A stretch of DNA of 64,000 nt, taken from assembly GCF_006715095.1 (NCBI RefSeq), contig NZ_VFMO01000001.1:2046001-2110000 (forward strand), in the 5' to 3' direction. Below the pieces are notes generated by a model. That model made no database searches. It was not told where the DNA came from and saw only the letters and a list, made by a program, of their open reading frames with translations. This DNA is from Yimella lutea. GTDB lineage: Bacteria > Actinomycetota > Actinomycetes > Actinomycetales > Dermatophilaceae. A program made the translations under genes and the position numbers. Below, in pieces: positions 1 through 64,000 of this stretch (the first letter of the stretch is position 1; each line of letters starts with the position of its first letter).

Positions 1-69
1 GCCTGGTGGAAGGACGAGGATGACCCCCAGGTCGCCCACCGCAACGCCAAGTTCGGCGGAGGGGACTGA
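1..69 (+). CDS. 3' end of a CDS cut by the window start
   Basis: An open frame enters from the left edge and ends at TGA 67-69, giving 22 residues that finish in NAKFGGGD. Two adjacent tryptophans are followed by acidic residues. Too little remains to assign a family. The next recognisable sequence, a methylase-start remnant, begins 36 bases later. Confidence 0.4.
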   Translation, partial: AWWKDEDDPQVAHRNAKFGGGD

Positions 70-105
70 CGTGCCGCCGATGGTCTTCTCCGTCAAGCAC
101 GACTG

Positions 106-150
106 ATGGCGACCGACCGTCGGACGAGCCCGCTGCGGTACCCCGGCGCT
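106..150 (+). pseudogene. Remnant of an N6-adenine methylase 5' end
   Basis: ATG at 106 opens a short frame reading MATDRRTSPLRYPG before losing similarity. TSPLRYPG is the start signature of D12-class adenine methylases and is also the start of the intact gene at 848 (MNNRWTSPLRYPGGK). Here the final GGK of the SAM-binding signature is lost and the frame soon stops. I read it as the stub of a second methylase copy or the scar of a recombination between two starts. Confidence 0.5.
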
Positions 151-220
151 ATTGCCCGAAGCACGCTCGGCCCAGGGGCGGCGATAAGCCCGTCACGCCG
201 CCGTGGTCGGTGGTCCATGC

Positions 221-478
221 TCACAGGCTGAGTTCGTCCTCATCCTTCTCGGCCTGCGGTACGGACGCCAGCAGGGCTGCAAGCCTCCTTTTTCTGCGCC
301 GTTCGAGCTCAACTCCGATCTTGCGGTCGAGATCGACGCTCGACAGTGATGCTTGGTCCTTGAACTCGTTCCTCAGCAGCCATTTCCGGGCTTGCTCGTG
401 GGATATGTCGAGCTTTTTCGCGACCCGCTCCACGGCCTTCTCGAACTGGATCGTCCCGATGTTATGCATAGTGATCAT
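221..478 (-). CDS. Hypothetical charged protein, 85 aa
   Basis: Translation from ATG 478 gives an 85-residue protein of mostly helical, charged character, with a run of arginines and lysines (ERRRKRRLAALL) near residue 70 and an acidic tail (EKDEDELSL). The open frame continues upstream, but the upstream part is arginine-rich and unlike coding sequence, so I use MITMHN as the start. A segment AKKLDISHEQARKWLLR looks like a helix-turn-helix, so DNA binding is possible but unproven. No start-associated motif precedes it. It faces away from the methylase genes. Confidence 0.5.
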   Translation of the reverse strand: MITMHNIGTIQFEKAVERVAKKLDISHEQARKWLLRNEFKDQASLSSVDLDRKIGVELERRRKRRLAALLASVPQAEKDEDELSL

Positions 479-667
479 CCTCGAATGGTTTTGTGCGGCA
501 GCGATATTCGCTGTCCGATGCTCCGAGTGTGGACGCACTGAACGGAGCAGAGCAAGTCTTCGCAGGCGTCGGGGAAGACCAATCTCGCGTTTCGACTCGT
601 TTATGAGCCGAAACGCGAATCTCACCATTCGAACGGTCTGTAGCTACCCGTGAAGCGACATCCGGCC

Positions 668-678
668 CGTCGCACCGT
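668..678 (+). promoter_or_regulatory. Start-associated motif copy 1
   Basis: Exact CGTCGCACCGT, then 6 nt to the ATG at 685. No purine-rich ribosome site lies between them. Confidence 0.85.
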
Positions 679-684
679 AGCTGT

Positions 685-855
685 ATGACCATCACGATCA
701 GTATTACGTGCGACGACTGCGGCGAGTCCGCTGAGACCTCGAGTGACATTACGGCCGGCGTCAACGAAATCGAGTCGGCGATCGACCCTGGCTGGGTTCA
801 TTCGACCGAGTACGACTACTGCCCGGACTGTGTTCCGTCGCACGAGGATGAATAA
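685..855 (+). CDS. Small putative zinc-ribbon protein, 56 aa
   Basis: A 56-residue acidic protein starting MTITISITCDDCGES. Two CxxC pairs (CDDC near residue 9, CPDC near residue 47) are spaced as in a zinc ribbon, so metal binding is likely. The start is fixed by the motif at 668-678, which puts ATG 6 nt downstream with no Shine-Dalgarno sequence. The stop TAA at 853-855 overlaps the first codons of the adenine methylase (ATG 848), so the two are probably co-translated. A similar short double-CxxC protein is encoded at 27940. Function unknown. Confidence 0.75.
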   Translation: MTITISITCDDCGESAETSSDITAGVNEIESAIDPGWVHSTEYDYCPDCVPSHEDE

Positions 856-1750
856 TCGCTGGACCAGCCCGCTGCGCTACCCCGGCGGGAAGGTCCGCAT
901 GGCTCCGTTCCTCGCCGGCGCCTTTGCGGCGCAGTGGTCCGTTATGGACATCGAGATCTTCCTCGAGCCGTTCGCCGGCGGACTCGGTGCCGGACTGAAG
1001 TTGCTAGAGCAGGATGCTGTCGACGAGCTGTGGTTCGCCGAGAAGCACCCGGCGTTGGCCGCGTTCTGGCAGGCCGTCATCGAGCAACCCGATGAGCTGA
1101 TCGCCGCGATCCGGTCGACGACACCGACGCTTGAAACGTTCTACGCCGCCCGTGAACTTGTGGGATCGCCCATCGGCGCCGACCGCCTGGATCTGGCGCG
1201 ATCCGCGCTCGTGCTCAACCGATGTTCACGCTCGGGCATCATCGCCTCGAATGTCGGACCGATCGGCGGGAAGACCCAGAAGGGCCGGTGGACGGTCGCC
1301 TCCCGATGGAACGCCGACGGACTGGTCGACCGCATCACCCGGATCGCCGCGGTGAGCGACCGGATGCGGTACCTGGGCACGGACGCCATCGGCTGCATCG
1401 CAGATCTGAATGGATCGGGTATCGAGGATGAGGTGTTCCTGTTCGTCGACCCGCCGTATGTCCGCGAAGGCAACCGGCTCTACGCCAACGGGTTCGCTGC
1501 GGACGACCATCAGGCGCTGGCTGACGCGCTCAACGACTGCCCGGCGCACTGGATGCTGACCTACGACGACGAGCCGCTGGTCGCTGACAGCCTGTACCCG
1601 GACCGCCGCATTGTCGAGTTCGAGATCCCGCACACGGCCAACCGGGCACGCATCGACACGGAGTACCTGGTGCTGTCCGACGGCGTGATGGTGCCGGAGT
1701 CGTTCGAGCCGGTGCCTGGTAGCCGGGTGCGCTGGCTGGGCGCGGCCTGA
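848..1750 (+). CDS. D12-class N6-adenine DNA methyltransferase
   Basis: 300 aa. It transfers a methyl group from SAM to adenine N6 in DNA. The N-terminus SPLRYPGGK and the FLEPFAGGLGAGL block (around residue 40) form the SAM pocket. FVDPPY (about residue 199) is the catalytic DPPY motif. Domain order and length fit Dam/D12 enzymes. The start is ATG 848, overlapping the upstream zinc-ribbon gene by 8 bases, so it is probably translated from the same motif-driven message. No restriction enzyme lies beside it, so this is an orphan methylase, most likely for protection against host restriction. A fragment of a second copy's start is at 106. Confidence 0.9.
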   Translation: MNNRWTSPLRYPGGKVRMAPFLAGAFAAQWSVMDIEIFLEPFAGGLGAGLKLLEQDAVDELWFAEKHPALAAFWQAVIEQPDELIAAIRSTTPTLETFYAARELVGSPIGADRLDLARSALVLNRCSRSGIIASNVGPIGGKTQKGRWTVASRWNADGLVDRITRIAAVSDRMRYLGTDAIGCIADLNGSGIEDEVFLFVDPPYVREGNRLYANGFAADDHQALADALNDCPAHWMLTYDDEPLVADSLYPDRRIVEFEIPHTANRARIDTEYLVLSDGVMVPESFEPVPGSRVRWLGAA

Positions 1751-1834
1751 CCGGCAGGAGCGCCGATCCGCCGCCGCACGGCAGCAATCCGTGCGACAAC
1801 CGCCGCTTCCGGAGCGATCGTGCCGGTCCACGCG

Positions 1835-1845
1835 CGTCGCACCGT
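1835..1845 (+). promoter_or_regulatory. Start-associated motif copy 2, leadered
   Basis: Exact copy, but the next start (GTG 1909) is 63 nt downstream and has its own GAAGG ribosome site. A motif used at a distance argues for a transcriptional rather than a translational role. Confidence 0.75.
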
Positions 1846-1908
1846 GTCGAGCACGAACAGTTCCATCGACGCGGTCGCTGGTCGCGTCCAAACGAAGGCA
1901 CACCTTTG

Positions 1909-2271
1909 GTGACAACTCAGACGAAGTCCCCGGCCCCTGTCAGCACCCAGACCACGCAGGTCGTCGACCTCGTCCGTGACGCCTACCTCGCCCACGAGGG
2001 CACCTCACACATCGCCTTCGCCGACTACCTCGACGGCCCGAACGTCGTCTGGACGATCGGCGAGTATCGCCTGACCGCCAGCGACGAACTCGATGAGGAC
2101 ACCGGGCGGCGGTGCGGCTACACCTGGTACATCGACGTGCGCGACGGCGACATCTGGGACGAGATTCTCGAGGGCGGGTCGGACAACGAGGACGACACCC
2201 GCGCTCTCATCACGGCCTTCGTCGCGGTGACCGAGTCCGACGACGTCAACATTGAGGTCCTTCTGCCGTGA
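1909..2271 (+). CDS. Hypothetical acidic protein, 120 aa
   Basis: Starts at GTG 1909 (VTTQTKSP), with GAAGG about 10 nt upstream. TTG 1906 in the same frame is an alternative. The product is strongly acidic, with the central block YTWYIDVRDGDIWDEILEGG and no membrane segment or signal peptide. TGA at 2269-2271 overlaps the GTG of the following frameshifted gene, so the two form a coupled pair. It is one of the few genes in this half with a conventional leader, preceded by a motif copy at 1835. I do not recognise the family. Confidence 0.7.
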   Translation: MTTQTKSPAPVSTQTTQVVDLVRDAYLAHEGTSHIAFADYLDGPNVVWTIGEYRLTASDELDEDTGRRCGYTWYIDVRDGDIWDEILEGGSDNEDDTRALITAFVAVTESDDVNIEVLLP

Positions 2272-2562
2272 CGACCTCTGTCTCGAAGGTGGCCGCCCCC
2301 GACGTTCGATGCGGCATCCGGCTGCTGGGGTGACGGAGTCTCCTACGCCTGGGTCGCGGTTGGCCCGCCGAAGTCCTCGGGTGCGGTGCACGAGTTCTCG
2401 ATTCAGCCGAAGCCGACCAAGGCATTCAGCTTCCGCCAGTTCGCGCACGCCCAAGAACTCGCGGCGCTGCTGCAGGACAGCCCCGACTGGAGGCCGGACT
2501 GGAACCCGGAGGTCGTGAACAGCCGCGGCTCAATCATCGGCTCGGCCGTTCACGCGGGGTGA
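2268..2562 (+). pseudogene. Hypothetical gene split by a +1 frameshift in a C5 run
   Basis: GTG 2268 overlaps the preceding stop (GTGA), the usual coupled start here, and gives VTTSVSKVAAP before running to a TGA at about 2334. From 2301 the protein-like frame is the next one: PTFDAASGCWGDGVSYAW continuing to IIGSAVHAG and TGA 2560-2562. Dropping one C from CCCCC at 2296-2300 joins both halves into one product of about 97 aa. Causes may be a real mutation, a sequencing error in the homopolymer, or a programmed shift. The WGDGV.YAW block resembles small actinobacterial plasmid/phage proteins of unknown role. Confidence 0.6.
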
Positions 2563-2589
2563 ACCTGCGGGCTGTGCCACCCTGGATGC

Positions 2590-2895
2590 ATGGTTGCCAC
2601 TGTCCGTCCGGTCACCAGCGGGATTGAACCGCTGTCGGTCGCGGGCGATCTGTCAGCGATGGCCGTCGCGCTGCGTGCCCTGGGGCACCCTCATCGCCTG
2701 CGTGCCGTGCAGGTGCTCATGCAGCATCCGGAGGGGCTGAGCTTCGGAGAGTTGTGCGGGCATCTCGGCTTGGAGCGTTTCGAGCACCATCTCGAGTCGT
2801 TGATACGCACCGGCATCGTCGCGCGTGTGCCGGGCAGACGTCTGCAGTTGGTGCCGGGTGTCCTTGAGATGATCGGCGACGCCCTGGCGAGCTGA
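2590..2895 (+). CDS. ArsR-like winged-helix regulator, 101 aa
   Basis: 101 aa. Residues 25-95 read as a winged helix: LRALGHPHRLRAVQVLMQHP (helices 1-2), LSFGELCGHLGLERFEHHLESL (recognition helix) and TGIVARVPGRRLQL (wing). This is the ArsR/HTH_20 pattern. No cysteine pair for metal sensing is visible, so the signal is unknown. ATG 2590 is preceded by TGTGCCACCCT ending 6 nt before it, a degenerate form of the start-associated motif that keeps the A and T expected at -11 and -7. It is followed by the convergent methylase at 2953. Confidence 0.75.
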   Translation: MVATVRPVTSGIEPLSVAGDLSAMAVALRALGHPHRLRAVQVLMQHPEGLSFGELCGHLGLERFEHHLESLIRTGIVARVPGRRLQLVPGVLEMIGDALAS

Positions 2896-2952
2896 CGGTG
2901 GAAACAGCGCCAATCGTTACTATCGGTGCTCAAACGGCAATGAACATGGCGT

Positions 2953-4434
2953 CTAGTCCGTGGTGTCGGTCGACTCGAAGCGCAGCAGCTCGACGTTCTC
3001 ATCGAGGCCGCCCACGATCGGCCGGTCCAACATGAAGCGGTAGCTCCCCGGGATCGGAAGGCCATCCGGAGTTCGTCCAGTGACGGCCGAGAGCATCCTC
3101 GGGTAGCAGACGTACTGGGCGATCCCCAGTGCTTCCCAGTCAGGGTGGCCTGGCGCCAGTCCCTGCTTCATCAGTTCGACTTGAGCCGCCGGCGCCACCT
3201 CGTTGCGGGTCACCAGCAGGCTGCGCCGGGATCCGCCGTCCAGGTGGTTGAGCAGCATGACGGCGTGGCCGGTGGTTCCGGATCCGGCGAAAAAATCGAC
3301 GACCAGGGCGTCCGGCTTGTGCCCGATGAACGGCCTCAGCGTGTCGGCGACCAGATAAAGCGACTTGGGGTGGTCGAAGGACCGGCCCGGCAGCATCGAG
3401 CTCAACAGCGCGGTACCGAACTTGTCGCCGGAGTGACTCAGGTGGTTCCAGACCGTCTTGGACTGCACGGGTTTCGCACCGGCCTGCTTGACGATGACGG
3501 CGCCGGCTTCGGTGCGCCCGATGACGACCAGGGTGCCCGCCTTGATCTGTGCGCGCTGACCAGCGGTCAGGTAGTCCACGGAGATCCCGCCGACGGCTTG
3601 CCGGGTGCGGAACTGGCTGCGCAGGTAACCCTGTGACCACAGTGACCGTGCTCTGTCGACACTGAGCGTCCACCGTGCCTCGACGCCGTCGGGGTTGAAC
3701 GGCCACAACGGGATCGAGCCTGCGGGCCCGGCCGGGGCATCGTCCCGGTGCATCTCGAGCGGGATGGCGTCACCGATGTCTCGGATTGCAGCGGTGTCCG
3801 GGTCGACGTGGATCGGGTAGAAAGCGGTCGGGGTTTCCGTACGCCGCCAGCCGAGCCCGCGGTGCCGAAGACCCGCCCATCGCACCGTGAGACGGTTCGC
3901 GGTGTCGACCTTGACCTGCTCCAGCAGTTCGACGTAGCCCGGCGCGGGCCGGGCGCCACCGAGCATGACGAAGAAGGCGTAGTCGGCGACCTGGGTGAAC
4001 GCGTTGCGTGAATGAACTCCGCGCCGGGAAGTGACGACGGTGACCAGCTGGATGCGGGCGTCGGGGAAGACCTCGTGTAACAGCTGGCCGAGGGTGAGCA
4101 TCTCGTCGTGCCCGATGAGGACGACCATTACCGAGTCGTCCGGGTTCAGCAGCCGGCGCGCGGCCTGCAGGCGGGGGCGCATGAAGGCGGACCAGTCGCG
4201 AAACTGATCGGCGTAACTGCGGCGCGCCACGCCGGTGTTGTACGGCGGGTCGATCCAGACGGCGTCCGTGACCCCGGCGAGCTCGGAATCCAGCAGCTCC
4301 AACACAGCCAGGTTGTCACCGGAGATGACCCGGTGCGGTTGCTTCCCCGCGACGCCGATGTGCTCTTCGAGGCGAAGGAGACGCCCGTGCTGTCCGGGGT
4401 TCGGGGAAGGGAGTTTGGGCAGCACGAGCGTCAC
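2953..4434 (-). CDS. Type III Mod-like N6-adenine DNA methyltransferase
   Basis: 493 aa. DAVWIDPPYNTGVARRSY (about residues 57-75) is the catalytic DPPY motif. VVDFFAGSGTTGHAVM (near residue 380) is the SAM-binding FxGxGTT motif. DPPY before FxGxG is the beta-class order seen in type III Mod and related phage/plasmid enzymes. GTG 4434 is chosen because a motif copy with one mismatch (4442-4452) ends 7 nt upstream. No res helicase-nuclease gene is adjacent, so it probably acts as an orphan protective methylase. Confidence 0.85.
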   Translation of the reverse strand: MTLVLPKLPSPNPGQHGRLLRLEEHIGVAGKQPHRVISGDNLAVLELLDSELAGVTDAVWIDPPYNTGVARRSYADQFRDWSAFMRPRLQAARRLLNPDDSVMVVLIGHDEMLTLGQLLHEVFPDARIQLVTVVTSRRGVHSRNAFTQVADYAFFVMLGGARPAPGYVELLEQVKVDTANRLTVRWAGLRHRGLGWRRTETPTAFYPIHVDPDTAAIRDIGDAIPLEMHRDDAPAGPAGSIPLWPFNPDGVEARWTLSVDRARSLWSQGYLRSQFRTRQAVGGISVDYLTAGQRAQIKAGTLVVIGRTEAGAVIVKQAGAKPVQSKTVWNHLSHSGDKFGTALLSSMLPGRSFDHPKSLYLVADTLRPFIGHKPDALVVDFFAGSGTTGHAVMLLNHLDGGSRRSLLVTRNEVAPAAQVELMKQGLAPGHPDWEALGIAQYVCYPRMLSAVTGRTPDGLPIPGSYRFMLDRPIVGGLDENVELLRFESTDTTD

Positions 4435-4441
4435 CGTATCG

Positions 4442-4452
4442 ACGGTGCGACA
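4442..4452 (-). promoter_or_regulatory. Start-associated motif, variant TGTCGCACCGT
   Basis: 10 of 11 bases match. It lies 7 nt before GTG 4434 of the Mod-like methylase. The same variant occurs at 13296. Confidence 0.75.
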
Positions 4453-4467
4453 CCGGTGACGTTTGCC

Positions 4468-5091
4468 TCAGTCGTTCGGCGCGTCGCGCCGTTCTGTGTC
4501 GCTTTCCGCTTTGCCAGCACGCTGAAAAGCCAGCGGAAGGATCGACAAACCGAACATGACCCAGACCAGGACGACGGGAGACAAGTTCAGAACGCTCGCC
4601 CACAGACCCAGCGCGATGACGACGAACGACCACAAGGCATTCCAGAACACTGTCGGGCGGGATCTGAACATGCGCGGGACGAAGTAATCGACCAGAGGGA
4701 GGGGGGTTCGATTCGACCACGCGCAGAGACCGAGGAACGCAGCACTCAGGATCGCAACGCACGAGGCGACGAACGCGGTCGGCCACAGTGCCGGAGTCAC
4801 GATCAGGGAGCAGTGACCCTCCGTCAATCGCGCCGCTGCGTCGCTGAGCTCAACTAAGTACACCGTTCCGAAAACGAGAAGAAGGGTGCCGTACATCCAT
4901 CGAATGATCGGGTATTGCGGCTTGAGGAGGCGGGACGACCCGCTCATGGACTTCGTGAACGACAGCTCCCCACTTGCCCAAAGCACCAGCGCCACAATCA
5001 GGAGGGCCACCGATCCGAGCACAAGAATCGGCTGCACGATCGACTGCTCAACGGCAGCCGACGGTATTCCGCACGGTAAATCGTTGGGCAT
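4468..5091 (-). CDS. Multi-pass membrane protein, 207 aa
   Basis: Starts at ATG 5091 (MPNDLPCG); GTG 5100 in frame is an alternative. Five hydrophobic stretches can be read: ILVLGSVALLIVALVLW, then IIRWMYGTLLLVFGTVYLV, a segment around WPTAFVASCVAILSAAFLG, WNALWSFVVIALGLWASVL and VVLVWVMFGLSILPL. The tail is charged. No catalytic motif is visible. It follows the Mod-like gene's start at 34 bp on the same strand but is upstream of it in transcription. Function unknown. Confidence 0.65.
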   Translation of the reverse strand: MPNDLPCGIPSAAVEQSIVQPILVLGSVALLIVALVLWASGELSFTKSMSGSSRLLKPQYPIIRWMYGTLLLVFGTVYLVELSDAAARLTEGHCSLIVTPALWPTAFVASCVAILSAAFLGLCAWSNRTPLPLVDYFVPRMFRSRPTVFWNALWSFVVIALGLWASVLNLSPVVLVWVMFGLSILPLAFQRAGKAESDTERRDAPND

Positions 5092-5155
5092 GGCCGACAC
5101 GTTAGAGGTTGCATGCCGCGACTCGGATCATCCAGGCCGAGTCATCCGCACCGGG

Positions 5156-5166
5156 CGTCGCACCGT
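5156..5166 (+). promoter_or_regulatory. Start-associated motif copy 3
   Basis: Exact copy, 6 nt before ATG 5173 of the RbpA-like gene, so the proposed RNA polymerase partner would itself be under this element. Confidence 0.85.
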
Positions 5167-5172
5167 TGCGGC

Positions 5173-5598
5173 ATGGCACTTCACCGAGCACGAGCCACCC
5201 GCGTTGTCGGATCCATCGTCGGCGTCACCCACAGCTTCCAGTCCGAGCGTGAGGAGATCGACGAGCAGTTCGCCATCGACACGATCGACCGGGACTTCGT
5301 CTGCCGCAAGGAGCACCGGATGACGCTGACGTTCGCAGCGGACGCGGAAGTACCGAACACCTGGGACTGCCGCACTTGCGGGTCCGTGGCGCAGATCTGC
5401 GGCGAGGGCGGAACCGAGCGTCAACTGAGTCACCGCGACCTACTGAACGCCCGGCACGAGCCGGCGTACGAAGGGTCGTGGGTGACGCAGGCGCACATCG
5501 ACGCGGTGCATGCCCGGCGCACGGACGCCGAACTTGAAGCGATGCTCGCCGAGCGCCTGGACGTCCTGCGCAACGGACCGTCGCGCATCGTCGCCTGA
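5173..5598 (+). CDS. RbpA-like RNA polymerase-binding protein
   Basis: 141 aa. RbpA proteins bind actinobacterial RNA polymerase and the principal sigma factor and stabilise the open promoter complex. Three parts match: an N-terminal region (ATRVVGSIVGVTHSF), a core with CRKEHRMTLTFAADAEVP followed by TWDCRTCG, and a C-terminal sigma-interaction helix DAELEAMLAERLDVLRNG that parallels IEELEELLKERLELIR of chromosomal RbpA. Two cysteine sites (CRKEH, CRTC) may bind zinc. The start is set by the motif 6 nt upstream. Chromosomes already carry RbpA, so a mobile-element copy is unusual and may redirect promoter choice. A rho-independent hairpin follows immediately. Confidence 0.85.
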   Translation: MALHRARATRVVGSIVGVTHSFQSEREEIDEQFAIDTIDRDFVCRKEHRMTLTFAADAEVPNTWDCRTCGSVAQICGEGGTERQLSHRDLLNARHEPAYEGSWVTQAHIDAVHARRTDAELEAMLAERLDVLRNGPSRIVA

Positions 5599-5613
5599 CC
5601 GATCAAGAGAAAG

Positions 5614-5645
5614 AGCCCGTCCCGGTGTCCGGTACGGGCTTTTTC
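5614..5645 (+). terminator. Rho-independent terminator after the RbpA-like gene
   Basis: AGCCCGT at 5614-5620 pairs with ACGGGCT at 5634-5640 around a 13-nt loop, followed by five T. It starts 16 bp after the stop codon. Confidence 0.85.
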
Positions 5646-5656
5646 TGTGCCGGCGA

Positions 5657-5884
5657 CTACGGGGCGACCGACGGCGTGGCGCTGGACGGCGAGATCGAGT
5701 CGGTGACGAAGTCCGGCACCAGCCAGCCCTGCGGGTCGAGGGTTCCGGTGGCGAGCGCGACGGCGCAGTAGGCCGCGAGGACCAGGCCGCCGAGCAGCGG
5801 AATCGACAGCAGCGCGGAGGCGACCAGGAACCCGAGACTGGACAGGATCGGGTTGGTCGGCTTGTCGGCGGGCAGCAAAGACAT
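5657..5884 (-). CDS. Small membrane protein, 75 aa
   Basis: Starts MSLLPADKP at ATG 5884. One long hydrophobic region (LGFLVASALLSIPLLGGL, then VLAAYCAVALATG) could form a two-helix hairpin, followed by a serine/proline-rich tail. Size and topology resemble holin-like or other small phage/plasmid membrane proteins, but no family can be claimed. A motif copy at 5923 lies 38 nt upstream, which would give a short leader. It converges on the RbpA terminator. Confidence 0.6.
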   Translation of the reverse strand: MSLLPADKPTNPILSSLGFLVASALLSIPLLGGLVLAAYCAVALATGTLDPQGWLVPDFVTDSISPSSATPSVAP

Positions 5885-5922
5885 CGGGTCCGTCCGTTCG
5901 GTCGGCGGTGTGATACGAACGA

Positions 5923-5933
5923 ACGGTGCGACG
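5923..5933 (-). promoter_or_regulatory. Start-associated motif copy 4, leadered
   Basis: Exact copy, 38 nt upstream of ATG 5884. The predicted leader contains a weak purine-rich stretch (ACGGACGG) before the start. Confidence 0.7.
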
Positions 5934-5943
5934 GAGCTGATCG

Positions 5944-6129
5944 TCAGACCAGCGTGAGGGTGAGTCCGTAGGTGTCGTCTCCGGACTCGTCGACCTCGCC
6001 GATGACGTTGTCGTTCTCGACCACTTTCCGTCGGGTGGTCACCCGGAGCACAGCCTGAGCGGCGTCCCGGGCGCACTGGTGGGTTGCGGTCCGATGAGCT
6101 GCAACGGTGCTGTTACGCGGGCAGACCAA
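5944..6129 (-). CDS. Hypothetical protein, 61 aa
   Basis: A 61-residue frame on the reverse strand. Its C-terminal half (AAQAVLRVTTRRKVVENDNV, then EVDESGDDTYGLTLTLV) reads like real protein. The first 20 residues are less convincing, so the start may lie further in. It ends 11 bp before the motif copy at 5923-5933, between the small membrane gene and the J-domain-like gene on the same strand. No family recognised. Confidence 0.45.
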   Translation of the reverse strand: MVCPRNSTVAAHRTATHQCARDAAQAVLRVTTRRKVVENDNVIGEVDESGDDTYGLTLTLV

Positions 6130-6236
6130 AGGGATCGGCGCGTGCTAGGTCCGGCGGACAGCGGCTCACCGGCCGACAATCTGTCCGCACTCGCGCAGGT
6201 GTCGTCGTCGCCGACCCTGGGCGAACCGAGCCGCTG

Positions 6237-6881
6237 TCATGCCAGCCCCAGGGCATGCCCGGCGCGTTCAACGGCGTCCCAAGCCGCCCGCGTCCCGCTG
6301 GGCCGGTCGGGGTGGGTGGAGCGGCGCGCCCGGCGGTACAGCTCCGCCGGCGGGTAGTCGCTGGTGAACCGCCCGGGGAATCCGGCAGCGGTCCACAGCG
6401 CCTGTAGAGCTTCCGGCTGCGTCATCGGGCGCGCGGCTTCGATCTGCCGGAAGCCGGTGTACTGCTCACCGGACGCGGTGGCACCGTACCGGGCGACGGC
6501 GCGCAGCGACTGCAAGGTGAGCGCGATGGCACGCAGATTGTGGTGCCAGGACTCACCCTGTGAGTAGTAGTTCGTGTAGTACCGGTCGCAGCGGAACATG
6601 AGCGGTCCGTGCGCGGACTCGAACGACACCGCGACGGCTCCGGTGCGGGTCTGCGCCTTGGCACGGATGCCGCCGTCGAGGCGCAAGTCGGCCCGGTCAA
6701 GGTCTAGCTGCAGCACCGGGTCGCCGAGCGTGCCGCGCGCAGTGATGGCGTCGATCTCGGAGCGCAACAAGGTCAGCGTGTCGGTCAGTTTCGCGCTGAA
6801 CTGGGTCGGTGTGCGGCCACGCTGCCCAATCCACGATTGGTCCTGCATCGGCTCGACGCTGTACCAGGTCTGGCGGCTCAC
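6237..6881 (-). CDS. Protein with a C-terminal J-domain-like segment
   Basis: 214 aa. The start is GTG 6881 (VSRQTWYSVEP), overlapping the upstream stop as GTGA. The N-terminal two thirds are unrecognised but globular (LQLDLDRADLRLDGG, YYTNYYSQGESWHHNLRAIA). The last 50 residues include [18 protein letters not shown] followed by AAWDAVERAGHAL, which matches helix II, the HPD loop and helix III of DnaJ proteins, so it may recruit Hsp70 (DnaK). J-domain-tailed hypotheticals are known in actinobacteriophages. Fourth gene of a coupled reverse-strand run 7645-6237. Confidence 0.7.
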   Translation of the reverse strand: MSRQTWYSVEPMQDQSWIGQRGRTPTQFSAKLTDTLTLLRSEIDAITARGTLGDPVLQLDLDRADLRLDGGIRAKAQTRTGAVAVSFESAHGPLMFRCDRYYTNYYSQGESWHHNLRAIALTLQSLRAVARYGATASGEQYTGFRQIEAARPMTQPEALQALWTAAGFPGRFTSDYPPAELYRRARRSTHPDRPSGTRAAWDAVERAGHALGLA

Positions 6882-7114
6882 GTGTTCTCCTCGATGAGAT
6901 CGGCGATGGCGCGCAGCGTCGCGGGACGAAGACCGGCTTCGCAGAAAGGCGCCGGCAGGAAGCCCAGGCCGGGAAACAAGCGCCCCACCTCGTAGTTGCG
7001 CATATCGTCCGGCGCGTCCGGATGATCCACAACGACGACGGTTGTTGCCTCTGTTCCGGTGCGTGTCTCGAGGCGAACGTTGGTTCCGTTGTCTAGATGC
7101 TTGATGCGACTCAT
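6878..7114 (-). CDS. Hypothetical protein, 78 aa
   Basis: 78 aa starting MSRIKHLDNGTNVRLETRTG. Beta-rich N-terminus and a C-terminal LPAPFCEAGLRPATLRAI segment. Its ATG (7114) overlaps the stop of the preceding gene (ATGA), and its stop overlaps the next GTG (GTGA), so it is translated as part of a tightly coupled operon. No motifs identify a function. Confidence 0.7.
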   Translation of the reverse strand: MSRIKHLDNGTNVRLETRTGTEATTVVVVDHPDAPDDMRNYEVGRLFPGLGFLPAPFCEAGLRPATLRAIADLIEENT

Positions 7115-7383
7115 GGGCAGTCTCCTTCGGTTGGCTGGGCCGTTTCCGCGCGAATCCGGGCGAACGCTTGAGTGATGGTTTCGAGCGCGTCATCGAACCG
7201 ATCACAGTGGCCGGTGGGAGATCCGCTGATCACGCCTTCCGCACCAGGGCTGCCTTCACACGCGCCGATGAGGCTGACGGCAGCCATGTATGTCCGGTCG
7301 CAGTCGGCTGTCGACATCAACGGTCTCCGGCGTCGCGCGTGAGTTCGGCCTTGAGGACACCGCTGCTGTGTTGCGTTGTTCAT
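7111..7383 (-). CDS. Hypothetical protein, 90 aa
   Basis: Start chosen at ATG 7383 (MNNATQQRCPQGRTHARRRR) because an exact motif copy ends 6 nt before it. The in-frame ATG 7317 (MSTADCDRTY) would give 68 aa. The C-terminal half (RFDDALETITQAFARIRAET) is helical. Overlaps the next gene by 4 bp. Unknown function. Confidence 0.65.
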   Translation of the reverse strand: MNNATQQRCPQGRTHARRRRPLMSTADCDRTYMAAVSLIGACEGSPGAEGVISGSPTGHCDRFDDALETITQAFARIRAETAQPTEGDCP

Positions 7384-7389
7384 GCCGTG

Positions 7390-7400
7390 ACGGTGCGACG
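7390..7400 (-). promoter_or_regulatory. Start-associated motif copy 5
   Basis: Exact copy, 6 nt before ATG 7383. It decides between this start and the internal ATG 7317. Confidence 0.8.
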
Positions 7401-7405
7401 GAGCA

Positions 7406-7645
7406 TCACCGCGATGCTCTGCACTGCTCATCGGAACCAGTGAGGTTGTCGTCGAGAGGCACCCAAGAGCCGCGGACCCGAATCGTGGGGTCGGCGCTCG
7501 TCGACCAGAGTCGGCGGACCACGACATCCCGGGGTTCAACGGGCTCCGGATAGATCGACGACACGGAAAGGAGCAAGCCGGTCTCGTCGTAGTGCTCGAA
7601 CAGGGCCATCCGCTCGGTGCTGGTGGGCTCCCAGGAAATCTTCAT
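7406..7645 (-). CDS. Hypothetical protein, 79 aa
   Basis: MKISWEPTSTERMALFEHYD, then a beta-strand-rich centre (LLLSVSSIYPEPVEPRDVVV) and RVRGSWVPLDDNL. Single motif-driven leaderless start at 7645. It ends a few bases before the next motif copy (7390), so each gene of this pair has its own element even though they lie head to tail. Family unknown. Confidence 0.65.
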   Translation of the reverse strand: MKISWEPTSTERMALFEHYDETGLLLSVSSIYPEPVEPRDVVVRRLWSTSADPTIRVRGSWVPLDDNLTGSDEQCRASR

Positions 7646-7651
7646 GCCGAT

Positions 7652-7662
7652 ACGGTGCGACG
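7652..7662 (-). promoter_or_regulatory. Start-associated motif copy 6
   Basis: Exact copy. The 6-nt spacer ATCGGC before ATG 7645 is identical to the spacer at 8252-8257. Confidence 0.85.
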
Positions 7663-7777
7663 GCCGATGCTCAGCCGAAACCACCTCGCCTCGTCGCGGG
7701 CGATCGACTCGATGATGGACAGGGGATGCCTGCTTCCGCGCTTCGCGCACCGGCTCAATGCTTCTGACATGTGCGCC

Positions 7778-8251
7778 TTAGTCGCCCGTGCCGTTGAGAA
7801 TCTTCAGGATGCGCGAGTATCCACTGCAGCAGGGGCACTTGCGATCGGCTTCGGCCGCGTGCCGGATCGCCGATTCGCGTGCCCGGACCGCCGCAATCGA
7901 ATCAGCGAGCACAGCCGGAGCGATCCACGCTGACCATTGGTCGCAGAACCGTCCGTCGACACTGGTGACCTCGCTTCGGACGTGGGTGGCGCACAGGAGG
8001 TTGCCGGGGTCGGACTGATCCTCCACCCACTGGCAGAGCTTCGCCTCGATCTGGTCGAGACCGGTCAGCGAACGGTCCTCCCCTCGAGTCTGTGACTTCG
8101 CCGCGAGGCGTCGGGAAGTCTCGACCTCACCGAGGAGCGCCAAGAGCTCGCGCGGACCAATCGGCACGGAGACGTTGTCGGATCGGGAGGCTTCTGCTTC
8201 TGCGGTCAATGCGTCGAGATCGGCGAGGCGCAGGCGGTGGTTTTTGGACAT
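7778..8251 (-). CDS. Hypothetical protein with terminal cysteines, 157 aa
   Basis: 157 aa. An N-terminal helical half (LRLADLDALTAEAEASRSDN, RELLALLGEVETSRRLAAKS) leads to a tryptophan-rich centre (CQWVEDQ, QWSAWIAPAVLADSIAAVRA) and ends in ADRKCPCCSGYSRILKIL, where C-P-C-C could bind a metal. The start is ATG 8251, 6 nt after a motif copy. Similar helical small proteins are common in actinobacteriophage early regions, but this one cannot be assigned. Confidence 0.65.
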   Translation of the reverse strand: MSKNHRLRLADLDALTAEAEASRSDNVSVPIGPRELLALLGEVETSRRLAAKSQTRGEDRSLTGLDQIEAKLCQWVEDQSDPGNLLCATHVRSEVTSVDGRFCDQWSAWIAPAVLADSIAAVRARESAIRHAAEADRKCPCCSGYSRILKILNGTGD

Positions 8252-8257
8252 GCCGAT

Positions 8258-8268
8258 ACGGTGCGACG
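8258..8268 (-). promoter_or_regulatory. Start-associated motif copy 7
   Basis: Exact copy, 6 nt before ATG 8251. Confidence 0.85.
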
Positions 8269-8341
8269 GCCACGAGCGCCCAGCCGTTCTGGACTGACCA
8301 GCTCTGAAACCGGATCTTGTCAGCCCGAGGAGTCAATCGCG

Positions 8342-8449
8342 TTAGCCAATGAGGGGCTGCGAAAGCCAGGCATCGTCAGCGTTGAGCCCGCATCGCTCAG
8401 CAAAGTGCCGAGCGATAAGAAGGGCGCCGACACGTCGGGCATTCTTCAT
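8342..8449 (-). CDS. Possible 35-aa peptide gene
   Basis: In the 309-bp gap between two motif-driven genes, ATG 8449 opens 35 codons: MKNARRVGALLIARHF, then AERCGLNADDAWLSQPLIG. The composition is protein-like, but no ribosome site or motif copy precedes it. The gap also holds an ATCGCTC/GAGCGAT inverted repeat (about 8388-8416), which may be a weak hairpin. Confidence 0.25.
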   Translation of the reverse strand: MKNARRVGALLIARHFAERCGLNADDAWLSQPLIG

Positions 8450-8581
8450 CGCAAGGGCTGCGAGGCGATCTCACAGAGCGATCGCTGTCGCCTGATCCGC
8501 GTCGACGGTCCCGGTCTGGCACTCGCGCACTTGAGCGTTGACCTGCAGCTCGCTCTATCTACCTCAGGGCCAGCTCGCCCG

Positions 8582-8989
8582 TCAGTAAGACTTCCCGTGC
8601 AACTGCTCGCGGCTGGCGTTGTACGCCATCTTCTGACGGACAACGGAGTCGATATCGACGTCGAGAGAGTTCAGCATGTCGAGGCACCGAATGAGGCAGT
8701 CGGCGATCTCCACAGCGACACCTTCGGGCTTCATCGTCTCGTGCCATTGCTCGTCGCCGTAGAGCGCACGACCGTCGGCCATCACGGTGACCTCGTCGAC
8801 GGATCGGTCGTCGCCAGCCTCAGTGCTGGCGTACCAGACCGCCGGCCGTCCGGCGCGGTGTTCTTCGAGTGCTTCGGCCAGTTCGGAAACGGCGAGCATG
8901 AGCATCTCGCCCATGTTGCGGTCGCTGTCCCAGAAGCCCTTGTCGGCGGCGTTCGCGTGAATCTTCTCGGCGTACTCGTTGAGGTTCAT
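8582..8989 (-). CDS. MazG-like nucleotide pyrophosphohydrolase
   Basis: 135 aa. MazG-type enzymes hydrolyse nucleoside triphosphates to monophosphates. EMLMLAVSELAEALEEHRAG (about residues 28-47) gives the first metal-binding ExxE-type helix. GVAVEIADCLIRCLDMLNSL (about residues 88-110) gives the second, with the EIADCLIR acid pair. Length suits a single-domain MazG-like protein, which phages and plasmids often carry, perhaps to manage (p)ppGpp or dNTP pools. Start ATG 8989, 6 nt after a motif copy that overlaps the tail of the preceding gene. Confidence 0.85.
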   Translation of the reverse strand: MNLNEYAEKIHANAADKGFWDSDRNMGEMLMLAVSELAEALEEHRAGRPAVWYASTEAGDDRSVDEVTVMADGRALYGDEQWHETMKPEGVAVEIADCLIRCLDMLNSLDVDIDSVVRQKMAYNASREQLHGKSY

Positions 8990-8993
8990 GGCT

Positions 8994-9395
8994 CTACGGT
9001 GCGACGGCCGTATCGCCGCGTTCACGTGCGGACAGCACCGCCTGGCGGTAGGCAACCCCAGAGTCCAGGTCGATGTTGTGCGCGGCCGCAATCCGGTGCA
9101 GCGCAATCGCCGCGTCACAAAGCCCAGCAAGGTCGTCCTTACCCTGGAACTGGTGTTTCGCGATCCGGCCGACGGCATCCATGAGATCGAGAACGACGTC
9201 TCGAACATCGTCCGGCGGATCGACCTCGAGCCTACGGTCGTGATGACCAGTCAGGTGCCGCGCGAGTTCCCCTTCGGCTTCTGCGCGACTGTGCCGGACC
9301 CCGGTCGTCCAGTACGACGTGAGAGTGCACGTACACAGTGCCCGGTGTCCGAACTCGTCGGAATCGAAGCGGGGCGGATACACCGGCTCAGGCAC
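8994..9395 (-). CDS. Hypothetical protein, 133 aa
   Basis: GTG 9395 is chosen because GGAAGAAGAAGG lies about 7 nt upstream. GTG 9440 in frame would overlap the upstream gene by 53 bp. N-terminal PEPVYPPRFDSDEF is followed by ALCTCTLTSYW and histidine-rich ELARHLTGHHDRRLEV, then a helical C-terminus (IALHRIAAAHNIDLDSG). The end of the gene is shared with the motif for the MazG-like gene. No family recognised. Confidence 0.55.
   Translation of the reverse strand: MPEPVYPPRFDSDEFGHRALCTCTLTSYWTTGVRHSRAEAEGELARHLTGHHDRRLEVDPPDDVRDVVLDLMDAVGRIAKHQFQGKDDLAGLCDAAIALHRIAAAHNIDLDSGVAYRQAVLSARERGDTAVAP
8996..9006 (-). promoter_or_regulatory. Start-associated motif copy 8
   Basis: Exact copy, 6 nt before ATG 8989. 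It overlaps the last codons of the upstream gene, whose stop TAG lies within the motif and its spacer (A-V-A-P-stop). Confidence 0.85.
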
Positions 9396-9894
9396 GTCGA
9401 CCTTCTTCTTCCAGCGGCCACTGAAGGAGCGGGACGTCACGGCGGACGTACAGCGGGTGCCGCGGATGTCCGTCCTTAGTGGTGCCGAGCGCGTGGAGTG
9501 CAGCGCCAGCGCTCTTCACGACGACGATTCGATCAGCTCGTCCGTGAACACCCCATGCCGCGACACGCAGTCCGGGGGAGTCGATCGCCCGGCGGAGGTA
9601 CTCGTCGTTCTCCGAGCCGACCGGGTCGGCGACAGTGCGAAGTACGGCGGGAGTGGTTGCGCGGTACGCGAACAGGTTGACGACCTGGAGCGCTTGGCAG
9701 CCCTCGCGCTTGGCGAAACCGACGCATCGGCGGATCGTCGGGTCGTCGAGGTCGGCGTCAGCTGTCGAGGGATTGAGCATGATGAACGTGGCGACGTTCT
9801 CGCCGTCGCCCCAACGACGGGTCAGGCGGTAGCGGTATAGACCATCGTCCGAAAGGTCTGCGGTGCCCGATCCGAACCGAATCCGCTCAGTCAT
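9388..9894 (-). CDS. DUF1643-family protein
   Basis: 168 aa. Matches the DUF1643 pattern of phages and plasmids: ATFIMLNPSTADADLDDPTI (about residues 36-55), RRCVGFAKREGCQALQVVNL, FAYRATTP, and late VAAWGVHGRA. Biochemical function is not established for the family. ATG 9894 overlaps the upstream stop by 8 bp, so it is coupled to the gene at 9887-10336. The C-terminal tail is acidic then basic (PLEEEGRRA). Confidence 0.8.
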   Translation of the reverse strand: MTERIRFGSGTADLSDDGLYRYRLTRRWGDGENVATFIMLNPSTADADLDDPTIRRCVGFAKREGCQALQVVNLFAYRATTPAVLRTVADPVGSENDEYLRRAIDSPGLRVAAWGVHGRADRIVVVKSAGAALHALGTTKDGHPRHPLYVRRDVPLLQWPLEEEGRRA

Positions 9895-10336
9895 CGGCGC
9901 TGCCCAGCGCCTCGGCCAGCAGTTCGGAGATCTCCTCGATACGCAACTGTTCGACGGCACGACGGCCACCACCGAATCCTCCGGCAGCGTCGTAGGCGGC
10001 GCGTTCCCGGTCGGCGATGTCTGGGTCGATCTGCCGGAAGTCGAGTGTGCTCGCCAGTCCGCGACAGGCGATCTGTAGGACGGCCTCGGCCAGAGCACGC
10101 GCATCCGAAGTCGAAGTGACGGTTCCTGTGGCCTCGTCGCGGATGATCAGTTCGTGGTCGGATGTGCAGTAGTCGCCGACGGAGAGGACGCGCAGGTGGT
10201 CACCGGTGGCGCAACTGCCGAGGACGTCGAGCCGCAGTCCGAGCGCGGCACGGAACTGATCGCCGATCTCGTCTCGCGCGTACAGCGCACGCAGCTCGGC
10301 GGAGGCCAGCACGTCAAGCAGGGGAGAGGTGTTCAT
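9887..10336 (-). CDS. Hypothetical protein, 149 aa
   Basis: MNTSPLLDVLASAELRALYA start at ATG 10336, 6 nt after a motif copy. Helical N-terminus, then a beta-rich part (DHLRVLSVGDYCTSDHELII, TGTVTSTSDARALAEAVLQI) and the C-terminal helix VEQLRIEEISELLAEALG. No catalytic signature. First gene of a coupled chain with the DUF1643 gene. Confidence 0.65.
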   Translation of the reverse strand: MNTSPLLDVLASAELRALYARDEIGDQFRAALGLRLDVLGSCATGDHLRVLSVGDYCTSDHELIIRDEATGTVTSTSDARALAEAVLQIACRGLASTLDFRQIDPDIADRERAAYDAAGGFGGGRRAVEQLRIEEISELLAEALGSADD

Positions 10337-10500
10337 GTAGCGACGGTGCGACGGCAGTCGAACGACAGCGGTGAGTCGTCGCAACTATGCGCCGCGGTGA
10401 GGTGTGGACCGCCCGTGTTGTGGTTCGGGCAGACGACCGGGATCAGGGCTGGTTTCGTCGTTTGGACAGCGACCCAGCGATGGACGGGGTCGCCGGCCAA
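10333..10500 (-). CDS. Possible small protein, 55 aa, TTG start
   Basis: A reverse-strand frame ending in TGA that overlaps the next ATG (ATGA at 10336-10333). It reads LAGDPVHRWVAVQTTKPALI, then PVVCPNHNTGGPHLTAAHSC and ends RRTVAT, where RRT is encoded by the motif copy itself. CPNH..H..H.C could bind a metal. There is no ATG or GTG upstream, only TTG 10500, so the start is weak. Confidence 0.35.
   Translation of the reverse strand: MAGDPVHRWVAVQTTKPALIPVVCPNHNTGGPHLTAAHSCDDSPLSFDCRRTVAT
10343..10353 (-). promoter_or_regulatory. Start-associated motif copy 9
   Basis: Exact copy, 6 nt before ATG 10336. Confidence 0.85.
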
Positions 10501-10773
10501 CGCGGACGCAACGGGACTCGTCGCCGAGCTGCGCGTAACTATCCGTCATCCGTTTTTCTCTTCTCGTGCGCGGCCTAGCTGTACTGACCGGACAACTAGA
10601 GGGTGGCGAGCAAGAAGCGCCACGCGATGAGCTGACCGACTTCGGTGGATCGCCACGTCCCCGTCCCCTACGGTCCGGTCTGTGCGAGCCAAGCGGCCCT
10701 GACGGAGGCGGTGCGTGCTACCGCCAGTCACCGCCATCCAAGAATGACGTACCCGCGCGGCAAGATGGAAGCC

Positions 10774-12006
10774 ATGAACCTCACCCGCCCCGAAACCACG
10801 CACGACGTCGTCATTATCGGCGCTGGCAACGCCGGCATCGCGCTGGCCGCTCGGCTACGTCGTGACGATCCCGATCTGGACATCGCCATCGTCAGCCCCG
10901 AAGGGCTGCACACCTATCGCCCGCTGCTTTCCTACGTTGGTGCAGGGCTTGCGACGCTGCGCAGGGCGCAACGGCCTCAAAGCAAGCAGATCCCTGCGGG
11001 ATGCACTTGGTATCGCGAATCGGTCGTCGAGTTGACCCCCGCTCCAGTCTCAGGCGAGGTGGACGCGACAAGCGCGCATCAGGTGCATACAGATGCCGGA
11101 CGGCGTATCAGCGCCACCGATGTCGTCGTGTGCCCCGGCACCCACATTGACTGGGACGCCACCCCCGGACTGCGTCAGGCATGCGCTTCACCTCACGCCT
11201 CGACGAACTACGAGCCGACCATGGCCAGCGCAACATGGGACATGCTCAAGAACCTGCGCCAGGGCAACGCGGTGTTCACCATCTCGAGCCACAACGCACC
11301 CTGCCCGTCCGTTGGCCTCAAGCCACTGTTTCTCGCCGCGGACCACTGGCGCCGCGAAGGGCGCCTCGAGAACATCACGATGACCGTGCTCAACGAGAAC
11401 AGCGACTTCACCGGCCTACCCCGCGCGAACAACGAGATCGACTCCCGCCTGCGACGCCTCGGTGTCCACGTGCGTTCCGGTATCACCATCGAATCCATTG
11501 ACGCAGACTCGCGCCACGTCATCACGCGCGACGTCGACGGCAACGCTACTCATTGGCCCTACGACGCATTGCACGTCGTACCAGCCCACCGTGGCCACGA
11601 CTGGGTCGCCGACGCAGGTATCGCTCGACCCGAGACAGGCCTGATTGACATCGACGAAAACACCCTGCATCACCGGCGAAACGACGGGATCTGGTCACTA
11701 GGGGACGCCGCGCAACTCGGTACCGCCTCCTCTGGTGGCGGTCTACGACGCCAGGTCCCCGTCCTCAGTGACAACCTCATCGCACGCCGCAACGGCCAAC
11801 CCCTCGCGGCCCGCTATGACGGGTACAGCGTCGCACCAATCCCGATCGATCGGCGCCACCTCATCTTGGCAGAGTGGGACCGTCAGGGCCACGAGGAAAA
11901 GACCCTGTCATTCATCTCTCTGGCGCGGCCCAGAATGGCCACTTTCGCCTTCGACCTCTTCGCCCAACCGCTGATCTACTGGCATCGCCTCCTGAAGGGG
12001 AAATGA
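10774..12006 (+). CDS. FAD-dependent oxidoreductase, sulfide:quinone oxidoreductase-like
   Basis: 410 aa from ATG 10774 (MNLTRPETT), chosen for GGAAG 6 nt upstream; ATG 10765 or 10744 are alternatives. DVVIIGAGNAGIALAARLRR is the N-terminal FAD-binding GxGxxG fold. NAPCPSVGLKPLFLAADHWRREG matches the region of type II/SQR flavoproteins around the first redox cysteine. SLGDAAQLGTASSGGGLRRQ resembles the second FAD-contact segment (GD), though a second active-site cysteine is not obvious there. It is a stand-alone gene without the start-associated motif, next to an IS481-type remnant, so it may be metabolic cargo (sulfide or other thiol oxidation). Substrate is inferred only from fold. Confidence 0.75.
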   Translation: MNLTRPETTHDVVIIGAGNAGIALAARLRRDDPDLDIAIVSPEGLHTYRPLLSYVGAGLATLRRAQRPQSKQIPAGCTWYRESVVELTPAPVSGEVDATSAHQVHTDAGRRISATDVVVCPGTHIDWDATPGLRQACASPHASTNYEPTMASATWDMLKNLRQGNAVFTISSHNAPCPSVGLKPLFLAADHWRREGRLENITMTVLNENSDFTGLPRANNEIDSRLRRLGVHVRSGITIESIDADSRHVITRDVDGNATHWPYDALHVVPAHRGHDWVADAGIARPETGLIDIDENTLHHRRNDGIWSLGDAAQLGTASSGGGLRRQVPVLSDNLIARRNGQPLAARYDGYSVAPIPIDRRHLILAEWDRQGHEEKTLSFISLARPRMATFAFDLFAQPLIYWHRLLKGK

Positions 12007-12022
12007 TCCAGGCAAGAGCGGG

Positions 12023-12237
12023 TCAAGCGCCTCGGTCGAGACCATCAGCGAGTAGGTCCCGAGCTTGCCTGGTCGCAATCGGCAGCGCGGCAGTCAGAGC
12101 CACAGCGGGAACCGACACGGCATTGGCCTGCTGCTTATAGAACCCGCAAGCTGCATATCGCGCCCCGCCGATAGCTGATCGGCAGGGGTCGTTCTTGCAA
12201 CCTCCTGCCCGAGGTTCGCTGGAGAGGCGAGGATCGA
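12023..12237 (-). pseudogene. C-terminal fragment of an unknown protein
   Basis: The reverse-strand frame reads KVDPRLSSEPRAGGCKNDPC, then RSAIGGARYAACGFYKQQAN and ends ARDLLADGLDRGA. It looks coding, but its upstream part runs directly into the transposase remnant at 12241 with no start between. It is probably a gene truncated at its 5' end by that insertion. Family not recognised; the C-K-N-D-P-C pair suggests a metal site. Confidence 0.4.
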
Positions 12238-12240
12238 CCT

Positions 12241-12510
12241 TTAGATGTACTGATCGGGGACGTTGATCAATCGTGAGAAGGGCGGCTGGTTCCCGCAGGC
12301 TGTATGGGGACGGTGCTGGTTGTAGTAATGGAGCCATCCGGCGAGTTCGCCTCAGCGCTCAGCCTCCGAGGTGTAACACCGGGCGTAGGCCCAGCCGTCG
12401 GCCATGGTGCGATGGAAGCGTTCGATCTTGCCGTTGGTCTGCGGCCGATAGGGCGTGGTGCGTTTGTGCTTGCTCCTCAGCTCAGCGCAGGTGTCGCGCC
12501 ACAGATGTGA
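12241..12510 (-). mobile_element. IS481/IS3-type transposase C-terminal remnant
   Basis: Reads HLWRDTCAELRSKHKRTTPY, RPQTNGKIERFHRTMADGWA, then YARCYTSEAER-stop-GELAGWLHYYNQHRPH and ends SRLINVPDQY. RPQTNGKIERFHRT is the DDE-domain segment carrying the catalytic Glu of IS481 transposases, and YNQHRPH is its usual C-terminal block. The N-terminal two thirds, including both catalytic Asp, are absent, and an in-frame TGA splits what remains. A dead element. Confidence 0.8.
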
Positions 12511-13253
12511 GCGGTGCCGGACCGCTGCGGCGTGACGGTCGCCTTCCGCACCAACCGACCCGTCTCGACGTAGCACTCCACCTTCGCCGTCTTCGTGGTC
12601 GAGGACACCACGACCAGCGGATCTCCGCCGATGCGGCGCGTCATGGCGACAACCTCGTAGGTCACGCCCTCAAACCAGGTGCTGCTGTCTACGAGCTTCA
12701 CCGCAGCGGCGCGAGCCTCAGCCTGGGAGGCGTACGACGACGTTTCAGGGCTGGGAAAGCGCCCGGTCGCCACGACGTAGTAGCGCGTCTGGGTCTTACC
12801 CTTCGGCGCGACCGCCTTCGTGGTGCGGCTGCTCGCGACGCACGAGCCACGACGGAAGGAGACGACTTCGGACTCCTTGACGCCGAGCTCCTTCAGCGCC
12901 AGCCGGCGCAGGTGCTCCACGTCGCCCGCCTTCGCGGCCGCAACCTCCAGCGTGACGCTGCGCTGCTTGACGTCCTTCCACCGCGCGGGCGTCTCGGTCA
13001 TCAGCGGGATCGCCTCGCAGTCATCCCACTTGCTGAGGTTGTCAATGCGCGACTGCGATAGTTCGCGGGCGTCGGCCAGCGGCATCGGTTCGTGCTGGAC
13101 CAAGTGGACACTGGACGTGGTGGAGATGGTGCCGTTGTAAGCGTCGTAACCGAACTCGGACGTGGCGTCCGCGACCATCTGGAGGTACGCGGCCTGCACA
13201 TCAGCGGTTCCGGTATAGACGGCCTCGAAGGTGCACGAACCCATTGTTCTCAT
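12477..13253 (-). CDS. Hypothetical protein whose 3' end runs into an IS remnant
   Basis: 258-aa frame from ATG 13253 (MRTMGSCTFEAVYTG) or ATG 13244. The body is protein-like: SEFGYDAYNGTISTTSSVHL, VKQRSVTLEVAAAKAGDVEH, YYVVATGRFPSPETSSYASQ, YEVVAMTRRIGGDPLVVVSS. About the last 12 residues (RSGTAHICGATPALS) lie in sequence shared with the transposase remnant, so the native C-terminus has been replaced or lost. A variant motif at 13296 lies 42 nt upstream. Function unknown. Confidence 0.6.
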   Translation of the reverse strand: MRTMGSCTFEAVYTGTADVQAAYLQMVADATSEFGYDAYNGTISTTSSVHLVQHEPMPLADARELSQSRIDNLSKWDDCEAIPLMTETPARWKDVKQRSVTLEVAAAKAGDVEHLRRLALKELGVKESEVVSFRRGSCVASSRTTKAVAPKGKTQTRYYVVATGRFPSPETSSYASQAEARAAAVKLVDSSTWFEGVTYEVVAMTRRIGGDPLVVVSSTTKTAKVECYVETGRLVRKATVTPQRSGTAHICGATPALS

Positions 13254-13295
13254 CCGTTCTGGTCATGTGCCGGTGTGTCCGGCGGGTATGTCAGA

Positions 13296-13306
13296 ACGGT
13301 GCGACA
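13296..13306 (-). promoter_or_regulatory. Start-associated motif, variant TGTCGCACCGT, leadered
   Basis: 10 of 11 bases. The codon 6 nt downstream is ATA instead of ATG, and the likely start is at 13253 or 13244. The A expected at +1 is kept. Confidence 0.6.
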
Positions 13307-13319
13307 CAGCTCGGCCGCC

Positions 13320-13625
13320 TCAGGCGATGAACTGCCCCCTGGTCGCGTCGATCGCCGGCTGGACACGAAGAATGAACCCCGGCCCCATGACCTGCTGGTA
13401 CCGGCTCATCACCGCGACAAAGTTCCCCGAGGCGTACAGCTGAACTGTGCGGCGGTCGTCGTCCATGCCGCACTCCATCGCGAGTCGCGCACCAGCAGCC
13501 AACGCTTCGGCTTCGGTCCGGTACAGCCACACATCGAGTCGACGGTTGCCGCTGTACCCGAGGTGAGCCAACGTCCAGAACTGCGCGGTGATGCCGGTCC
13601 CAGCGGGACGGTTCTGATCAGACAT
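13320..13625 (-). CDS. Hypothetical protein, 101 aa
   Basis: MSDQNRPAGTGITAQFWTLA, then LGYSGNRRLDVWLYRTEAEA, RRTVQLYASGNFVAVMSRYQ and a C-terminal VQPAIDATRGQFIA. A mixed alpha/beta fold with no catalytic motif. ATG 13625 overlaps the stop of the upstream HTH gene (TGATG), so the two are coupled. Function unknown. Confidence 0.65.
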   Translation of the reverse strand: MSDQNRPAGTGITAQFWTLAHLGYSGNRRLDVWLYRTEAEALAAGARLAMECGMDDDRRTVQLYASGNFVAVMSRYQQVMGPGFILRVQPAIDATRGQFIA

Positions 13626-13981
13626 CAGTTGGCTCGATTCCGTGCGGCGTGGTCCGTCTTCGGCTCGTTGTCCGGCGACCAGAGCTGGACCGTCCGGTAA
13701 GCAACGCCGGCGGAGGTGGCGACGCGGTTGCGGTTGGCGCCCTGGCGCAGCGCGGTGAGCACGGCCTTCTTACGCACCACGGTTGCCTGGGTGATGACCG
13801 ACGCGAGCACCGAGCACATCGTCAAAGGGAAGCTGATCCCGTGACGCCCGGCGCTGGACGCCGACCACTCGTCGATCGCGTCGGCGGCCTGACGCAACCG
13901 GGCCGAGAAGTCAACCAGGTCACGATGCAGCGCGGTAGGGGAGAGGTCTGTCGCCGCAGAAGCGGGGTTGATGTTGGACAT
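13625..13981 (-). CDS. Hypothetical protein with C-terminal HTH-like segment, 118 aa
   Basis: Start ATG 13981, 6 nt after an exact motif copy. A helical N-terminus (LHRDLVDFSARLRQAADAID) precedes ATVVRKKAVLTALRQGANRN, RVATSAGVAYRTVQLW, which reads as helix-turn-helix: RNRVATSAGVAYRTVQLW fits a recognition-helix spacing. It could be a small DNA-binding regulator of this element. First gene of a coupled pair. Confidence 0.6.
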   Translation of the reverse strand: MSNINPASAATDLSPTALHRDLVDFSARLRQAADAIDEWSASSAGRHGISFPLTMCSVLASVITQATVVRKKAVLTALRQGANRNRVATSAGVAYRTVQLWSPDNEPKTDHAARNRAN

Positions 13982-13987
13982 GGCGTG

Positions 13988-13998
13988 ACGGTGCGACG
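13988..13998 (-). promoter_or_regulatory. Start-associated motif copy 10
   Basis: Exact copy, 6 nt before ATG 13981. A second, imperfect copy lies 24 bp further upstream. Confidence 0.85.
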
Positions 13999-14011
13999 GT
14001 GTTGATGCTTG

Positions 14012-14022
14012 ACGGTGCGACC
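14012..14022 (-). promoter_or_regulatory. Start-associated motif, variant GGTCGCACCGT, tandem
   Basis: 10 of 11 bases, same orientation as the copy at 13988. No ATG follows at the usual spacing (ATC instead), so it may be a decayed start or a second promoter. Confidence 0.55.
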
Positions 14023-14083
14023 CGGCCCAGCCATTCTGACGCCACCAGTGATCGGACTGGCACAACATCTCGAGGGGACCACC

Positions 14084-14554
14084 ATGACGCGCCCGACGCG
14101 CAGGACCATCACGAAGCTGACCGCCGCATTGAGCGCACCGCTGCTGACCGGACTGCTCGTCGGATGCTCAGGCGACAGTGGCGGCGACTACGACACCGCG
14201 GTTCTGTCCAGCGTCACCGATCAGAAGTCCGCCGACCAGTTCTGCGTCAACGCGATGCACGCTGGCAACGCGGACGACATCCGATCGGTCTACGCGAAGC
14301 TGCGCGGCCAAGACCTGGAGGGCGAACCGAAGCTGGCTGCCGAGAGTGGGTTCAGCCAGGACAGTGTCGAGTGCGACATCACCGGTAGCGAAAAGCACTT
14401 CCTCGTGTCGTTCTCTTCGGGCCGCGATGCCGGACCCGCAGATGGCGCCACGGCCACGAAGAACGGCGTCACCGTCTCGGCCGACATGAACTCGATGGGC
14501 CCGGACGTGCAGTCCGCCCTCGACGACTTCGCCAAGAACGTCCGCGCCCAATGA
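14084..14554 (+). CDS. Lipoprotein, 156 aa
   Basis: Starts at ATG 14084 with GAGGGG upstream. The N-terminus is a lipoprotein signal: basic MTRPTRRTITK, hydrophobic LTAALSAPLLTGLL and a lipobox LLVGC with the lipidated cysteine at about residue 28. The mature part is acidic and mostly polar (SADQFCVNAMHAGNADDIRS, GVTVSADMNSMGPDVQSALD). Two further cysteines could form a disulfide. It probably sits on the outer face of the membrane, perhaps for transfer or surface exclusion given the conjugation genes downstream. Last gene before the compositional island. Confidence 0.75.
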   Translation: MTRPTRRTITKLTAALSAPLLTGLLVGCSGDSGGDYDTAVLSSVTDQKSADQFCVNAMHAGNADDIRSVYAKLRGQDLEGEPKLAAESGFSQDSVECDITGSEKHFLVSFSSGRDAGPADGATATKNGVTVSADMNSMGPDVQSALDDFAKNVRAQ

Positions 14555-14699
14555 CGCGCGGCAGCCGCGTGACCGACCGGCGCTAGCCGGAGCCTGGCCG
14601 ATAGGCGGTAGCCGAAACCAACGGAGCAACCAACCGACCGACCGAAGCCAACAGCCGAGCCAGCCGGAACCGGACCAACCAACAGAAGCCAGTAGTGAG

Positions 14700-15930
14700 C
14701 CCTTCGGGCCTTCGGCCCTCGGGCGTTCTTCTTGTCGTGGTTCTGTTCGGTGCCCGGTTCGTCTGTTCGTCGTCGTTGTTCTGTGCTGCCTTGTTCCTGT
14801 TCTGTCCGGTGTCCTTGTTGTTGTTCTTCCTGGTGTTCGTCTTCTCGTCGTTCTGTTGTCCTGTTCGCTTGTTGCTGAGACTTCTCGCCTGGTGCCCTGT
14901 TCGCTTTCCGGTGCTCTGATCGTTGTTCGTTTCGGTGTTCGTCTGCTCGTTTGTTCCCCTGCCGCTGTCGCTTGTCTGCTCGCCTTGATCTCGTCGGTTG
15001 TCTGAAATCTCCGCCTGTTCTGTTCGTTGCCGCTGCCCTCGTTGTCCTGCGTTGCTGCTGTCGCCGTTCCCCGCTGGTGCTGCCCGTTGGTCCTTCCGGT
15101 GCCCTGTTCGCGTCTGTGCTCTTGTCGTCTGTGTCGTTGCCTGTTCCTGGTGGTTTCGTCTTTCAGTCTTTCCCGCTGCGCTGTTCGTCTGTGCCTGGTT
15201 CACCTGGTCGCTTCGCTGTCATCCGTTCCCCTCGTTCCTCTGGTCTGTTCGTCGTGCCGTCGCGTTGTTCGTCTCGGGTCTGTTGTCCACCACCCCTCCT
15301 TCCACCCATCCCTGCGTCCGTTCCTTCACCTCTCGCGCACATCACGTCCGGCCTCCACCATCACTCCACCCACTCACCCATCTCCGCTGCACACCACCAC
15401 CTGCACCTCATCCATTCACCAGTCCTTGCCGTTCTCCTGCTTCTCCGCTCACTCCGTCACCACCTGATCCACCTCCACCAACTCATCTCACGCAGCCGCC
15501 GTCATTCCATTCACCATCCCCGTTTCACCGTCACACCTCGCCACCACATCACCTCCGCCAACCCCCGCCATTGCGCCACTCTCTGTCCACATCACCTCAT
15601 CCCGAATCGGCTGCGCCACCCCCGTTTCACCGTCACACCTCACCCCTCCACCAATCCCGTCTCACCCTCACCATCACTGTTGCGACACACCTCCTCAACT
15701 ACCTGACCTCTCACCGTCACCACATCCCCGTTTCACCGTCACTCACCGAGCTACTCATCCACCCTCCATCCCCTGTCCGATCCACCGCGGCGCAGCCCGC
15801 CCCGACCCACCTTCTATGCATCCACCATTCATCCGCTTGCATACTCATACTGACGTTTTCCCCCCAACAAAACCCCTACATCCCCTCAAACACTCATCAA
15901 CACACATTCCGTCACCCACCCCAACTCCGT
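14700..15930. other. Noncoding island: A-depleted then G-depleted strand
   Basis: From about 14700 to 15290 the plus strand has almost no A (roughly a dozen in 600 nt by eye) and is built of short words such as GTTCGTCTG and CCTGTTCGT. From about 15290 to 15930 it becomes poor in G and rich in CACC, CATC and TCACC. Frames read through both halves on both strands, but the products are pure low-complexity (Q/N/T/R-rich or P/H/S-rich), a by-product of composition. The island precedes the TraG-like and replication-relaxation genes, a natural place for an origin of transfer or replication. Confidence 0.7.
15518..15742 (+). repeat. Three 17-bp direct repeats about 104 bp apart
   Basis: CCCCGTTTCACCGTCAC occurs exactly at 15518-15534, 15620-15636 and 15726-15742, spaced 102 and 106 bp. 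Shorter relatives (TCTCACCGTCAC, CTCACCCTCACC) lie between. Regular spacing in the G-depleted half suggests protein-binding iterons. Confidence 0.7.
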
Positions 15931-16079
15931 TGGCCGGAGGCCGGCATCGGCGGACCTGCCCGCCCGGTTCTACCTGCGAATGTCCGAAAATCGGACGGGG
16001 CACTTCGATGTGCTGACCTCGACGCACTCCGGCGCGAAAATCGCACCCTGGCGAACCTCCAGTTGCCCATGAATCAGGT

Positions 16080-18692
16080 ATGCGCGCCACTGCCGACACC
16101 ATCGCCTTCTCCCTGCGTCCCACCGGATCAACCGACCTGGACCCCGCAGGTTTCACCCACCGCGCCAAGTCGTTCGGCTCCGTGCTGCGCCAGCTTCCGT
16201 GGGCGGCGATCATCGCCCAGGTTCGCCAGGACGGGTCTGTCGCAACGCATCTGATCGCGCCTCCCGGCAGGGGTGGACGCGCTGCTGGCACCGTGAAGAA
16301 CTTGGCGACCAACCTGGCCGCCACCTTGAACTGCGCACTCGAACCTGCAGACGTTCCGCAGCTCCCGGTCGATGGCCCGATCGTCACCGCGCGCGTCCGG
16401 CACGAGGCCATCGCCAGCCGCGACAACGCCGCCGGTGCCGACCCGACCGAACTGGCGAAGGTGGTTGCGCGCAACGGTGCTCCGGGCAGCTGGGTCGCCG
16501 TCGTCATGCGCGGCCCGTCACGCCGCGAAGAGGTCTCACTGCGCCGGTGGATCTCGGGCCGCGGCGGAACCGACAGCCACTACAGCCGCGGCGGCGAACT
16601 GATCGCCACCTCGGTCTACTGCTGCGGTCCGGACATGGGGTCGGCGCGTGACCTGCTCGTGCAGTTGGTCGCGGCGATGCCCGGTCTGGACGTGAACTGC
16701 GACGCGGTCCCGGTCGGCTCCGGATCGCTGCCCTGGGCGTTCGGTGCTGCGTCCGCTGCCGCCTACGCGGTCAGCCTGACCGTCGACTTCTCCTCCACAC
16801 TGCCGCAGGTTCAGCCGTGGATGATGCTCGGTGGTTCGTCGGCTGCCGCCGTGCTGGCGCATGGTGCACTCGGGCGGACCCCGCGCAGCAAACTCATCTC
16901 ATCCGTGGAGTCCGGCACCTGGCCCAAGCCGCGTCACCGCGCCGTCAACCCGCCGCGCCCGCCGAAGGCCCGACCCGACGGGACGGTGCCGACGCCGAAG
17001 GATCCGCCCTACCCGTTGCATCCGAACACGCTGCTGCTGGCTCCGCACATGGTGGTGGGTCTGGCTGCCCCAGTCGGGGGCGCGCTGTCCGGTGAACGGA
17101 CGGTTACCAACCGGCCCACACCGCCCGCAATGCGTGAACCAATCGGTCCGCTGCTCGGCTACGACCTGGACGGCAAGCCGTGCCACCTGAGCGCCGATGA
17201 CCTGTTCGCCGGCATCGCCGCTTTTGGTCAGCCGGGGTACGGCAAGTCGTTCTTCACACACATTCTGCTCGCCTTCGCCTGCGCCGAGCGTGTGTCGCCG
17301 TCCGGTCGTGCAGGCTTCCCCGGTCGCCAGTCCGGCATCGTCTCGTTCGAAGCGAAGGGCGATGGAGCGATGGAGTCGATCCGTGCTGCTCGCGCGATGG
17401 GCGATGACCCGTTGCTCATCGACCTGGCCGACCCCTCGACGCCGATGATCGACCTGTTCTCCTTCCCCGGCACGCTGGATGAGAAGGCGACCCGGTGGAT
17501 CGAAATGGCGCGGTACGCGTTCGGTTCGGACTCGATGCAGTACCAGTCGTTCGAGACGCTGCAGTCGGTCATCCCGGCCGCGATCTACCTGTCGCACCAG
17601 CCGGATGTGAACCAGCACCCGCTCGTGCTGATCTACCAGCTGTTGTGCGGTGGGGGCAACGACGAGCGTGGCGTCGAACTGGCCGCGCGCGTCAAGCGGG
17701 CCGCCGCCCTGTCCGCCTCGACGAACTCCGACCCGGACGCCATCGCCGCCGCGCAAGGACTGGACATCCTGTACGGGGCTTCGATCAACCCGTCTGCCCG
17801 TCGTCAGCGCTGCGATGCTCCGCGCAACAAGCTTGACGCGCTCGTCAAGATTGCCGGTGCCTGGGAGCCGGGCCGCGCGATCGTGTCCTGGGACGACATC
17901 GTCAGCCACCACGACGCCGTCGTCATCAACCTTGGTGTCGGGGTGAACGGTGTGCAGGTCTCCGCCGAGCAGACCCGCCTGACGAGCTCGATGCTGCTGT
18001 TCGGGTTGCGCGAAACGATCGCCCGTCTGTGCTCCGGCTGGCAGCATCAGGGCCGCTCGACGACGATCATCGCCGACGAGTTGTCCGACCTGGCCGGCAC
18101 CAGCCCCGAGGTCGTGTCCTGGTTGCGGGAGAAGGGACGTAGCTACGGTGTGCGCCCGGTCTTCGCTACCCAGTTCCTGTCTCAACTGCCGGAGGTTGTC
18201 CGACAGTCCGTCGTCGGGTTCGGCAACGTCGCCTGGTTCACCCCGGCCACGCTGCCCGGCGCCCGCGACGCCGTCGACGACATGGTGATGTCTGACTCGA
18301 CCTGGGACATCCCGACCATCGCCGCGCTGCCTAAGTACCACGCCGCGATCCGTGCCACTGTGGACGGCCGACGTCAGACGCCGGCGATCATTCGTGTCGG
18401 TGACTGGGAGCGGCACGACTGGGAAGGCTTCCGTGCCGCGCAGGGTCTGGCGCACGGTGAACAGATCAGCACCGACCGTCCGTGGATCCGGGTTCCGAAA
18501 ACCGCCGGTGCCGTGGACTCCGGCGATGCCGCGACCATCGAAACCGCCACCGTCGACCTGTCCAAGACCTCCGGCCATGCCGAACCGGAAACCGGGCCGG
18601 AAAACGGGACGACCCGGTTCGACCCGACCCGGTTCGGGGCACCGTTCAAGCCGACGTCTGCCGACAACCCGGCCGACAACAACGACTGGTGA
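16080..18692 (+). CDS. TraG/TraD-like conjugation ATPase ending in NNDW
   Basis: 870 aa. Two hydrophobic segments (LPWAFGAASAAAYAVSLTVD and WMMLGGSSAAAVLAHGAL, about residues 215-265) anchor the N-terminus. GIAAFGQPGYGKSFFTHILL (Walker A about residues 383-390) begins an AAA/VirB4-VirD4-type ATPase. TTIIADELSDLAG is Walker B, and RPVFATQFLSQLP is the Q-containing sensor block. It is likely the coupling or channel ATPase of a conjugation apparatus. The acidic tail ends PADNNDW, a terminus shared with the FtsK-like protein at 28787 and the small protein at 36823. The replication-relaxation gene starts 16 bp after its stop. Confidence 0.8.
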   Translation: MRATADTIAFSLRPTGSTDLDPAGFTHRAKSFGSVLRQLPWAAIIAQVRQDGSVATHLIAPPGRGGRAAGTVKNLATNLAATLNCALEPADVPQLPVDGPIVTARVRHEAIASRDNAAGADPTELAKVVARNGAPGSWVAVVMRGPSRREEVSLRRWISGRGGTDSHYSRGGELIATSVYCCGPDMGSARDLLVQLVAAMPGLDVNCDAVPVGSGSLPWAFGAASAAAYAVSLTVDFSSTLPQVQPWMMLGGSSAAAVLAHGALGRTPRSKLISSVESGTWPKPRHRAVNPPRPPKARPDGTVPTPKDPPYPLHPNTLLLAPHMVVGLAAPVGGALSGERTVTNRPTPPAMREPIGPLLGYDLDGKPCHLSADDLFAGIAAFGQPGYGKSFFTHILLAFACAERVSPSGRAGFPGRQSGIVSFEAKGDGAMESIRAARAMGDDPLLIDLADPSTPMIDLFSFPGTLDEKATRWIEMARYAFGSDSMQYQSFETLQSVIPAAIYLSHQPDVNQHPLVLIYQLLCGGGNDERGVELAARVKRAAALSASTNSDPDAIAAAQGLDILYGASINPSARRQRCDAPRNKLDALVKIAGAWEPGRAIVSWDDIVSHHDAVVINLGVGVNGVQVSAEQTRLTSSMLLFGLRETIARLCSGWQHQGRSTTIIADELSDLAGTSPEVVSWLREKGRSYGVRPVFATQFLSQLPEVVRQSVVGFGNVAWFTPATLPGARDAVDDMVMSDSTWDIPTIAALPKYHAAIRATVDGRRQTPAIIRVGDWERHDWEGFRAAQGLAHGEQISTDRPWIRVPKTAGAVDSGDAATIETATVDLSKTSGHAEPETGPENGTTRFDPTRFGAPFKPTSADNPADNNDW

Positions 18693-18708
18693 CCGGAGCA
18701 CCCAACCG

Positions 18709-20175
18709 ATGGCTCTGACCGCCGACGGCATCTACGCACCGCGTGACGACGACCGCACCGTCACGCGACTCGCACCCATGCCCGCGACTCTCGACCATCC
18801 GACCCCGCAGGGTCACTTCGGACCGTACGTCCCGTTCGCCGACCTACCCAGCCGTGCGCCCGACCAGTACCGCGCCGGAACTCGGATCGACCCGATGTGG
18901 TCGCACCTGTGGGACGGGCCGCAGACCGCGAACTGGACCAGCCGCGCCGACGTGGCTCGCGCGATCCGTGGCGGCCACCTGCGCCCGCGCCGAAAGCATG
19001 AGGAGATGGTCACCGCGATCGACCCGAGCACGCTGTGGTTCGGTCAGGGGCACCGCAACCGCAAACGGATGCTCGCCTCCGCGCTCATGTGGCGCACCGC
19101 CACGACCGATCAAATGGCAGCCCTGGCACAAGTGCCCGCACTGTGCGGGCTGACCGGCTCAGAACTGAACGGGACGATCACGCAGATGGTCGGCTCGGAC
19201 CTGCTCAACGTCGGCACGCTCAGCCACACCCTGTACGACGTCCCGCCGCTGCTACGCCCGACAGTCATGCCGAAATGGAAGAGTCAGTCCCGTCAGCTCA
19301 GCTACGCCGACTGGCTCGCGATCACCGCCGGACGTCGCGTCGTGCTCGGCAGCCAGTTCGCCCGGCACAACCTGCTCACCACCGAGCTGTCCCTGCGCGC
19401 GGCCGAGTTCACCAACCTGTTCGCAGTGCTCGGTGAACTGTGCGGACGGGTCGAAGAACTCCTGCCCGTCCAGAGCCGGCAGATGGCCGACTCCGTGTGG
19501 ATCCGACCCGACGGCTTCAAGATCGCCGTCGAGATGACCAGCTTCGCCAACGCCGACCTCGAAGCCAAGATCGAAGCGTGGGCGAACACGCTCGCCAAGG
19601 ACGAGACGCGCAGCATCGCCGTGGTGTTCGTCGCCGCTCGCCGACCCGCCACCCACCGGCAGATCGTGCCGCGGCTGTCGAAGGCGATTGCCCGGTCCGC
19701 ACTGGCGAACGTCGAACGGATCACTGCCCGCGTCGCTCAGCGCATGTTCTGGGTGGACTGGACCGACTGGTTCGGTGAGGGCGGCCTCGTCAGCACCCAC
19801 TTCCCGACGCTGCCGGTCTACGGACTGAAGAAGGACGTCGTCAACCCGGAGATCACCGACCCGTGGCGCATCCTGCATATCGGCGACCCGTCCCGCACCC
19901 CGTGGAAACCACCGTCGCAGGAATACGCCGAACTCACCGCCCAGCAGATGCTCGGCACACAGATGCTGCTCGGCCAACCGTTCTGGATGCGCGACCCCAC
20001 CACCGAAGCTGAACTACGCAAACGCCTCGAAGTCTGGATGATCCGCAAGGTCGGGGGACTCCAGCAGCCGATCCTGCAGGGTGACGGGCACCCCGACGAC
20101 GCGAAAGCGATCGCCGCGTGGCGTCCGGAGCCTCTGAAACTCCCCGTCACGCGGTGGCCTCCGGTCGACTCCTGA
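18709..20175 (+). CDS. Replication-relaxation family protein
   Basis: 488 aa from ATG 18709, with CCGGAGC upstream. It resembles actinobacterial plasmid replication-relaxation proteins. An internal winged helix (MWRTATTDQMAALAQVPALC followed by LNGTITQMVGSDLLNVG) precedes a nuclease-like core, DGFKIAVEMTSFANADLEAK, then TRSIAVVFVAA, spaced like a PD-(D/E)xK site. The expected role is DNA handling at the origin during transfer or replication. It follows the TraG-like ATPase by 16 bp in one operon, directly downstream of the compositional island that may contain the origin. Confidence 0.7.
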   Translation: MALTADGIYAPRDDDRTVTRLAPMPATLDHPTPQGHFGPYVPFADLPSRAPDQYRAGTRIDPMWSHLWDGPQTANWTSRADVARAIRGGHLRPRRKHEEMVTAIDPSTLWFGQGHRNRKRMLASALMWRTATTDQMAALAQVPALCGLTGSELNGTITQMVGSDLLNVGTLSHTLYDVPPLLRPTVMPKWKSQSRQLSYADWLAITAGRRVVLGSQFARHNLLTTELSLRAAEFTNLFAVLGELCGRVEELLPVQSRQMADSVWIRPDGFKIAVEMTSFANADLEAKIEAWANTLAKDETRSIAVVFVAARRPATHRQIVPRLSKAIARSALANVERITARVAQRMFWVDWTDWFGEGGLVSTHFPTLPVYGLKKDVVNPEITDPWRILHIGDPSRTPWKPPSQEYAELTAQQMLGTQMLLGQPFWMRDPTTEAELRKRLEVWMIRKVGGLQQPILQGDGHPDDAKAIAAWRPEPLKLPVTRWPPVDS

Positions 20176-20186
20176 CGCCGCTTGTG

Positions 20187-20357
20187 TCAGCGGAAGTCGC
20201 GCAGCGCCGCGGACTTAGCTCCGGCACGCGTCCGGCGCCGGCGGGTCGCCTTGTTGGCATGCGTCCCAGCAGCGTTCGACCGTGCGATCTCACGCATGGC
20301 GGCGGCCAGGACCGGGTTCGCCGTAGCGGCGGTGTTGCGATGGTGGCTGCGGGCCAT
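20187..20357 (-). CDS. Small basic protein, 56 aa
   Basis: MARSHHRNTAATANPVLAAA, then MREIARSNAAGTHANKATRR, RRTRAGAKSAALRDFR. Very rich in Arg, Lys and His, suggesting nucleic-acid binding. GGAAGGAGACGCTC gives a clear ribosome site before ATG 20357. A motif copy at 20390 lies 32 nt upstream, so this is a leadered message from the same element. It converges on the replication-relaxation gene. Confidence 0.65.
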   Translation of the reverse strand: MARSHHRNTAATANPVLAAAMREIARSNAAGTHANKATRRRRTRAGAKSAALRDFR

Positions 20358-20389
20358 GAGCGTCTCCTTCCGGGTGGGTTTCGATGCGT

Positions 20390-20400
20390 ACGGTGCGACG
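20390..20400 (-). promoter_or_regulatory. Start-associated motif copy 11, leadered
   Basis: Exact copy. The downstream gene has a strong ribosome site (GGAAGGAG), so here the motif cannot be substituting for one. Confidence 0.75.
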
Positions 20401-20445
20401 GTTGGCGGTCGCCGCAGATGGAACGGCGGCCAGGACCGGAAGGCT

Positions 20446-20456
20446 CGTCGCACCGT
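20446..20456 (+). promoter_or_regulatory. Start-associated motif copy 12
   Basis: Exact copy, 6 nt before ATG 20463. Divergent from copy 11, 46 bp away. Confidence 0.85.
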
Positions 20457-20462
20457 GCCGGT

Positions 20463-20873
20463 ATGCCTACCCCCGACCCGTGGCAGCACCGCAACGGACG
20501 CTTGACGACCGAACCGGTTGCCGACTACCGCACCGACCTGCTCCTGCAGCTCTCGCCGATCGGAGTGGCCGTCTCGATGCTGCTCTTTGGCCTGCTCGCC
20601 GGAACCTCGCTTGCGCTGTACGTCTTCGGGGCGATGATGTTCGTCACCTCGTGCTCCATCAGCCTGGACGCCACCGAGAACCTGAACAACATCGACGGGA
20701 CGATCCGGTGGGACGGACCCGCACCGGCTGGACTAACGGAGTTGAATGCTCGCCTCGAAGCCGGCGACCCGGTGGCGCTGCAGTTCAACAGGTCGATGCT
20801 CGATGGGCAACTGACCGACGGGATGGAGCGCGCACTCATCAGTGGCACGCTCCGCGATAGCGTTCCGGCATGA
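20463..20873 (+). CDS. Two-helix membrane protein, 136 aa
   Basis: MPTPDPWQHRNGRLTTEPVA, then LSPIGVAVSMLLFGLLAGTS and LALYVFGAMMFVTSCSISLD form two membrane segments near residues 35-70. The soluble tail (GLTELNARLEAGDPVALQFN, LDGQLTDGMERALISGTL) resembles the tail of the next gene, so the two may be distant paralogues acting together. The stop overlaps the next ATG (ATGA). Confidence 0.7.
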   Translation: MPTPDPWQHRNGRLTTEPVADYRTDLLLQLSPIGVAVSMLLFGLLAGTSLALYVFGAMMFVTSCSISLDATENLNNIDGTIRWDGPAPAGLTELNARLEAGDPVALQFNRSMLDGQLTDGMERALISGTLRDSVPA

Positions 20874-21346
20874 TCGGCAAGCCCGTTCAGCAGTGGCGGG
20901 TCGGCCGCGCCACCATCCGAGGTTTCGAGCACCGGCAACGGTGGTTCGACCGTTCACTCGCGCAGTACCCGATTCTTGCTGTCCTCAGCCTGTTGGTGGC
21001 CGTCTGCGTCAGCGCACTCACCGACAGTGGGGCGACGGCGGGTTTCGTCATCTCCATCATCTCGTCCGCATGCCTCGGTCTTGTCGGTGTGCTCTTTCTG
21101 CGCCGGTCCCGCGGCTATAGCTGGTTGCGCCGGGCGAGCGGACCCGCGGCGAACTTCGGCATCACCCAGGTCGACCTGGATCGGCTCAACACGGGACTGG
21201 CTGCCGGTGACACCGAAGCGACCGAGTTGTCGAATGATCTGATCAGCGCCTTGAACGCTGATCCGGAATCGGCCGACGAAGCCGAACTGGGCCGGGCCAC
21301 CGCCGTCATTGCTCGGGTACGTGGGCAGAGCGGACTGCAGGGCTGA
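20870..21346 (+). CDS. Two-helix membrane protein, 158 aa
   Basis: MIGKPVQQWRVGRATIRGFE, then ILAVLSLLVAVCVSALTDSG and FVISIISSACLGLVGVLFLR give two membrane segments. The C-terminal soluble domain (VDLDRLNTGLAAGDTEATEL) mirrors the LTELNARLEAGDPVAL stretch of the preceding protein. Coupled by a 4-bp overlap. Probably a membrane pair with a shared role, perhaps transfer or exclusion. No known family. Confidence 0.7.
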   Translation: MIGKPVQQWRVGRATIRGFEHRQRWFDRSLAQYPILAVLSLLVAVCVSALTDSGATAGFVISIISSACLGLVGVLFLRRSRGYSWLRRASGPAANFGITQVDLDRLNTGLAAGDTEATELSNDLISALNADPESADEAELGRATAVIARVRGQSGLQG

Positions 21347-21360
21347 CGAACCGTCGGTGT

Positions 21361-21371
21361 CGTCGCACCGT
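21361..21371 (+). promoter_or_regulatory. Start-associated motif copy 13
   Basis: Exact copy, 6 nt before ATG 21378, starting 14 bp after the preceding stop codon. Confidence 0.85.
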
Positions 21372-21377
21372 GGCTGT

Positions 21378-21641
21378 ATGTCTGTGATCCACTCCGATAG
21401 CCAGCTCCTCGACGGCGTGCCCGCGCACCAGTTGTGCGGCGAGCACCTCGGCCTGGAAGCATTCGTCCCGCGCACCGACGACCACCCGACGATGATGTTC
21501 GGTTGGCAGCTCATTACCCAGATCACACACCGTCAGGGCGGCAAGGTGTCGCTGTGCGTGGCCGACAGCGGCGACGTCCTGCACCTGCTCGAACCGGGTG
21601 ACCGAATCCGCATCCGGGTGCCGTTGCCCAAGGCGGCGTAA
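21378..21641 (+). CDS. Hypothetical protein, 87 aa
   Basis: MSVIHSDSQLLDGVPAHQLC, then PTMMFGWQLITQITHRQGGK and DSGDVLHLLEPGDRIRIRVP. A beta-rich small protein. It precedes the RuvC-like gene by 2 bp, and both are likely read from one motif-driven message. Unknown role. Confidence 0.65.
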   Translation: MSVIHSDSQLLDGVPAHQLCGEHLGLEAFVPRTDDHPTMMFGWQLITQITHRQGGKVSLCVADSGDVLHLLEPGDRIRIRVPLPKAA

Positions 21642-21643
21642 TC

Positions 21644-22222
21644 GTGGCCGCTGAAAGGACCGTTGACGCTTTCACCGCTGCGGCGCTGCGAGAGTCCCGC
21701 GCTCCCGCAGCCGGTGTGCTGCTCGCCATTGACCCAGGCACCGATGAGTCCGGATGGGCCCTCATCGACATCGCGACCCGCCGGCCGATCAGCTTCGGTA
21801 AGACCGAGAACAACGAGTTTCGCCGGATACTGCAGAACGACGAGCAGTTCCGCAGGTTGCGCGTCGTCGCGATCGAGATGATCGCCGCCTACGGGATGGC
21901 TGTCGGGCAGGAGGTCTTCGAGACCTGCGTCTGGATCGGCCGTTTCATGGAGGTGCTGAACGCCGTCGAACCGGGTCGAGCCATCCAGCGCATCAAGCGC
22001 AAGCCGGTCGTCACCTACCACTGCCGCTCACCGAAGGCGAAAGACGGCAACGTCGCCCGCGCCCTGGTGGAGAGGTTCGCGCCCGGCGCCAAGAACTACG
22101 GCAAGGGCACCAAAGCGGCACCCGGTTGGTTCTACGGGTTCAAGAAGGACGTCTGGCAGGCGTACGCCCTGGCGGTCTTCACCGCCGACATGATCGACTG
22201 GGAAGGCGCACAATCCGCTTGA
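21644..22222 (+). CDS. RuvC-like Holliday-junction nuclease
   Basis: 192 aa from GTG 21644. RNase H-fold resolvase signature: LLAIDPGTDESGWALID (first catalytic Asp, about residue 30), RVVAIEMIAAYGMAVGQEVF (catalytic Glu, about residue 78) and a C-terminal FKKDVWQAYALAVF with the last Asp. IKRKPVVTYHCRSPKAKDGN is a basic stretch suited to DNA contact. Such short RuvC-like enzymes resolve branched DNA during phage or plasmid replication. The start is 2 bp after the preceding stop. Confidence 0.75.
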   Translation: MAAERTVDAFTAAALRESRAPAAGVLLAIDPGTDESGWALIDIATRRPISFGKTENNEFRRILQNDEQFRRLRVVAIEMIAAYGMAVGQEVFETCVWIGRFMEVLNAVEPGRAIQRIKRKPVVTYHCRSPKAKDGNVARALVERFAPGAKNYGKGTKAAPGWFYGFKKDVWQAYALAVFTADMIDWEGAQSA

Positions 22223-22251
22223 ACGACAATAGGATTCACGAACCAACGAGC

Positions 22252-22986
22252 ATGACCCGTGCGGCCAAGCGTGAACAGCGTGGCGGTTCGGTGCTTCGCG
22301 CGCTGGTCGACAACAAGCCGCTCGGTGTCATGGCACTGCTGGGCGTCGCGCTGCTGACCGTCGGTATCGGTATCGGTGGGTACGTCAGCTGGATGATGTT
22401 CGGAACGGATGTCGTCGCGGCCAAGAAGCAGACGCAGTCCGTGCATGATCTGCAGGAGCAGTGGAAGAAGTCCCCGACACCGGCGACACCGACGATTCCT
22501 GGCGACGGTTCCGGTGAGCGCGAAGTCAGTCCCGGCAGCCAGGGCACACCGTTCGCCATCATGCGCATGCCGGGCCTGGGCAAGAAATGGATTCAGCCGG
22601 TTGTTCAAGGAGCCGACGTCGAACAGTTGCGCAGCGGCGTCGGTCACGTCGCTGGTTCCGCCATGCCCGGTCAGGTCGGCAATGTGGCGATCGCTGGGCA
22701 CCGGGTGACCTACGGCAAGCCGTTCTACGAGATCGACCGTCTCGGCAAGGGCGACGTCATCAACATCGAGACGGCCACCGCGAACTACGTCTACACGATC
22801 ACCGGAACGGAGATCGTCAGGCCGACCGATGTCCGGGTCTTCCTGCCCGTTCCGAACAAGCCGAAGGCGACCCCGTCCAAGGCGTACCTGACGCTGTCGA
22901 GCTGCCACCCGCGCTGGGACAACAAGCAGCGCTACATCGTCTACGCCGAACTCACCTCGGCGACTGGGAAGACGGGGTCGTCATGA
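22252..22986 (+). CDS. Class E-type sortase
   Basis: 244 aa. Sortases cut a sorting signal on surface proteins and join them to the cell wall. After a cytoplasmic basic start (MTRAAKREQRGG) a membrane anchor spans about residues 24-44 (LGVMALLGVALLTVGIGIGG). The catalytic residues follow: His in NVAIAGHRVTYGKPFYEID, Cys in YLTLSSCHPRWDNKQRYIVY, and the partner Arg in CHPR. The TLxxC.P pattern fits class E of high-GC Gram-positives. It could anchor element-encoded surface or transfer proteins, though I see no obvious LPxTG/LAxTG substrate here. A TAGGAT hexamer about 23 bp before ATG may be an ordinary -10 element. Confidence 0.85.
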   Translation: MTRAAKREQRGGSVLRALVDNKPLGVMALLGVALLTVGIGIGGYVSWMMFGTDVVAAKKQTQSVHDLQEQWKKSPTPATPTIPGDGSGEREVSPGSQGTPFAIMRMPGLGKKWIQPVVQGADVEQLRSGVGHVAGSAMPGQVGNVAIAGHRVTYGKPFYEIDRLGKGDVINIETATANYVYTITGTEIVRPTDVRVFLPVPNKPKATPSKAYLTLSSCHPRWDNKQRYIVYAELTSATGKTGSS

Positions 22987-23134
22987 CCGGAGCTGCTTCA
23001 ACCTCGGCGGTGTCGACCGGCTCGGCATCATCGGTGACACCCACGCCAACCCGCGATGGTTGAATCCTCCCCACGGCTTGAGCCGGAGGCCTCCCACCCC
23101 AGGACCCCCGGTCGTGAGGATCGTCGCACCGTGA
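22985..23134 (+). pseudogene. N-terminal stub of a metallophosphoesterase
   Basis: This frame reads FNLGGVDRLGIIGDTHANPR, then WLNPPHGLSRRPPTPGPP and stops at TGA 23132-23134. GIIGDTHANPRW is the first metal-binding block (GDxH) of calcineurin-like phosphoesterases. The rest of the enzyme is missing and no ATG or GTG starts the frame. The stop overlaps the last base of a motif copy. Likely a decayed remnant. Confidence 0.45.
23122..23132 (+). promoter_or_regulatory. Start-associated motif copy 14
   Basis: Exact copy with a 7-nt spacer to ATG 23140. Confidence 0.8.
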
Positions 23135-23139
23135 CGAGC

Positions 23140-23304
23140 ATGGAAACCCCTACCTACGCGATCGGCCAGCCGGCCACCATCGACTACATGAACCGCGACC
23201 ACCGGATGTACGCCGACCTGCTCGTGCGCCGGGTGTCCGGCGGGTGGAGCACCAGCAACGGTGTCGTCATCGGCCAGCCGCGCGTGCTGGTCCCGGCGCT
23301 GTGA
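23140..23304 (+). CDS. Hypothetical protein, 54 aa
   Basis: METPTYAIGQPATIDYMNRD, then HRMYADLLVRRVSGGWSTSN and GVVIGQPRVLVPAL. Small beta-barrel-like composition. Leaderless start 7 nt after a motif copy. The stop overlaps GTG of the next gene (GTGA). Unknown function. Confidence 0.65.
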   Translation: METPTYAIGQPATIDYMNRDHRMYADLLVRRVSGGWSTSNGVVIGQPRVLVPAL

Positions 23305-23693
23305 GTGCTTCAGCACTGGAACTGGCAGCAGGACTCATCGGTTGCCGTCGCTCGATCGACCGGTGCGAAGTGCACGGTCAGTCGTGGACCGACACGATGC
23401 CCTGCAGCACGCTCGTCGAGGCAGCAACCCGCATCCAGTCCTACGGTGACCGCCGAGCTCTCATCGGCCCCGATGACACCAACACGCTGCTCTCGGTGAC
23501 GTCGCTGCTCATGGTCGGCTCCACGCTGGCCGCCGAGCAGGGAGCGAGCTGGCCCGAGCACTACGCACCGGCTACCCGCGCCGCCATCCGCCAAGTGCGC
23601 GAACTGCTCGTGCTCGACGAGTCTCATGCGGAAGCGATGCACACCTTCACCCAGCTCCTCGAGGAAGAGACCCGGCATGCCCGAACGACCTGA
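23301..23693 (+). CDS. Hypothetical helical protein, 130 aa
   Basis: VSASALELAAGLIGCRRSID, CEVHGQSWTDTMPCSTLVEA, DDTNTLLSVTSLLMVGSTLA, IRQVRELLVLDESHAEAMHT. Mostly helical, with three cysteines in the first 40 residues (C..C..H....C) that may bind metal. Start GTG 23301 overlaps the previous stop. Overlaps the following 47-aa membrane gene by 17 bp. Role unknown. Confidence 0.65.
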   Translation: MSASALELAAGLIGCRRSIDRCEVHGQSWTDTMPCSTLVEAATRIQSYGDRRALIGPDDTNTLLSVTSLLMVGSTLAAEQGASWPEHYAPATRAAIRQVRELLVLDESHAEAMHTFTQLLEEETRHARTT

Positions 23694-23820
23694 CCACGAC
23701 TACACCGACAACGAGAGGATCGGCGACTTCCTCGCCGGACGCGGCGGCATGGTCGCGGGCGCCGTGGTCATCATCCTGGTGCTGTTCCTCATTTGGGAGC
23801 TGATCTCCAGCCTGTTCTGA
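23677..23820 (+). CDS. Single-pass small membrane protein, 47 aa
   Basis: MPERPDHDYTDNERIGDFLA is soluble, followed by the membrane segment GGMVAGAVVIILVLFLIWEL and a short ISSLF tail. GAGGAAGAGA supplies a ribosome site 6 nt before ATG 23677. Last gene of the forward run. The 248 bp after it (23821-24068) contain no gene I can support. Confidence 0.65.
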   Translation: MPERPDHDYTDNERIGDFLAGRGGMVAGAVVIILVLFLIWELISSLF

Positions 23821-24068
23821 GGCGTGCCCGCTGTCCGGACGTCTTTACCGATGGCGGCCGAACGCTGTCGGATCTGTCCGCTACCGTCATCTGTTCCGAC
23901 TTATGTGGGGAACACCCCGGTGTTGGAGTGACAGGGTGCCGTGCGAGACCTGCCCGCTCACTGTGGAGGTCAGGCAAGGGCGCGTGGGAGCCGGGCGGTG
24001 GTGGGGTGTTGCTGCGTGGCGGAAACGTCGGCGGGAAAGGTAGCCCCAACGGCGACTACCTAGTGTGC

Positions 24069-24512
24069 TTACTCGTCGGTGCTGCTCGCTGCGGCTCCGT
24101 CCAATACGGCGGCGAGTACGTCAAGTGGTGTGCCGACCGGGGCGCTGGCCATGCGGACGACTTCAAAGTCGAACTGTGTGAATGGTTCGGCCTGCTCGCC
24201 AAACACGGCTGGCTTGATTGGGAGTAGTCCCCGTTCGTAGGGCATGCGAATGACGTAGATGAGGGCAAGCACGCCGACGGCGGCTTGGATTACGAGGTCA
24301 CACCCTGCGTGGTAGCGGTGGTCAATGTCGAACCCTTCGGCTGCTGCCCGTTCGTTATCGTCTGCGTGAACAAGATCGGCGTAGAGCCAGGCATATCCGA
24401 GTTCCTTCGTGGTTCGTGCGTCGTCGAACCGCCGTCGTCGTTCCCGGCCTGCCCGGCTACGAGCCTGATCCTCGCGAGAGGGCTCCCTGATGGTTGAGGC
24501 GTTCCAGGTGTC
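24069..24512 (-). CDS. Unknown protein downstream of OLD, no canonical start
   Basis: An open frame with clearly protein-like content: RRFDDARTTKELGYAWLYAD, LVHADDNERAAAEGFDIDHR, YHAGCDLVIQAAVGVLALIY, VIRMPYERGLLPIKPAVFGE, ending DGAAASSTDE. It overlaps the 3' end of the OLD gene by 56 bp in another frame, yet has no ATG, GTG or TTG before GTG 24272, which lies after much convincing sequence. Either translation enters by frameshift from the OLD gene, a rare start such as ATC is used, or an indel removed the start. Partner of the OLD nuclease by position. Confidence 0.5.
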   Translation of the reverse strand, partial: DTWNASTIREPSREDQARSRAGRERRRRFDDARTTKELGYAWLYADLVHADDNERAAAEGFDIDHRYHAGCDLVIQAAVGVLALIYVIRMPYERGLLPIKPAVFGEQAEPFTQFDFEVVRMASAPVGTPLDVLAAVLDGAAASSTDE

Positions 24513-26796
24513 TCAAGTTGCCAAGTTGCTCGAGGAAGTCTGGGTAGCGGTCGACATTCTTGAGCGGCTCTGTCGAGAGTTTGAAGTCTCGGCGGATGCG
24601 CGCCGTTCCAGCTTGAACGATGTCGCCCGCAGTCGTGTCGTCCACGGCCGCGTCAATGCGCTTAAGCGTGGTCGCGGCGCGATCCCGAGTGCAGCCACTC
24701 GGGTAGTCGCTGCTAAACGTGTCGATGATCCGTTCCAGGCGTTGGTCCCGACGATCATCAGACTCGCACTCGCGGGCTAGGTTCAGCGTGTCGGCAAGGT
24801 GCTGAATCAGCGACGCAAAGTTCTTGTCCAGCGCGGGCACCCCCGGCGGTCGGCTCGCGCCACCTTCAGACTCGGCCAGGTACGCGAGGAGTTCCTTGGC
24901 GAACCCGGCCTTACCAATCCGGGTGTCGAACGCTGCCTCGAATGACTCATCGAGTGCGTCCCACATGCTCCCGTCCTTGTCGGCGAGCCGACTCGTCACG
25001 CTGTCTTCGGTCAGTTTCTTGGCGGTCTCCTCGTCGTGGCCGAGGAAGGCGCGCGCGTATCGCCTGGCGGCAGCGACGGCGACGGCGACTTGGATGAGGT
25101 CTTCGGGTTCGCGGACGGTGACCCCGGTTGTGACCTCGGGGTTGGCGGAGGCTGCCCACTCGGAGACGACCACGATCAGATCATCGCCAACTGTTGGCTT
25201 ACCATGGGCTCCCCCTTTCCTGATCTGCTTACGCGCGGTCTCACCAGCGGTGTCACCGTCCACCAGTACCGCGCAGGCGGGCTTGACCTGATCGCGACCG
25301 CGGGCGAGATAAAGCATGTAGGGGATGTTTGAACCTCCGGGGACAATGGTCACTTGGTTGAGGTCCAGGCACTGGCTGGGTGGAGTCCCCGCGCGGAGCA
25401 GCCTCATGTTCATGCCAGCCAAGAGAACTTGGTCTGCGATGCCCTCAACGAACAGGTTGTCGCCGCCGATGAATGCGGTCTCAGCCACGAAGGCACCGAG
25501 CGATGTGCGCAAAGGCTCGTAGTGGTTCCGAGTTACGTCCTTGACGTGCCGTGTGCCCTCGTCTCGTGTTCCCTTGTCGACGACTCTGACGCGGTGGCCC
25601 GCGTTGCGGTTGATGAGAAAGGGCGAATGGGTCACGTAGACGACCTGATCTTCACGGTCTGCGTCGTCGGGGCGCGCATGATATTCAAGAACCCGGAGAA
25701 GGTCTTGCTGACCCGACGCCGATAGATAGGCATCTGGCTCATCCATCAGCAGAACCTCCGGCTTTGAGTCCGGACGGTCGTGGGAGAGAAGTTGCACGTA
25801 GTAGCTCAGGAAGTACCGCAAACCTCGGCTTCGCTCGGTGAAGGAATAGTCGGTGCCCGTCCGGTCACGGATGGTGAACACGAGTTCGTGTTCCCGAGGT
25901 GAGACTCGGAGTTGGAACTCGGGGTCCTGACTCCACCATCGTGAGACGTTCAGGTGGCGTGCGATGGAGTTGTTCATCTCTTGGATGAGGCCGTTGACCA
26001 GACCCTCGCGCTCCTCCGCTATCGCGCTCTGTAGTTCCTTGAAACTCGACTCTTCGATCCGGGCGATCTTCATCAGGAGGTCGGTGCCAAGTTGCTGTTC
26101 CTTCGATTGCTGTGCCTCGTCGTCCGTGACCAGCGCAACAAGGTCGGCGGCACTCTTCGTTACCTCATCGGCAGTTGTGACCGAACCCAGCAAGGTCCAG
26201 AGGGCCGATCGCTTCTTGCGTCCGGCGAGCGGCCCGCCGTTGTTGGCAAGCCGTGCGATCGAAACGGAGTCGGGAAGAGCGATGTCGGTGTTCAACTCAT
26301 GGACGTGCGGCATGAGGGCTTGGACCGCATCTGCTTGCTCGTCGGTAAGAGTGACACGCTCATGGTCTCCATTCACTGCCACGACGACATCAGGCTCGGG
26401 CCGGAGCAGTAGCAGGTCGCCGTTCTTGAGAAGTGGGATTCCCTGCTCGTCAAGAACATTGGTCTCGTCGGCGCCGAGGCCGAACGTCGCGCCTACTTCC
26501 GGGAATAGTCGGGAGCCGTGTTCGACGGAGAACAGTGAAGATGAGCGACAGAAGTCACGCTGAAGCAGGCCCTTGCCGGTGAGCACGATCTTGATCGCGT
26601 CTAGCAGGTGAGTCTTACCGGACTCGTTCGCACCGACGACCGCTGTGATGTCCGGTTCGATCGGGATGCAGACGTGCGGCATCCACCCGTCGTCTGTCTG
26701 CTGCCACGGCAGCGGCGTCGCTCGCGGCGTTGCCTTCAGTTCATAGTCGAAGTTGAACGACTTGTAGAAACGAATCCAGACCTTGCGGACGCGCAC
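24457..26796 (-). CDS. OLD-family ATP-dependent nuclease
   Basis: 779 aa from GTG 26796, preceded by GAGGAGC. The N-terminal ABC-type ATPase half has Walker A VVGANESGKTHLLDAI (residues 55-62), signature-like FTERSRGLRYFLSYYVQLLS (about 320) and Walker B PEVLLMDEPDAYLSASGQQD (about 346). The C-terminal TOPRIM nuclease half has NLFVEGIADQVLLAG (Glu about 451) and CAVLVDGDTAGETARK (Asp-x-Asp about 513-515). This is the Old/GajA-type layout used in anti-phage or plasmid-exclusion systems. No UvrD-like partner follows, so it is not a standard Gabija pair. The downstream startless frame may be its partner. Codon use looks less GC-rich than its neighbours, hinting at separate acquisition. Confidence 0.85.
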   Translation of the reverse strand: MRVRKVWIRFYKSFNFDYELKATPRATPLPWQQTDDGWMPHVCIPIEPDITAVVGANESGKTHLLDAIKIVLTGKGLLQRDFCRSSSLFSVEHGSRLFPEVGATFGLGADETNVLDEQGIPLLKNGDLLLLRPEPDVVVAVNGDHERVTLTDEQADAVQALMPHVHELNTDIALPDSVSIARLANNGGPLAGRKKRSALWTLLGSVTTADEVTKSAADLVALVTDDEAQQSKEQQLGTDLLMKIARIEESSFKELQSAIAEEREGLVNGLIQEMNNSIARHLNVSRWWSQDPEFQLRVSPREHELVFTIRDRTGTDYSFTERSRGLRYFLSYYVQLLSHDRPDSKPEVLLMDEPDAYLSASGQQDLLRVLEYHARPDDADREDQVVYVTHSPFLINRNAGHRVRVVDKGTRDEGTRHVKDVTRNHYEPLRTSLGAFVAETAFIGGDNLFVEGIADQVLLAGMNMRLLRAGTPPSQCLDLNQVTIVPGGSNIPYMLYLARGRDQVKPACAVLVDGDTAGETARKQIRKGGAHGKPTVGDDLIVVVSEWAASANPEVTTGVTVREPEDLIQVAVAVAAARRYARAFLGHDEETAKKLTEDSVTSRLADKDGSMWDALDESFEAAFDTRIGKAGFAKELLAYLAESEGGASRPPGVPALDKNFASLIQHLADTLNLARECESDDRRDQRLERIIDTFSSDYPSGCTRDRAATTLKRIDAAVDDTTAGDIVQAGTARIRRDFKLSTEPLKNVDRYPDFLEQLGNLRHLERLNHQGALSRGSGS

Positions 26797-26894
26797 ATTT
26801 GCTCCTCGCTGATCGCCACGGCGGGTCGGAGAACCGTGCCTACAGTCCAGTGTATGGATCGCCTTCGACACAAACTGGTCGTAGCCCGACGTAC

Positions 26895-27590
26895 CTACAG
26901 GCTCGCCCCAGAATGTGCGGGAGCAGCAGGTCGCTGCTCCTGGCGCAGCTCCTCGGTGGACAGCTCTCGTGTCTTGTTGAGTGCGGTCGTGGCGCGGACG
27001 GACCGCACCCGCTGCGCAACCTCATCCGGTGCGCCGTCGGCGTCGACGACGCGGTAACGATCCGGGGTGCGAGCCGCCCGGCGCAGGAACGTCTCCCGGA
27101 TGCTCTGGCGCCACTGGGCGCCCTCGGCCTCGATGCGGTCAGCGCTCGAGCGTGCCGAACGACGGGCGTCGGCAACCGCCACGTCCAGGTCGAGCACGAT
27201 GGTCAGGTCGGGCAGCAGGTCCCCGCTGGCCCACGCCGACAGGTCCTCGATGTCGTACTCGGCCAAACCCCGCCCGCCGGACTGGTAAGCGACCGATGAG
27301 TCGATGTACCGGTCGCACACCACGATCGCCCCACACTCCAGCGCCGGACGAATGTCGGTGGCGACATGGTGGGCCCGGTCAGCGGCGAACAGCAGCGCCT
27401 CCGCGCGCGGGTCGACATGACCGCCGTGCAGCAGCAGTTCGCGGATCTGCGAGCCGAGCTGTGTGCCGCCCGGTTCGCGGGTCAACATGACCTCGCCGTC
27501 GAACTGCGACAACCACCGGGCCGCCCGTTCGACCTGGGTCGTCTTACCGCAGCCGTCGCCGCCCTCGAACACGATGAAGAGCCCATTCAC
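26895..27590 (-). CDS. tmk: Thymidylate kinase
   Basis: 231 aa. Phosphorylates dTMP to dTDP. FIVFEGGDGCGKTTQVERAA is the P-loop. The DR(Y) motif appears in CDRYIDSSVAYQSGGRG. A lid-like arginine-rich stretch (DARRSARSSADRIEAEG) follows. The start is GTG 27590, set by a motif copy ending 6 nt upstream, one of two GTG starts served by the motif. A host chromosomal copy must exist, so this one probably raises dTTP supply for element replication. Divergently arranged with the gene at 27641. Confidence 0.9.
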   Translation of the reverse strand: MNGLFIVFEGGDGCGKTTQVERAARWLSQFDGEVMLTREPGGTQLGSQIRELLLHGGHVDPRAEALLFAADRAHHVATDIRPALECGAIVVCDRYIDSSVAYQSGGRGLAEYDIEDLSAWASGDLLPDLTIVLDLDVAVADARRSARSSADRIEAEGAQWRQSIRETFLRRAARTPDRYRVVDADGAPDEVAQRVRSVRATTALNKTRELSTEELRQEQRPAAPAHSGASL

Positions 27591-27596
27591 CCCGGC

Positions 27597-27607
27597 ACGG
27601 TGCGACG
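27597..27607 (-). promoter_or_regulatory. Start-associated motif copy 15
   Basis: Exact copy, 6 nt before GTG 27590 of tmk. Divergent from copy 16 with 16 bp between the cores. Confidence 0.85.
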
Positions 27608-27623
27608 CCCCGGATGAAGAACA

Positions 27624-27634
27624 CGTCGCACCGT
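27624..27634 (+). promoter_or_regulatory. Start-associated motif copy 16
   Basis: Exact copy, 6 nt before ATG 27641. Confidence 0.85.
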
Positions 27635-27640
27635 GCTGGC

Positions 27641-27937
27641 ATGCCGACGACATCCGTAGAACCCGGTCACCCGTTGGACGTCCGACCGGACTCCGATACC
27701 CCGGTCGCCGACCGCTTCATCACCAAGTACGCCACGGTCGAGGAGCAGCCGTGGATCGGACCGCAGTTCGCCGAAGCTTTGGCGAACCGCTACCTGCCAC
27801 GCACCCGCGGATTCTGCGGTGTGGCCCGGTTCCGGACCGCCTATGCGGTGTTCGCGCACGCGTCAGGATTCGGCGGCAGCGACTTCGTCGCGATCGAGCG
27901 CCGGTACGCCGTCCTCGCCGCCATCTCGAAGCGATAG
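27641..27937 (+). CDS. Hypothetical protein, 98 aa
   Basis: MPTTSVEPGHPLDVRPDSDT, then RFITKYATVEEQPWIGPQFA, NRYLPRTRGFCGVARFRTAY and VAIERRYAVLAAISKR. Basic, aromatic-rich. Transcribed divergently from tmk, from a motif pair whose cores are only 16 bp apart. The next gene starts 2 bp after its stop. No family recognised. Confidence 0.65.
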   Translation: MPTTSVEPGHPLDVRPDSDTPVADRFITKYATVEEQPWIGPQFAEALANRYLPRTRGFCGVARFRTAYAVFAHASGFGGSDFVAIERRYAVLAAISKR

Positions 27938-27939
27938 TG

Positions 27940-28119
27940 ATGCGCCGCATCACCGTCACCACGATCTGCGATCGCTGCGCCGAGCAGACCGAGGACTCCT
28001 CTTCCGCATCCAGGCGCACAGCACGCAGTGCGGCGATCGCTGCAGGTTGGACCTTCCCGCGCGGACTGTCGATCTGCCCGTTGTGCAACTGGCGCAACCG
28101 CGGCCGTAAGGCTGCCTGA
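27940..28119 (+). CDS. Small double-CxxC protein, 59 aa
   Basis: MRRITVTTICDRCAEQTEDS with CDRC near residue 10, and a C-terminal GLSICPLCNWRNRGRKAA with CPLC near residue 48. Same layout as the 56-aa protein at 685 (MTITISITCDDC ... CPDC), so the two are likely distant paralogues and zinc ribbons. Follows the preceding gene by 2 bp in one operon. Confidence 0.65.
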   Translation: MRRITVTTICDRCAEQTEDSSSASRRTARSAAIAAGWTFPRGLSICPLCNWRNRGRKAA

Positions 28120-28137
28120 GCACCGAAACGTCAGGTC

Positions 28138-28148
28138 CGTCGCACCGT
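28138..28148 (+). promoter_or_regulatory. Start-associated motif copy 17
   Basis: Exact copy, 7-nt spacer to ATG 28156. Confidence 0.8.
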
Positions 28149-28155
28149 CGCCGGT

Positions 28156-28782
28156 ATGCAACCGACGTGTGTGTACGGCGTTCCCGGCGGCTCCCTCAAC
28201 ACCGGCTGGAAGGGTGCCAAGGTCACCTCCCAGCACGGCCGGATGGCGGCAGCCAAGGCGGAGCGGGACACTGCCGCCCTGCTCGACCCTGCGACCTCAC
28301 CGACCGGCGCCGTCGTACTGCATGATCTGCGGTTGCCGAACGGTGGTGGCGCGAACATCGACCACATCTTCATCGTCGGTAACACCGTGCATCTCATCGA
28401 CAGCAAGGCCTGGCGTCCAGGCTTCCTGTGGACCGTCGGCGGTACCACCCGACGCGGCATGGAGCGCACCGAAGGCATCGACAAGGACTTGAGCATGGGC
28501 CGAGACCGGCTGATGGCTCACTTCGCCACGCGCGGCATCACCGGGATCTGCGTCGACACCACCGTTGTCGTGTGGCCCTCGAACTCGAGCAAGAAGTTGT
28601 CGCTGTGGGCGGCCACCAACAAGACCGCGCTGCTGGTGCACCACCGCAACCTGCCCGGTCTGGTCAACCGGTGGGTTAAGAACGCGCAACCGGCGAACCG
28701 CGAGGTTGTTGAGGCACTCATCCCGCTGCTCATCACGCCGCCGCGCCCGTCGGGGTACGTCGCGGCTGGATTGGATTTCTGA
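28156..28782 (+). CDS. NERD-domain (nuclease-related) protein
   Basis: 208 aa. NERD domains are distant relatives of restriction-type nucleases and are usually tied to DNA processing. The core appears as RLPNGGGANIDHIFIVGNTV then HLIDSKAWRPGFLWTVGG, with the DH..V....LID.K spacing of the family. TGICVDTTVVVWPSNSSKKL is the following strand. Start fixed by a motif copy. The large FtsK-like ATPase begins 4 bp after its stop, so the two are probably expressed together, possibly for DNA transfer. Confidence 0.75.
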   Translation: MQPTCVYGVPGGSLNTGWKGAKVTSQHGRMAAAKAERDTAALLDPATSPTGAVVLHDLRLPNGGGANIDHIFIVGNTVHLIDSKAWRPGFLWTVGGTTRRGMERTEGIDKDLSMGRDRLMAHFATRGITGICVDTTVVVWPSNSSKKLSLWAATNKTALLVHHRNLPGLVNRWVKNAQPANREVVEALIPLLITPPRPSGYVAAGLDF

Positions 28783-28786
28783 GGGT

Positions 28787-31700
28787 ATGGCTTCGACGCG
28801 ACAGACCAAGAACAACCAACCGCCGGGATCGACCGCCGCTCTCATCGTGGTGGTCGCTGCCACGCTCGCGGCGTTCGCCTCGTTCTTCAAGCTGCCCTCG
28901 ATCGCTCTGCTCTGGTTCGGTGTCAGCCTGGCTGCTTGGCTTGAGCCGTCAGTCCTGCTCACCGGGCCGCGCGACACTGCGACCAAGCGCCCGACCGCAG
29001 CGAGCGACTACGAGCAGCGCCGGTACAGCCAGTCCGCGTTCTGGCGGTCGCTGCGCGCCAAAGTCATCATCCCGAGAGAACTGTTCGTGCCCGGTAAGAA
29101 GATCCGTATGACCTTCCTTGCCGGATGGGGAGCGTTCGTGCTCGGCGCGTGTCTTCCGGTCAGTTGGCCGGTGCAGCTCAAGCCTCCGACGAACCCGGCA
29201 ACGATCCCGCAGTTGCAACTGTTCGGTCACGTCAGCAACGCGATCTGCTCGGCACTGCTGGTCGTCGGCCTCTCGATGGCGATGCGTGAGAAGGTCGGTC
29301 CGGGCTGTCCGTCGACCACGCTGGCACACGTCCGCGCGCTGGTGAAGTCCGGCCGCAGCCACGTGCTGTTCGCTCTTGCTGTAGCGGTGGTCACCGCGGC
29401 GGGCTTGGTCGCCGCCCGGATGTTCCGTCTGCCGATCATCGGTGAGCTCAGCCCTGCCGCGACCCTGTTCGCGCCGCTGTTCGCTGCCGGCGCCTACCTC
29501 GGCATCACCGCGATGGGGGAGGCGCGCCGGTTGTGGCAGCTGCGTCAGGACACCCAAGCCGAATGGAGCCCGCGCTGGGAGGCGCTCAAGATCGTTCCCG
29601 CACCGGGATTGGTCGACGTCGAACTGCTGAACAAGGACCAGTGGACCCTCATGACGTGGGTCGCACCGCCCGGCAAATCATCCGCCGACATGCTTCGGAT
29701 GGCCGACAAGATCGTCGCCACCGTCGGTTCGGATCCGCAGTGCCTCATCTTTCATGCTCCCTCGATCAGCGCCGGCGGTGAGCCTGTTCCCGCTTCGATC
29801 GACGTGACCCGTTTCCGGGTGCTGCTCGCCTCGGCCGGAACGCTGCGGGTGGACGACCCCGAGATGGATGCGGGTCTCGTGGCGTTGGCACATGAGGCGG
29901 CAATGACCGTGGTGCGCCGCGCGAACGCGATGGAGCCCGTAGCGATGATCGGTGTGGAGAACGTGGCGCCGGACAAGCTCGGCGTTCCGATCTGGCGCAG
30001 CCAATGGAATGAAAACCTGCTCGGAGTCAAGGGCAGCTCTGTGCCATTCGGACTGTACGGAACGCTCGGCTCCGATGTGCTCGTTTACCACCGGACCGGG
30101 GGAGTGCACGAAGCCAAGACCGGCATCTACACCGGCGAACTCGAGCACCCTGCACTTGTGGACCTGGCGCCGGAGCTGGCAACGATGTTCGACAACATGC
30201 GTCTGGAACTGCAGTGGGAGTCGCGGTGGGCCGCCGGTGGTCCGAGCCGGTTGAAGTTGTCCCCGCCGGTCGCCCAGCACCCGCTGCGAGCAACGGCGAA
30301 CCTGCGGGTCGGTATGTCGACCACCCCGATCACCCGGCAGCCGTTCATGGTCCGCCAGGGCATCGACCCGCGCGACTACTTCGGTTCCGAGTCCGCGATG
30401 CGTGCCGCGATGGATGGTTCCTCGTTCGTGGCGATCACCGGATGGCCGGCGCCGGGGGACCGTCCTGGTAACCGGCACCCGATGGCGCTGAACATCTACT
30501 TCTCTCCACCGAACGCCAAGATCCCGACCTCGATCTCCTCGGTGCAGACCGACAAGCCGGGCCGTCCGTTGTCTCCGCAGCAGGAGAACGCCGAAGCGTG
30601 GTTGTTGGCGGGCATGATCAACACCGCCTTCGACAACGCCAAGCTCAAGCGACCCGAACTGATCACCGCCACCTGCCTGACCCGCAACGCGGGCACCGAC
30701 ACGGTGTGGCAGCTGTCGATCCGGTTGCACGACGGCGTCACGTTCGCCGACGTCCGGTCCAAGGCCTCCGTGCTGCGCGAATCGTTCGGCGTCCCGTGGC
30801 TGCGGATGGAGCCCGAATCCGACGGTGTCAGCATCTACGCCGGTGGGCGTCCGGCCTCGGCCAAGCTGGTGCGCCCCGAGCGCGACGCGCTGCGGTTGGC
30901 GAACCTGGACTGGTCGCAAGCGTTCGTGGACGCGAAGGTGGTCAACGCGGAGGGCTCGACGCCGACCGTGGTGTCGGTGTCAACGCTAGAGAACAACGAC
31001 TCGGTGACCCAGTTGGAGATCACCGTTCCCTCCGGTCTGTCGATCGACCGGATCAAGGGTGCTCGCTCCAAGCTGTCCCCGGCGACCGGTAACGGCTTCA
31101 TCGAGGTCCGTCCGTCCGAGCAGTCGGCCGATCAGGTAATGATGCTGGTTGCCAGACAGCACCCGTTGCCCTTCCCGGCACCGTTCGACTTCGAGTTGGC
31201 AGCCAAGGGCCCGGTGACAACCGCGACCTTCATGACTGGCATCGAGGGCACGCCGATCGAGATGGACTTCCTCGACGCGCCGCACGTTCTGTTCGCCGGA
31301 ACGTCCGGATCGGGTAAGTCGGCAGCCGCGCAGGCGATGCTCTGGCCGTTGCGGGTCAAGGGCATGCAGATCGCGATTATCGACATCCAGAAGGAAGCGG
31401 CAGATTTTCAGTTCCTGCGTGATCACAGTCTCGGATTTGCGACGACTCCGGAAGACGCTGCGGCGATGATCGAAGCGATCTACCTTGAGGGTCGCCGGCG
31501 GATGAAGCTGAACGCCGATCACAAGGTCGGCCACGTCGACGAACTGCCGAGCGCAGTTCGTCCGCCCCACTGGATGCTGTTCATGGATGAGTTCACCTCG
31601 GCGATGGGTAAGGACTCCGTTCCGGGCAAGTCGAGCGACCCCGAGATCCAGCGTGAGATCTCCGAGATCGAAGCGCGCAACGCGGCGCGCGCGCAGATCG

Positions 31701-32824
31701 GCCGGTTCATCGGCAAGATCGCCCGCGAGTTGCGGTCGGCCGGCATCCACCTCGTACTGGGTACGCAGAAGCTCGACCGCCAGAGCCTTGAGAAGATCCC
31801 TGGCGGGTCTGACCTGAAGACCAACCTCGCTCGCCTGCTGCTCGGCAACACTGGGCAGGGGGAGAAGATGTCGGCTCTGCGCTCTCCGGACAACGCTCCC
31901 GACCTGGGCGGCAACATCCCCAAGGGCCGAGGACTGTGGGAGCCGCTGTCATTGCCACGGTCGATGGCCGTTCAGTGCTGGTACGCAGGACAGGGCGCCA
32001 CGGACGACTCCTACAAACCGGGCACCTACAAGTACGAGCTCGATCAGCGCGTCGCTGCGAACACGGACGACGACAGGATCGACTTCGAGAAGTTCAAGCC
32101 GAAGAAGACGACCGCGCCAGGCATCATCGGCGAACTTCCGCCGAGCCTGCGCGGGGGTGCGCCCGTGATCGAGACCGTCGTGTCCGATGAGACGTTCGAG
32201 CTCGACGACTTCGACCTGGACCTGGCAGACGTCGCCGAAGCCGAGATCGTCTCGGAGGAGACCGTTGACCTGGACGATCTCGACCTGGACTTCGACTTCG
32301 ACGATGAACCGGACGAGGCCGAGACGATTCACGACGACATCTCCGTTGCCGTGGCAGACGAGGAGGGCGACCCGTTCGATCTGACCGGGATTGCTGACGG
32401 CGACTCGGCATTCGGTCAGGAATCCGACTCCGGCGATCCGTACGACATCCCGGACGACGATGACGACGCTCCCGTCCTGCCCGACGACCCGTTCGACGGC
32501 GACCTGTACGACCTGCCCGACGACCCGTTCGACGGCGACCTGTACGACCTGCCCGACGAGGGTGTGGACGAACCGGCCGAGCCCGAAGTCCGGAGTCCCG
32601 CAGCGGACCTGGACGAGCTGATGGCGCAGATCGTCCGCTCCGCTGACACCGCGCATGAGCCGGTCGACGACATGCCGGTCGACATCGACGAAACGACCGA
32701 CGTACCCAGTGACGGTGACAAGTCGGCCGAGCCGGTCGGCGTTCCTTCGATCGAGGAGAAGAACGCGGCGCCGTCCTTCCCGTTCTGGAAGCCGGCGGGC
32801 AAAGTCACCGACGACGACTGGTAG
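28787..32824 (+). CDS. Large FtsK/SpoIIIE-like transfer ATPase ending in DDDW
   Basis: 1345 aa. Several membrane segments occur in the first 250 residues (TAALIVVVAATLAAFASFFK, MTFLAGWGAFVLGACL, HVLFALAVAVVTAAGLVAAR, ATLFAPLFAAGAYLGITAM). A long middle region ends at the ATPase core: HVLFAGTSGSGKSAAAQAML (Walker A about residues 838-846), PHWMLFMDEFTSAMG (Walker B about 928) and IHLVLGTQKLDRQSLEKIPG. The architecture is that of hexameric DNA translocases of actinobacterial conjugative elements. The last 200 residues are very acidic, include an exact 36-bp tandem duplication (DDPFDGDLYDLP twice), and end KVTDDDW. Confidence 0.8.
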   Translation: MASTRQTKNNQPPGSTAALIVVVAATLAAFASFFKLPSIALLWFGVSLAAWLEPSVLLTGPRDTATKRPTAASDYEQRRYSQSAFWRSLRAKVIIPRELFVPGKKIRMTFLAGWGAFVLGACLPVSWPVQLKPPTNPATIPQLQLFGHVSNAICSALLVVGLSMAMREKVGPGCPSTTLAHVRALVKSGRSHVLFALAVAVVTAAGLVAARMFRLPIIGELSPAATLFAPLFAAGAYLGITAMGEARRLWQLRQDTQAEWSPRWEALKIVPAPGLVDVELLNKDQWTLMTWVAPPGKSSADMLRMADKIVATVGSDPQCLIFHAPSISAGGEPVPASIDVTRFRVLLASAGTLRVDDPEMDAGLVALAHEAAMTVVRRANAMEPVAMIGVENVAPDKLGVPIWRSQWNENLLGVKGSSVPFGLYGTLGSDVLVYHRTGGVHEAKTGIYTGELEHPALVDLAPELATMFDNMRLELQWESRWAAGGPSRLKLSPPVAQHPLRATANLRVGMSTTPITRQPFMVRQGIDPRDYFGSESAMRAAMDGSSFVAITGWPAPGDRPGNRHPMALNIYFSPPNAKIPTSISSVQTDKPGRPLSPQQENAEAWLLAGMINTAFDNAKLKRPELITATCLTRNAGTDTVWQLSIRLHDGVTFADVRSKASVLRESFGVPWLRMEPESDGVSIYAGGRPASAKLVRPERDALRLANLDWSQAFVDAKVVNAEGSTPTVVSVSTLENNDSVTQLEITVPSGLSIDRIKGARSKLSPATGNGFIEVRPSEQSADQVMMLVARQHPLPFPAPFDFELAAKGPVTTATFMTGIEGTPIEMDFLDAPHVLFAGTSGSGKSAAAQAMLWPLRVKGMQIAIIDIQKEAADFQFLRDHSLGFATTPEDAAAMIEAIYLEGRRRMKLNADHKVGHVDELPSAVRPPHWMLFMDEFTSAMGKDSVPGKSSDPEIQREISEIEARNAARAQIGRFIGKIARELRSAGIHLVLGTQKLDRQSLEKIPGGSDLKTNLARLLLGNTGQGEKMSALRSPDNAPDLGGNIPKGRGLWEPLSLPRSMAVQCWYAGQGATDDSYKPGTYKYELDQRVAANTDDDRIDFEKFKPKKTTAPGIIGELPPSLRGGAPVIETVVSDETFELDDFDLDLADVAEAEIVSEETVDLDDLDLDFDFDDEPDEAETIHDDISVAVADEEGDPFDLTGIADGDSAFGQESDSGDPYDIPDDDDDAPVLPDDPFDGDLYDLPDDPFDGDLYDLPDEGVDEPAEPEVRSPAADLDELMAQIVRSADTAHEPVDDMPVDIDETTDVPSDGDKSAEPVGVPSIEEKNAAPSFPFWKPAGKVTDDDW
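32483..32554 (+). repeat. Exact 36-bp tandem duplication in the ATPase acidic tail
   Basis: Two identical 36-bp units (32483-32518 and 32519-32554) encode DDPFDGDLYDLP twice, keeping the reading frame. Confidence 0.9.
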
Positions 32825-32826
32825 TC

Positions 32827-32985
32827 GTGCCTACGGGGCTGGACGCCGCCCAGCAGAAGCTCACCCAGATGCGGCGCACCGCCATCAACCTCGGCTTGCC
32901 CACCACGCGCGTCCGGGCGGTAGCAACAAACGGCCCATCCGTCTCGCCTCGCCTTAGCGATCGGCGGGGCTGTCGGGAGTCTTGA
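32827..32985 (+). CDS. Small protein, possibly truncated, 52 aa
   Basis: GTG 32827, 2 bp after the ATPase stop, opens VPTGLDAAQQKLTQMRRTAI, then NLGLPTTRVRAVATNGPSVS before a less convincing end. The last 10 codons overlap the convergent gene at 32954, so the original 3' end may have been replaced. Placement suggests coupling with the FtsK-like gene. Confidence 0.4.
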   Translation: MPTGLDAAQQKLTQMRRTAINLGLPTTRVRAVATNGPSVSPRLSDRRGCRES

Positions 32986-33649
32986 CCCGACCCGACAACG
33001 GGTCGCGTGCACGCCATCGTCGGTAGGTATCGGGCAGATCGCCTTGTGGCGGGAGGCTCTCCGCGAGCCCGGCGGCGCTCGGAATCGTCTGAAGGACCGC
33101 CCCGAGTAGGTCCACCGTCTCCATTAGGTGCATCCCAAGGTCGGCCACGAAGATGCTCGGGTCAACCTTGCCCGTGTGATTGGGAAGCAGCCAACGCGCG
33201 GATGGGTTCGGATGACCTCCCCACGAGCAGTGCTGCTTGTACTCGCTAAGTCTGAACCTGCCTGCCTTACGCATCTGGCCCGGTCGGAACGACTTCTCGA
33301 TGCGGTTGGTCGACGCGCTCAGCCACCGACCCCGCTGGGAGGCGTCGTCGCGGAACACGGCCATCAGGTAGTGGACCTCGACGATCTGCCGCGTGAGGGC
33401 GGTTGCCGCATACCAGCGTTGACGGTCAAACGCGCCGGCTGCTTCCTGACCGAGCTGCCCGACCATCTGCGTCACCAGCGCAACGGCTTCGACGTCGTCG
33501 TCCTGCGTGACCCATGCGCTGACCCACAGGCTGTCGCCCGCATCGGCAAGCCAGTCAGCAGAAAGGTGACACATCTGAGAGCGCAGCGCGCTGAGGTCGT
33601 CGTCAATCACGGCCACGATCCGGTGTGGGCAAGGTCTGAGACAGGTCAT
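32954..33649 (-). CDS. Hypothetical protein, about 231 aa
   Basis: MTCLRPCPHRIVAVIDDDLS or a slightly later start. The body is helical and tryptophan-rich: HLSADWLADAGDSLWVSAWV, RQRWYAATALTRQIVEVHYL, MAVFRDDASQRGRWLSASTN, then HCSWGGHPNPSARWLLPNHT and VADLGMHLMETVDLLGAVLQ. It resembles small DUF proteins near defence genes, but I cannot name it. It lacks a start-associated motif and points against its neighbours, which suggests a later insertion. Confidence 0.6.
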   Translation of the reverse strand: MTCLRPCPHRIVAVIDDDLSALRSQMCHLSADWLADAGDSLWVSAWVTQDDDVEAVALVTQMVGQLGQEAAGAFDRQRWYAATALTRQIVEVHYLMAVFRDDASQRGRWLSASTNRIEKSFRPGQMRKAGRFRLSEYKQHCSWGGHPNPSARWLLPNHTGKVDPSIFVADLGMHLMETVDLLGAVLQTIPSAAGLAESLPPQGDLPDTYRRWRARDPLSGRVKTPDSPADR

Positions 33650-33866
33650 CCTCCACGTCAGAACCGAACGATGCCGCTGCGATGCCGCTGACGCCGTTGA
33701 CCCGGTGCACGATCTCCTGGAACTTCATGAGCCGATGCTGTCACGGGGGAAAGCCAATCGCTGCGCTTCGCCGTGATGTCGCAGCGGCTGCGTTCGTTCG
33801 CCGTCCGTGCCCGTTGATTGATCGCTGCGGGCCGCGAAGCCCAGAGGTCGTGCAGGCCACCCGGGA

Positions 33867-34133
33867 GCGGGGCGGGTGCGCAAGACGGCGGGGCCGATCC
33901 TGGACGCGCTGCTCCACGGCGCAGATCGGCGGCGGTGGCCTGCTGCGAACATCGGTGTGACGACGGGCTCGGTGTCCGGGGTCGAGGTCGTCGACGGGGA
34001 CCGCAGGGCGGCCGGGTCGGGTTTCATGGCGTTCGAGCGTGCCCGTCGGGCCCTGCGCCCGAAGCCGACCGGTGCGCGGTCGTTCTCGAGCGGTCCTCAT
34101 GCGGGACGTCGCGCGCGTCGCACCGTCTCGCCT
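33867..34133 (+). pseudogene. Fragment of a bifunctional primase-polymerase
   Basis: RKTAGPILDALLHGADRRRW, then PAANIGVTTGSVSGVEVVDG, DRRAAGSGFMAFERARRALR. The W-P.ANIG..TG..SG..V.D.D block is the N-terminal prim-pol signature, including a D-x-D pair. Only about 85 codons survive, without start or helicase half. The frame runs without a stop into the NYN gene at 34134, so a fusion protein could in theory be read. Confidence 0.55.
34116..34126 (+). promoter_or_regulatory. Start-associated motif copy 18
   Basis: Exact copy inside the prim-pol fragment, with a 7-nt spacer to ATG 34134. Confidence 0.8.
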
Positions 34134-34787
34134 ATGAAGCCCCTAGCACTCACCAGCGACACCCAGGAGGAAAGTCGCGTCACTCTGGTCATGGTCGACG
34201 GCGGCTGGTTCTTGCGCCAAGCCACCCTCGCTGTGACCGGTCGCTGCGACATTCCGCGCGAGCGGATCAAGGCCGACATCGACGCGCTGGTCCGCCTGCT
34301 CATCCAGCAGTCTCAAGAGATCACCGGACTGCCCGTGCCGGCCATCTACTGGTACGACGCCGCGCGCGATGACCGTCCGCCGACCCCGGAGCATGAAGCA
34401 CTGGCAGCTCACCCGCTCGTCGAGTTGCGTTTGGGCAAGCTGCGTCACCAGGGCGGCTCGTGGGTTCAGAAGCGCGTCGACACCCTCATCGCCCGCGACA
34501 TGATGGTCGCTGCGATGTCCGGTGTCGTCGGCCAGATCGCTCTGGTGTCCGGCGACGAGGACCTGGTGGTTCCGACCGAGACGGTGCAGGCCGACGGCGT
34601 CACCGTGCGCATGCTCGTCCCGGAGTACCCCGAGGTGGAAAGTCAGGGCGTGTTCCTGTCCGGTGCCGTGTCCGACGTGCACGCACTGCCCGCCGGTCCG
34701 CTGTCGAAGGCAATCTCTGTGCCCGGTGTCGCGACGTCACTCATCGCCCGCCGCGGTGTCGCCCGTGTGCTCGCTGCCACCGCCTGA
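34134..34787 (+). CDS. NYN-domain (PIN-like) ribonuclease
   Basis: 217 aa. NYN/LabA-type proteins have a PIN-like metal-dependent RNase fold. VTLVMVDGGWFLRQATLAVT carries the first Asp. PAIYWYDAARDDRPPTPEHE follows. VQKRVDTLIARDMMVAAMSG carries the central acid. QIALVSGDEDLVVPTETVQA with the D-E-D cluster completes the site, and GVTVRMLVPEYPEVESQGVF is the next strand. The motif fixes the start at 34134. It may degrade RNA during host takeover or defence; the target is unknown. Confidence 0.8.
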   Translation: MKPLALTSDTQEESRVTLVMVDGGWFLRQATLAVTGRCDIPRERIKADIDALVRLLIQQSQEITGLPVPAIYWYDAARDDRPPTPEHEALAAHPLVELRLGKLRHQGGSWVQKRVDTLIARDMMVAAMSGVVGQIALVSGDEDLVVPTETVQADGVTVRMLVPEYPEVESQGVFLSGAVSDVHALPAGPLSKAISVPGVATSLIARRGVARVLAATA

Positions 34788-34809
34788 CTCAGCGCAACCG
34801 AGCCAAGCG

Positions 34810-34820
34810 CGTCGCACCGT
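34810..34820 (+). promoter_or_regulatory. Start-associated motif copy 19
   Basis: Exact copy, 6 nt before ATG 34827. Confidence 0.85.
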
Positions 34821-34826
34821 ACCTTC

Positions 34827-34967
34827 ATGAAGAGATCATCGACTCGCACTGCCCCCGTCCCTGCGTTCGCCGTTGCTATCACCGCTTTGCTCGACGGCAC
34901 CCTGCCATCCGCGGTGCTGTGCGGGCCGTGTGATGAGAAGGCACTGCGCGAACGAGCCAACGCCTGA
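34827..34967 (+). CDS. Small protein, 46 aa
   Basis: MKRSSTRTAPVPAFAVAITA, then LLDGTLPSAVLCGPCDEKAL and RERANA. A short hydrophobic stretch and one CGPC pair. The CGPC motif resembles a redox active site, but the size is far below a thioredoxin. Motif-driven leaderless start. The next gene starts 1 bp after its stop. Confidence 0.6.
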   Translation: MKRSSTRTAPVPAFAVAITALLDGTLPSAVLCGPCDEKALRERANA

Positions 34968-34968
34968 C

Positions 34969-35343
34969 GTGCCGATCGTCGACTCCGATGCACTGCTGAC
35001 CGCCGGACTCATCGCCTCGGCGATGGCGCTGACGTTCGGCATCCGCGCAGCCGTGCGCGGGCACCTGGCCCTCGAGGACGCCCGAGACATCCGCCTCTGG
35101 GTGAGCCCAGCCTGGCTGTGGTCCGGCGTCGTCGCTGTCGCCTGGACCCTGGCGCGAGCAGTGCTCGGCGGCACGACGTTGGCCGGCCTGCTGGCCCCGG
35201 TGGTGCTGGTGCCAGGGATGCGTTTCCCGCTGCTCGCCCTGGTGGCATGCGGTGTCATCGGGCCGATCATCGTCTACCTCGGGATGATCGTCTCCGCGTT
35301 GGACTACGCCCGGGTCCGGGCTCAGTCTGCGGACGTGTCTTAG
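34969..35343 (+). CDS. Three-helix membrane protein, 124 aa
   Basis: GTG 34969 start (VPIVDSDALLTAGLIASAMA). Hydrophobic segments: LLTAGLIASAMALTFGIRAA, WLWSGVVAVAWTLARAVLGG and FPLLALVACGVIGPIIVYLG, separated by short charged loops. Co-transcribed with the 46-aa gene. Similar unassigned membrane proteins flank it. Function unknown. Confidence 0.65.
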   Translation: MPIVDSDALLTAGLIASAMALTFGIRAAVRGHLALEDARDIRLWVSPAWLWSGVVAVAWTLARAVLGGTTLAGLLAPVVLVPGMRFPLLALVACGVIGPIIVYLGMIVSALDYARVRAQSADVS

Positions 35344-35356
35344 ACCTGGCGGTTGT

Positions 35357-35578
35357 TCAAGCTGCGATGCGCGCGGCGAGACCGACTGCGGCGAACACCA
35401 GTGCTCCGGTGCCGGAGGCCACGAGGCCGCCGAGCATGAACCGGGTGCCAGGGATCTCTCGTCCCTTGGTGGCCGACAGGGTGAGCGAAGAGACGACGCC
35501 GAGCGAGCACACGGCCCATCCGGCGGCGAGGACGGTGGCGATCGCGAGGCAGTAGGACGTGTATGCAGCGCTGGTCAT
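35357..35578 (-). CDS. Two-helix membrane protein, 73 aa
   Basis: MTSAAYTSYCLAIATVLAAG, then WAVCSLGVVSSLTLSATKGR and MLGGLVASGTGALVFAAVGL. Two membrane segments with a short basic loop. Leaderless start from a motif copy. It is convergent with the membrane gene ending at 35343, 13 bp away. Confidence 0.65.
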   Translation of the reverse strand: MTSAAYTSYCLAIATVLAAGWAVCSLGVVSSLTLSATKGREIPGTRFMLGGLVASGTGALVFAAVGLAARIAA

Positions 35579-35584
35579 GACTGG

Positions 35585-35595
35585 ACGGTGCGACG
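35585..35595 (-). promoter_or_regulatory. Start-associated motif copy 20
   Basis: Exact copy, 6 nt before ATG 35578. The bases upstream are identical to those at copy 23 (37685) for about 16 bp beyond the core. Confidence 0.85.
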
Positions 35596-35607
35596 CGGCT
35601 CGCCGGG

Positions 35608-36023
35608 TCAGCCTTCGAGCACCCGGACCGGGATCCCTGCCTGTTGCGCCAGACGTAGGCAGCCGCGGGTTCCGCGTGAAGCGCCCTTCGGGAAGGCCAG
35701 GCACAGGTCGGCGCCGGCGTTCACCATTGCGGCGTTGCGTACCGGGCCAGCAGCGCGCCGGCGTTCACCATTGCGGCGTTGCGTACCGGGCCAGCAGCGC
35801 GCCCGTGCCTGACCCAGTCGGCCGGGTGCGCCTCGACTGGCAGGCCGAGCTGCGACCAGTACGCGGCAGCGATCGCGTCTGCTCCGGTCGGGCACGCACC
35901 GTGGACCAGTGTCACTATGTCGGCCGGACCGGTGACCAGCTCGGACAGCGCAGCATCCAGCGCGGCATGGATGAGGTCGGCCCGACTCCAGTCGCGGGAG
36001 CCAGTGATCAGCAACCGCATCAT
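35608..36023 (-). pseudogene. DUF2493/SLOG-type gene broken by a 44-bp duplication
   Basis: From ATG 36023 the frame reads [20 protein letters not shown], then [20 protein letters not shown], the YspA-like SLOG nucleotide-binding signature ([14 protein letters not shown]). A 44-bp tandem duplication shifts the frame, so the product ends early ([11 protein letters not shown], stop 35721). Beyond it, the other frame restores the family's C-terminus: [37 protein letters not shown] to 35608. Removing one repeat unit rebuilds one continuous protein. It sits beside a deoxyribosyltransferase-like gene, a related nucleotide-binding fold. Confidence 0.75.
35711..35803. repeat. 44-bp tandem duplication
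   Basis: Units 35711-35754 and 35755-35798 are identical and flanked by GCGCC microhomology (a third partial unit to 35803). 44 is not a multiple of three, hence the frameshift in the DUF2493 gene. Confidence 0.9.
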
Positions 36024-36493
36024 CCGCACTCCGCCGTCGGTGCGACCGCAGACATGGTCCACGCACGCTGCTTGTCGAGGTAGTCCACGGCGGCGCCGAA
36101 GTCCGGCACGCAGGTCGTCGCGGTGCGGGCAAAGATGTTCTCCGGCTCACCGACGGTGACGACCGGGATGCCGCGACCGAGGGCGTAACCGACCTCGACG
36201 TGACGGCCACCGGAGCCGGGGTCGCCGCCGTCCAGCACTGCAGGCGTCAAATGGATGACGTACTGCGCGCGGTCGACGTCCGCCAGGTCGGCCAGGGAGA
36301 ACTGCTGCACCTGCTCATCGGACAGACCTGGGGCGGCGCCCGTGACCGCGGGGGTGATCTCGCAGTCCTCGTCCAACCAGGAAGCGGTACTGACGTACGC
36401 GCCGCCGGCTTCGAGTTCGGTGCGCAGTTCCCGGATGAGGTCGCGGCAACGGTACGGACCCGCGAGGTAGACCCGAGTGGGGACGTACGTCAT
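36020..36493 (-). CDS. Nucleoside 2-deoxyribosyltransferase-like protein
   Basis: 157 aa. [20 protein letters not shown] at the N-terminus and [20 protein letters not shown] near residue 105 match the NDT fold, where the E of HVEVGYA is the usual catalytic Glu. The centre ([18 protein letters not shown]) carries the substrate-side Asp. It may exchange bases on deoxynucleosides or bind nucleotide derivatives as a sensor. Start and stop both overlap neighbours by 4 bp (ATGA), placing it between a 72-aa gene and the broken DUF2493 gene. Confidence 0.75.
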
Positions 36494-36708
36494 CGCGCAG
36501 CCGCCGTCGGTGCAGTCATGGCGAATCCGACGAGCTGGGCGAACCGCTCGTTGTACTGCCGGGTGAGGTCGTCACGGTCGGCGCGAGCGGCTTGAACGTC
36601 ACGCTCGCCGTCCCACATGAGGACCTTGGGGCTGGTGCGGAAATCGAAGTCGTCGTCGAGTTCGACGACGGTCTTGCAGCGGAAGAAAACGTTGAGTGAA
36701 GAAGGCAT
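36490..36708 (-). CDS. Hypothetical protein, 72 aa
   Basis: MPSSLNVFFRCKTVVELDDD, then FDFRTSPKVLMWDGERDVQA, ARADRDDLTRQYNERFAQLV. Beta-strand start and a coiled helical end. Leaderless start from a motif copy, first gene of a three-gene coupled operon with the NDT-like and DUF2493 genes. Confidence 0.65.
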   Translation of the reverse strand: MPSSLNVFFRCKTVVELDDDFDFRTSPKVLMWDGERDVQAARADRDDLTRQYNERFAQLVGFAMTAPTAAAR

Positions 36709-36714
36709 GACTGG

Positions 36715-36725
36715 ACGGTGCGACG
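36715..36725 (-). promoter_or_regulatory. Start-associated motif copy 21
   Basis: Exact copy. Its spacer CCAGTC before ATG 36708 is identical to that of copy 20. Confidence 0.85.
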
Positions 36726-36822
36726 CCTCGCGCGCGTGTCGGAGATCTACGCAAGGGCGGGACTTTTCGCCTACCGGAAGACGTTGACCATTCCATAACC
36801 ACTGACCTTCAAGGGGAGAACT

Positions 36823-37041
36823 ATGCCCGCTTCGAACAGCGACGAGCAGCGCGATGCTGTCGTCATCCCGTTGCGTCGCCGGACCCGCACCACGAGCCCG
36901 GTCGTCCAACAGACCACCCGCATGCTGCTCGCCGGCCGCACCTACCGACCGATCCGTCGGATCACGACGCAGGACGCCTCCGCGCTCAGCGGATTCGCAC
37001 AGACCCGCCGCGGTTCGGCTCGCGCGCAGGACGATTGGTGA
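36823..37041 (+). CDS. Small basic protein ending in DDW, 72 aa
   Basis: MPASNSDEQRDAVVIPLRRR, then TRTTSPVVQQTTRMLLAGRT, YRPIRRITTQDASALSGFAQ, TRRGSARAQDDW. A strong ribosome site (AAGGGGAG) precedes ATG 36823, and no motif copy is near. Basic and probably nucleic-acid or membrane associated. The C-terminal QDDW matches the termini of the TraG-like (NNDW) and FtsK-like (DDDW) ATPases, so it may join the same complex. A perfect 15-bp hairpin follows. Confidence 0.7.
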   Translation: MPASNSDEQRDAVVIPLRRRTRTTSPVVQQTTRMLLAGRTYRPIRRITTQDASALSGFAQTRRGSARAQDDW

Positions 37042-37110
37042 AGGTCCATCCCTAAACCGCTGCGACTTCAGGGATTAGCCTGGTCGTGGGTGTAGGTACT
37101 GGTGGGAAGA

Positions 37111-37144
37111 CGAAGCCCGCCTCGAGGGGTCGAGGCGGGCTTCG
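37111..37144 (+). terminator. Perfect 15-bp hairpin terminator
   Basis: CGAAGCCCGCCTCGA at 37111-37125 pairs perfectly with 37130-37144 around a GGGG loop. There is no T run, which is common in high-GC actinobacteria. It ends the 72-aa gene's transcript. Confidence 0.8.
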
Positions 37145-37241
37145 TCGCGTTCTCAGGGGTTCAACGGGTCAGACATCCGTTCACCGGAGCCACTGCGCTA
37201 ACTCGCATTAGCGCCGGTTGCGTCACCCGGTGTGGAAAGCA

Positions 37242-37287
37242 CACGGGCCGGGCACCGAGGAGAGCTTCCCCGAGGTCCCGGCCCGTG
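37242..37287 (-). terminator. Hairpin terminator for the reverse-strand membrane gene
   Basis: CACGGGCCGGG at 37242-37252 pairs with CCCGGCCCGTG at 37277-37287. It lies just beyond the stop codon of the gene ending at 37299. Confidence 0.65.
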
Positions 37288-37298
37288 CCCTGGAAGGG

Positions 37299-37529
37299 TC
37301 AGACGATGTCCCGACGGTTGATGTCGTCGTGACGCTCGACCACCTCGTGATGGCTGGTGTTGGCGCGCTGACGCGTCTGCGCGAACGAGACGATCAGAGC
37401 AACGACACCGATCGCCGCACAGATCCAGCCGACCATCGACAGATCCACACCGCTGATCCGGTCCTGCACGGCGAGTGCGAGGATCAGGCCGACGGCGAGG
37501 AATCCGAGACCGAGACCGGGTCCGGTCAT
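37299..37529 (-). CDS. DUF6458-like two-helix membrane protein, 76 aa
   Basis: MTGPGLGLGFLAVGLILALA, then VQDRISGVDLSMVGWICAAI, GVVALIVSFAQTRQ and a polar tail. The G-GLG..L...G.ILA..V.D.I.GVDL...GWI pattern is typical of the small actinobacterial DUF6458 family. GGAGGAAGGAAG provides a strong ribosome site. A motif copy at 37577 lies 47 nt upstream, so this is a leadered use of the element. Confidence 0.75.
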   Translation of the reverse strand: MTGPGLGLGFLAVGLILALAVQDRISGVDLSMVGWICAAIGVVALIVSFAQTRQRANTSHHEVVERHDDINRRDIV

Positions 37530-37576
37530 GGGTTCTTCCTTCCTCCGGACGGCCGGGATGGCCGCCAAGTACCGAC

Positions 37577-37587
37577 ACGGTGCGACG
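37577..37587 (-). promoter_or_regulatory. Start-associated motif copy 22, leadered
   Basis: Exact copy, 47 nt upstream of ATG 37529, whose own ribosome site is near-perfect. Confidence 0.75.
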
Positions 37588-37684
37588 AGCCTGACGAATC
37601 GGCTCAATCCGGCCTAGCATTGGCTCAGCCGCCAGGTGAGGGTCTCCGGGTCGCGGGGTGCCTTTCCTGGCGGCTGGTATTCAT

Positions 37685-37695
37685 ACGGTGCGACG
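37685..37695 (-). promoter_or_regulatory. Start-associated motif copy 23, unusual spacing
   Basis: Exact copy, but an ATG (37684) follows with no spacer and opens only an 18-codon frame, MNTSRQERHPATRRPSPGG. If transcription starts 7 nt downstream, the product may be a short noncoding RNA or a leader ending near 37625. Confidence 0.6.
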
Positions 37696-37707
37696 CGGCT
37701 CGCCGGG

Positions 37708-39162
37708 TCAGGCGGACCGCTGCTCGTCCGGCTGTTGCCCGACGCTGCGCTCGTACAAGGCCAGCTGATGCTCGTACTCCTTGCGAGCCTCCCGTGCTGC
37801 CTGCGCCAGTTCCTGCGTCTGCGACCGGGCGCCGATACGGGACCACGAGGTGTCCTGAGCGTCCTGGTACTTCGCATCAGCGATCTGGTACCGCTGCAGC
37901 GCCTCGGTGTACGGCTTGCGCTCATCCGGAGCGTTCGCCGCCTCGAACGTCTGCTTGGAGACCGGGTAGGCGTTCTCGTCGACGTACAGGTAGTGCTTGA
38001 TGCTGGAACCGTCGACCATGCTGCCCTTGCCGGTGAAACCCTGCTCACCGATCTCGCGCAACGTCCGCACCTCGCCCGAGTGTGCACGCCAACGTTTATC
38101 CAGGTCGCTGGTAGCCCGCTTGGACGCCGCCACCTTCGACTCATCGAACCCGGCAACCCGCGGCTTGACCGGCTCGACGGGCTTCGGTTCGGTGACATCC
38201 ACGCCGCCGGCCAGACTCACCGGCGGGTACCACGGACGGTAGGCACCCCACGTCGGCGTACCAACGAACGCAGCAGCCTTGGCCGCCTCCTCGTCCGGGA
38301 TCCGGTAGGTGCGCACGCCGGCGCCGGGGACCTTCACCCGCGCGGTGCTGTACCCGGGGTGGTCCGGGTCCGGGGTCGAGGGGCTCATGATCTCCCCGAG
38401 ACCGTTGCCGGACAGGTGCTCGTTCCACGTCTGCTCGTCACGGCCACGGGACTCGCCATGCTTGATCGTCTGACCGGTCGCCTTCTCGAACTCGTCAGGA
38501 AACCAATCACGCACGTCGCGCGCGCCGCTCTGGCGCCACTGCTCGACGTTCTTGTAGCGGCTCGTCTCGTTCGGGAAGGTCATCGTCACGATCGCCGCTT
38601 CGCAGTCCTCCTCATACCAGCCGCTGCGGCGGCGCAGCGCAGCCGGAACTTGCGCGTTGCGCTCCGGCGATAGCTTGTATCCGCCGTGACCTGCGGTGTG
38701 CACGCCGACGATGCCGGGGGACTCCTGGTACGCCTGCTGGACCGCTCCCCACGGGGACTTGGTCGGCAGCTCAGCCGGTGGGAACATCGAACGCTCACGA
38801 TCACGCAACACCCTCGCGTGATCGTCCAACTCGAGCGCGTCAGCCGTCTGGCCATCCGGACTGTTCGCGTACGCCTCACCCCACTGTCGCAGCGCGTCAC
38901 GGTCTGCTTCGAGCTGCTTGAACTCCGGCGTGCCGACCGCGAACTCGATCGGTGCCGGCTCCGGTTCGGCTGCAGGCTCCGGCGGGGCCTGCTCCTGTTC
39001 GCGACCCTCGCCGAGGTAAGCCAGCAGCGCGTCCAGGTCGTCCAGGTCACCGGTGGACTGCTCGGCCGGCGCTTCGAGCGCGACGGACGACTCGCCGGCG
39101 ACATGGCCCGCGAACCGGCCCTTGGCATCGTGGATGGCACCGCTGGGGTCGATGGTCGACAT
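37708..39162 (-). CDS. Large hypothetical protein, 484 aa (DUF7007-like)
   Basis: MSTIDPSGAIHDAKGRFAGH, a Pro/Glu-rich linker, then LPTKSPWGAVQQAYQESPGI, VGVHTAGHGGYKLSPERNAQ, GWYEEDCEAAIVTMTFPNET. The SPWG.VQ...G...V.TAGHGG..LS......P...R...GWYEED pattern is that of DUF7007-type proteins on actinobacterial plasmids and phages, of unknown function. The C-terminal third is charged and partly coiled (QELAQAAREARKEYEHQLAL). The N-terminal HDAKGRFAGH resembles the SGDGRFAPS start of the 433-aa protein at 41169. GAAGGA lies upstream of ATG 39162. Confidence 0.7.
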   Translation of the reverse strand: MSTIDPSGAIHDAKGRFAGHVAGESSVALEAPAEQSTGDLDDLDALLAYLGEGREQEQAPPEPAAEPEPAPIEFAVGTPEFKQLEADRDALRQWGEAYANSPDGQTADALELDDHARVLRDRERSMFPPAELPTKSPWGAVQQAYQESPGIVGVHTAGHGGYKLSPERNAQVPAALRRRSGWYEEDCEAAIVTMTFPNETSRYKNVEQWRQSGARDVRDWFPDEFEKATGQTIKHGESRGRDEQTWNEHLSGNGLGEIMSPSTPDPDHPGYSTARVKVPGAGVRTYRIPDEEAAKAAAFVGTPTWGAYRPWYPPVSLAGGVDVTEPKPVEPVKPRVAGFDESKVAASKRATSDLDKRWRAHSGEVRTLREIGEQGFTGKGSMVDGSSIKHYLYVDENAYPVSKQTFEAANAPDERKPYTEALQRYQIADAKYQDAQDTSWSRIGARSQTQELAQAAREARKEYEHQLALYERSVGQQPDEQRSA

Positions 39163-39216
39163 GGGTTCAAGTCCTTCGGTTCGTCGGTCTGATACCCGAT
39201 GGAATGGCGGCGGACA

Positions 39217-39249
39217 CGAATGCCCCGGCCGCTGTGGCCGGGGCATTCG
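39217..39249. terminator. 14-bp hairpin, copy A
   Basis: CGAATGCCCCGGCC pairs with GGCCGGGGCATTCG around loop GCTGT. The identical stem recurs at 39807 in inverted orientation. It lies upstream of the large hypothetical and downstream of no forward gene, at the end region of the peptidoglycan-binding gene. Confidence 0.75.
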
Positions 39250-39277
39250 ATGACGTTCGATGGTTGTCAGCTGGTCG

Positions 39278-39709
39278 TCAGGCGACGACGTATGCCAGCC
39301 CGATGTACCGCTGCGTGGCGGGACCGACGATGCCGTCCTGGACGAGCCCGCGAGAGCGCTGGAACGAGATCACGGCGCTGCGGGTGGCCGATCCGAAGGA
39401 ACCATCGACCGCGACGTAGCTGTAGCCGTGGGCGCGCAGACGCTTCTGCAAGTTCATGACCGAACCGGACAGCGCCCGAACCTCACACCCGGCGCCGTTG
39501 ATCTGGATGTCCAACGCCGTCTGCGCGTACGGACGCTGACCAATGTAGAGGGAGGGGTAGGTGATGTACGGCATGGTCGGCATGCACGAGGACCACGCGG
39601 TCTGGACCGGCGCCGACTGCACAGGCGCGGCCTGTGCGCCCGACATGCCGAGACCGGTGAAGGACAGCGCCGCCACAGCGGCACCGGTGAGGATGCGACG
39701 TCGAATCAT
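39278..39709 (-). CDS. Secreted peptidoglycan-binding protein, 143 aa
   Basis: A Sec signal peptide covers about residues 1-28 (MIRRRILTGAAVAALSFTGL, GMSGAQAAP with an AxA cleavage site). The mature part has two cysteines (SSCMP, GCEV) and a C-terminal PG_binding_1 domain: VMNLQKRLRAHGYSYVAVDG, SFGSATRSAVISFQRSRGLV, QDGIVGPATQRYIGL. The domain binds peptidoglycan. No catalytic domain is present, so a cell-wall adhesin, lysin regulator or transfer-contact protein is possible. AAAGGGAA precedes ATG 39709. Flanked by the two identical hairpins. Confidence 0.85.
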   Translation of the reverse strand: MIRRRILTGAAVAALSFTGLGMSGAQAAPVQSAPVQTAWSSCMPTMPYITYPSLYIGQRPYAQTALDIQINGAGCEVRALSGSVMNLQKRLRAHGYSYVAVDGSFGSATRSAVISFQRSRGLVQDGIVGPATQRYIGLAYVVA

Positions 39710-39806
39710 GGGGATTCCCTTTCGGACCAGGGTGCAGCCGCCCACCGTCCGGGCTCGGAGCGCACACCCTGTCTGAAGGAGTGGCGGGAGCACCACAGCA
39801 CCAACA

Positions 39807-39839
39807 CGAATGCCCCGGCCACAGCGGCCGGGGCATTCG
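39807..39839. terminator. 14-bp hairpin, copy B (inverted copy of A)
   Basis: Same stem as 39217-39249 with loop ACAGC, the reverse complement of GCTGT, so the whole 33-bp unit is inverted relative to copy A. It lies just past the WhiB stop codon. Confidence 0.75.
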
Positions 39840-39840
39840 A

Positions 39841-40203
39841 TCAGGCAGTGGCTCGCGCCGGCTCGCGGGACGGACGAAACAGCTCATCCGTCGGTCGTCC
39901 GTGAGACAGCAGCGTTCCACCCCAGACACCGTCCGCCTTCAGCGCGAGTCCACGCTGAGCGCACACGGCGCGTGCCGGACAGCCAGCGCAGACCGCGCGG
40001 GCCTGATCCAGCTGCTCGACCGTGGTCGGGAACCACAGGTCCGGCGTGGTCGAGCCGGAGCACGACCAGTCCGGAACGTCGTCGGTGTGCGGCGCCGGTG
40101 GACCATCCAGCGCGTACGCGGACAGCACCGGGTCGCTGCCCCGAACAGCGGTCAGGGGCTTGCTCGCCGACCGGGTGAACGGACGACGGTTCGTGATGGA
40201 CAT
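39841..40203 (-). CDS. WhiB-like iron-sulfur regulator
   Basis: 120 aa. WhiB-like proteins bind a [4Fe-4S] cluster and contact region 4 of the principal sigma factor. The four cysteines are visible: C in PDWSCSGSTTPDLWFP, then CAGC and C in AVCAGCPARAVCAQRGLALK. GVWGGTLLSHGRP is the G[VI]WGG turn. The LWFP after the first Cys is typical. GAAGGAGG gives a strong ribosome site before ATG 40203. Together with the RbpA-like gene it gives this element two proteins that bind host RNA polymerase holoenzyme. Confidence 0.9.
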   Translation of the reverse strand: MSITNRRPFTRSASKPLTAVRGSDPVLSAYALDGPPAPHTDDVPDWSCSGSTTPDLWFPTTVEQLDQARAVCAGCPARAVCAQRGLALKADGVWGGTLLSHGRPTDELFRPSREPARATA

Positions 40204-40225
40204 GATGGGTCGCCTCCTTCGGCGG

Positions 40226-40693
40226 TCAGCGCCGGCGGGATGCCTGACGCGGGAACAGGTCGGCCGGGGTCGGCTCGAACGGGTGCCACTGCAGCTTCAT
40301 CCCGGCCTGGCGGGGCGTACGGCCCTTCTTGGCGCCGTTGCACTTGGAGCACGCCGCGACGACGTTCAACCAGGTCGATTGACCGCCCTGACAGCGCGGG
40401 GTGACATGGTCGATCGTGACGGCGGCGCGGCCGCAGTACGCGCACGAGTGCTTGTCGCGCCGCAGCACTCCGCTGCGGCTGTACGGCACACGTCCCGTGG
40501 TGTCGTACAGCCACTTGGTAAAGACGTACTTCACCAGTTCGAGCGCCTTCGGCCGCGGGTGCGGTCCGAAGGTGTCTTCGTGGGCGTCGACGATGAATGC
40601 CACCTTGCGGTCGAGCATCCTGATGGCGTGTTTGAGCGGTACTTCGTGCAGGACTTCCTTCGTGCCTGCGTTGTAGACGATGACGTTGGTCAT
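40226..40693 (-). CDS. HNH endonuclease
   Basis: 155 aa. The HNH fold is visible at residues 80-125: LRRDKHSCAYCGRAAVTIDH, VTPRCQGGQSTWLNVVAACS, KCNGAKKGRTPRQAG, with two CxxC zinc pairs (CAYC, CSKC), the catalytic DH and the NVVAAC asparagine. The layout resembles stand-alone HNH proteins with a RuvC-linked look (MTNVIVYNAGTKEVLHEVPL start). It may nick DNA during transfer or packaging. It begins about 100 bp from the tRNA-Cys gene. Confidence 0.85.
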   Translation of the reverse strand: MTNVIVYNAGTKEVLHEVPLKHAIRMLDRKVAFIVDAHEDTFGPHPRPKALELVKYVFTKWLYDTTGRVPYSRSGVLRRDKHSCAYCGRAAVTIDHVTPRCQGGQSTWLNVVAACSKCNGAKKGRTPRQAGMKLQWHPFEPTPADLFPRQASRRR

Positions 40694-40790
40694 AATCGTC
40701 AGCTACTGCGTGTCGAATCCACCGGGAGGTGGGTCGATGTGCAGATCACCGGCCACCTCCCTTCTATGTCGTGGGGCCGGACAGTTGAGA

Positions 40791-40860
40791 GACGCTGGTC
40801 GGAATCGAACCGACGTCACCGGTATTGCAGACCGGTCCCTGACCACTCGGGCACAGCGCC
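40791..40860 (-). tRNA. tRNA-Cys (GCA)
   Basis: A 70-nt cloverleaf on the reverse strand. The 7-bp acceptor GGCGCTG/CAGCGTC contains one G-U pair. The anticodon loop is CTGCAAT, with GCA between the ACCGGT/ACCGGT-type stem. The T-loop is TTCGATT. No CCA is encoded. Confidence 0.85.
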
Positions 40861-40897
40861 ATGAACGGTGAAGCAGACTTCGCCTGAGGGCTTGGTC

Positions 40898-41143
40898 TCA
40901 GCTCACGAGTTTCAGGTAGTCGGCCACCAGCCGGGCGTACTCGCGCTGGTAACGGCGGGATAGTTCGTCCTTGGCCCGGCGTTCAGCGTTGCGCCGGATG
41001 CGAGCTTCAGAGTTGCGGGTGGCCTTCCATTCGCGCATGTATGCGTTCCAAGCCAATCGGCAGGGGTCGCAGACGGGTTCTGCGAGGCGGCGGTGCCGCT
41101 GGCTCCCGGCGCGGGTGCCGCATCGAATCTCGGTTTCAGCCAT
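40898..41143 (-). CDS. Small basic protein with cysteine pairs, 81 aa
   Basis: MAETEIRCGTRAGSQRHRRL, then AEPVCDPCRLAWNAYMREWK, a very basic helix (ARIRRNAERRAKDELSRRYQ) and REYARLVADYLKLVS. Cys8 with CDPC could bind zinc. This C-G-T..G..RH...E..C..CR.A pattern is common in small actinobacteriophage and plasmid proteins. Leaderless start from a motif copy. It precedes the tRNA-Cys gene on the same strand. Confidence 0.7.
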   Translation of the reverse strand: MAETEIRCGTRAGSQRHRRLAEPVCDPCRLAWNAYMREWKATRNSEARIRRNAERRAKDELSRRYQREYARLVADYLKLVS

Positions 41144-41149
41144 GCTGCA

Positions 41150-41160
41150 ACGGTGCGACG
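41150..41160 (-). promoter_or_regulatory. Start-associated motif copy 24
   Basis: Exact copy, 6 nt before ATG 41143. Confidence 0.85.
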
Positions 41161-41168
41161 GGGAGCCG

Positions 41169-42470
41169 CTACGGCTTCTCGCCGTTCTCGGTCAGCCCGT
41201 GGTCGGCATTCCAGCGCTCGTAGGAGTCTCGGTCGCCAGGCCAGTTGCGCCAGTTGTAGTCGCTGTCCCTGCGCTCGGCGGCCGTCAGGCGCTCGACCCG
41301 CTCCGACTGACGCTGAGCCAGATCGCTCAACGAAGCGATGGTGTTGGCCGCCTCGAACCACGCCATGTCGTGCCGGTACTGCGCATCGTCGAACGCTGCG
41401 GTCCGCGATCGGTCTGCGTACTTCGCCAACGACTCCCGCTCCTTGCGGATGACGTCGGCTGCGGCCGGCGGTAGCGACGCCATCGCCAACGTGGCGTCGA
41501 GCTCTGCCTTCTTCCGCTCGTGCTCGGCGAGATCCGCTGCGGCCTGGTCGAGCTCCTTCTTGGCAATCGAGAACCTCGGCACCCTGATCGGCTGCCGGGT
41601 ACGCAGCGTCTGGCCGCGGGAACCGATCTTCGGTCTGGTGCGCACCGTGGGCCGGACAGCCGGAGGGGTTGCGGTCGCGAACGCCTGCTGCTCGGCCTGG
41701 AGCTGCTCCAGGACGGAGTCGCGTTCCTTCGTGGCGCGCTGCAGATCGGAGGGCTGGCTGAAACCGGGCCACCACCTTTGCTTCGGGTCTCGATCGGTGC
41801 GCCGCGCCAGAAAGTGCCACGGCCGAAGCGCCCCGGTCTGGACCAGCTCGCGGGCTCGCTTCAGTTCGTCTAGTTGCAGGCGCTGCGCGGTGTCTGTCGG
41901 GTAGTCACCGTCCGGCGGCAGCGTGGGCAACTCGAAGAAGTTGTTCGCGTATGTGTAGTCGCCGTCGTCATCCTCGTCGTCGACGTAGCCCGGATAGCCG
42001 GGGATCTGGTAAGTCTGCACGCAACCGGTGCAGTCGCAGGCCGGACCCGGTTCGGTGTCCTCGCCGTAGTGCTCCCGGTTGCCGGAACCGTTACGGGTGT
42101 GTACGACCAGGAAGGGCCCCGTCTCCTCCTCGGTCCAGTCATCCTGACGTAACTCGACGCTGATGCCGCGCATGCGCCCGAAGTTGCGGCCCGCCAGACC
42201 GGCGTGCTCCATGAGACGTTCGGCGGTGACCCGTTCAGCCGGCGCGTACTCACCGTGCTCCGATTCGAAGTCATCCAACGGCTTGAAGTGCTCCGCGAAC
42301 ACCTCAGCAAACGGTCGTCCGTTCACGTCAGGGACACCGTCGGTGTTGTCGGCGTGCCAACCGACCGGAGTCGGTGCTTGCTCGAGAACCGCGGACGACT
42401 CGGAGGACGACGAGGGGGCGAATCGCCCATCGCCGGAGCGCGGGTGATCGGATTCTTGAAACGTGGTCAT
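41169..42470 (-). CDS. Large hypothetical protein, 433 aa
   Basis: MTTFQESDHPRSGDGRFAPS, a serine-rich linker, then RPFAEVFAEHFKPLDDFESE, ISVELRQDDWTEEETGPFLV, ACDCTGCVQTYQIPGYPGYV and an acidic YVDDEDDDGDYTYANNFFEL. The C-terminal half is a long charged coiled coil (IAKKELDQAAADLAEHERKK). C-D-C-T-G-C suggests a metal site. The DGRFA start resembles the DUF7007-like protein at 37708. Leaderless start from a motif copy. Function unknown. Confidence 0.65.
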   Translation of the reverse strand: MTTFQESDHPRSGDGRFAPSSSSESSAVLEQAPTPVGWHADNTDGVPDVNGRPFAEVFAEHFKPLDDFESEHGEYAPAERVTAERLMEHAGLAGRNFGRMRGISVELRQDDWTEEETGPFLVVHTRNGSGNREHYGEDTEPGPACDCTGCVQTYQIPGYPGYVDDEDDDGDYTYANNFFELPTLPPDGDYPTDTAQRLQLDELKRARELVQTGALRPWHFLARRTDRDPKQRWWPGFSQPSDLQRATKERDSVLEQLQAEQQAFATATPPAVRPTVRTRPKIGSRGQTLRTRQPIRVPRFSIAKKELDQAAADLAEHERKKAELDATLAMASLPPAAADVIRKERESLAKYADRSRTAAFDDAQYRHDMAWFEAANTIASLSDLAQRQSERVERLTAAERRDSDYNWRNWPGDRDSYERWNADHGLTENGEKP

Positions 42471-42694
42471 GCAGACACGGTGCGACGGCCTGAGCGGACC
42501 GCTCGCACTTCGTCGAGCAGCCGGCGCGTGTCGAGGGACGGGTCAAAGGTGCATCGGTCTGGTAACCCGTGCGTCATCCCGTGGGACTCGATCTGGTGCT
42601 GCGCCAGCACCCGTGCCTCAGCCTCAATCACCTCGACCAGGGCGGCGGTGACGGCAGCACGGGCGTTGCTGCGATACCAGCCATGCCTGCACAT
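42467..42694 (-). CDS. Hypothetical protein, about 75 aa, start uncertain
   Basis: ATG 42694 gives MCRHGWYRSNARAAVTAALV, then EVIEAEARVLAQHQIESHGM, CTFDPSLDTRRLLDEVRAVR. The same frame is open and protein-like further upstream (ICADEIKSGHAVAEWDD) but starts only after a TGA at 42766-42764, where a methylase-like start has been joined out of frame. The C-terminus overlaps the next motif copy (RRTVSA) and gene by 4 bp. C..H..Y near the start may be a metal site. Confidence 0.5.
   Translation of the reverse strand: MCRHGWYRSNARAAVTAALVEVIEAEARVLAQHQIESHGMTHGLPDRCTFDPSLDTRRLLDEVRAVRSGRRTVSA
42477..42487 (-). promoter_or_regulatory. Start-associated motif copy 25
   Basis: Exact copy, 6 nt before ATG 42470, inside the tail of the upstream gene. 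Confidence 0.85.
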
Positions 42695-42737
42695 CGGGTC
42701 ATCCCACTCCGCGACTGCGTGCCCGGACTTGATTTCG

Positions 42738-42767
42738 TCAGCGCATATCGCCTTCGTTGATTGTCAT
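42738..42767 (-). pseudogene. Orphan start: duplicated 5' end of the C5 methylase
   Basis: ATG 42767 reads MTINEGDMR then TGA. The motif, spacer GCAGGT and first codons closely match the intact start at 43811 (MAIDEEVMAR). It looks like a copied promoter-plus-start joined out of frame to the gene at 42694. Confidence 0.55.
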
Positions 42768-42773
42768 ACCTGC

Positions 42774-42784
42774 ACGGTGCGACG
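42774..42784 (-). promoter_or_regulatory. Start-associated motif copy 26
   Basis: Exact copy, 6 nt before ATG 42767. Spacer identical to copy 27. Confidence 0.8.
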
Positions 42785-42803
42785 GTCCCCGTCGTCGTTC
42801 CGT

Positions 42804-43811
42804 CTACGCCAAACTCCCCGCGCGCGAGACGTTCGAGCCGTCAAGGGATTCGACAACACGCTCGCCAATCCAGCGAGCCACCTGCACGGGGACTGCGTTC
42901 CCGATCTGGCGCACCTGCTCGGCCTGAGTGCCGGTGATCTCGTAACAGTCGGGGAACCCCTGTGCCCTTGCCAGCTCGCGCGGGGTGAATCGGCGGTACC
43001 AATCGCCGGTCCCGGTGCGTTCGGCGAGGTAGTGGTGCACTCCGCCCGCGGTGACGGTCGCGACCGGGTGCAGGTCAGCTCGGCGAGGCTGGGCGTTTCG
43101 GCGCATCATCACGAGATGCGGGGTGTCGCGTTCGGTGATCTGGTGGACCTGCGGCGTGATGTACAGGTGCCGGTCCATTCGCTTCATGGGCAGGTCTTCC
43201 AGGATGGTGCTCGCGGTGACGGCCGGCATCGTGGGGAGGTCCAACGTGAGCGGCCGCTGCGTGAAGATGATGAAGATCCGCTTTCGATGCTGTGGCGTGC
43301 CGAGGGCCGCGGCGTTGATGATGTACTCCTGGTGGTGATAGCCGAGGGCGTTCATCATCGCCAGCCATTGCGGGTAGAGCACCCATCCCTGAAATTCAGG
43401 GACGTTCTCGACGATCACCGCCTTGTACTGGTGGACCTCGGATGCCGCAATAACGGCGAACGCGGTTGCCCGGTCGATCGCGCCCGCCGAAGCACGAGCC
43501 TTCTCAACGTCGGCGGGGAGCGGCCGGCGTCCACCGGCGCGTGCGTGCCACACGCAGGATGGTGACGCCCAAGCGATGGTGGTGCTCGGGAACGTGGTCC
43601 AGTCCGTTTCGGATAGGTCGGCGATCCGGTGCTCGGTTTTGGGGTGGTTGCGCTGGTGAGTAGCCACTGCGCGCACGCTGTGGTTGGCGGCGATCTTGAC
43701 GGTGATGCCTGCCTGTCGTAGCCCTTCGGATGAGCCACCTGCGCCGGCGAACAGGTCGGTAGCGGTGTGGTGGACGAAGGACCGCGCCATCACTTCTTCG
43801 TCGATTGCCAT
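42804..43811 (-). CDS. C5-cytosine DNA methyltransferase
   Basis: 335 aa. Methylates cytosine at C5. Motif I: TATDLFAGAGGSSEGLRQAG (about residue 17). Motif IV with the catalytic Cys: TIAWASPSCVWHARAGG, the SPxC..H form common in phage and plasmid enzymes rather than PPC. Motif VI: KAVIVENVPEFQGW. Motif VIII: GTPQHRKRIFIIF. Motifs IX-X: FTPRELARAQGFPDCYEI and VRQIGNAVPVQVARW. The target site cannot be inferred. Start ATG 43811 is set by motif copy 27. It is flanked by a tRNA cluster and has no restriction partner. Confidence 0.9.
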   Translation of the reverse strand: MAIDEEVMARSFVHHTATDLFAGAGGSSEGLRQAGITVKIAANHSVRAVATHQRNHPKTEHRIADLSETDWTTFPSTTIAWASPSCVWHARAGGRRPLPADVEKARASAGAIDRATAFAVIAASEVHQYKAVIVENVPEFQGWVLYPQWLAMMNALGYHHQEYIINAAALGTPQHRKRIFIIFTQRPLTLDLPTMPAVTASTILEDLPMKRMDRHLYITPQVHQITERDTPHLVMMRRNAQPRRADLHPVATVTAGGVHHYLAERTGTGDWYRRFTPRELARAQGFPDCYEITGTQAEQVRQIGNAVPVQVARWIGERVVESLDGSNVSRAGSLA

Positions 43812-43817
43812 ACCTGC

Positions 43818-43828
43818 ACGGTGCGACG
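43818..43828 (-). promoter_or_regulatory. Start-associated motif copy 27
   Basis: Exact copy, 6 nt before ATG 43811 and 3 bp from the tRNA-Gln gene. It is the last copy in the window; none is found beyond. Confidence 0.85.
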
Positions 43829-43830
43829 GG

Positions 43831-43903
43831 CTCCGCCGGCAGGATTCGAACCTGCGTCCGCCAGATTCAAAGTCTGGCCGCGCAACCAGCAGCGCACAGC
43901 GGA
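43831..43903 (-). tRNA. tRNA-Gln (TTG)
   Basis: 73 nt. Acceptor TCCGCTG/CGGCGGA contains one U-G pair, and the D stem is GCGC. The anticodon loop CTTTGAA carries TTG between CCAGA/TCTGG stems. The T-loop is TTCGAAT. CCA is not encoded. Confidence 0.85.
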
Positions 43904-43908
43904 AGGTG

Positions 43909-43994
43909 CGGAGGATGCGAGAGTCGAACTCGCACGCCCTTTCGGGCAGTCCGTTTTCAAGACGGGTGCCGCCACCACATCGGCTGGATCCTCC
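43909..43994 (-). tRNA. tRNA-Ser (TGA)
   Basis: 86 nt, class II with a long variable arm (GCCC GAAA GGGC). Acceptor GGAGGAT/ATCCTCC is perfect. The anticodon loop CTTGAAA carries TGA. The T-loop is TTCGACT. Confidence 0.85.
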
Positions 43995-44014
43995 AAGGCT
44001 CGTGCATGAGCCAG

Positions 44015-44086
44015 CTCCCCGACCTGGATTCGAACCAGGAACCTGCCGATTAACAATCGGACGCTCTGCCGTTGAGCCACCGGGGA
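44015..44086 (-). tRNA. tRNA-Asn (GTT)
   Basis: 72 nt. Acceptor TCCCCGG/TCGGGGA, anticodon loop TTGTTAA with GTT, T-loop TTCGAAT. All arms pair well. Confidence 0.85.
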
Positions 44087-44130
44087 CCGGGAAGTTCTCC
44101 ACGTCTCGACGGCCGGGCGTCCCCGGTGTA

Positions 44131-44205
44131 CCCCGTCGGCCGAGGACTCGAACCTCGGACCTCCGAGCGGGCCTTCCCAGGCGATTCTCAAACAAGCGTC
44201 CGGCG
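44131..44205 (-). pseudogene. Degenerate tRNA-like sequence
   Basis: A good T arm (CCGAG, loop TTCGAGT, CTCGG at 44140-44158) and a four-of-five-pair anticodon-type stem with loop GTTTGAG. I cannot find a D arm or an acceptor partner. Probably a decayed tRNA at the end of the cluster. Confidence 0.45.
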
Positions 44206-44292
44206 CTGAAATCGTTGATTCGCCGTGTTCTCAGGGGGTCTGAGGGGCATGGGCCTCGGAATCGAACCCCGGAAAGGCACGATACACGAGGT

Positions 44293-44640
44293 GTGGTCGC
44301 GAAAAATTCGGTCAAGTCTCAAACACGATTGACCGCTGAGCGACATGCCGAACTCGTCGCCGATTACGAGGCTGGGATACCCGTTCGCTCGATAGCTGCG
44401 AAGTACGGAGTTCACCGTGGCACGATCCCGAAGTTCGTGCTCAGGTCTGGTGGCGCTCTGCGGACTCCTGGCCTCAGCGACGCTGGCCGTGTCCGCGCAG
44501 CGACTCTCTATGCGGATGGGCTCACCCTGAAGGAGGTCGCCGAGAGGCTTGGTGTTGACGACAAGACGGTTCGCAATGCCGTGGTTCGCGAAGGTGGCAG
44601 GCTGCGTCCGCAAGGTCGCCGACGGCTCACGCGAACATGA
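44293..44640 (+). CDS. Double helix-turn-helix protein, 115 aa
   Basis: GTG 44293 start (VVAKNSVKSQTRLTAER). Two resolvase-type HTH units are visible: LVADYEAGIPVRSIAAKYGV with HRGTIPKFV, and AATLYADGLTLKEVAERLGV with DDKTVRNAVVREGGRLR. Such tandem HTH proteins resemble the DNA-binding end of recombinases or transposases without the catalytic domain. It may regulate the downstream ATPase-protease pair or be a remnant. It is the first forward gene after the tRNA cluster. Confidence 0.65.
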   Translation: MVAKNSVKSQTRLTAERHAELVADYEAGIPVRSIAAKYGVHRGTIPKFVLRSGGALRTPGLSDAGRVRAATLYADGLTLKEVAERLGVDDKTVRNAVVREGGRLRPQGRRRLTRT

Positions 44641-44935
44641 ATTAGGACGGCGGATGTGGCGTGAGGGGCGAGTGAAGCAAATCAAGCCATGCCGGGAGGG
44701 AGGCGAGGGTAAAACTGAGCGCGAGGATTGCCAGGATGGGGAATCCAGTTGGCCGGCTCTGAGCGGTCTGCGGCGAACAATGCGCGACCGAGTCAGAAGA
44801 CCAGTGCGCTCGCAACAACGACCGCCAGAGTCGACAGGACACTCTCCGACGGCGCGGCGCACGGACGGTCACCTATGGCCACTCGGTAGGATAGATCAGG
44901 GATGTCGACTGAACAAACACAGAGGAGAGTGAAGC
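44641..44935. other. Intergenic region before the IetAS-like pair
   Basis: 295 bp. The only candidate gene is a weak reverse-strand frame (44642-44872) with a hydrophobic stretch, which I do not call. TAGGAT at about 44887 may be a -10 element for the ATPase gene, and AGAGGAGAGTG is its ribosome site. Confidence 0.5.
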
Positions 44936-45913
44936 ATGGCACGCGGAGACCTGCTTTTGGCTCTCGTTCAATCTGGCGCCGGAGGTGACGACCTCGCGTT
45001 CCGGCGCGCAGCCGAGGCTCTCATCGCCGAGGAAGAAAACAAGAAGCACAATGTGCTTGCCTCGCAGCTGACGGACGCGTTGCACACTCGGCGATCCACC
45101 CCGGCGGCCAACGTCACATCACTCGCGCGGAATGACGCAGTTCGCGGGTTGTTCTACGAGCAGGAACCCGAACGGCGACTGTCGGAGTTGGTTCTTCCCG
45201 TCGAGGCCCGTCAATCAGTCAGTCAACTCATTGAAGAGCATCACCGCCGTGATCTTCTGCGCAGTCACGGTGTCGAGCCTCGTCATCGCCTCCTGTTCGT
45301 CGGGCCGCCCGGCGGCGGTAAGACTTCACTGGCCGAGGCGGTCGCGACTGAGCTGGCCGTTCCATTGCTGAGTGTTCGCTATGAAGGTCTGATCGGCAGT
45401 TTCCTCGGTGAGACCGCATCCCGCATGGAGGCATTGTTCGATGCGGTGAGGGTCAGGCCGTGCGTGCTCTTCTTCGATGAGTTCGACGTTGTCGCGAAAG
45501 AACGTGGTGACACTCATGAGACCGGCGAGATCAAGCGGGTTGTGAGTTCATTGCTGCTGCAAGTGGACAGGCTTCCGAGTCACGTCATCGTCATTGCAGC
45601 CACTAATCATGCCGAGCTCCTGGATCGCGCGGTCTGGCGGCGCATGCAACTTCGGCTCGACCTGCCGAACCCCACACGAGCCGGAAAGATCGAGTGGCTG
45701 CAAGCATGGTCGGCTCGGAGCGGAGTGAACCTTGGGCTCTCTCCTCGGACGATTGCTGACCGTCTCGGCCGGGTCAGCTTCGCTGAGCTCGAAGAGTTCG
45801 CTTTGGACGTCCAAAGGCGCTCCATCCTCTCGGGGCCGGAGCCCGACTCGACGTTGGTCGTGCAGCAGTTACTCAAGCAGTGGTCGAGTCGCGCCCACGT
45901 TAGCGAGGCGTAA
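44936..45913 (+). CDS. ietA: AAA+ ATPase of an IetAS-like system
   Basis: 325 aa. AAA+ core with Walker A VGPPGGGKTSLAEAVATEL (residues 123-130), Walker B CVLFFDEFDVVAKERGDT (about 178-184), sensor 1 IAATNHAELLD (Asn224) and an arginine finger near RAVWRRMQ (about 236). The N-terminal 110 residues form a helical adaptor. IetA/IetS pairs were described as a plasmid incompatibility-enhancing locus and later as an anti-phage system with an AAA ATPase plus a subtilisin-like protease, and this gene is directly followed by such a protease (TAATG overlap). Assignment to IetA rests on gene order and domains. Base composition is more A/T-rich than its surroundings. Confidence 0.75.
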   Translation: MARGDLLLALVQSGAGGDDLAFRRAAEALIAEEENKKHNVLASQLTDALHTRRSTPAANVTSLARNDAVRGLFYEQEPERRLSELVLPVEARQSVSQLIEEHHRRDLLRSHGVEPRHRLLFVGPPGGGKTSLAEAVATELAVPLLSVRYEGLIGSFLGETASRMEALFDAVRVRPCVLFFDEFDVVAKERGDTHETGEIKRVVSSLLLQVDRLPSHVIVIAATNHAELLDRAVWRRMQLRLDLPNPTRAGKIEWLQAWSARSGVNLGLSPRTIADRLGRVSFAELEEFALDVQRRSILSGPEPDSTLVVQQLLKQWSSRAHVSEA

Positions 45914-48429
45914 TGCCTCCGGAGGACCGGGCCTCAACAGAGCGGCCCGTCATTCTGGGGCGAGTTACATCGCCGCGCACGATTCCAGGGCGGCGTGGCG
46001 GTGGTGAACGAGCTCGGTTCACCGATCCGGAGGAACGCTCGCGGCGGATCGATGCACGTTTTGATGAGGCGCTAGCCGCGATCGGCGATCAGGTTCAAAT
46101 TTCGAATTCGATCCATGCTGCTGACCCTCAGCTAGTGCTCGTTTTCGAAGCGCTCGATGAGCAGATCGATTTGTCTACTGTGGCCAACAACCTTGGCATC
46201 GAAATTCTCATCGAGGCTGAGAGCGCGATCACGCCCACCGAGGAGTTCGAGCTTGTCAGCGAGGAACCACGGAACCCGTACATCGGTTCATGTTTGCATG
46301 CCGTATGTGCGAACCAGACCGCGTTTGAGAATCTGCTTTCGCTCTGGCGTACGTGGAGAACCACGGAAGGTCTTCCTAACGGATATTCGAAGCTCCGGGA
46401 CCTCTTCGCCCACCTGAAAGACCTCCGACCGTGGGGGCCACAAGATCGGCTGCGGGCCATCGACTGGGACGAGTACTTCGCCGGGCACATTGATGATCGC
46501 CCGCAGAGTATCGAAATTGAGTTGTGGTATCGCCGGAGTGATCAGAAGCGGCGACAGAGTCAGCAGGAGGTGACCGCTCTGGTCGAACAGGCCGGTGGTC
46601 AAGTCACTGCATCGGCGATCATTGACCAGATCGGATATCACGGGCTCAAATGCACCGTGCCGAATAAGGTGCTGCGTGATCTGGCGTCCGGAGACCACGA
46701 TGCGGTTCGTGTCGTCCGATCCGCGAATGTCATGTACCTGCGCGTGTCGGGGCAAGCCCTCCCTATCGTCGGACCGCCCACCGAAGTACAAGGACAGATC
46801 GATAACGCCCTGCCCACGGGCGATCCGGTTCTCTGCCTGCTTGATGGAGCCCCTGCGGCGAACCACCCGCTGTTGCGCGGACGCGTGGAGGTTTACGATC
46901 CCGACGACCTGCTCGAAAAGGCAACCGTGGATGAACTCCGACACGGCACGTGGATGTCGTCAGTGGCCGTCTGGGGCGACCGCGGCCTCGGCGAGGCTCC
47001 TGCGGTGCGACCGGTACTCGTCCGCCCAATCCTGACCCCTGCCGACGACACTGAGAACAGGATCGAAGAGCTTCCTGCCGAGGAACTTGTGCCGGACCTG
47101 ATGTGGCGGGCATTCCGGGAACTGTTCGACGGCACAGACGCGCAGCCAGCAGCGGGTGAGACGATCGCGATCGTCAACATCTCGGTGGGTGACCCGGCCT
47201 CACCATTCGAAACCATCCTCTCGTCTTGGGCACGCATCATCGACTGGCTCAGCTATCAGTACGGCGTGCTCATCATCGTCTCGGCGGGAAATCACCAGAG
47301 TCTCGTTCTCAGCCCAGCATCCTCTACCGAGATCGCTGGACTCCAAGGCGACGAGCGACGACGGGCGACCCTAAATGCGATCGCCCGCCAGCAGAACAAA
47401 CGACGGCTTCTTGCTCCCGCTGAATCAGTGAACGCCATCAGCGTCGGCGCAATTCATGGCGACGCATCGACAGTCGATCCGCAGGGATATGCCGTTGATC
47501 CCACTGATGGACTTCCGGCCATCAGCCCCATATCTCCGACTGGCAGTGGATACCGTCGAAGTGTTAAACCAGACCTCGCAGCTAACGGCGGTCGCGTGTT
47601 CTTTAGAGACGGCATCTCCGCGCAGGAAACGATCTCTTTCGCTGGTATCTCGGCGCTCGGACCCGGCATCCGGGTGGCGACCCCGAGCCAGTTTCAAGAG
47701 ACACACATCTCTGGCACGAGCCCGGCAGCGGCACTCGTCGCCAGAAGAGCAGCGCGGCTCCACGATGTGGTCTCCGACATCACCGCCGGGGTATCCATCA
47801 GCACAAGACAACGAGCCTCTGCGATCAAAGCACTTTTGGCGCACGGAGCAGCAGCCCCAGATCATTCGGAGCATGACCCGATCCCTGGTGAGAATGCCTT
47901 CGGGAACGGCGCCGCGATACGCGACTACTCGGAGGGCTGCACCTCGAATGAGGCTGTTGTGCTCTTCATCGGATCGATCGGCGCGAACGAGGAGCAAGAA
48001 CTGCTCTTCCCGCTGCCCGATGGCCTCAACGTACGCGAGACCAAGCGTATCGAAGCGACCCTCGCTTGGCTCACTCCGGTCAACTGGCGGCATCGGCAGT
48101 ACCGGAAAGCTGCGTTGTCTTTCGTCAAGCCGGAGGGCGCCATTCCACGGCTTGGAACACCAACCGGACTCAGCTCAGACGCCACTACGCGTGGAGCAAC
48201 AACCCTGCAACGTCAGTCGTGGGAGTTGCAGAGCACATTCGCATCCGGGCAAGGATCGAACATGAAGGTACGGGTCAAGTGCTACGAGCAAGCCGGCGGA
48301 CTACTCGGCGAGAGGATTGACTTCGCCGTCGCGCTCTCCCTCTGGGTCGCACCTGCACTCAACGTCGACGTGTACAGCCAGGTGCGAGCTCAGGTCCGTT
48401 CCAGAGTCACGATCCAGCCCCAAGGGTAA
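45913..48429 (+). CDS. ietS: Subtilase (S8) protease of an IetAS-like system
   Basis: 838 aa. About 290 N-terminal residues of unknown fold precede an S8 protease domain with all catalytic elements: Asp311 in VLCLLDGAPAANHPLLRGR, His344 in ELRHGTWMSSVAVWG, the oxyanion Asn460 in LIIVSAGNHQSLVLSP and Ser603 in ETHISGTSPAAALVARRAAR. No signal peptide, so it acts inside the cell, as expected for IetS. The C-terminal 200 residues are beta-rich (LLFPLPDGLNVRETKRIEAT). The start overlaps the ATPase stop, giving tight coupling. The likely role is to cleave a target when the ATPase senses phage or plasmid entry; the substrate is unknown. Confidence 0.8.
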   Translation: MPPEDRASTERPVILGRVTSPRTIPGRRGGGERARFTDPEERSRRIDARFDEALAAIGDQVQISNSIHAADPQLVLVFEALDEQIDLSTVANNLGIEILIEAESAITPTEEFELVSEEPRNPYIGSCLHAVCANQTAFENLLSLWRTWRTTEGLPNGYSKLRDLFAHLKDLRPWGPQDRLRAIDWDEYFAGHIDDRPQSIEIELWYRRSDQKRRQSQQEVTALVEQAGGQVTASAIIDQIGYHGLKCTVPNKVLRDLASGDHDAVRVVRSANVMYLRVSGQALPIVGPPTEVQGQIDNALPTGDPVLCLLDGAPAANHPLLRGRVEVYDPDDLLEKATVDELRHGTWMSSVAVWGDRGLGEAPAVRPVLVRPILTPADDTENRIEELPAEELVPDLMWRAFRELFDGTDAQPAAGETIAIVNISVGDPASPFETILSSWARIIDWLSYQYGVLIIVSAGNHQSLVLSPASSTEIAGLQGDERRRATLNAIARQQNKRRLLAPAESVNAISVGAIHGDASTVDPQGYAVDPTDGLPAISPISPTGSGYRRSVKPDLAANGGRVFFRDGISAQETISFAGISALGPGIRVATPSQFQETHISGTSPAAALVARRAARLHDVVSDITAGVSISTRQRASAIKALLAHGAAAPDHSEHDPIPGENAFGNGAAIRDYSEGCTSNEAVVLFIGSIGANEEQELLFPLPDGLNVRETKRIEATLAWLTPVNWRHRQYRKAALSFVKPEGAIPRLGTPTGLSSDATTRGATTLQRQSWELQSTFASGQGSNMKVRVKCYEQAGGLLGERIDFAVALSLWVAPALNVDVYSQVRAQVRSRVTIQPQG

Positions 48430-48560
48430 GCATGATGCGCATGCCACTTTGCATGCACTTTCATCAGTTATTGCGCATCGCCGTCGTTCATCGCGGTGTC
48501 GGAATCTCTGCGCAACTCCCTGATCATGGGAACGAGGCTGTACTTCACCTCAACGGTCGC

Positions 48561-48917
48561 TCAAACAATCTGCTTGGCCAGATCGGTCGCAGCTCGCCGT
48601 TGCGCATGGAAGGTAACGGCCTCACGCACGCGGACTCGAGCGAGCAGGATCAGGCTGACGGGTCCCATGATGATGAACTTCATCGTATTCCACAGGCAGA
48701 GGAGGACGAGGAGGTTGAGCCATCCTGGGCCACCGTCGGTGATGAGGGTGGTGAAGGTGCTGGCTGCCAGGAGGTAGGGCACGGCGAGGAGCATCGCGGG
48801 TACGCCCCACTTGAGTCCTCGCCTCGTGCGGATTGCGTCAAGGAGGATGTTGGTGGGCATATAGCGGCGCAGGAATGCGCGGGTGTGGACGCTGAGGGTC
48901 CAGAGTTGACGGATCAT
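48561..48917 (-). CDS. Membrane protein, 118 aa, beside the relaxase
   Basis: MIRQLWTLSVHTRAFLRRYM, then GLKWGVPAMLLAVPYLLAAS, WLNLLVLLCLWNTMKFIIMG and PVSLILLARVRVREAVTF. Three hydrophobic segments with basic loops. GAGAGGAAAC precedes ATG 48917. It lies 151 bp beyond the stop of the MobF relaxase gene on the same strand, so it may belong to a mobilisation operon. Family not identified. Confidence 0.65.
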   Translation of the reverse strand: MIRQLWTLSVHTRAFLRRYMPTNILLDAIRTRRGLKWGVPAMLLAVPYLLAASTFTTLITDGGPGWLNLLVLLCLWNTMKFIIMGPVSLILLARVRVREAVTFHAQRRAATDLAKQIV

Positions 48918-49068
48918 GACGGGTTTCCTCTCACATGTACGACAGCGTGTCGGAGGCGGTGCGTGTGTGAGTGGCCTTTCGGCCTGCCCCGAAGAGCGTC
49001 ATATCAAGGAGAAATCCGCCTCACGTTCAAGGTTACGCCGCACCAGAGACATTCGGAAGGGCAACCGG

Positions 49069-52000
49069 TTACAGACCCCGACTCGCTCCCTCACGCCGCG
49101 GAGTCCGTGACTGCTCGTCATGTCCCTGGGTGCTGGCGAGGTCACGGAGCCTTGTCAATGCGGTTTTCGCCCGTGCGACGTCGAGCTTCTGCGCGTCGCC
49201 CTCGGGCGCCGGGCCGAGGGGTGTGCGCGTGGTGATGCCGTAACGGTCCCGGTATGCGGCGACCGTCCGGGCTTGCCGTCGCCACACGGCGGCGGTCTTC
49301 GCGCCGTCGGGTTCCTCGCCCAGTACGAGTGCCCATTCCTGGCGTTCGTTGATGGCTTGGTCAAGGACGGCGTTTACGCGGTGTTCGATGAGCTCACGTA
49401 GTTCAGTGAGTGCCTTCCGCATTTCGGTGCTCATTGGTCCTGCGGCCTCAGGAATCAAGCCTGCGATCAAGCGCGGCGCTTTGCGGGTGCGGCCGGACCC
49501 TGCGGGATTGACGGTCGCACGGGCGAGACGATGGTGGAGCACGGAAGCGATGTCGTCCGCGTCGCTGAACCCGCGCGCTGCGACGAGGCGCGGCATAAGG
49601 GCGTCGATGTTGTGGCGGTTCGCTTCTGCGCGCCGGAGTTCAGCGGAAAGGGCACCGAACGCGTCAGATTGGATTGTGTCTTCTGCCTCGTCTCGGGTGA
49701 GGCCGGATTGACGGATAAGGGTGACGAAGCGGTCGTGTTGGGCGGCTTGCGCGATCGTCTCGTACTCCGCCGCGAGCTGCGCGATCGAACCCCAGGCTTC
49801 TTGTTCAGCGGTGATCGTCTCGTGCGCGGAGAGTTCGGCCCCGACGTGTTGCAGTACCCCGTAGAGCACGCTCCGCGCGGTCGCATCCGGATCATCCGCA
49901 GGATGCCGAGTGGAGTGACTGTCGTCTGGTCGGTCGGTAGCGACGTAGACAAGGTTCTTCTGGCGGCCGCGGGTCATTGCAACGTAGAAGTTCTCGCGCG
50001 TCGTAGATGGGTCGGCGAGCACGTGTGAGGTGTCGGTCGTGATGCCCTGAGCACGGTGGGCGGTGACGGCGTAGCCGAGGTCAACGTGCTCGGAGACGTA
50101 GCTAGTCGGGAGGATTACGGTGCCGCGGCTGCCAGCGCGGCGGGCAGTGATTGATCCGTCGTTTCGGATGCCGGTCACGGTCCAGCGGTCACCGTTGCGT
50201 ACCCACCCGCGCGGGGTGTGCAGGCGTCGGTCGTTCTTGCGGGTGATGATCGTGTCACCGACCCCGGCATGAGCATCACCGTGGAGGGCGACTTCACGCC
50301 GGGCATCCACGGTGCCATCGAGGATGAGATCGGCGCGGGCACGCTGGTTCAGCGCATGGACGGATTCGTTCGAGTCCGCAATCAACACCGTTGAAGCGCC
50401 CGCGAGTGTGTCGGTGCGCCAGGCAGTGTAGGCGGCGTCGATCATCGCCTCGGTGTCGCCGCCGGTGATGCGGTCATGTTCGGCGTAGGCGTCGATTGCT
50501 TCGCTGTGTCCGTGGCGGAGGTCGAGGGATGCGGTCTTCTCCCATGCGTTGATGAAGCGATGCACGTCGACCAGTTCGGGTGCGTCGTCGCGGTCGTGGA
50601 CGAGGAGGGAGAATGCGCCGCCGGCGGTGACGGATTGCAGCTGCGCCCAGTCGCCCACGAGCAGCACTTTCGCACCCGCCTCGACGGCTTGCTCGGTGAT
50701 GCGATCCAGGGAGAGCGTGCCAGCGAGGGAGGCTTCATCCACGATCACCAACTGCCTTTCGCGGAAGGATGCTCCCGTGTTCTGGTGGTCTTGCCACCAC
50801 TTCGCGGTGTTCTCCGTCGTGATCCCAATATCATCGGCGAGGACTTGCGCTGCGACCGCAGACGGCGCCAACCCTACGACACTGCCGCGCCCATATTCCT
50901 GCTCCCAAGCGGTACGTAGCGCGCGCATGGCGGTGGTTTTGCCTGCCCCTGCGGGGCCGACCAACACATCAACGGATCGGCCTGAGATCGCCACACTGGC
51001 CAGCGCCCCAGCTTGGTCGTCAGCGAGGAGACGGCCGTCACGGTCCGGGCGGCGGGTGATCTTCTCGATCACCTCCACGGGAACCGTCGGAGCAGTCAGG
51101 GTACGTGCGCGCTGAAGGAGCCGGTCTTCGGCCGCCAGAATGTCCGGTGAGGAGTACACCGTAGAAGCGGTCGGCCGGAACCTGCTGCTGTCATCAGGGC
51201 GGCGGAAGATGGCCGGGCTGGATGCGAGCTCGGGCGGAGTGAGACGGATCGAGACGCGTTCTGCGGCATCGACGACCATCCCCACCACCGCCTCACGATC
51301 CTGCGTGGAGGCAAACCGGTAGGGCATGGTCTGGCGTGCGGCCTCGGCGGTGAGGTTCCATCTGCGCCAGGTCGACCGTTTCTCACCCACAGTCCCCACG
51401 ACACTGCGGGCCAGTGAGTCGATCACGTCCAAGGGCATATCGTCAGCGCGCAACAGCAGCGGTGCGTCATTCGCGGTGATGGTCCGAGCCCAGCCGGTGG
51501 CGTCTTCACCGAGAAGGTGCGACGCACGCTCCCGCCAATCGCCGGTGAGATCCGCGAGGGAACGAACCTGCTTCTCCGGTCTGGTCGCCAACGTTGCCTG
51601 AGCACGCAGCTTGATGACCGTTGCAAGCGACGGTTGCCGACCGTGCCGGGCAACGCACTCATCGATGAGGCGGTTCTTCTCCTGATCAATCTGCCTGGAC
51701 CTGGAGGAGAACTCAGCGACCAGTTTCTCCGGCACCGTCGTGACCGCCCAGGCCGGGTTGCGGTCACGACCCATATCTCGTGCTTCCCACTCGACCCCGA
51801 ACGCGCGGGTGAGATGATCCGCGAACACGGCCTCATGCAGTTCGGAGAGCGCGACGGTGGCGGCGTGGAGGGGTCGGCCGTCGAGTGAGCGCCATTTGCC
51901 ATCGTGCACGGTCTGCACCTTGTTCGAGATCACCACATGCGTATGCAGATGCGGGTCACACGCGCGGGAGTCGTAGTGATCGAATGCGGTTGCGATCACG

Positions 52001-52617
52001 CCGGACACATCGGCTTGCGCAACAGCCCCATTGCGTCCTGCTGCACCGATCCGGGTTGCAGCGACCTCGCGTTCGATGAACACAACCAACTCCGCAACCG
52101 CCGCGTGATGCGCGTCCGCAATCAGCGATTGCGTGCCCGCATCCGCAACCGCCCACAGCACCGATGCGGACTTCGGAATCGAGAACGTGAAATCGAACCC
52201 CGCAACCGCCTTCCGTGCGCCCCGTGCGCTCTCCTCAGCCTCGATCGCAGCGACGGCCTCTGCACGCGCGGTCACGGGGAGGCCCGCGTCGAGACGGGCG
52301 GTGCGGTGCTCGATGCGCTCGGCCACGGTCGGGTAGTTCCGGTACTGCCTGCCGAGCGCCTGGCCGGTCACGGGGTCACGGCCCTGGCCGATCAGACGTT
52401 GAAGATGCTCCTCGGAGACCTCATCTCCGACAGTGATGCTTCCGCTGCCGAGTTCGGTGACGGCTGACCCCATCCAGCGCCCTGGTGGTGTGCCTTCCTC
52501 GGTGTAGTACCTCGTCAGCGGGGTGGAGAGCATCCGGCCGCCGTCACCGGTGGCGACGGTGCGCAGGAGGTACTTGTAGCCGTCGCCGGCGGACATCACC
52601 CGCATCGAAACCGTCAC
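49069..52617 (-). CDS. MobF-type relaxase-helicase (TrwC/TraA-like)
   Basis: 1182 aa from GTG 52617. The N-terminal relaxase nicks oriT and stays bound through a tyrosine (candidates Y14, Y16). VIATAFDHYDSRACDPHLHT then HVVISN (His 223, 225, 227) is the metal-binding three-His motif. The central helicase has Walker A DVLVGPAGAGKTTAMRALRT and Walker B QLVIVDEASLAGTLSLDRI, followed by UvrD/TraI-type motifs including YAVTAHRAQGITTDTSHVL and NFYVAMTRGRQKNLVYVAT. All parts for conjugative mobilisation are present. A small frame upstream ends 4 bp before its start. Confidence 0.9.
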   Translation of the reverse strand: MTVSMRVMSAGDGYKYLLRTVATGDGGRMLSTPLTRYYTEEGTPPGRWMGSAVTELGSGSITVGDEVSEEHLQRLIGQGRDPVTGQALGRQYRNYPTVAERIEHRTARLDAGLPVTARAEAVAAIEAEESARGARKAVAGFDFTFSIPKSASVLWAVADAGTQSLIADAHHAAVAELVVFIEREVAATRIGAAGRNGAVAQADVSGVIATAFDHYDSRACDPHLHTHVVISNKVQTVHDGKWRSLDGRPLHAATVALSELHEAVFADHLTRAFGVEWEARDMGRDRNPAWAVTTVPEKLVAEFSSRSRQIDQEKNRLIDECVARHGRQPSLATVIKLRAQATLATRPEKQVRSLADLTGDWRERASHLLGEDATGWARTITANDAPLLLRADDMPLDVIDSLARSVVGTVGEKRSTWRRWNLTAEAARQTMPYRFASTQDREAVVGMVVDAAERVSIRLTPPELASSPAIFRRPDDSSRFRPTASTVYSSPDILAAEDRLLQRARTLTAPTVPVEVIEKITRRPDRDGRLLADDQAGALASVAISGRSVDVLVGPAGAGKTTAMRALRTAWEQEYGRGSVVGLAPSAVAAQVLADDIGITTENTAKWWQDHQNTGASFRERQLVIVDEASLAGTLSLDRITEQAVEAGAKVLLVGDWAQLQSVTAGGAFSLLVHDRDDAPELVDVHRFINAWEKTASLDLRHGHSEAIDAYAEHDRITGGDTEAMIDAAYTAWRTDTLAGASTVLIADSNESVHALNQRARADLILDGTVDARREVALHGDAHAGVGDTIITRKNDRRLHTPRGWVRNGDRWTVTGIRNDGSITARRAGSRGTVILPTSYVSEHVDLGYAVTAHRAQGITTDTSHVLADPSTTRENFYVAMTRGRQKNLVYVATDRPDDSHSTRHPADDPDATARSVLYGVLQHVGAELSAHETITAEQEAWGSIAQLAAEYETIAQAAQHDRFVTLIRQSGLTRDEAEDTIQSDAFGALSAELRRAEANRHNIDALMPRLVAARGFSDADDIASVLHHRLARATVNPAGSGRTRKAPRLIAGLIPEAAGPMSTEMRKALTELRELIEHRVNAVLDQAINERQEWALVLGEEPDGAKTAAVWRRQARTVAAYRDRYGITTRTPLGPAPEGDAQKLDVARAKTALTRLRDLASTQGHDEQSRTPRREGASRGL

Positions 52618-52620
52618 CAG

Positions 52621-52863
52621 TCACCGCCTCTCCTCACCCCGAAGGTGAGCCCTGTCATCCGCTGTCGCGTTGACTTCTGAGGTCGCTTTCGGACGGTGGC
52701 GCTCCTTGCTTGCAAGACGCGTGACAACCCGTTCGAGCGAACCGCGGAGGTCGGCAGCGCTGCGCGTCCACAGCGGCCGGTGCGGAGTGGGAGGCGTCGG
52801 CTTAGCGGCGGCGGGTGGGGGGGCTCGTGCACCTGGCTGGTGACCAACTGGGAGTGGCAGCAC
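52621..52863 (-). CDS. Possible small protein upstream of the relaxase, 80 aa
   Basis: From GTG 52863 the frame reads a Pro/Ala-rich start (LPLPVGHQPGARAPPPAAAK) and a charged helical end (RSAADLRGSLERVVTRLASK, ERHRPKATSEVNATADDR). It ends just before the relaxase GTG. A competing frame (52614-52847) also ends at the relaxase start. The helical part looks real, while the start is uncertain. It may be an accessory DNA-binding protein. Confidence 0.35.
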   Translation of the reverse strand: MLPLPVGHQPGARAPPPAAAKPTPPTPHRPLWTRSAADLRGSLERVVTRLASKERHRPKATSEVNATADDRAHLRGEERR

Positions 52864-52897
52864 GACTCCGGGGATCACCGTTCTAGGAGGTTCACCC

Positions 52898-54010
52898 GTG
52901 GCCGACCAGACTTTCACCGACCGTGTCGCGCCGCTGCGTGTCGGGTCGCTGTTCTCCGGCTACGGCGGACTCGATCTCGCCGTCGAGGAAGTCTTCGACG
53001 CTCGAACGGTCTGGTTCTCCGAGATCAACGAACCCGTCGCGCGCGTCTTCTCGCACCACTGGCCCGATGCCCCGAACCTCGGCGACATCACCACCATCGA
53101 CTGGGACGCCGTGCCACCGGTGGACATCCTCTGTGGCGGGTTCCCCTGTCAGGACGTGTCCACCGTCGGGAAGATGGCCGGCCTGAAACCCGGCACCCGC
53201 TCCGGGCTTTGGGCGCACATGGCTGCTGCGATCGACGTGCTGCAACCCGAGTGGGTCGTGATCGAGAACGTCCGCGGGCTACTGTCTGCACCCGCAATCC
53301 GCACGAACCTCGAAGGAGACGACAATGAGCAACGCAACCCCGAACATGCATCCACCACCGATGCAACCCCTCGCGATATGGAACCCGACCCGTGGCATCT
53401 GGGAGAAACCGGAACTCGACCTCTTCGGGCAGCAGGAGCAGTTCTCGGAGACCTGGCCGACCTCCGGTATGACGCGCAATGGATTGGTCTACCCGCATCC
53501 CTCATTGGTGCACCTCATCCAAGATTCCGTGTCTTCATCCTCGCCCGCCGCGCTCTTCCGCACCCCACTCGCTTCCGATGCCTCCCGTGGAGGGGAGAGC
53601 TTGGAACAGGTCAAGGCACGCCGGGGCACGATCGCGCTGAGTCATCAGATCATCGACCTCGCCCTCCACGGACCGAACGGGTACCCGCAACCAGAGGAGC
53701 CGGACACCCTGTGGACGCTAATCGGGCAGCTCTTCAACGATGGGGACGATACGCCGAAGCGGTGATCCGATGGGAGCAGATTGTGGGCCGTCCAGCGCCA
53801 GCCTCCGCACTCGTTAGCGATGCTTCTGGACCGCGTCCGGCACCGGCGTTCGTGGAATGGCTTATGGGTCTCCCGACGGGCTGGGTCACCGATGAAAGGC
53901 ACGGCCTTACATTGAACCAGCAGCTCGCAGCGCTGGGGAATGGAGTGCTTCCACGGCAGGCGACGACCGCTCTCCACACATGTCTTCTTGCGCACCATAA
54001 TCGACCTTAG
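52898..54010 (+). CDS. C5-cytosine DNA methyltransferase containing a nested ORF
   Basis: 370 aa from GTG 52898, with AGGAGG upstream. Motif I RVGSLFSGYGGLDLAVEEVF (about residue 14). Motif IV DILCGGFPCQDVSTVGKMAG with the catalytic Cys (about 85). Motif VI WVVIENVRGLLSAP. Motif VIII LIGAPHPRFRVFILARR. The target-recognition and C-terminal part is RWGRYAEAVIRWEQIVGRPA, VEWLMGLPTGWVTDERHG, and motif X is LAALGNGVLPRQATTALHTC. All motifs lie in one frame. A second convincing gene lies entirely inside it in another frame (53325). No restriction partner is visible. Confidence 0.85.
   Translation: MADQTFTDRVAPLRVGSLFSGYGGLDLAVEEVFDARTVWFSEINEPVARVFSHHWPDAPNLGDITTIDWDAVPPVDILCGGFPCQDVSTVGKMAGLKPGTRSGLWAHMAAAIDVLQPEWVVIENVRGLLSAPAIRTNLEGDDNEQRNPEHASTTDATPRDMEPDPWHLGETGTRPLRAAGAVLGDLADLRYDAQWIGLPASLIGAPHPRFRVFILARRALPHPTRFRCLPWRGELGTGQGTPGHDRAESSDHRPRPPRTERVPATRGAGHPVDANRAALQRWGRYAEAVIRWEQIVGRPAPASALVSDASGPRPAPAFVEWLMGLPTGWVTDERHGLTLNQQLAALGNGVLPRQATTALHTCLLAHHNRP
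53325..53765 (+). CDS. Nested out-of-frame protein within the methylase, 146 aa
   Basis: Starts at ATG 53325 (MSNATPNMHPPPMQPLAIWN), with GAAGGAGACGACA 8 nt upstream. It reads PTRGIWEKPELDLFGQQEQF, SETWPTSGMTRNGLVYPHPS, LFRTPLASDASRGGESLEQV, IDLALHGPNGYPQPEEPDTL. The W-P..G.WE...-DLFG....F..TWP.SGM..-G.VY pattern recurs in phage and plasmid methylase neighbours, so both frames look conserved. It may be a methylase-associated factor. Two real proteins in one 441-bp stretch is unusual; a chance frame is the alternative. Confidence 0.6.
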   Translation: MSNATPNMHPPPMQPLAIWNPTRGIWEKPELDLFGQQEQFSETWPTSGMTRNGLVYPHPSLVHLIQDSVSSSSPAALFRTPLASDASRGGESLEQVKARRGTIALSHQIIDLALHGPNGYPQPEEPDTLWTLIGQLFNDGDDTPKR

Positions 54011-54218
54011 GTAATGCCAAACTGCCGGCTCGGTTCGATCACCTCGGCAGATTGGCGCTCATCGATACCGCACTCGCACTCAACACAGTCGGGGAAGTCG
54101 GTCCTTCGACCACCGCCTATTGACGTCGATTGCTCTGCACTGAAGAGTCAGCACCGCATGAGGTCATGAGGATCCTGTCAGGAAAGACCTCGGATCAGCG
54201 GCTTTGTCGCATGGATCT

Positions 54219-54226
54219 CGTTATGC
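54219..54226 (+). repeat. Target-site duplication, left
   Basis: CGTTATGC immediately left of the IS256-family element, matching 55577-55584. Confidence 0.85.
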
Positions 54227-55576
54227 GGGTGTGTCAGATTAACGGTGGATCTGGCCTGGCGCATTTCAGTTGATTCGGCCTTCGAAGGTGATCGCGAAGG
54301 CGTTGAGTGCGGGCTTCCACCTCGTCACCCAGCGTGCCCGACCCCTGCCAGTGGGGTCAAGCGACCGAGTCACGAGGTAGAGGCACTTCAATGCGGCGGC
54401 GTCGTTCGGGAAGTGCCCACGCGCCCTGACCGCGCGGCGGTAGCGGGCGTTGAGGGACTCGATCGCGTTGGTGCTGCAGATGATGCGGCGGATCTCGACG
54501 TCGTAGTCCAGGAACGGGATGAACTCCGTCCAGGCGTTCTCCCAGAGCTTGCGGATCGCGGGATACATCGTGCACCACTTCTCGGCGAACTCCTCGAACC
54601 TCGCCTTCGCGGCGGCTTCGGTCGGCGCGGTGTAGACAGGGCGCAGGTCACGGGCGATCTGGTCCCAGTACTTGCGCGACGCGAAGCGGAACGTGTTGCG
54701 GATCAGGTGGATAATGCACGTCTGCACGACCGCGAGCTCCCACGTCGTGGTGATCGACTCCGGCAAGCCCTTCAGCCCGTCGCAGACCACGATGCACACG
54801 TCCTCGACACCGCGGTTCTTGATCTCGGTGAGCACGCCCAGCCAGAACTTCGCGCCCTCGCCGCCATCGCCGGCCCAGACCCCGAGGATGTCGCGCTCCC
54901 CGGCCGTGGTGACGCCGACGGCGACGTAGAACGGCTTGTTGCGCACCTGCCCGTCCCGGACCTTCACCACGATCGCGTCGATGAACACCACCGGGTAGAC
55001 CCGGTCCAGTGGACGGTTCTGCCACTCGGTCATCTCCTCGATCACCTTGTCGGTGATCTTCGAGATCGTGTCCTTGCTGACACTCGCCCCGTAGACGTCG
55101 TCGAAGTGCGCCGCGACCTCACCAGTCGTCAGCCCGCGCGCGGTCAGCGACAGGACAATCTCGTCGATCCCGTCCAACCGCCGCTGCCGCTTGCGCACGA
55201 TCTTCGGCTGGAACGACCCGTCCCGATCTCTCGGCACGTCGATCTCGACGGCACCGACCTCGGTGAGCACGGTCTTGGACCGGGTCCCGTTGCGCGCGTT
55301 CTCGCCGTTCGATGACGCGTGCTTCTCATAGCCGAGATGCTCGGTCATCTCCGCCTCGAGCGCGGTCTCGAGCACGGTCTTCGTCAGCCCGCCCAGCAGG
55401 CCTCCCGGCCCCACGAGGCTGACGCCCTGCTCCTTCGCCTGCGCAAGCAGCTGCTCGGCGATCTGTTGCTGATCGATGATCTCTCCCGTCACAGGATCGA
55501 TCATCTCGATGGTCTGGCTCATAGCCCTTCCTTTCGGTCAGGCCAGTCCCAGATCCACCGTTTTGCTGACAGTCCC
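54227..55576 (-). mobile_element. IS256-family insertion sequence, complete
   Basis: 1350 bp between 8-bp direct repeats. The ends are imperfect inverted repeats: GGGTGTGTCAG on the left and GGGACTGTCAG on the right (reverse strand), then a shared AACGGTGGATCTGG block. One transposase gene fills it. The clean target duplication shows a transposition event with no later deletion at either end. Confidence 0.9.
54266..55522 (-). CDS. IS256-family transposase
   Basis: 418 aa, full length. Mutator-type DDE transposase: VYPVVFIDAIVVKVRDGQVR (first Asp), EDVCIVVCDGLKGLPESITT (second Asp) and IICSTNAIESLNARYRRAVR (catalytic Glu in the Y..-N..ES-N signature), with HLIRNTFRFASRKYWDQIAR between. The N-terminus VPRDRDGSFQPKIVRKRQRR is the usual family block. 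The reading frame is intact, so the element is probably still mobile. Confidence 0.95.
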   Translation of the reverse strand: MSQTIEMIDPVTGEIIDQQQIAEQLLAQAKEQGVSLVGPGGLLGGLTKTVLETALEAEMTEHLGYEKHASSNGENARNGTRSKTVLTEVGAVEIDVPRDRDGSFQPKIVRKRQRRLDGIDEIVLSLTARGLTTGEVAAHFDDVYGASVSKDTISKITDKVIEEMTEWQNRPLDRVYPVVFIDAIVVKVRDGQVRNKPFYVAVGVTTAGERDILGVWAGDGGEGAKFWLGVLTEIKNRGVEDVCIVVCDGLKGLPESITTTWELAVVQTCIIHLIRNTFRFASRKYWDQIARDLRPVYTAPTEAAAKARFEEFAEKWCTMYPAIRKLWENAWTEFIPFLDYDVEIRRIICSTNAIESLNARYRRAVRARGHFPNDAAALKCLYLVTRSLDPTGRGRARWVTRWKPALNAFAITFEGRIN

Positions 55577-55584
55577 CGTTATGC
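55577..55584 (+). repeat. Target-site duplication, right
   Basis: CGTTATGC immediately right of the element. Confidence 0.85.
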
Positions 55585-55731
55585 GTGCTCCCGGAGCTGC
55601 GCCGATCTCGCGATTATCGGATCATGCCCCTTGTTCGTTCTGGCGCCAGCGACTCGACGCTGGGTGGCGGATCCAAGCTGCCCCGTCCTGTGCGCTGGGG
55701 CCACGTTTCTCATTCTGTCTCGCGTCATGGG

Positions 55732-56184
55732 GTGGGAACCTCCCGCTTGGTCGTGTACTCGCCTGTGTCTTCTGACCGTGAACGGTTCCGGGCGTGGCTA
55801 TCGGGCGCCTTCGCTCCGGTGGGGCTGGGCGCTGGGTTGGTGGGTTGGTTGCTGTGTGTGGCGGCGGGGTTGTTGCCCGAGGGGGCTGCGCTCGGGTTCG
55901 CGATCGTCGGTAGTGCGATCGGGGTGTTCTTGTGGTGGAGGGCCCGCCCCCTTCGCGGGCGGGTGGCCACAGTATGGTCGAGTCGTTCTGTTCTGCGGCC
56001 TAGCCGGGATGATGATGAACGTGAGGAGATGATCATGGAGTTGTCGTTGCTGATGCAGCAGGCAACGGATGATCTTCGTCATGGGCAGATTTCTCGATCG
56101 GTCTATGAGCGAGTGTGGATGGCGGTGTACGAGGAAACGTATGCCTTGGCTGATGGGGATCAGCCAAGCAAATCGCAGCAATGA
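55732..56184 (+). CDS. Membrane protein with soluble C-terminus, start uncertain
   Basis: The frame is open from the IS edge; GTG 55732 (VGTSRLVVYSPVS) is my tentative start. Two membrane segments follow (GAFAPVGLGAGLVGWLLCVA and GAALGFAIVGSAIGVFLWW), then a charged part and MELSLLMQQATDDLRHGQIS, RSVYERVWMAVYEETYALAD. A second start at ATG 56036, with GAGGAG upstream, could produce the C-terminal 49 residues alone. Function unknown. Confidence 0.5.
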   Translation: MGTSRLVVYSPVSSDRERFRAWLSGAFAPVGLGAGLVGWLLCVAAGLLPEGAALGFAIVGSAIGVFLWWRARPLRGRVATVWSSRSVLRPSRDDDEREEMIMELSLLMQQATDDLRHGQISRSVYERVWMAVYEETYALADGDQPSKSQQ

Positions 56185-56247
56185 GCTTTCGCCCCAGGGA
56201 TAACCGCATCTGCATTGAGACGAAGCCGGTTCAGTTCGGGTGAGCGA

Positions 56248-56814
56248 TCAGAGGAGCGCTTCTGCCGCTGCGGTGGCGAGTGGCCTGTCGGCGATCTCGT
56301 CCCATGTGGTTGCGTAGGACCCCTCGATCGGGGTGGTCTTGATTCTGCCGGTCACGCGTTCCGTGAGGGCTTCCGGGCTGGTGTGGACGGAGGTCACGAT
56401 CCCGGTGATGCAGACATCTCGGCCGTGGCGCATTTCGATTTCGGCATGGTGCACGCCCACGGTCGCGGACAGGAGCCTAACCGCCGTATCAGGTGCGCCC
56501 TGACCGGAGTCGGGGTGGACGATGTAGATGATGTGGCGGACGAGGGGGTGCCTGCGCAGGTGGGTGTTGACGGTGTCGTGCGCGTTCCGCAGTCGGTACT
56601 TCACCGCCTTGCGGGAGTGGTCTGTGTCAGGAATGTGGATGCCGATGACGATCGCGCGGGCTCGATGACGCTCCAGCGCGTCCCGTGCCTCTGAGTCGTG
56701 CACGACGAGCTGCCCGAGGCAGTCGAGCGGGTCGCCACACAGCAGTACGGGCACCGGTGACGGAGCGCGCTTATCGAGGGAGGTGTGGCCGGTGGCGGGG
56801 CGGATGGAGTTCAT
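56248..56814 (-). CDS. Hypothetical protein, 188 aa
   Basis: Start ATG 56814 (MNSIRPATGHTSLDKRAPSP) overlaps the upstream stop (ATGA). The centre reads ALERHRARAIVIGIHIPDTD, YRLRNAHDTVNTHLRRHPLV, RHIIYIVHPDSGQGAPDTAV, HHAEIEMRHGRDVCITGIVT. Alternating hydrophobic strands and helices suggest a Rossmann-like or DUF4192-like fold. Third gene of a coupled operon with two mutually related proteins. Not assigned. Confidence 0.65.
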   Translation of the reverse strand: MNSIRPATGHTSLDKRAPSPVPVLLCGDPLDCLGQLVVHDSEARDALERHRARAIVIGIHIPDTDHSRKAVKYRLRNAHDTVNTHLRRHPLVRHIIYIVHPDSGQGAPDTAVRLLSATVGVHHAEIEMRHGRDVCITGIVTSVHTSPEALTERVTGRIKTTPIEGSYATTWDEIADRPLATAAAEALL

Positions 56815-57365
56815 TTCTTCAGGCACCTGCCCTGCCATTGCTCGTCATCGTCTTCTCCTGTAGCGGGGCGGGTGGGGTGGGACATGACCTGTCCCAACGC
56901 GATCGTCCCGGCCACGGTGAGGGCGAGGAGGTCGCCGGGGGCCGCAGTCTCGGGGAGCCAGGCGCGGATCGTGGTCTGCTGGCCTGGGGCGTGCACGAGG
57001 ACCGTTTTGCGGTGTCGTGCGTTCGGGTGCTGCAGGAGCAGGGTGTCGAGGACTCGGCCGTCGAGGGCGCGGAGATCACAGTCGATGGTGACGTCCATCG
57101 GGTGCCGCCATCCGGCACGTGGCGTGCAGGACAAAACCGTAGCGACCACGACGGTGCGGTACTCCTCACCCGGCTGACGTGCTCCGCTGGGCGCGATCAG
57201 CACGCACGGGGTGCCGCGTTCAGCCGCGAGACTGGTGAGCGACTGCTGACCGACGGTGATGTCGCTGTCCGTGAACGTGGTACCTGCCGGCCAGGTCGGG
57301 GTGTCCTGGTACAGCTCGGCGAGCGCCATCGCCTTCGTCGAGATCAGGGTGTGCAGGACGCTCAT
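56811..57365 (-). CDS. Hypothetical protein, 184 aa, paralogue of the next gene upstream
   Basis: MSVLHTLISTKAMALAELYQ, then TFTDSDITVGQQSLTSLAAE, RGTPCVLIAP, a beta-rich centre, and APGDLLALTVAGTIALGQVM near the end. These blocks line up with ISDVVVGGVSLTRLVEITGT and LHQGDLLAVPCAGAVALRDV of the protein at 57362, so the two arose by duplication. Start and stop overlap both neighbours by 4 bp. The family is unknown to me. Confidence 0.7.
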   Translation of the reverse strand: MSVLHTLISTKAMALAELYQDTPTWPAGTTFTDSDITVGQQSLTSLAAERGTPCVLIAPSGARQPGEEYRTVVVATVLSCTPRAGWRHPMDVTIDCDLRALDGRVLDTLLLQHPNARHRKTVLVHAPGQQTTIRAWLPETAAPGDLLALTVAGTIALGQVMSHPTRPATGEDDDEQWQGRCLKK

Positions 57366-57934
57366 GAGGCACTCGCGAGTTCAAGGATGCGCGGCATGGG
57401 GGTGGCGACAGTTTTCACCGGTAGTTGCGGGCGTACGTCGCGGAGCGCTACAGCGCCGGCGCAGGGAACGGCGAGCAGGTCGCCCTGGTGGAGATCCCCG
57501 GGGAGGGTGACGATCGGGTACGGCCAGGGAGCGGCACCGGATTCACCGGGGATGAGCTCGATGGTGGTGTTCTTCGCGATCGACGTGCGTCCGATGAGCC
57601 GGCACTGGTCCCAGCGAGGGGTGACACGGTCGAACGCGCAGTCGGTGAGCGCAACCTGCTTGTCCGCTTCGGTGTCGATGCGGAGGGTGATCCGGAAAAC
57701 CAGCACGGTCACGTCGTTTCCGATGCCGTGGGCGCGCGCGTGCGCCGGCTTGGGGTGCGGGAGGTCTCCGGTGAGCAGCGCCGGGGTACCGGTGATCTCC
57801 ACCAGCCTCGTCAAGGACACCCCGCCCACCACGACGTCCGAGATCGTGGGCACGGTGTGCTCCGGCCAATGTCGAGGTTCGAGGGGGTCGGGGATGCTGC
57901 GTCTGAGGGCGGGCAGGATCGCGGTGAGAGTCAT
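57362..57934 (-). CDS. Hypothetical protein, 190 aa, paralogue of the next gene
   Basis: MTLTAILPALRRSIPDPLEP, then HTVPTISDVVVGGVSLTRLV, EITGTPALLTGDLPHPKPAH, a strand-rich centre (VLVFRITLRIDTEADKQVAL, IGRTSIAKNTTIELIPGE) and YPIVTLPGDLHQGDLLAVPC. First gene of the operon 57934-56248, transcribed away from kdp. Its resemblance to the following protein suggests a heteromeric complex. No catalytic motif is visible. Confidence 0.7.
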   Translation of the reverse strand: MTLTAILPALRRSIPDPLEPRHWPEHTVPTISDVVVGGVSLTRLVEITGTPALLTGDLPHPKPAHARAHGIGNDVTVLVFRITLRIDTEADKQVALTDCAFDRVTPRWDQCRLIGRTSIAKNTTIELIPGESGAAPWPYPIVTLPGDLHQGDLLAVPCAGAVALRDVRPQLPVKTVATPMPRILELASAS

Positions 57935-58236
57935 GCCTCAAGTCCTACGCGGGCATCGACCGGTACGGAATGGTCCCTCACAGAACTCATGCGCCCACAC
58001 CGGCAGCCCCTAACAAGACCGGCCGGATCGCCCGTGACCCGCCTCGGAGGCGTCGGGGGCGGGGCACCGGGGTGTCGTGTTAGGGGGATGTCAGAGTTGC
58101 GCGGATCCTCGTATGGGTTCCGTTAGGACGCCTGTTTCACAGGGTGCGGCGCGTGTTTGATCGGGAGTTGCGCCCGCGTTTTCGGGTCGTGCGGCTAGTG
58201 GTCCTGCTGTCGCTTGTTCTCCGAATGGAGCTTGTT
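57935..58236. other. Divergent intergenic region upstream of kdp
   Basis: 302 bp between the reverse operon and kdp. It must contain promoters for both. I see no clear operator or -10/-35 pair, only short GC-rich inverted stretches near 58020-58080. Confidence 0.4.
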
Positions 58237-58320
58237 GTGCTTGACATCGTCTACGTGCTCGGCGTGATCGCCTTGTTCGTCGTCGTCGGGCTGCTGGGGA
58301 AGGCGGTGGAGAAGCTGTGA
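58237..58320 (+). CDS. Small membrane peptide at the head of kdp, 27 aa
   Basis: GTG 58237 encodes VLDIVYVLGVIALFVVVGLL, then GKAVEKL: one membrane helix with a short basic/acidic end. Its TGA overlaps the GTG of kdpF (GTGA), so it belongs to the operon. GGAGC lies upstream. Peptides of this shape precede kdpF in several actinobacteria, which suggests a second small regulatory or stabilising subunit of the Kdp pump, but no function is established here. Confidence 0.65.
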   Translation: MLDIVYVLGVIALFVVVGLLGKAVEKL

Positions 58321-58406
58321 TCGTCTTTGAACTTCTCGCCGCAGGCCTCGGGGTCGCGGCGATCGTGTATCTCGTGTTCGCTCTCGTGAAACCGGAGCGC
58401 TTCTGA
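58317..58406 (+). CDS. kdpF: KdpF, small subunit of the potassium pump
   Basis: 29 aa: [30 protein letters not shown] single membrane helix ending in the K-P-E-R-F signature of KdpF, which stabilises the KdpFABC complex in the membrane. Its stop overlaps the kdpA ATG by one base (TGATG). Confidence 0.9.
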
Positions 58407-60079
58407 TGACCTGGGTGTACGCGCTCCTCGCGCTCGCGACCGTCGCCATCATTCTTGGCGTCCTCTACCGTCCGCTCGGTGACTACATGGCGTGGGTGTA
58501 CACGTCTCGCAAGGATTGGAAGGTCGAACGCGGGATCTACAAGGTCATCGGTGTCGACGCGAAGACCGAGCAGACCTGGCAGGCGTATCTGCGCGGCGTG
58601 CTCGCGTTCTCCGCGGTCGGTGTGCTGATCGTCTACACCCTGCAGCGCTTGCAGCAGTGGCTTCCGTACTCGTTGGGGCTCCCGGCCCCCTCGGAATCGC
58701 TCTCGTTCAACACTGCGGTGTCGTTCGTCACGAACACGAACTGGCAGTCGTATTCTCCTGAGCTCACGCTCGGATACACGGTGCAGTTCGCGGGCCTTGC
58801 GGTGCAGAACTTCGTGTCCGCCGCGGTGGGTATCGCGGTCGCGATCGCTCTGGTGCGCGGGTTCGCGTACCGCCGGTCGGGCACGATCGGGAACTTCTGG
58901 GTGGATCTGATCCGTGGCACGCTGCGCATCCTGCTGCCCATCGCGGTGCTCGGCGCGATCGTCCTCATGATCGGCGGGGTGATCCAGAACTTCAACGGAT
59001 TCACCACCGTGACCACGCTCACCGGTGGCACACAGACGATCCCTGGTGGACCGACGGCGTCTCAGGAAGTCATCAAGCTCTTGGGCACCAACGGTGGTGG
59101 ATTCTTCAACGCGAACTCCTCGCATCCGTTCGAGAACCCGACACCGTGGACCAGCATGTTCGAGATCCTGCTGATGCTCGCTATCCCGTTCTCTCTGCCC
59201 CGCACCTTCGGTCGCATGGTTGGTGACAACCGTCAGGGGGTTGCGATCGTCTCGGTCATGGCGGTGCTCTATATCGCTTCGTTCAGCATCCTCACCGTGC
59301 TGGAAAGCGCAGGCATGGGCACCGCCCCAGGTCTCGCCGGCGGCGCAATGGAGGGCAAGGAACAGCGGTTCGGGATCATCGGCTCGACCCTGTTCGCAAC
59401 CACGAGCACCGGCACCTCCACTGGTGCGGTGAACTCGATGCACGACTCCTACACCGCGTTGGGTGGGATGATGCCGATGCTGAACATGATGCTCGGCGAG
59501 GTCACCCCCGGTGGTGTCGGTTCGGGCTTGTACGCGATCCTCATTCTCGCGGTGATCGCCGTGTTCATCTCAGGCCTACTTATCGGTCGTACACCGGAGT
59601 ACCTGGGTAAGAAGATCGGCCCGCGCGAGATCAAGCTCGCAGCCCTCTACATCCTCGTCATGCCCACCCTCGTGCTCGCCGGCACTGCGTTGAGCTTCGC
59701 GCTCCCCGGCGTCCGGGAAGAGGTGGAGAGCACGTCGATCTGGAACCCCGGTATCCATGGCATGTCCGAGGTGCTGTATGCGTTCACGTCGGCTGCGAAC
59801 AACAACGGTTCCGCGTTCGCCGGCCTGACGGCGAATACGCCGTGGCTGAACACCGCGCTAGGGGTGGCGATGCTGCTGGGCCGGTTCGTGCCGATCGTGT
59901 TCGTTCTCGCCCTGGCCGGCTCGCTCGCCGCGCAGGACAAGGTTCCCACCACTTCGGGCACCCTCCCCACCCACCGTCCGATGTTTATCGGACTCCTCAC
60001 TGCGGTCACTGTCCTGGTGACGGCACTGACTTTCTTCCCCGTTCTCGCGCTAGGTCCCCTGGCTGAAGGGCTGATGTAA
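58406..60079 (+). CDS. kdpA: KdpA, potassium-binding channel subunit
   Basis: 557 aa with about ten membrane segments. KdpA forms the K+-selective pore of the KdpFABC ATPase and takes up K+ when it is scarce. The selectivity loops are visible: [20 protein letters not shown] in the first repeat and [26 protein letters not shown] in the second, with further glycine loops ([24 protein letters not shown]). Full length compared with the usual 550-560 aa. Translationally coupled to kdpF and followed 3 bp later by kdpB. Confidence 0.95.
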
Positions 60080-60082
60080 CAC

Positions 60083-62230
60083 ATGTCCACACTCACTGAG
60101 CCCCGCACCACCGCAGCGGGCACCCCTGCCCGAAAGAGCGGGTTCACCTGGGAGCAAGTCCGGGCGGCACTGCCCGGTGCGTTCCGGAAACTCAGTCCCA
60201 AGGAACAGTGGCGCAATCCCGTCATGTTCCTCGTCTGGGTCGGCGCCGCACTCACCACGATGCTCGCTGTCGCAGAACCGTTCATCGGCGGCCCCGCCGA
60301 TTCTGGTGGCACCGTCGTGCCGTGGTCGTTCACGTGGGCAGTCGCGATCTGGCTGTGGCTGACGGTGCTGTTCGCGAACCTTGCCGAATCCGTCGCAGAA
60401 GGTCGCGGGAAAGCGCAGGCCGAGACCCTCCGCAAGACCCGAACCAGCACCATGGCGAACCGCGTCACCAGCTACGACCCGAACACGGACGCGGCCGCAA
60501 CACTGTCTGCAACGACGCAGGTCTCGTCCTCGGACCTCACTCTCGGTGATGTCGTGGTCGTGACCGCGGGCGAACTGATTCCCGGCGACGGGGACATCGT
60601 GTGGGGCATCGCCTCGGTCGACGAGTCCGCCATCACGGGCGAATCCGCCCCGGTCGTGCGCGAGTCCGGGGGCGACCGTTCCGCGGTCACCGGCGGCACC
60701 CGGGTGCTGTCGGATCGGATCGTGGTGCGCATCACCTCCAAGCCGGGTGAGACGTTCGTGGACCGGATGATCTCCCTCGTTGAGGGTGCGAGCCGGCAGA
60801 AGACGCCGAATGAGATCGCGCTGAACATCCTGCTCGCGTCGCTCTCGATCATCTTCGTCGTCGTCGCCCTCACCCTGAATCCCATCGCCTCGTATGCGGC
60901 GGCGCCGGTGAGCGTGACTGTGCTCGTGGCGCTGCTGGTGTGCCTCATCCCAACGACGATCGGCGCACTGCTCAGCGCGATCGGCATCGCGGGCATGGAC
61001 CGGCTCGTGCAACGCAACGTCCTGGCCATGTCCGGGCGCGCGGTCGAAGCTGCAGGCGACGTCACCACGCTCCTGCTCGACAAGACCGGCACCATCACCT
61101 ACGGCAACCGGCGCGCGAGCGAGTTCGTGCGCCTCGGCGGGGTGCGCGAACAGGACCTCGTGCGCGCGGCGGCGCTGTCTTCGCTGGCAGACCCGACCCC
61201 GGAGGGTGTGTCGATCGTCGAGCTCGCCGAGCAAGATCATGGGGAGTTCGACCGGAACACCACTGGGGAGGTCGTGCCGTTCACGGCGCAGACCCGCATG
61301 TCGGGCCTGGACCTGCCTGATGGCACCCAGATCCGCAAGGGTGCCGGTTCCGCCGTCATCGCCTGGCTCGAAGAAGGCGGGAAGCGGCTGCCGTCGTCCC
61401 TGCTCGCCGAGCTGGACGAGTACGCCGAACGCATCTCCCAGTCCGGCGGCACCCCGCTGGTCGTCGCGACCAAGGACACCGCCGGGGAAGGGACCCTCCT
61501 GGGCGTCGTGCATCTGAAGGATGTCGTGAAGGAGGGGCTGCCGGCGAAGTTCGCCGAGATGCGGTCGATGGGTATCCGGACCGTCATGATCACGGGCGAC
61601 AACCCCCTTACCGCGGCCGCGATCGCGAAAGAGGCGGGTGTCGATGACTTCCTCGCCGAAGCCACCCCCGAGGACAAGCTCGCCTACATCCGCAAGGAGC
61701 AGGAGGGCGGCAACCTCGTCGCGATGACCGGTGACGGCACCAACGACGCCCCTGCGCTCGCGCAGGCAGACGTCGGTGTCGCGATGAACTCCGGCACCTC
61801 GGCTGCGAAAGAGGCCGGGAACATGGTCGACCTCGACAGCGACCCGTCCAAGCTCATCGACGTGGTGCGGATCGGGAAGCAGCTGCTGATCACCCGTGGG
61901 GCGCTGACGACGTTCTCCATCGCCAACGACATCGCGAAGTACTTCGCAATCATCCCGGCGATGTTCATGGGCGTGTTCCCGCAGCTCGCCGCCCTCAACA
62001 TCATGGGGCTGCATTCGCCGGCCTCGGCGGTGCTGTCGGCGATCATCTTCAACGCGATCGTGATCGTCTTCCTCATCCCGCTGGCGCTGCGTGGGGTGAA
62101 GTACCGGCCCGGGAACGCGTCCAGCATCCTCGGCCGAAACCTCGCCGTCTACGGCCTCGGCGGCGTGATCGCCCCCTTCATCGGGATCTGGCTGATCGAC
62201 CTCGTCGTCCGCCTCATCCCCGGCTTCTGA
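60083..62230 (+). CDS. kdpB: KdpB, P-type ATPase subunit
   Basis: 715 aa. P-type ATPase energising K+ uptake. The phosphorylated Asp is in [14 protein letters not shown] (about residue 333). The actuator loop is [15 protein letters not shown]. The hinge is [40 protein letters not shown]. Membrane helices follow in the usual positions ([20 protein letters not shown]). Length is normal, and all catalytic motifs are present, so the pump should be functional. Confidence 0.95.
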
Positions 62231-62252
62231 GCCTTCTGAGAAAGAGATCATC

Positions 62253-62867
62253 ATGAACACACAAGCTCGCGGAGTCGGGCGCACCATCTGGGTCGCCACC
62301 CGCGCCATGGCCCTCCTCACCCTCGCGTTGGGGGTCGGGTACACCCTCCTCATCACCGGCATCGGACAACTCGCCCTCCCCGCCCAGGCGAACGGGTCGA
62401 TCGTCACCAACCAGGACGGCGACCCGGTCGGGTCGGCGCTGATCGGTCAGTCGTTCACGGACGAGGAGGGGAACCCGCTGCCGGAGTACTTCCAGCCGCG
62501 CCCCTCTGCCGCCGGCGACGGGTACGACGGGGGCGCCTCGTCCGGGTCGAACTACGGCCCCGAGAACAAGGACCTCATCGCCGCCATCACCGAACGCAAG
62601 ACCCAGGTGGCGGAGTTCAACGGGGTCACCGAGGAGGAGGTTCCCGTCGACGCGGTCACCGCCTCCTCCTCGGGGCTTGACCCGCACATCAGCCCCGAGT
62701 ATGCGGCGATCCAGATCAACCGCATCGCCGACGCCCGCGGCATCCCCGCAGAGCAGCTGCGGGAGCTGGTCGCGGCGCACACCCAGGGGCCGGACGCCGG
62801 CTACCTGGGAGAATCGAGGGTGAACGTTCTGGAACTGAACATCGCCGTGGACGAGTTGGAGGGCTGA
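62253..62867 (+). CDS. kdpC: KdpC, accessory subunit
   Basis: 204 aa. One N-terminal membrane helix (ATRAMALLTLALGVGYTLLI) and a soluble outer domain with the family blocks SIVTNQDGDPVGSALIGQSF, FQPRPSAAGDGYDGGASSGS, NYGPENKDL and YAAIQINRIADARGIPAEQL. GAGAAAG gives the ribosome site. It assembles with KdpA and KdpB. kdpD starts 2 bp after its stop. Confidence 0.95.
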   Translation: MNTQARGVGRTIWVATRAMALLTLALGVGYTLLITGIGQLALPAQANGSIVTNQDGDPVGSALIGQSFTDEEGNPLPEYFQPRPSAAGDGYDGGASSGSNYGPENKDLIAAITERKTQVAEFNGVTEEEVPVDAVTASSSGLDPHISPEYAAIQINRIADARGIPAEQLRELVAAHTQGPDAGYLGESRVNVLELNIAVDELEG

Positions 62868-62869
62868 AC

Positions 62870-64000
62870 ATGCCGAAACGGGGGCAGCTTCGGGTGCTGC
62901 TCGGGGCTGCCCCCGGGGTCGGCAAAACCTTCACGATGCTCGAAGACGGTCGGCGCCTGCTCGCAGACGGGAAAGACGTCGTCGTCGGGATCGTGGAAAC
63001 CCACGGCCGTGCCGCTACCGCGGCCATGACCGAGGGGCTCCCGAGTGTGCCCCGCACCCGCGTGGAACACCGGGGCGTCACCCTCGAAGAAATGGACCTG
63101 TACGCGGTGCTTGACCGCAAGCCCGCCGTCGCGCTGGTCGATGAACTCGCCCACACCAACGCGCCCGGATCGAAGAACGACAAACGCTGGCAGGACGTAG
63201 AGGAGCTGCTCGCGGCGGGGATCGATGTGATCTCCACCCTCAACATTCAGCACATCGAGTCCCTGAACGATGTTGTCGAGCAGATCACCGGCGTCCCGCA
63301 GCGCGAGACCGTCCCGGACAGTTTCCTGCGCGGCGCCGAACAGATCGAGGTCGTCGACCTGGCCCCCCAAGCCCTCCGGGACCGGCTCAGCGGCGGGTTC
63401 GTGTATCCCGCTGAACGTATCGACGCCGCCCTGTCGAACTACTTCCGGCTCGGGAACCTCACCGCGCTGCGGGAGCTCGCCCTCATCTGGCTGGCCGACG
63501 AAGTCGACCAAGCACTGAAGGGGTACCGCAAGGACCACGGCATCGACAGCACCTGGGAGGCCCGTGAACGCGTCGTCGTCGCCCTCACCGGCGGCCCCGA
63601 AGGCGAAACGCTGCTGCGCCGCGGGGCACGCATCGCCGCCCGCTCCGCCGGCGGCGAACTGATCGCCGTGCACATCACCAGCCAAGACGGGCTCCGGACC
63701 GGCAACCCCGCCATCCTGGCCGAGCAGCGGGCGCTCGTGGAGAAACTCAACGGCACCTACCATCAGGTCATCGGCGAAGATATCCCCACCGCGCTGGTGG
63801 AGTTCGCCCGCTCCGTCAACGCCACCCAGCTCGTTCTCGGCGCCAGCCGACGCGGCCGCATCACCTCCGCGTTCACCGGGCCTGGCATCGGTGCGACCGT
63901 GGTCCGCGAATCCGGCGACATCGACGTGCACATGGTCAACCACGCCGCCGCCGGGAAACGCTTCACCCTGCCCCCGCTCACCGGGGCACTCACCCGCAAA
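62870..64000 (+). CDS. kdpD: KdpD sensor kinase, 5' part, cut by the window end
   Basis: The first 377 residues are present and the frame is open at the edge; KdpD usually has about 850. The N-terminal KdpD domain has the ATP-binding LLGAAPGVGKTFTMLEDGRR and the DELAHTNAPGSKNDKRWQDV block. A universal-stress-protein-like domain begins near residue 235 (RERVVVALTGGPEGETLLRR), with LVLGASRRGRITSAFTG. The membrane, GAF and kinase domains must lie beyond the window. It senses low K+ or turgor and would activate kdp through KdpE. Confidence 0.9.
   Translation, partial: MPKRGQLRVLLGAAPGVGKTFTMLEDGRRLLADGKDVVVGIVETHGRAATAAMTEGLPSVPRTRVEHRGVTLEEMDLYAVLDRKPAVALVDELAHTNAPGSKNDKRWQDVEELLAAGIDVISTLNIQHIESLNDVVEQITGVPQRETVPDSFLRGAEQIEVVDLAPQALRDRLSGGFVYPAERIDAALSNYFRLGNLTALRELALIWLADEVDQALKGYRKDHGIDSTWEARERVVVALTGGPEGETLLRRGARIAARSAGGELIAVHITSQDGLRTGNPAILAEQRALVEKLNGTYHQVIGEDIPTALVEFARSVNATQLVLGASRRGRITSAFTGPGIGATVVRESGDIDVHMVNHAAAGKRFTLPPLTGALTRK

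Follow-up and report, generated by a model that had tools for sequence, protein, structure and literature searches.

A strict start-associated repeat in an integrated actinobacterial element: a candidate core promoter and a diverged sigma-like protein

What is the function of an 11-bp sequence that recurs, on both strands, a few nucleotides before gene starts in Yimella lutea? In a preliminary description of the 64,000-nt stretch of DNA analysed here (the window), 27 exact copies and three with one mismatch were counted between 668 and 43828 and read as promoters. We now find that the window belongs to a ~317-kb element (element A, in genome G000), that a distant ~151-kb relative in another genus (element B, in genome G017) keeps the motif, and that element A encodes a cryptic sigma-like protein; all three observations go beyond that description.

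The repeat and its sites in the window

Recounting gave the same 27 exact copies of the 11-mer, CGTCGCACCGT, in the window. The 3.53-Mb genome holds 113 (53 and 60 on the two strands), 98 of them inside element A, whereas the reversed pattern occurs only twice on each strand; element B has 53 copies. Followed by six or seven nucleotides and an ATG, the motif is found 73 times genome-wide (reversed pattern, 0), and all 73 places lie inside element A or its satellite at 2685 kb. The low chance expectation proposed earlier was borne out, as letter-permuted 11-mers average 0.6 copies (maximum 6) in the 360 kb around element A, compared with 98 for CGTCGCACCGT. The repeated start-site motif is therefore confirmed as real, and is more widespread than first noted.

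It is also strict. With two mismatches allowed, the window contains 84 copies against 67.4 ± 7.5 in shuffled sequences, of which 2/100 reach 84; because this count hardly exceeds the shuffles, the signal is the exact 11-mer. Just 10 one-mismatch copies in both element regions together have an ATG or GTG 6–7 nt downstream. The window has six one-mismatch copies (3878, 4442, 4482, 13296, 14012 and 51514) rather than the three first reported, although those at 4442, 13296 and 14012 do lie in a setting resembling that of the exact sites.

A start codon follows after 6 nt at 19 sites, all exact. On the + strand, the copies at 668..678, 5156..5166, 20446..20456, 21361..21371 and 27624..27634 precede the ATG of genes 685-855, 5173-5598, 20463-20873, 21378-21641 and 27641-27937, and the copy at 34810..34820 precedes a 46-aa frame (34827-34967). 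On the − strand, those at 7390..7400, 7652..7662, 8258..8268, 8996..9006, 10343..10353 and 13988..13998 serve genes 7111-7383, 7406-7645, 7778-8251, 8582-8989, 9887-10336 and 13625-13981, again with ATG, and those at 35585..35595, 36715..36725, 41150..41160 and 42477..42487 serve 35357-35578, 36490-36708, 40898-41143 and a 433-aa gene (41169-42470). The − strand copy at 27597..27607 precedes the GTG of a thymidylate kinase gene (26895-27590), with its divergent partner at 27624 only 16 bp away. The copy at 43818..43828 (−), at the 3′ end of tRNA-Gln, precedes the ATG of a C5-cytosine methylase gene (42804-43811); the same spacer recurs at 42774..42784 (−), where the ATG at +6 opens a 9-aa frame only, and this copy is possibly a remnant. 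Of the four sites reported with a start at +7, three are exact, all + strand with ATG: 23122..23132 (54-aa frame 23140-23304), 28138..28148 (gene 28156-28782, which has a homologue in B and is followed by an FtsK-type gene, 28565-32824) and 34116..34126 (NYN-domain gene 34134-34787, whose B homologue also has the motif). The fourth is the one-mismatch copy TGTCGCACCGT at 4442..4452 (−), before the GTG of an N6/N4 DNA methylase gene (2953-4434).

Five further sites had been described as distant from a start. Four are exact: 1835..1845 (+; start 60–63 nt downstream, with AAGG), 20390..20400 (−; ATG 32 nt downstream with GGAAGGAG, and divergent from 20446), 37577..37587 (−; ATG 47 nt downstream, with GAGG) and 5923..5933 (−), which has no adjacent start and is followed, 39 nt on, by an ATG that lacks a clear Shine–Dalgarno (SD) site. 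The one at 13296..13306 (−), also lacking an adjacent start and with possible starts farther downstream, carries a mismatch; the fifth exact copy is instead 37685..37695 (−), in tandem upstream of 37577 with a gap of 97 bp. A similar tandem is formed by the one-mismatch copy GGTCGCACCGT at 14012..14022 (−), upstream of 13988. Most exact copies are indeed oriented toward a gene, but the claim that all are is weak for 2/27, namely 42774, with its 9-aa frame, and 37685, which faces its own tandem partner.

Spacing, leaders and the presumed start point

Across A and B, an ATG or GTG lies 6 or 7 nt after 118 of the 151 copies, and only 10 of these 118 sites have an SD-like 4-mer in the spacer. Such spacing might suit an mRNA signal that binds ribosomes for initiation without an SD sequence, of the kind proposed for the start-associated sequences (SAS) of cluster K phages. 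However, 33/151 copies have no adjacent start, several leading to an SD-led gene tens of nucleotides away, and SD-led orthologues in A and B keep the motif at a distance: SSB, A 2006083/B 1849053 and A 2066390/B 1836631. Leader lengths at these orthologous genes differ between A and B; the last pair (window 20390 and B 1836631, + strand) shares its layout, the likeness of the downstream gene being judged by eye. Furthermore, one copy precedes tRNA-Asp, and two hallmarks of promoters are present. The 29 close motif pairs are divergent (17) or tandem (12), never convergent, and at leadered sites a pyrimidine–purine step with +1 at nucleotide 7 occurs in 17/31, while the six neighbouring steps average 7. 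At sites with an adjacent start, the base at −1 is a pyrimidine in 52/55 and 32/39 six-nucleotide sites and in 24/24 seven-nucleotide sites. A translational role is accordingly highly improbable. The distant SD-led genes, the initiator bases at nucleotide 7 and the lack of convergent pairs together support a core promoter element at −17 to −7 that would yield leaderless mRNA, and lend comparative weight to the original proposal that transcription begins some 7 nt past the motif and gives leaderless mRNA where an ATG lies there.

No upstream −35 box was found at motif sites in A or B, and specificity therefore appears to reside in the 11-mer. One divergent motif pair in element B abuts directly, and no conserved upstream box could fit there. 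The last six bases had been likened to a −10 hexamer, and A−11 and T−7 do agree with one, but the motif spans −17 to −7, which is the footprint of an extended −10 element and not of the hexamer alone. The extended −10 consensus is TGnTATAAT-like; the footprints are alike, but only T−15, A−11 and T−7 agree with it.

As these are key bases, the motif could be a core promoter read by host sigma factors with an element-encoded activator bound over the −10. Candidate activators exist among the helix–turn–helix (HTH) proteins common to A and B, for instance an ArsR-like protein, and the 34-bp motif over the −10 of megaplasmid pMP7017 was read by its authors as a transcription-factor site (PMC10832533). 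However, the 11-mer is non-palindromic and almost free of variants, and both its orientation and, give or take 1 nt, its distance from the presumed start are constant; the abutting pair leaves an upstream box no space; and 0/73 motif–ATG places fall outside element A and its satellite. We regard this reading as unlikely, though far from implausible. Quite improbable, in our judgement, is a reading of the motif as an operator, with a single repressor encoded by the element keeping it silent while integrated. This would account for the element-wide distribution, and A and B have in common a protein whose HTH is weak and an IrrE/M78-type peptidase, a candidate repressor–antirepressor pair. Operators, however, are often palindromic and occur at varying positions and in either orientation, whereas the motif is fixed in both respects, and the leaderless genes would be left without a recognisable promoter.

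Two integrated elements and a cryptic sigma-like protein

Element A is bounded by a 27-bp direct repeat of the tRNA-Pro(GGG) 3′ end (genome positions 1900902 and 2217593) and has a Pfam integrase at 2215726-2217003; element B has a 45-bp tRNA-Ala repeat (1746128 and 1896765) and an integrase recognised by homology. Both thus combine an integrase with tRNA-derived end repeats, the mark of an integrative element. Element A also encodes two FtsK/SpoIIIE proteins, one M23+NlpC/P60 protein and megaplasmid homologues, while no relaxase came up among the proteins identified; by its gene content it may be a mobile element of conjugation type. Among genome contigs, one scan gave no relative and another a single distant RecG; in viral contigs RecG gave no match and an ATPase gave three loci at 23% identity. 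The 11-mer with an ATG occurs in at least 120 viral stretches, with one match in each of the 80 stretches listed, and these are taken as background.

The DNA of A and B shares a single 174-bp blastn match and gene order is rearranged, yet the motif regulon is conserved. Of 61 gene pairs that are reciprocal best hits, 54 are alike in having or lacking the motif: 21 have it in both elements and 33 in neither, while 5 have it in A alone and 2 in B alone (Fisher p 1.1e-9). These 61 were left from 102 reciprocal pairs lying within A and B after removal of ORFs half overlapped by a better ORF; pairs below 60 bits were left out. Since the longest ORFs overrun true starts, the stretch scanned for the motif reached from 250 nt before each ORF to 450 nt within it. 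A cruder count, whose greedy ORF choice admitted a number of shadow frames, entered three IS rows against a single B gene and missed part of the real genes, agreed in 56/62 (motif in both elements 22, in neither 34, in A or B alone 3 each). Three near-identical IS-like copies bear the motif, as might be expected had a mobile sequence spread the repeats; such spread, or chance in GC-rich DNA, has next to no likelihood and is refuted by the permutation counts and by this concordance, which persists despite the rearranged order and with transposase rows removed (58 pairs: 20 both, 31 neither, 5 and 2 discordant; p 5e-9).

Some 37 kb left of the window, element A carries a gene (2008261-2009310), with a counterpart in B, whose product we judge to be sigma-70-like, though greatly diverged; the fold predicted for it spans sigma regions 2 to 4. 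Pfam Sigma70_r2 has 10 matches above cut-off in the Yimella genome and 12 in that of B, none within A or B. NCBIfam TIGR02937 (sigma70 superfamily) matches residues 46-279 at E 3.2e-5, with 23.6 bits against a cut-off of 42.9, and Sigma70_r3 matches the B copy at E 0.004. Profile comparison with three sigma-70 sequences (hhalign) gave P 1.6e-6 and Prob 90, falling to Prob 71 with plasmid orthologues added and Prob 2 with a two-sequence profile; some further sigma matches were weak or missing. With the predicted model, which is of modest confidence, all 50 Foldseek matches listed are sigma factors by title and chain (best E 9e-5) and region 4 superposes at 1.9–2.6 Å, whereas a control model of similar quality gave nothing under E 1.3. 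Two other proteins of element A were rejected as sigma factors: 2193586-2194920, sigma-looking by eye, has no significant fold match and no profile match, and 1940514-1941701 aligned with one ECF sigma across just 21 columns (Prob 31). Searches with PF00940 found no single-subunit RNA polymerase in either genome; as 14 control genomes were equally silent, this is no evidence of absence. Three large proteins of no known kind, compared with solved structures, yielded one intein and nothing else useful.

We therefore favour, as the probable reading, that element A runs a private transcription programme with CGTCGCACCGT as its core promoter, read through the element's own diverged sigma. Host RNA polymerase core would be directed by the 2008261-2009310 protein to a motif occupying −17 to −7, and transcription would start at nucleotide 7 after it. 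A start codon whose A or G falls on this nucleotide would give a leaderless mRNA; elsewhere the mRNA would have a leader, in several cases with an SD site. The sigma gene itself lacks the motif and may use a host-type promoter, and its expression would jointly turn on genes for replication, repair and modification. We infer the start points, leaderless translation, the sigma–motif link and the time of action from sequence.

If this is correct, large actinobacterial mobile elements run private transcription via a sigma too diverged for the Pfam region-2 model, from promoters compact and strict enough to spot by eye. It would explain the joint switch-on of the element's replication and repair genes and supply orthogonal leaderless expression parts for actinobacteria. 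The function of start-associated repeats also becomes directly testable.

Other carriers and known systems

Orthologues of the cryptic sigma occur near a primase gene in three Arthrobacter/Curtobacterium-type megaplasmids (E 9e-23 to 1.5e-30) and in two further genomes (G105 and G124). The plasmid orthologues were recovered by profile search of plasmid pieces, tblastn having given no match in the plasmid collection (A copy) or the phage collection (B copy); none was found in viral contigs. A start-associated 8-mer is present in 7/7 scanned carriers, and each lineage has its own motif: CGTCGCACCGT, CCGCACACAT, CCGCGCATAG, CTGCGCTCA or CGCCACACC. A Glaciihabitans relative has a motif and no detectable cryptic sigma. 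Start-associated 8-mers in Corynebacterium (repeats) and pMP7017 (a CRISPR-like array) were dropped. Separately, ACCATATC stands at d=9 in 6/6 cases in Rhodococcus W05. We tentatively envisage, as an idea whose chances are fairly balanced, a superfamily, made up of megaplasmids and integrated elements of actinobacteria, with an unrecognised sigma family in the replication block, in which each lineage evolved a one-block leaderless promoter; these would be natural orthogonal sigma–promoter pairs of co-evolving specificity.

In the literature, the 11-mer string returned only animal-biology papers, by title, and this system is undescribed among the matches listed for leaderless megaplasmid promoters and for plasmid- or ICE-encoded sigma factors, mostly in non-subscription literature. 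The SAS of cluster K mycobacteriophages is a 13-bp sequence (GGGATAGGAGCCC) with an SD core inside and a proposed role in translation, having 17-bp inverted repeats in its extended form, tied to non-structural genes and without exact copies in the M. smegmatis host (PMC3203893, PMC12699233). As the preliminary description held, the likeness is one of idea and not of sequence: both are short, non-palindromic and repeated genome-wide a few nucleotides before starts, mostly ATG, but CGTCGCACCGT does not match GGGATAGGAGCCC within two mismatches with AGGAG, lacks an SD, occurs on both strands and also some distance ahead of SD-led starts, and belongs to an element encoding a sigma-like protein. 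The Bifidobacterium breve megaplasmid pMP7017 likewise has an element-specific promoter motif, over the −10 of 19 promoters and absent from bifidobacterial chromosomes, and it encodes a protein distantly homologous to the FtsK-like one of the element; unlike ours, its motif has a TATACT −10 followed by ribosome sites (PMC10832533). The 11-mer itself is absent from pMP7017 (0 copies), and a search over 80 of its 190 kb gave no cryptic sigma.

The cryptic protein resembles the sigma-70 family (ECF/FliA-like; Sigma70_r2/r3/r4) in its weak whole-length profile match and predicted fold, and differs in lacking a Pfam Sigma70_r2 match, in a private RKDPARSG-type signature and in the missing −35 box. 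Finally, T4 late promoters are strict, short single blocks with no −35, present in many copies and read by the diverged sigma gp55. They are AT-rich and not leaderless, unlike the sites described here, and the likeness drawn is one of layout; in both, a one-block promoter would be paired with a sigma factor that the element itself encodes.

A strict motif on two distantly related elements

We confirm the repeated 11-mer reported in the preliminary description. The window holds 27 exact copies of CGTCGCACCGT, every one within 668-43828, as had been counted there, and six one-mismatch copies where three had been listed. The spacing to the start codon was also reproduced, being 6 nt in 19 exact copies and 7 nt in three exact copies plus the one-mismatch copy at 4442. 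That these numbers lie far from chance, as proposed, is borne out by letter-permuted 11-mers, with a mean of 0.6 copies and a maximum of 6 in 360 kb. Across the single-contig genome of Yimella lutea (G000; 3,533,116 bases, with the window at 2046001-2110000) there are 53+60 copies vs 2+2 for the reversed pattern, and the 11-mer followed by 6-7 nt and ATG occurs 73 times vs 0. The motif is strict, because the excess in the window almost disappears once two mismatches are permitted (84 vs 67.4 +/- 7.5).

Within this genome, 98 copies of the 11-mer fall between 1901718 and 2217343. Copies of a 27-bp direct repeat of the tRNA-Pro(GGG) 3' end bound this region at 1900902 and 2217593, and positions 2215726-2217003 encode an integrase. 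The region is therefore an integrated element, A, about 317 kb long and enclosing the window. Five further copies lie at 2684-2689 kb, in a stretch of which about 2 kb is a 97% duplicate of A. Only two of 186 family genomes are enriched for motif plus ATG, namely G000 (73) and G017 (35), a member of another genus; the others have 0-2, and no further genome exceeds two in an order-wide sample of 396.

In G017, 53 copies sit in an element of about 151 kb (B), which has a 45-bp repeat of the 3' end of tRNA-Ala on either side and an integrase homologous to that of A. One-mismatch copies with a start number nine in the A region and one in the B region. B is a distant relative of A, judging by the 61 reciprocal-best protein pairs inside both elements (27-68% identity); gene order is rearranged, and blastn finds a single common stretch of 174 bp. 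In spite of this scant DNA similarity, the 11-mer is identical in both. Its presence or absence mostly agrees as well: 21 of the 61 pairs have a motif near the start in both elements, 33 in neither, five in A only and two in B only (Fisher p 1.1e-9, or 5e-9 with transposase rows left out), while an earlier, cruder count gave 22, 34, 3 and 3 of 62. Genes led by the motif in both include those for NAD-dependent DNA ligase, a RecG-like helicase, SSB, a primase-like protein, a PD-(D/E)XK nuclease, an ATPase and a VWA-type protein. Both FtsK-type genes and the M23/NlpC gene have no motif beside the start; the FtsK-type gene in the window lies 3' of a motif-led gene, with which it may be cotranscribed.

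Several other features of A were noted. About 48 kb, from window 43829-64000 on to genome position 2137919, has no exact motif and is perhaps a later insertion. An array of 23 tRNA genes lies at 2137786-2142780 (L021, L022), in addition to four tRNAs at window 40789-44086. An IS-like sequence is present in three copies, about 99% identical over 1.4 kb (1929961, 2013440 and 2195573; L011, L015, L024); in each, the 11-mer precedes the gene of a 421-aa protein, TnpB-like by eye. A 1548-aa protein (L012:1810-6456; genome 1941810-1946456) contains an intein-like stretch of the replicative helicase/gp41-1 type. Finally, several copies of CGTTTCACCGT / CCTCTCACCGT lie inside 220 bp at window 15521-15739, with strong GC and AT skew; this is a local repeat, distinct from the 11-mer.

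Promoter or translation signal

In A and B together, ATG or GTG follows 6 or 7 nt past the motif in 118 of 151 copies (94 at 6, 24 at 7); over offsets 0-39, ATG occurs 82 times at 6, 22 at 7 and at most four times at any other. Transcription beginning at the start codon would place the motif at -17 to -7, the footprint of an extended -10, with T-15, A-11 and T-7 at the usual positions of that consensus. No -35 box was found upstream of the copies in A and B, where weak base preferences differ between the two elements; in B, two divergent copies abut with zero sequence between them.

The preliminary description had read the motif as a promoter with transcripts beginning about 7 nt downstream, and sequence comparison supports this reading over that of a translation signal in three ways. 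First, 33 of the 151 copies lack a start codon at this spacing of 6-7 nt, and several of these stand ahead of genes led by a Shine-Dalgarno (SD) sequence. Orthologous SD-led pairs hold the motif at a distance, with leaders of unequal length in A and B: SSB (A 2165394, B 1756298), A 2006083 with B 1849053, and A 2066390 with B 1836631, the last paired by eye. Secondly, a YR step with +1 at nt 7 occurs at 17 of 31 distinct leadered sites, vs 1-10 at six neighbouring steps. A pyrimidine at -1 is found in 52/55 and 32/39 of the start-adjacent 6-nt sites, in 17/17 and 7/7 of the 7-nt sites, and in 13/21 SD-led host starts, a small sample. Thirdly, 29 motif neighbours at most 400 bp apart comprise 17 divergent, 12 tandem and no convergent pairs.

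In both elements the motif also lies within the PD-(D/E)XK nuclease ORF, before an in-frame internal start (A 2007121, L015; B 1847955, L200), and may there act as a conserved internal promoter from which a C-terminal product is made. Another copy lies 58 nt upstream of tRNA-Asp, with a GC-rich hairpin between them that could also be a terminator. The start codon of the thymidylate kinase gene (window 26895-27590) stands at exactly +6; with the kinase domain beginning as early as residue 8, there is little room for a start further upstream.

A putative cryptic sigma factor and lineage-specific motifs

A encodes a highly diverged sigma-70-like protein (genome 2008261-2009310), the cryptic sigma, with an orthologue in B. 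Neither gene has a motif upstream, which is compatible with expression from a host-type promoter. Directly upstream of the gene in A lies a small protein (L015:9292-9732; genome 2009292-2009732), actinobacterial-IHF-like by eye, for which a profile search gave no match. Among the 186 family genomes, the cryptic sigma matches five: G000, G017, G124 (E 4e-23), G105 (2.5e-18) and, marginally, G173 (5e-6).

Homologues of the FtsK-like and primase-like proteins of A occur in 370- to 610-kb plasmids of Arthrobacter, Pseudarthrobacter, Paenarthrobacter and Curtobacterium. In the parts searched, the cryptic-sigma profile matched one ORF each in Arthrobacter zg-Y1110 (E 1.5e-30) and P. chlorophenolicus pACHL01 (2.5e-30), adjoining the primase gene in both, and in Curtobacterium D40 (8.8e-23), a few genes from it. 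These orthologues are annotated as an HTH protein in pACHL01 and as hypothetical in D40. Taken by themselves they match sigma factors weakly (NCBIfam E 0.015-0.03), and the more distant alignment members P0004 and P0005 gave no sigma match.

In an unbiased search for 8-mers standing at a constant distance (d) ahead of ATG, all seven cryptic-sigma carriers scanned proved to have a start-associated motif, namely CGTCGCACCGT for A and B; CGCACACA in the two Arthrobacter-type plasmids (d=8, 47/90 and 62/168 copies), with a CGGnGA-type box about 15 nt before the motif in pACHL01 and zg-Y1110 and, in pACHL01, the layout CCGCACACAT-N7 and then ATG; CGCGCATA/CGCGCACA in Curtobacterium (d=8; 21/102 and 17/54); TGCGCTCA in G105 (d=8, 14/22); and GCCACACC in G124 (d=8, 13/29). 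Carriers reach a best score (the log10 of a Poisson term with no correction) of 16 or more, compared with 7.7 for Dietzia W09 and no more than 5.5 for host chromosome and element flanks. By eye, an N-terminal coding signature recurs in many start-associated genes, RQPxGIPxGG in the two Arthrobacter plasmids and HPRNxDGxF in A and B (L201:15407-16729; window 42470).

Two cases count against a strict sigma-motif rule. Glaciihabitans W07, scanned whole, has CGCGCATG (d=8, 11/27, score 13), yet no cryptic-sigma match there surpasses E 0.03. In Rhodococcus W05, one 8-mer lies at d=9 in 6/6 copies (score 9.7), and no sigma was found. Furthermore, besides the cryptic sigma, both pACHL01 and zg-Y1110 have genes for canonical sigma factors, and the one in zg-Y1110 lies behind the plasmid's own motif; therefore, either type could read the motif in these plasmids. 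In pACHL01 (378959; L262), a sigma-70 domain follows a helicase-like region (by eye) in a single 920-aa frame. Among the proteins examined from A and B, the cryptic one is the sole sigma-like product found, and from co-occurrence and elimination we infer that the cryptic sigma pairs with the motif.

Relation to known systems

Our literature search found no description of the 11-mer or of the cryptic sigma family. What is new here is the element, its conserved regulon, and a putative cryptic sigma family together with start-associated promoters specific to each lineage. The start-associated sequences of cluster K phages resemble the 11-mer in position and genome-wide spread but, unlike it, contain an SD core and were proposed to act in translation (PMC3203893, PMC12699233). 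The nearest precedent found for a plasmid-wide promoter regulon is that of pMP7017, in which 19 promoters have a plasmid-specific motif of 34 bp lying over the -10 (PMC10832533).
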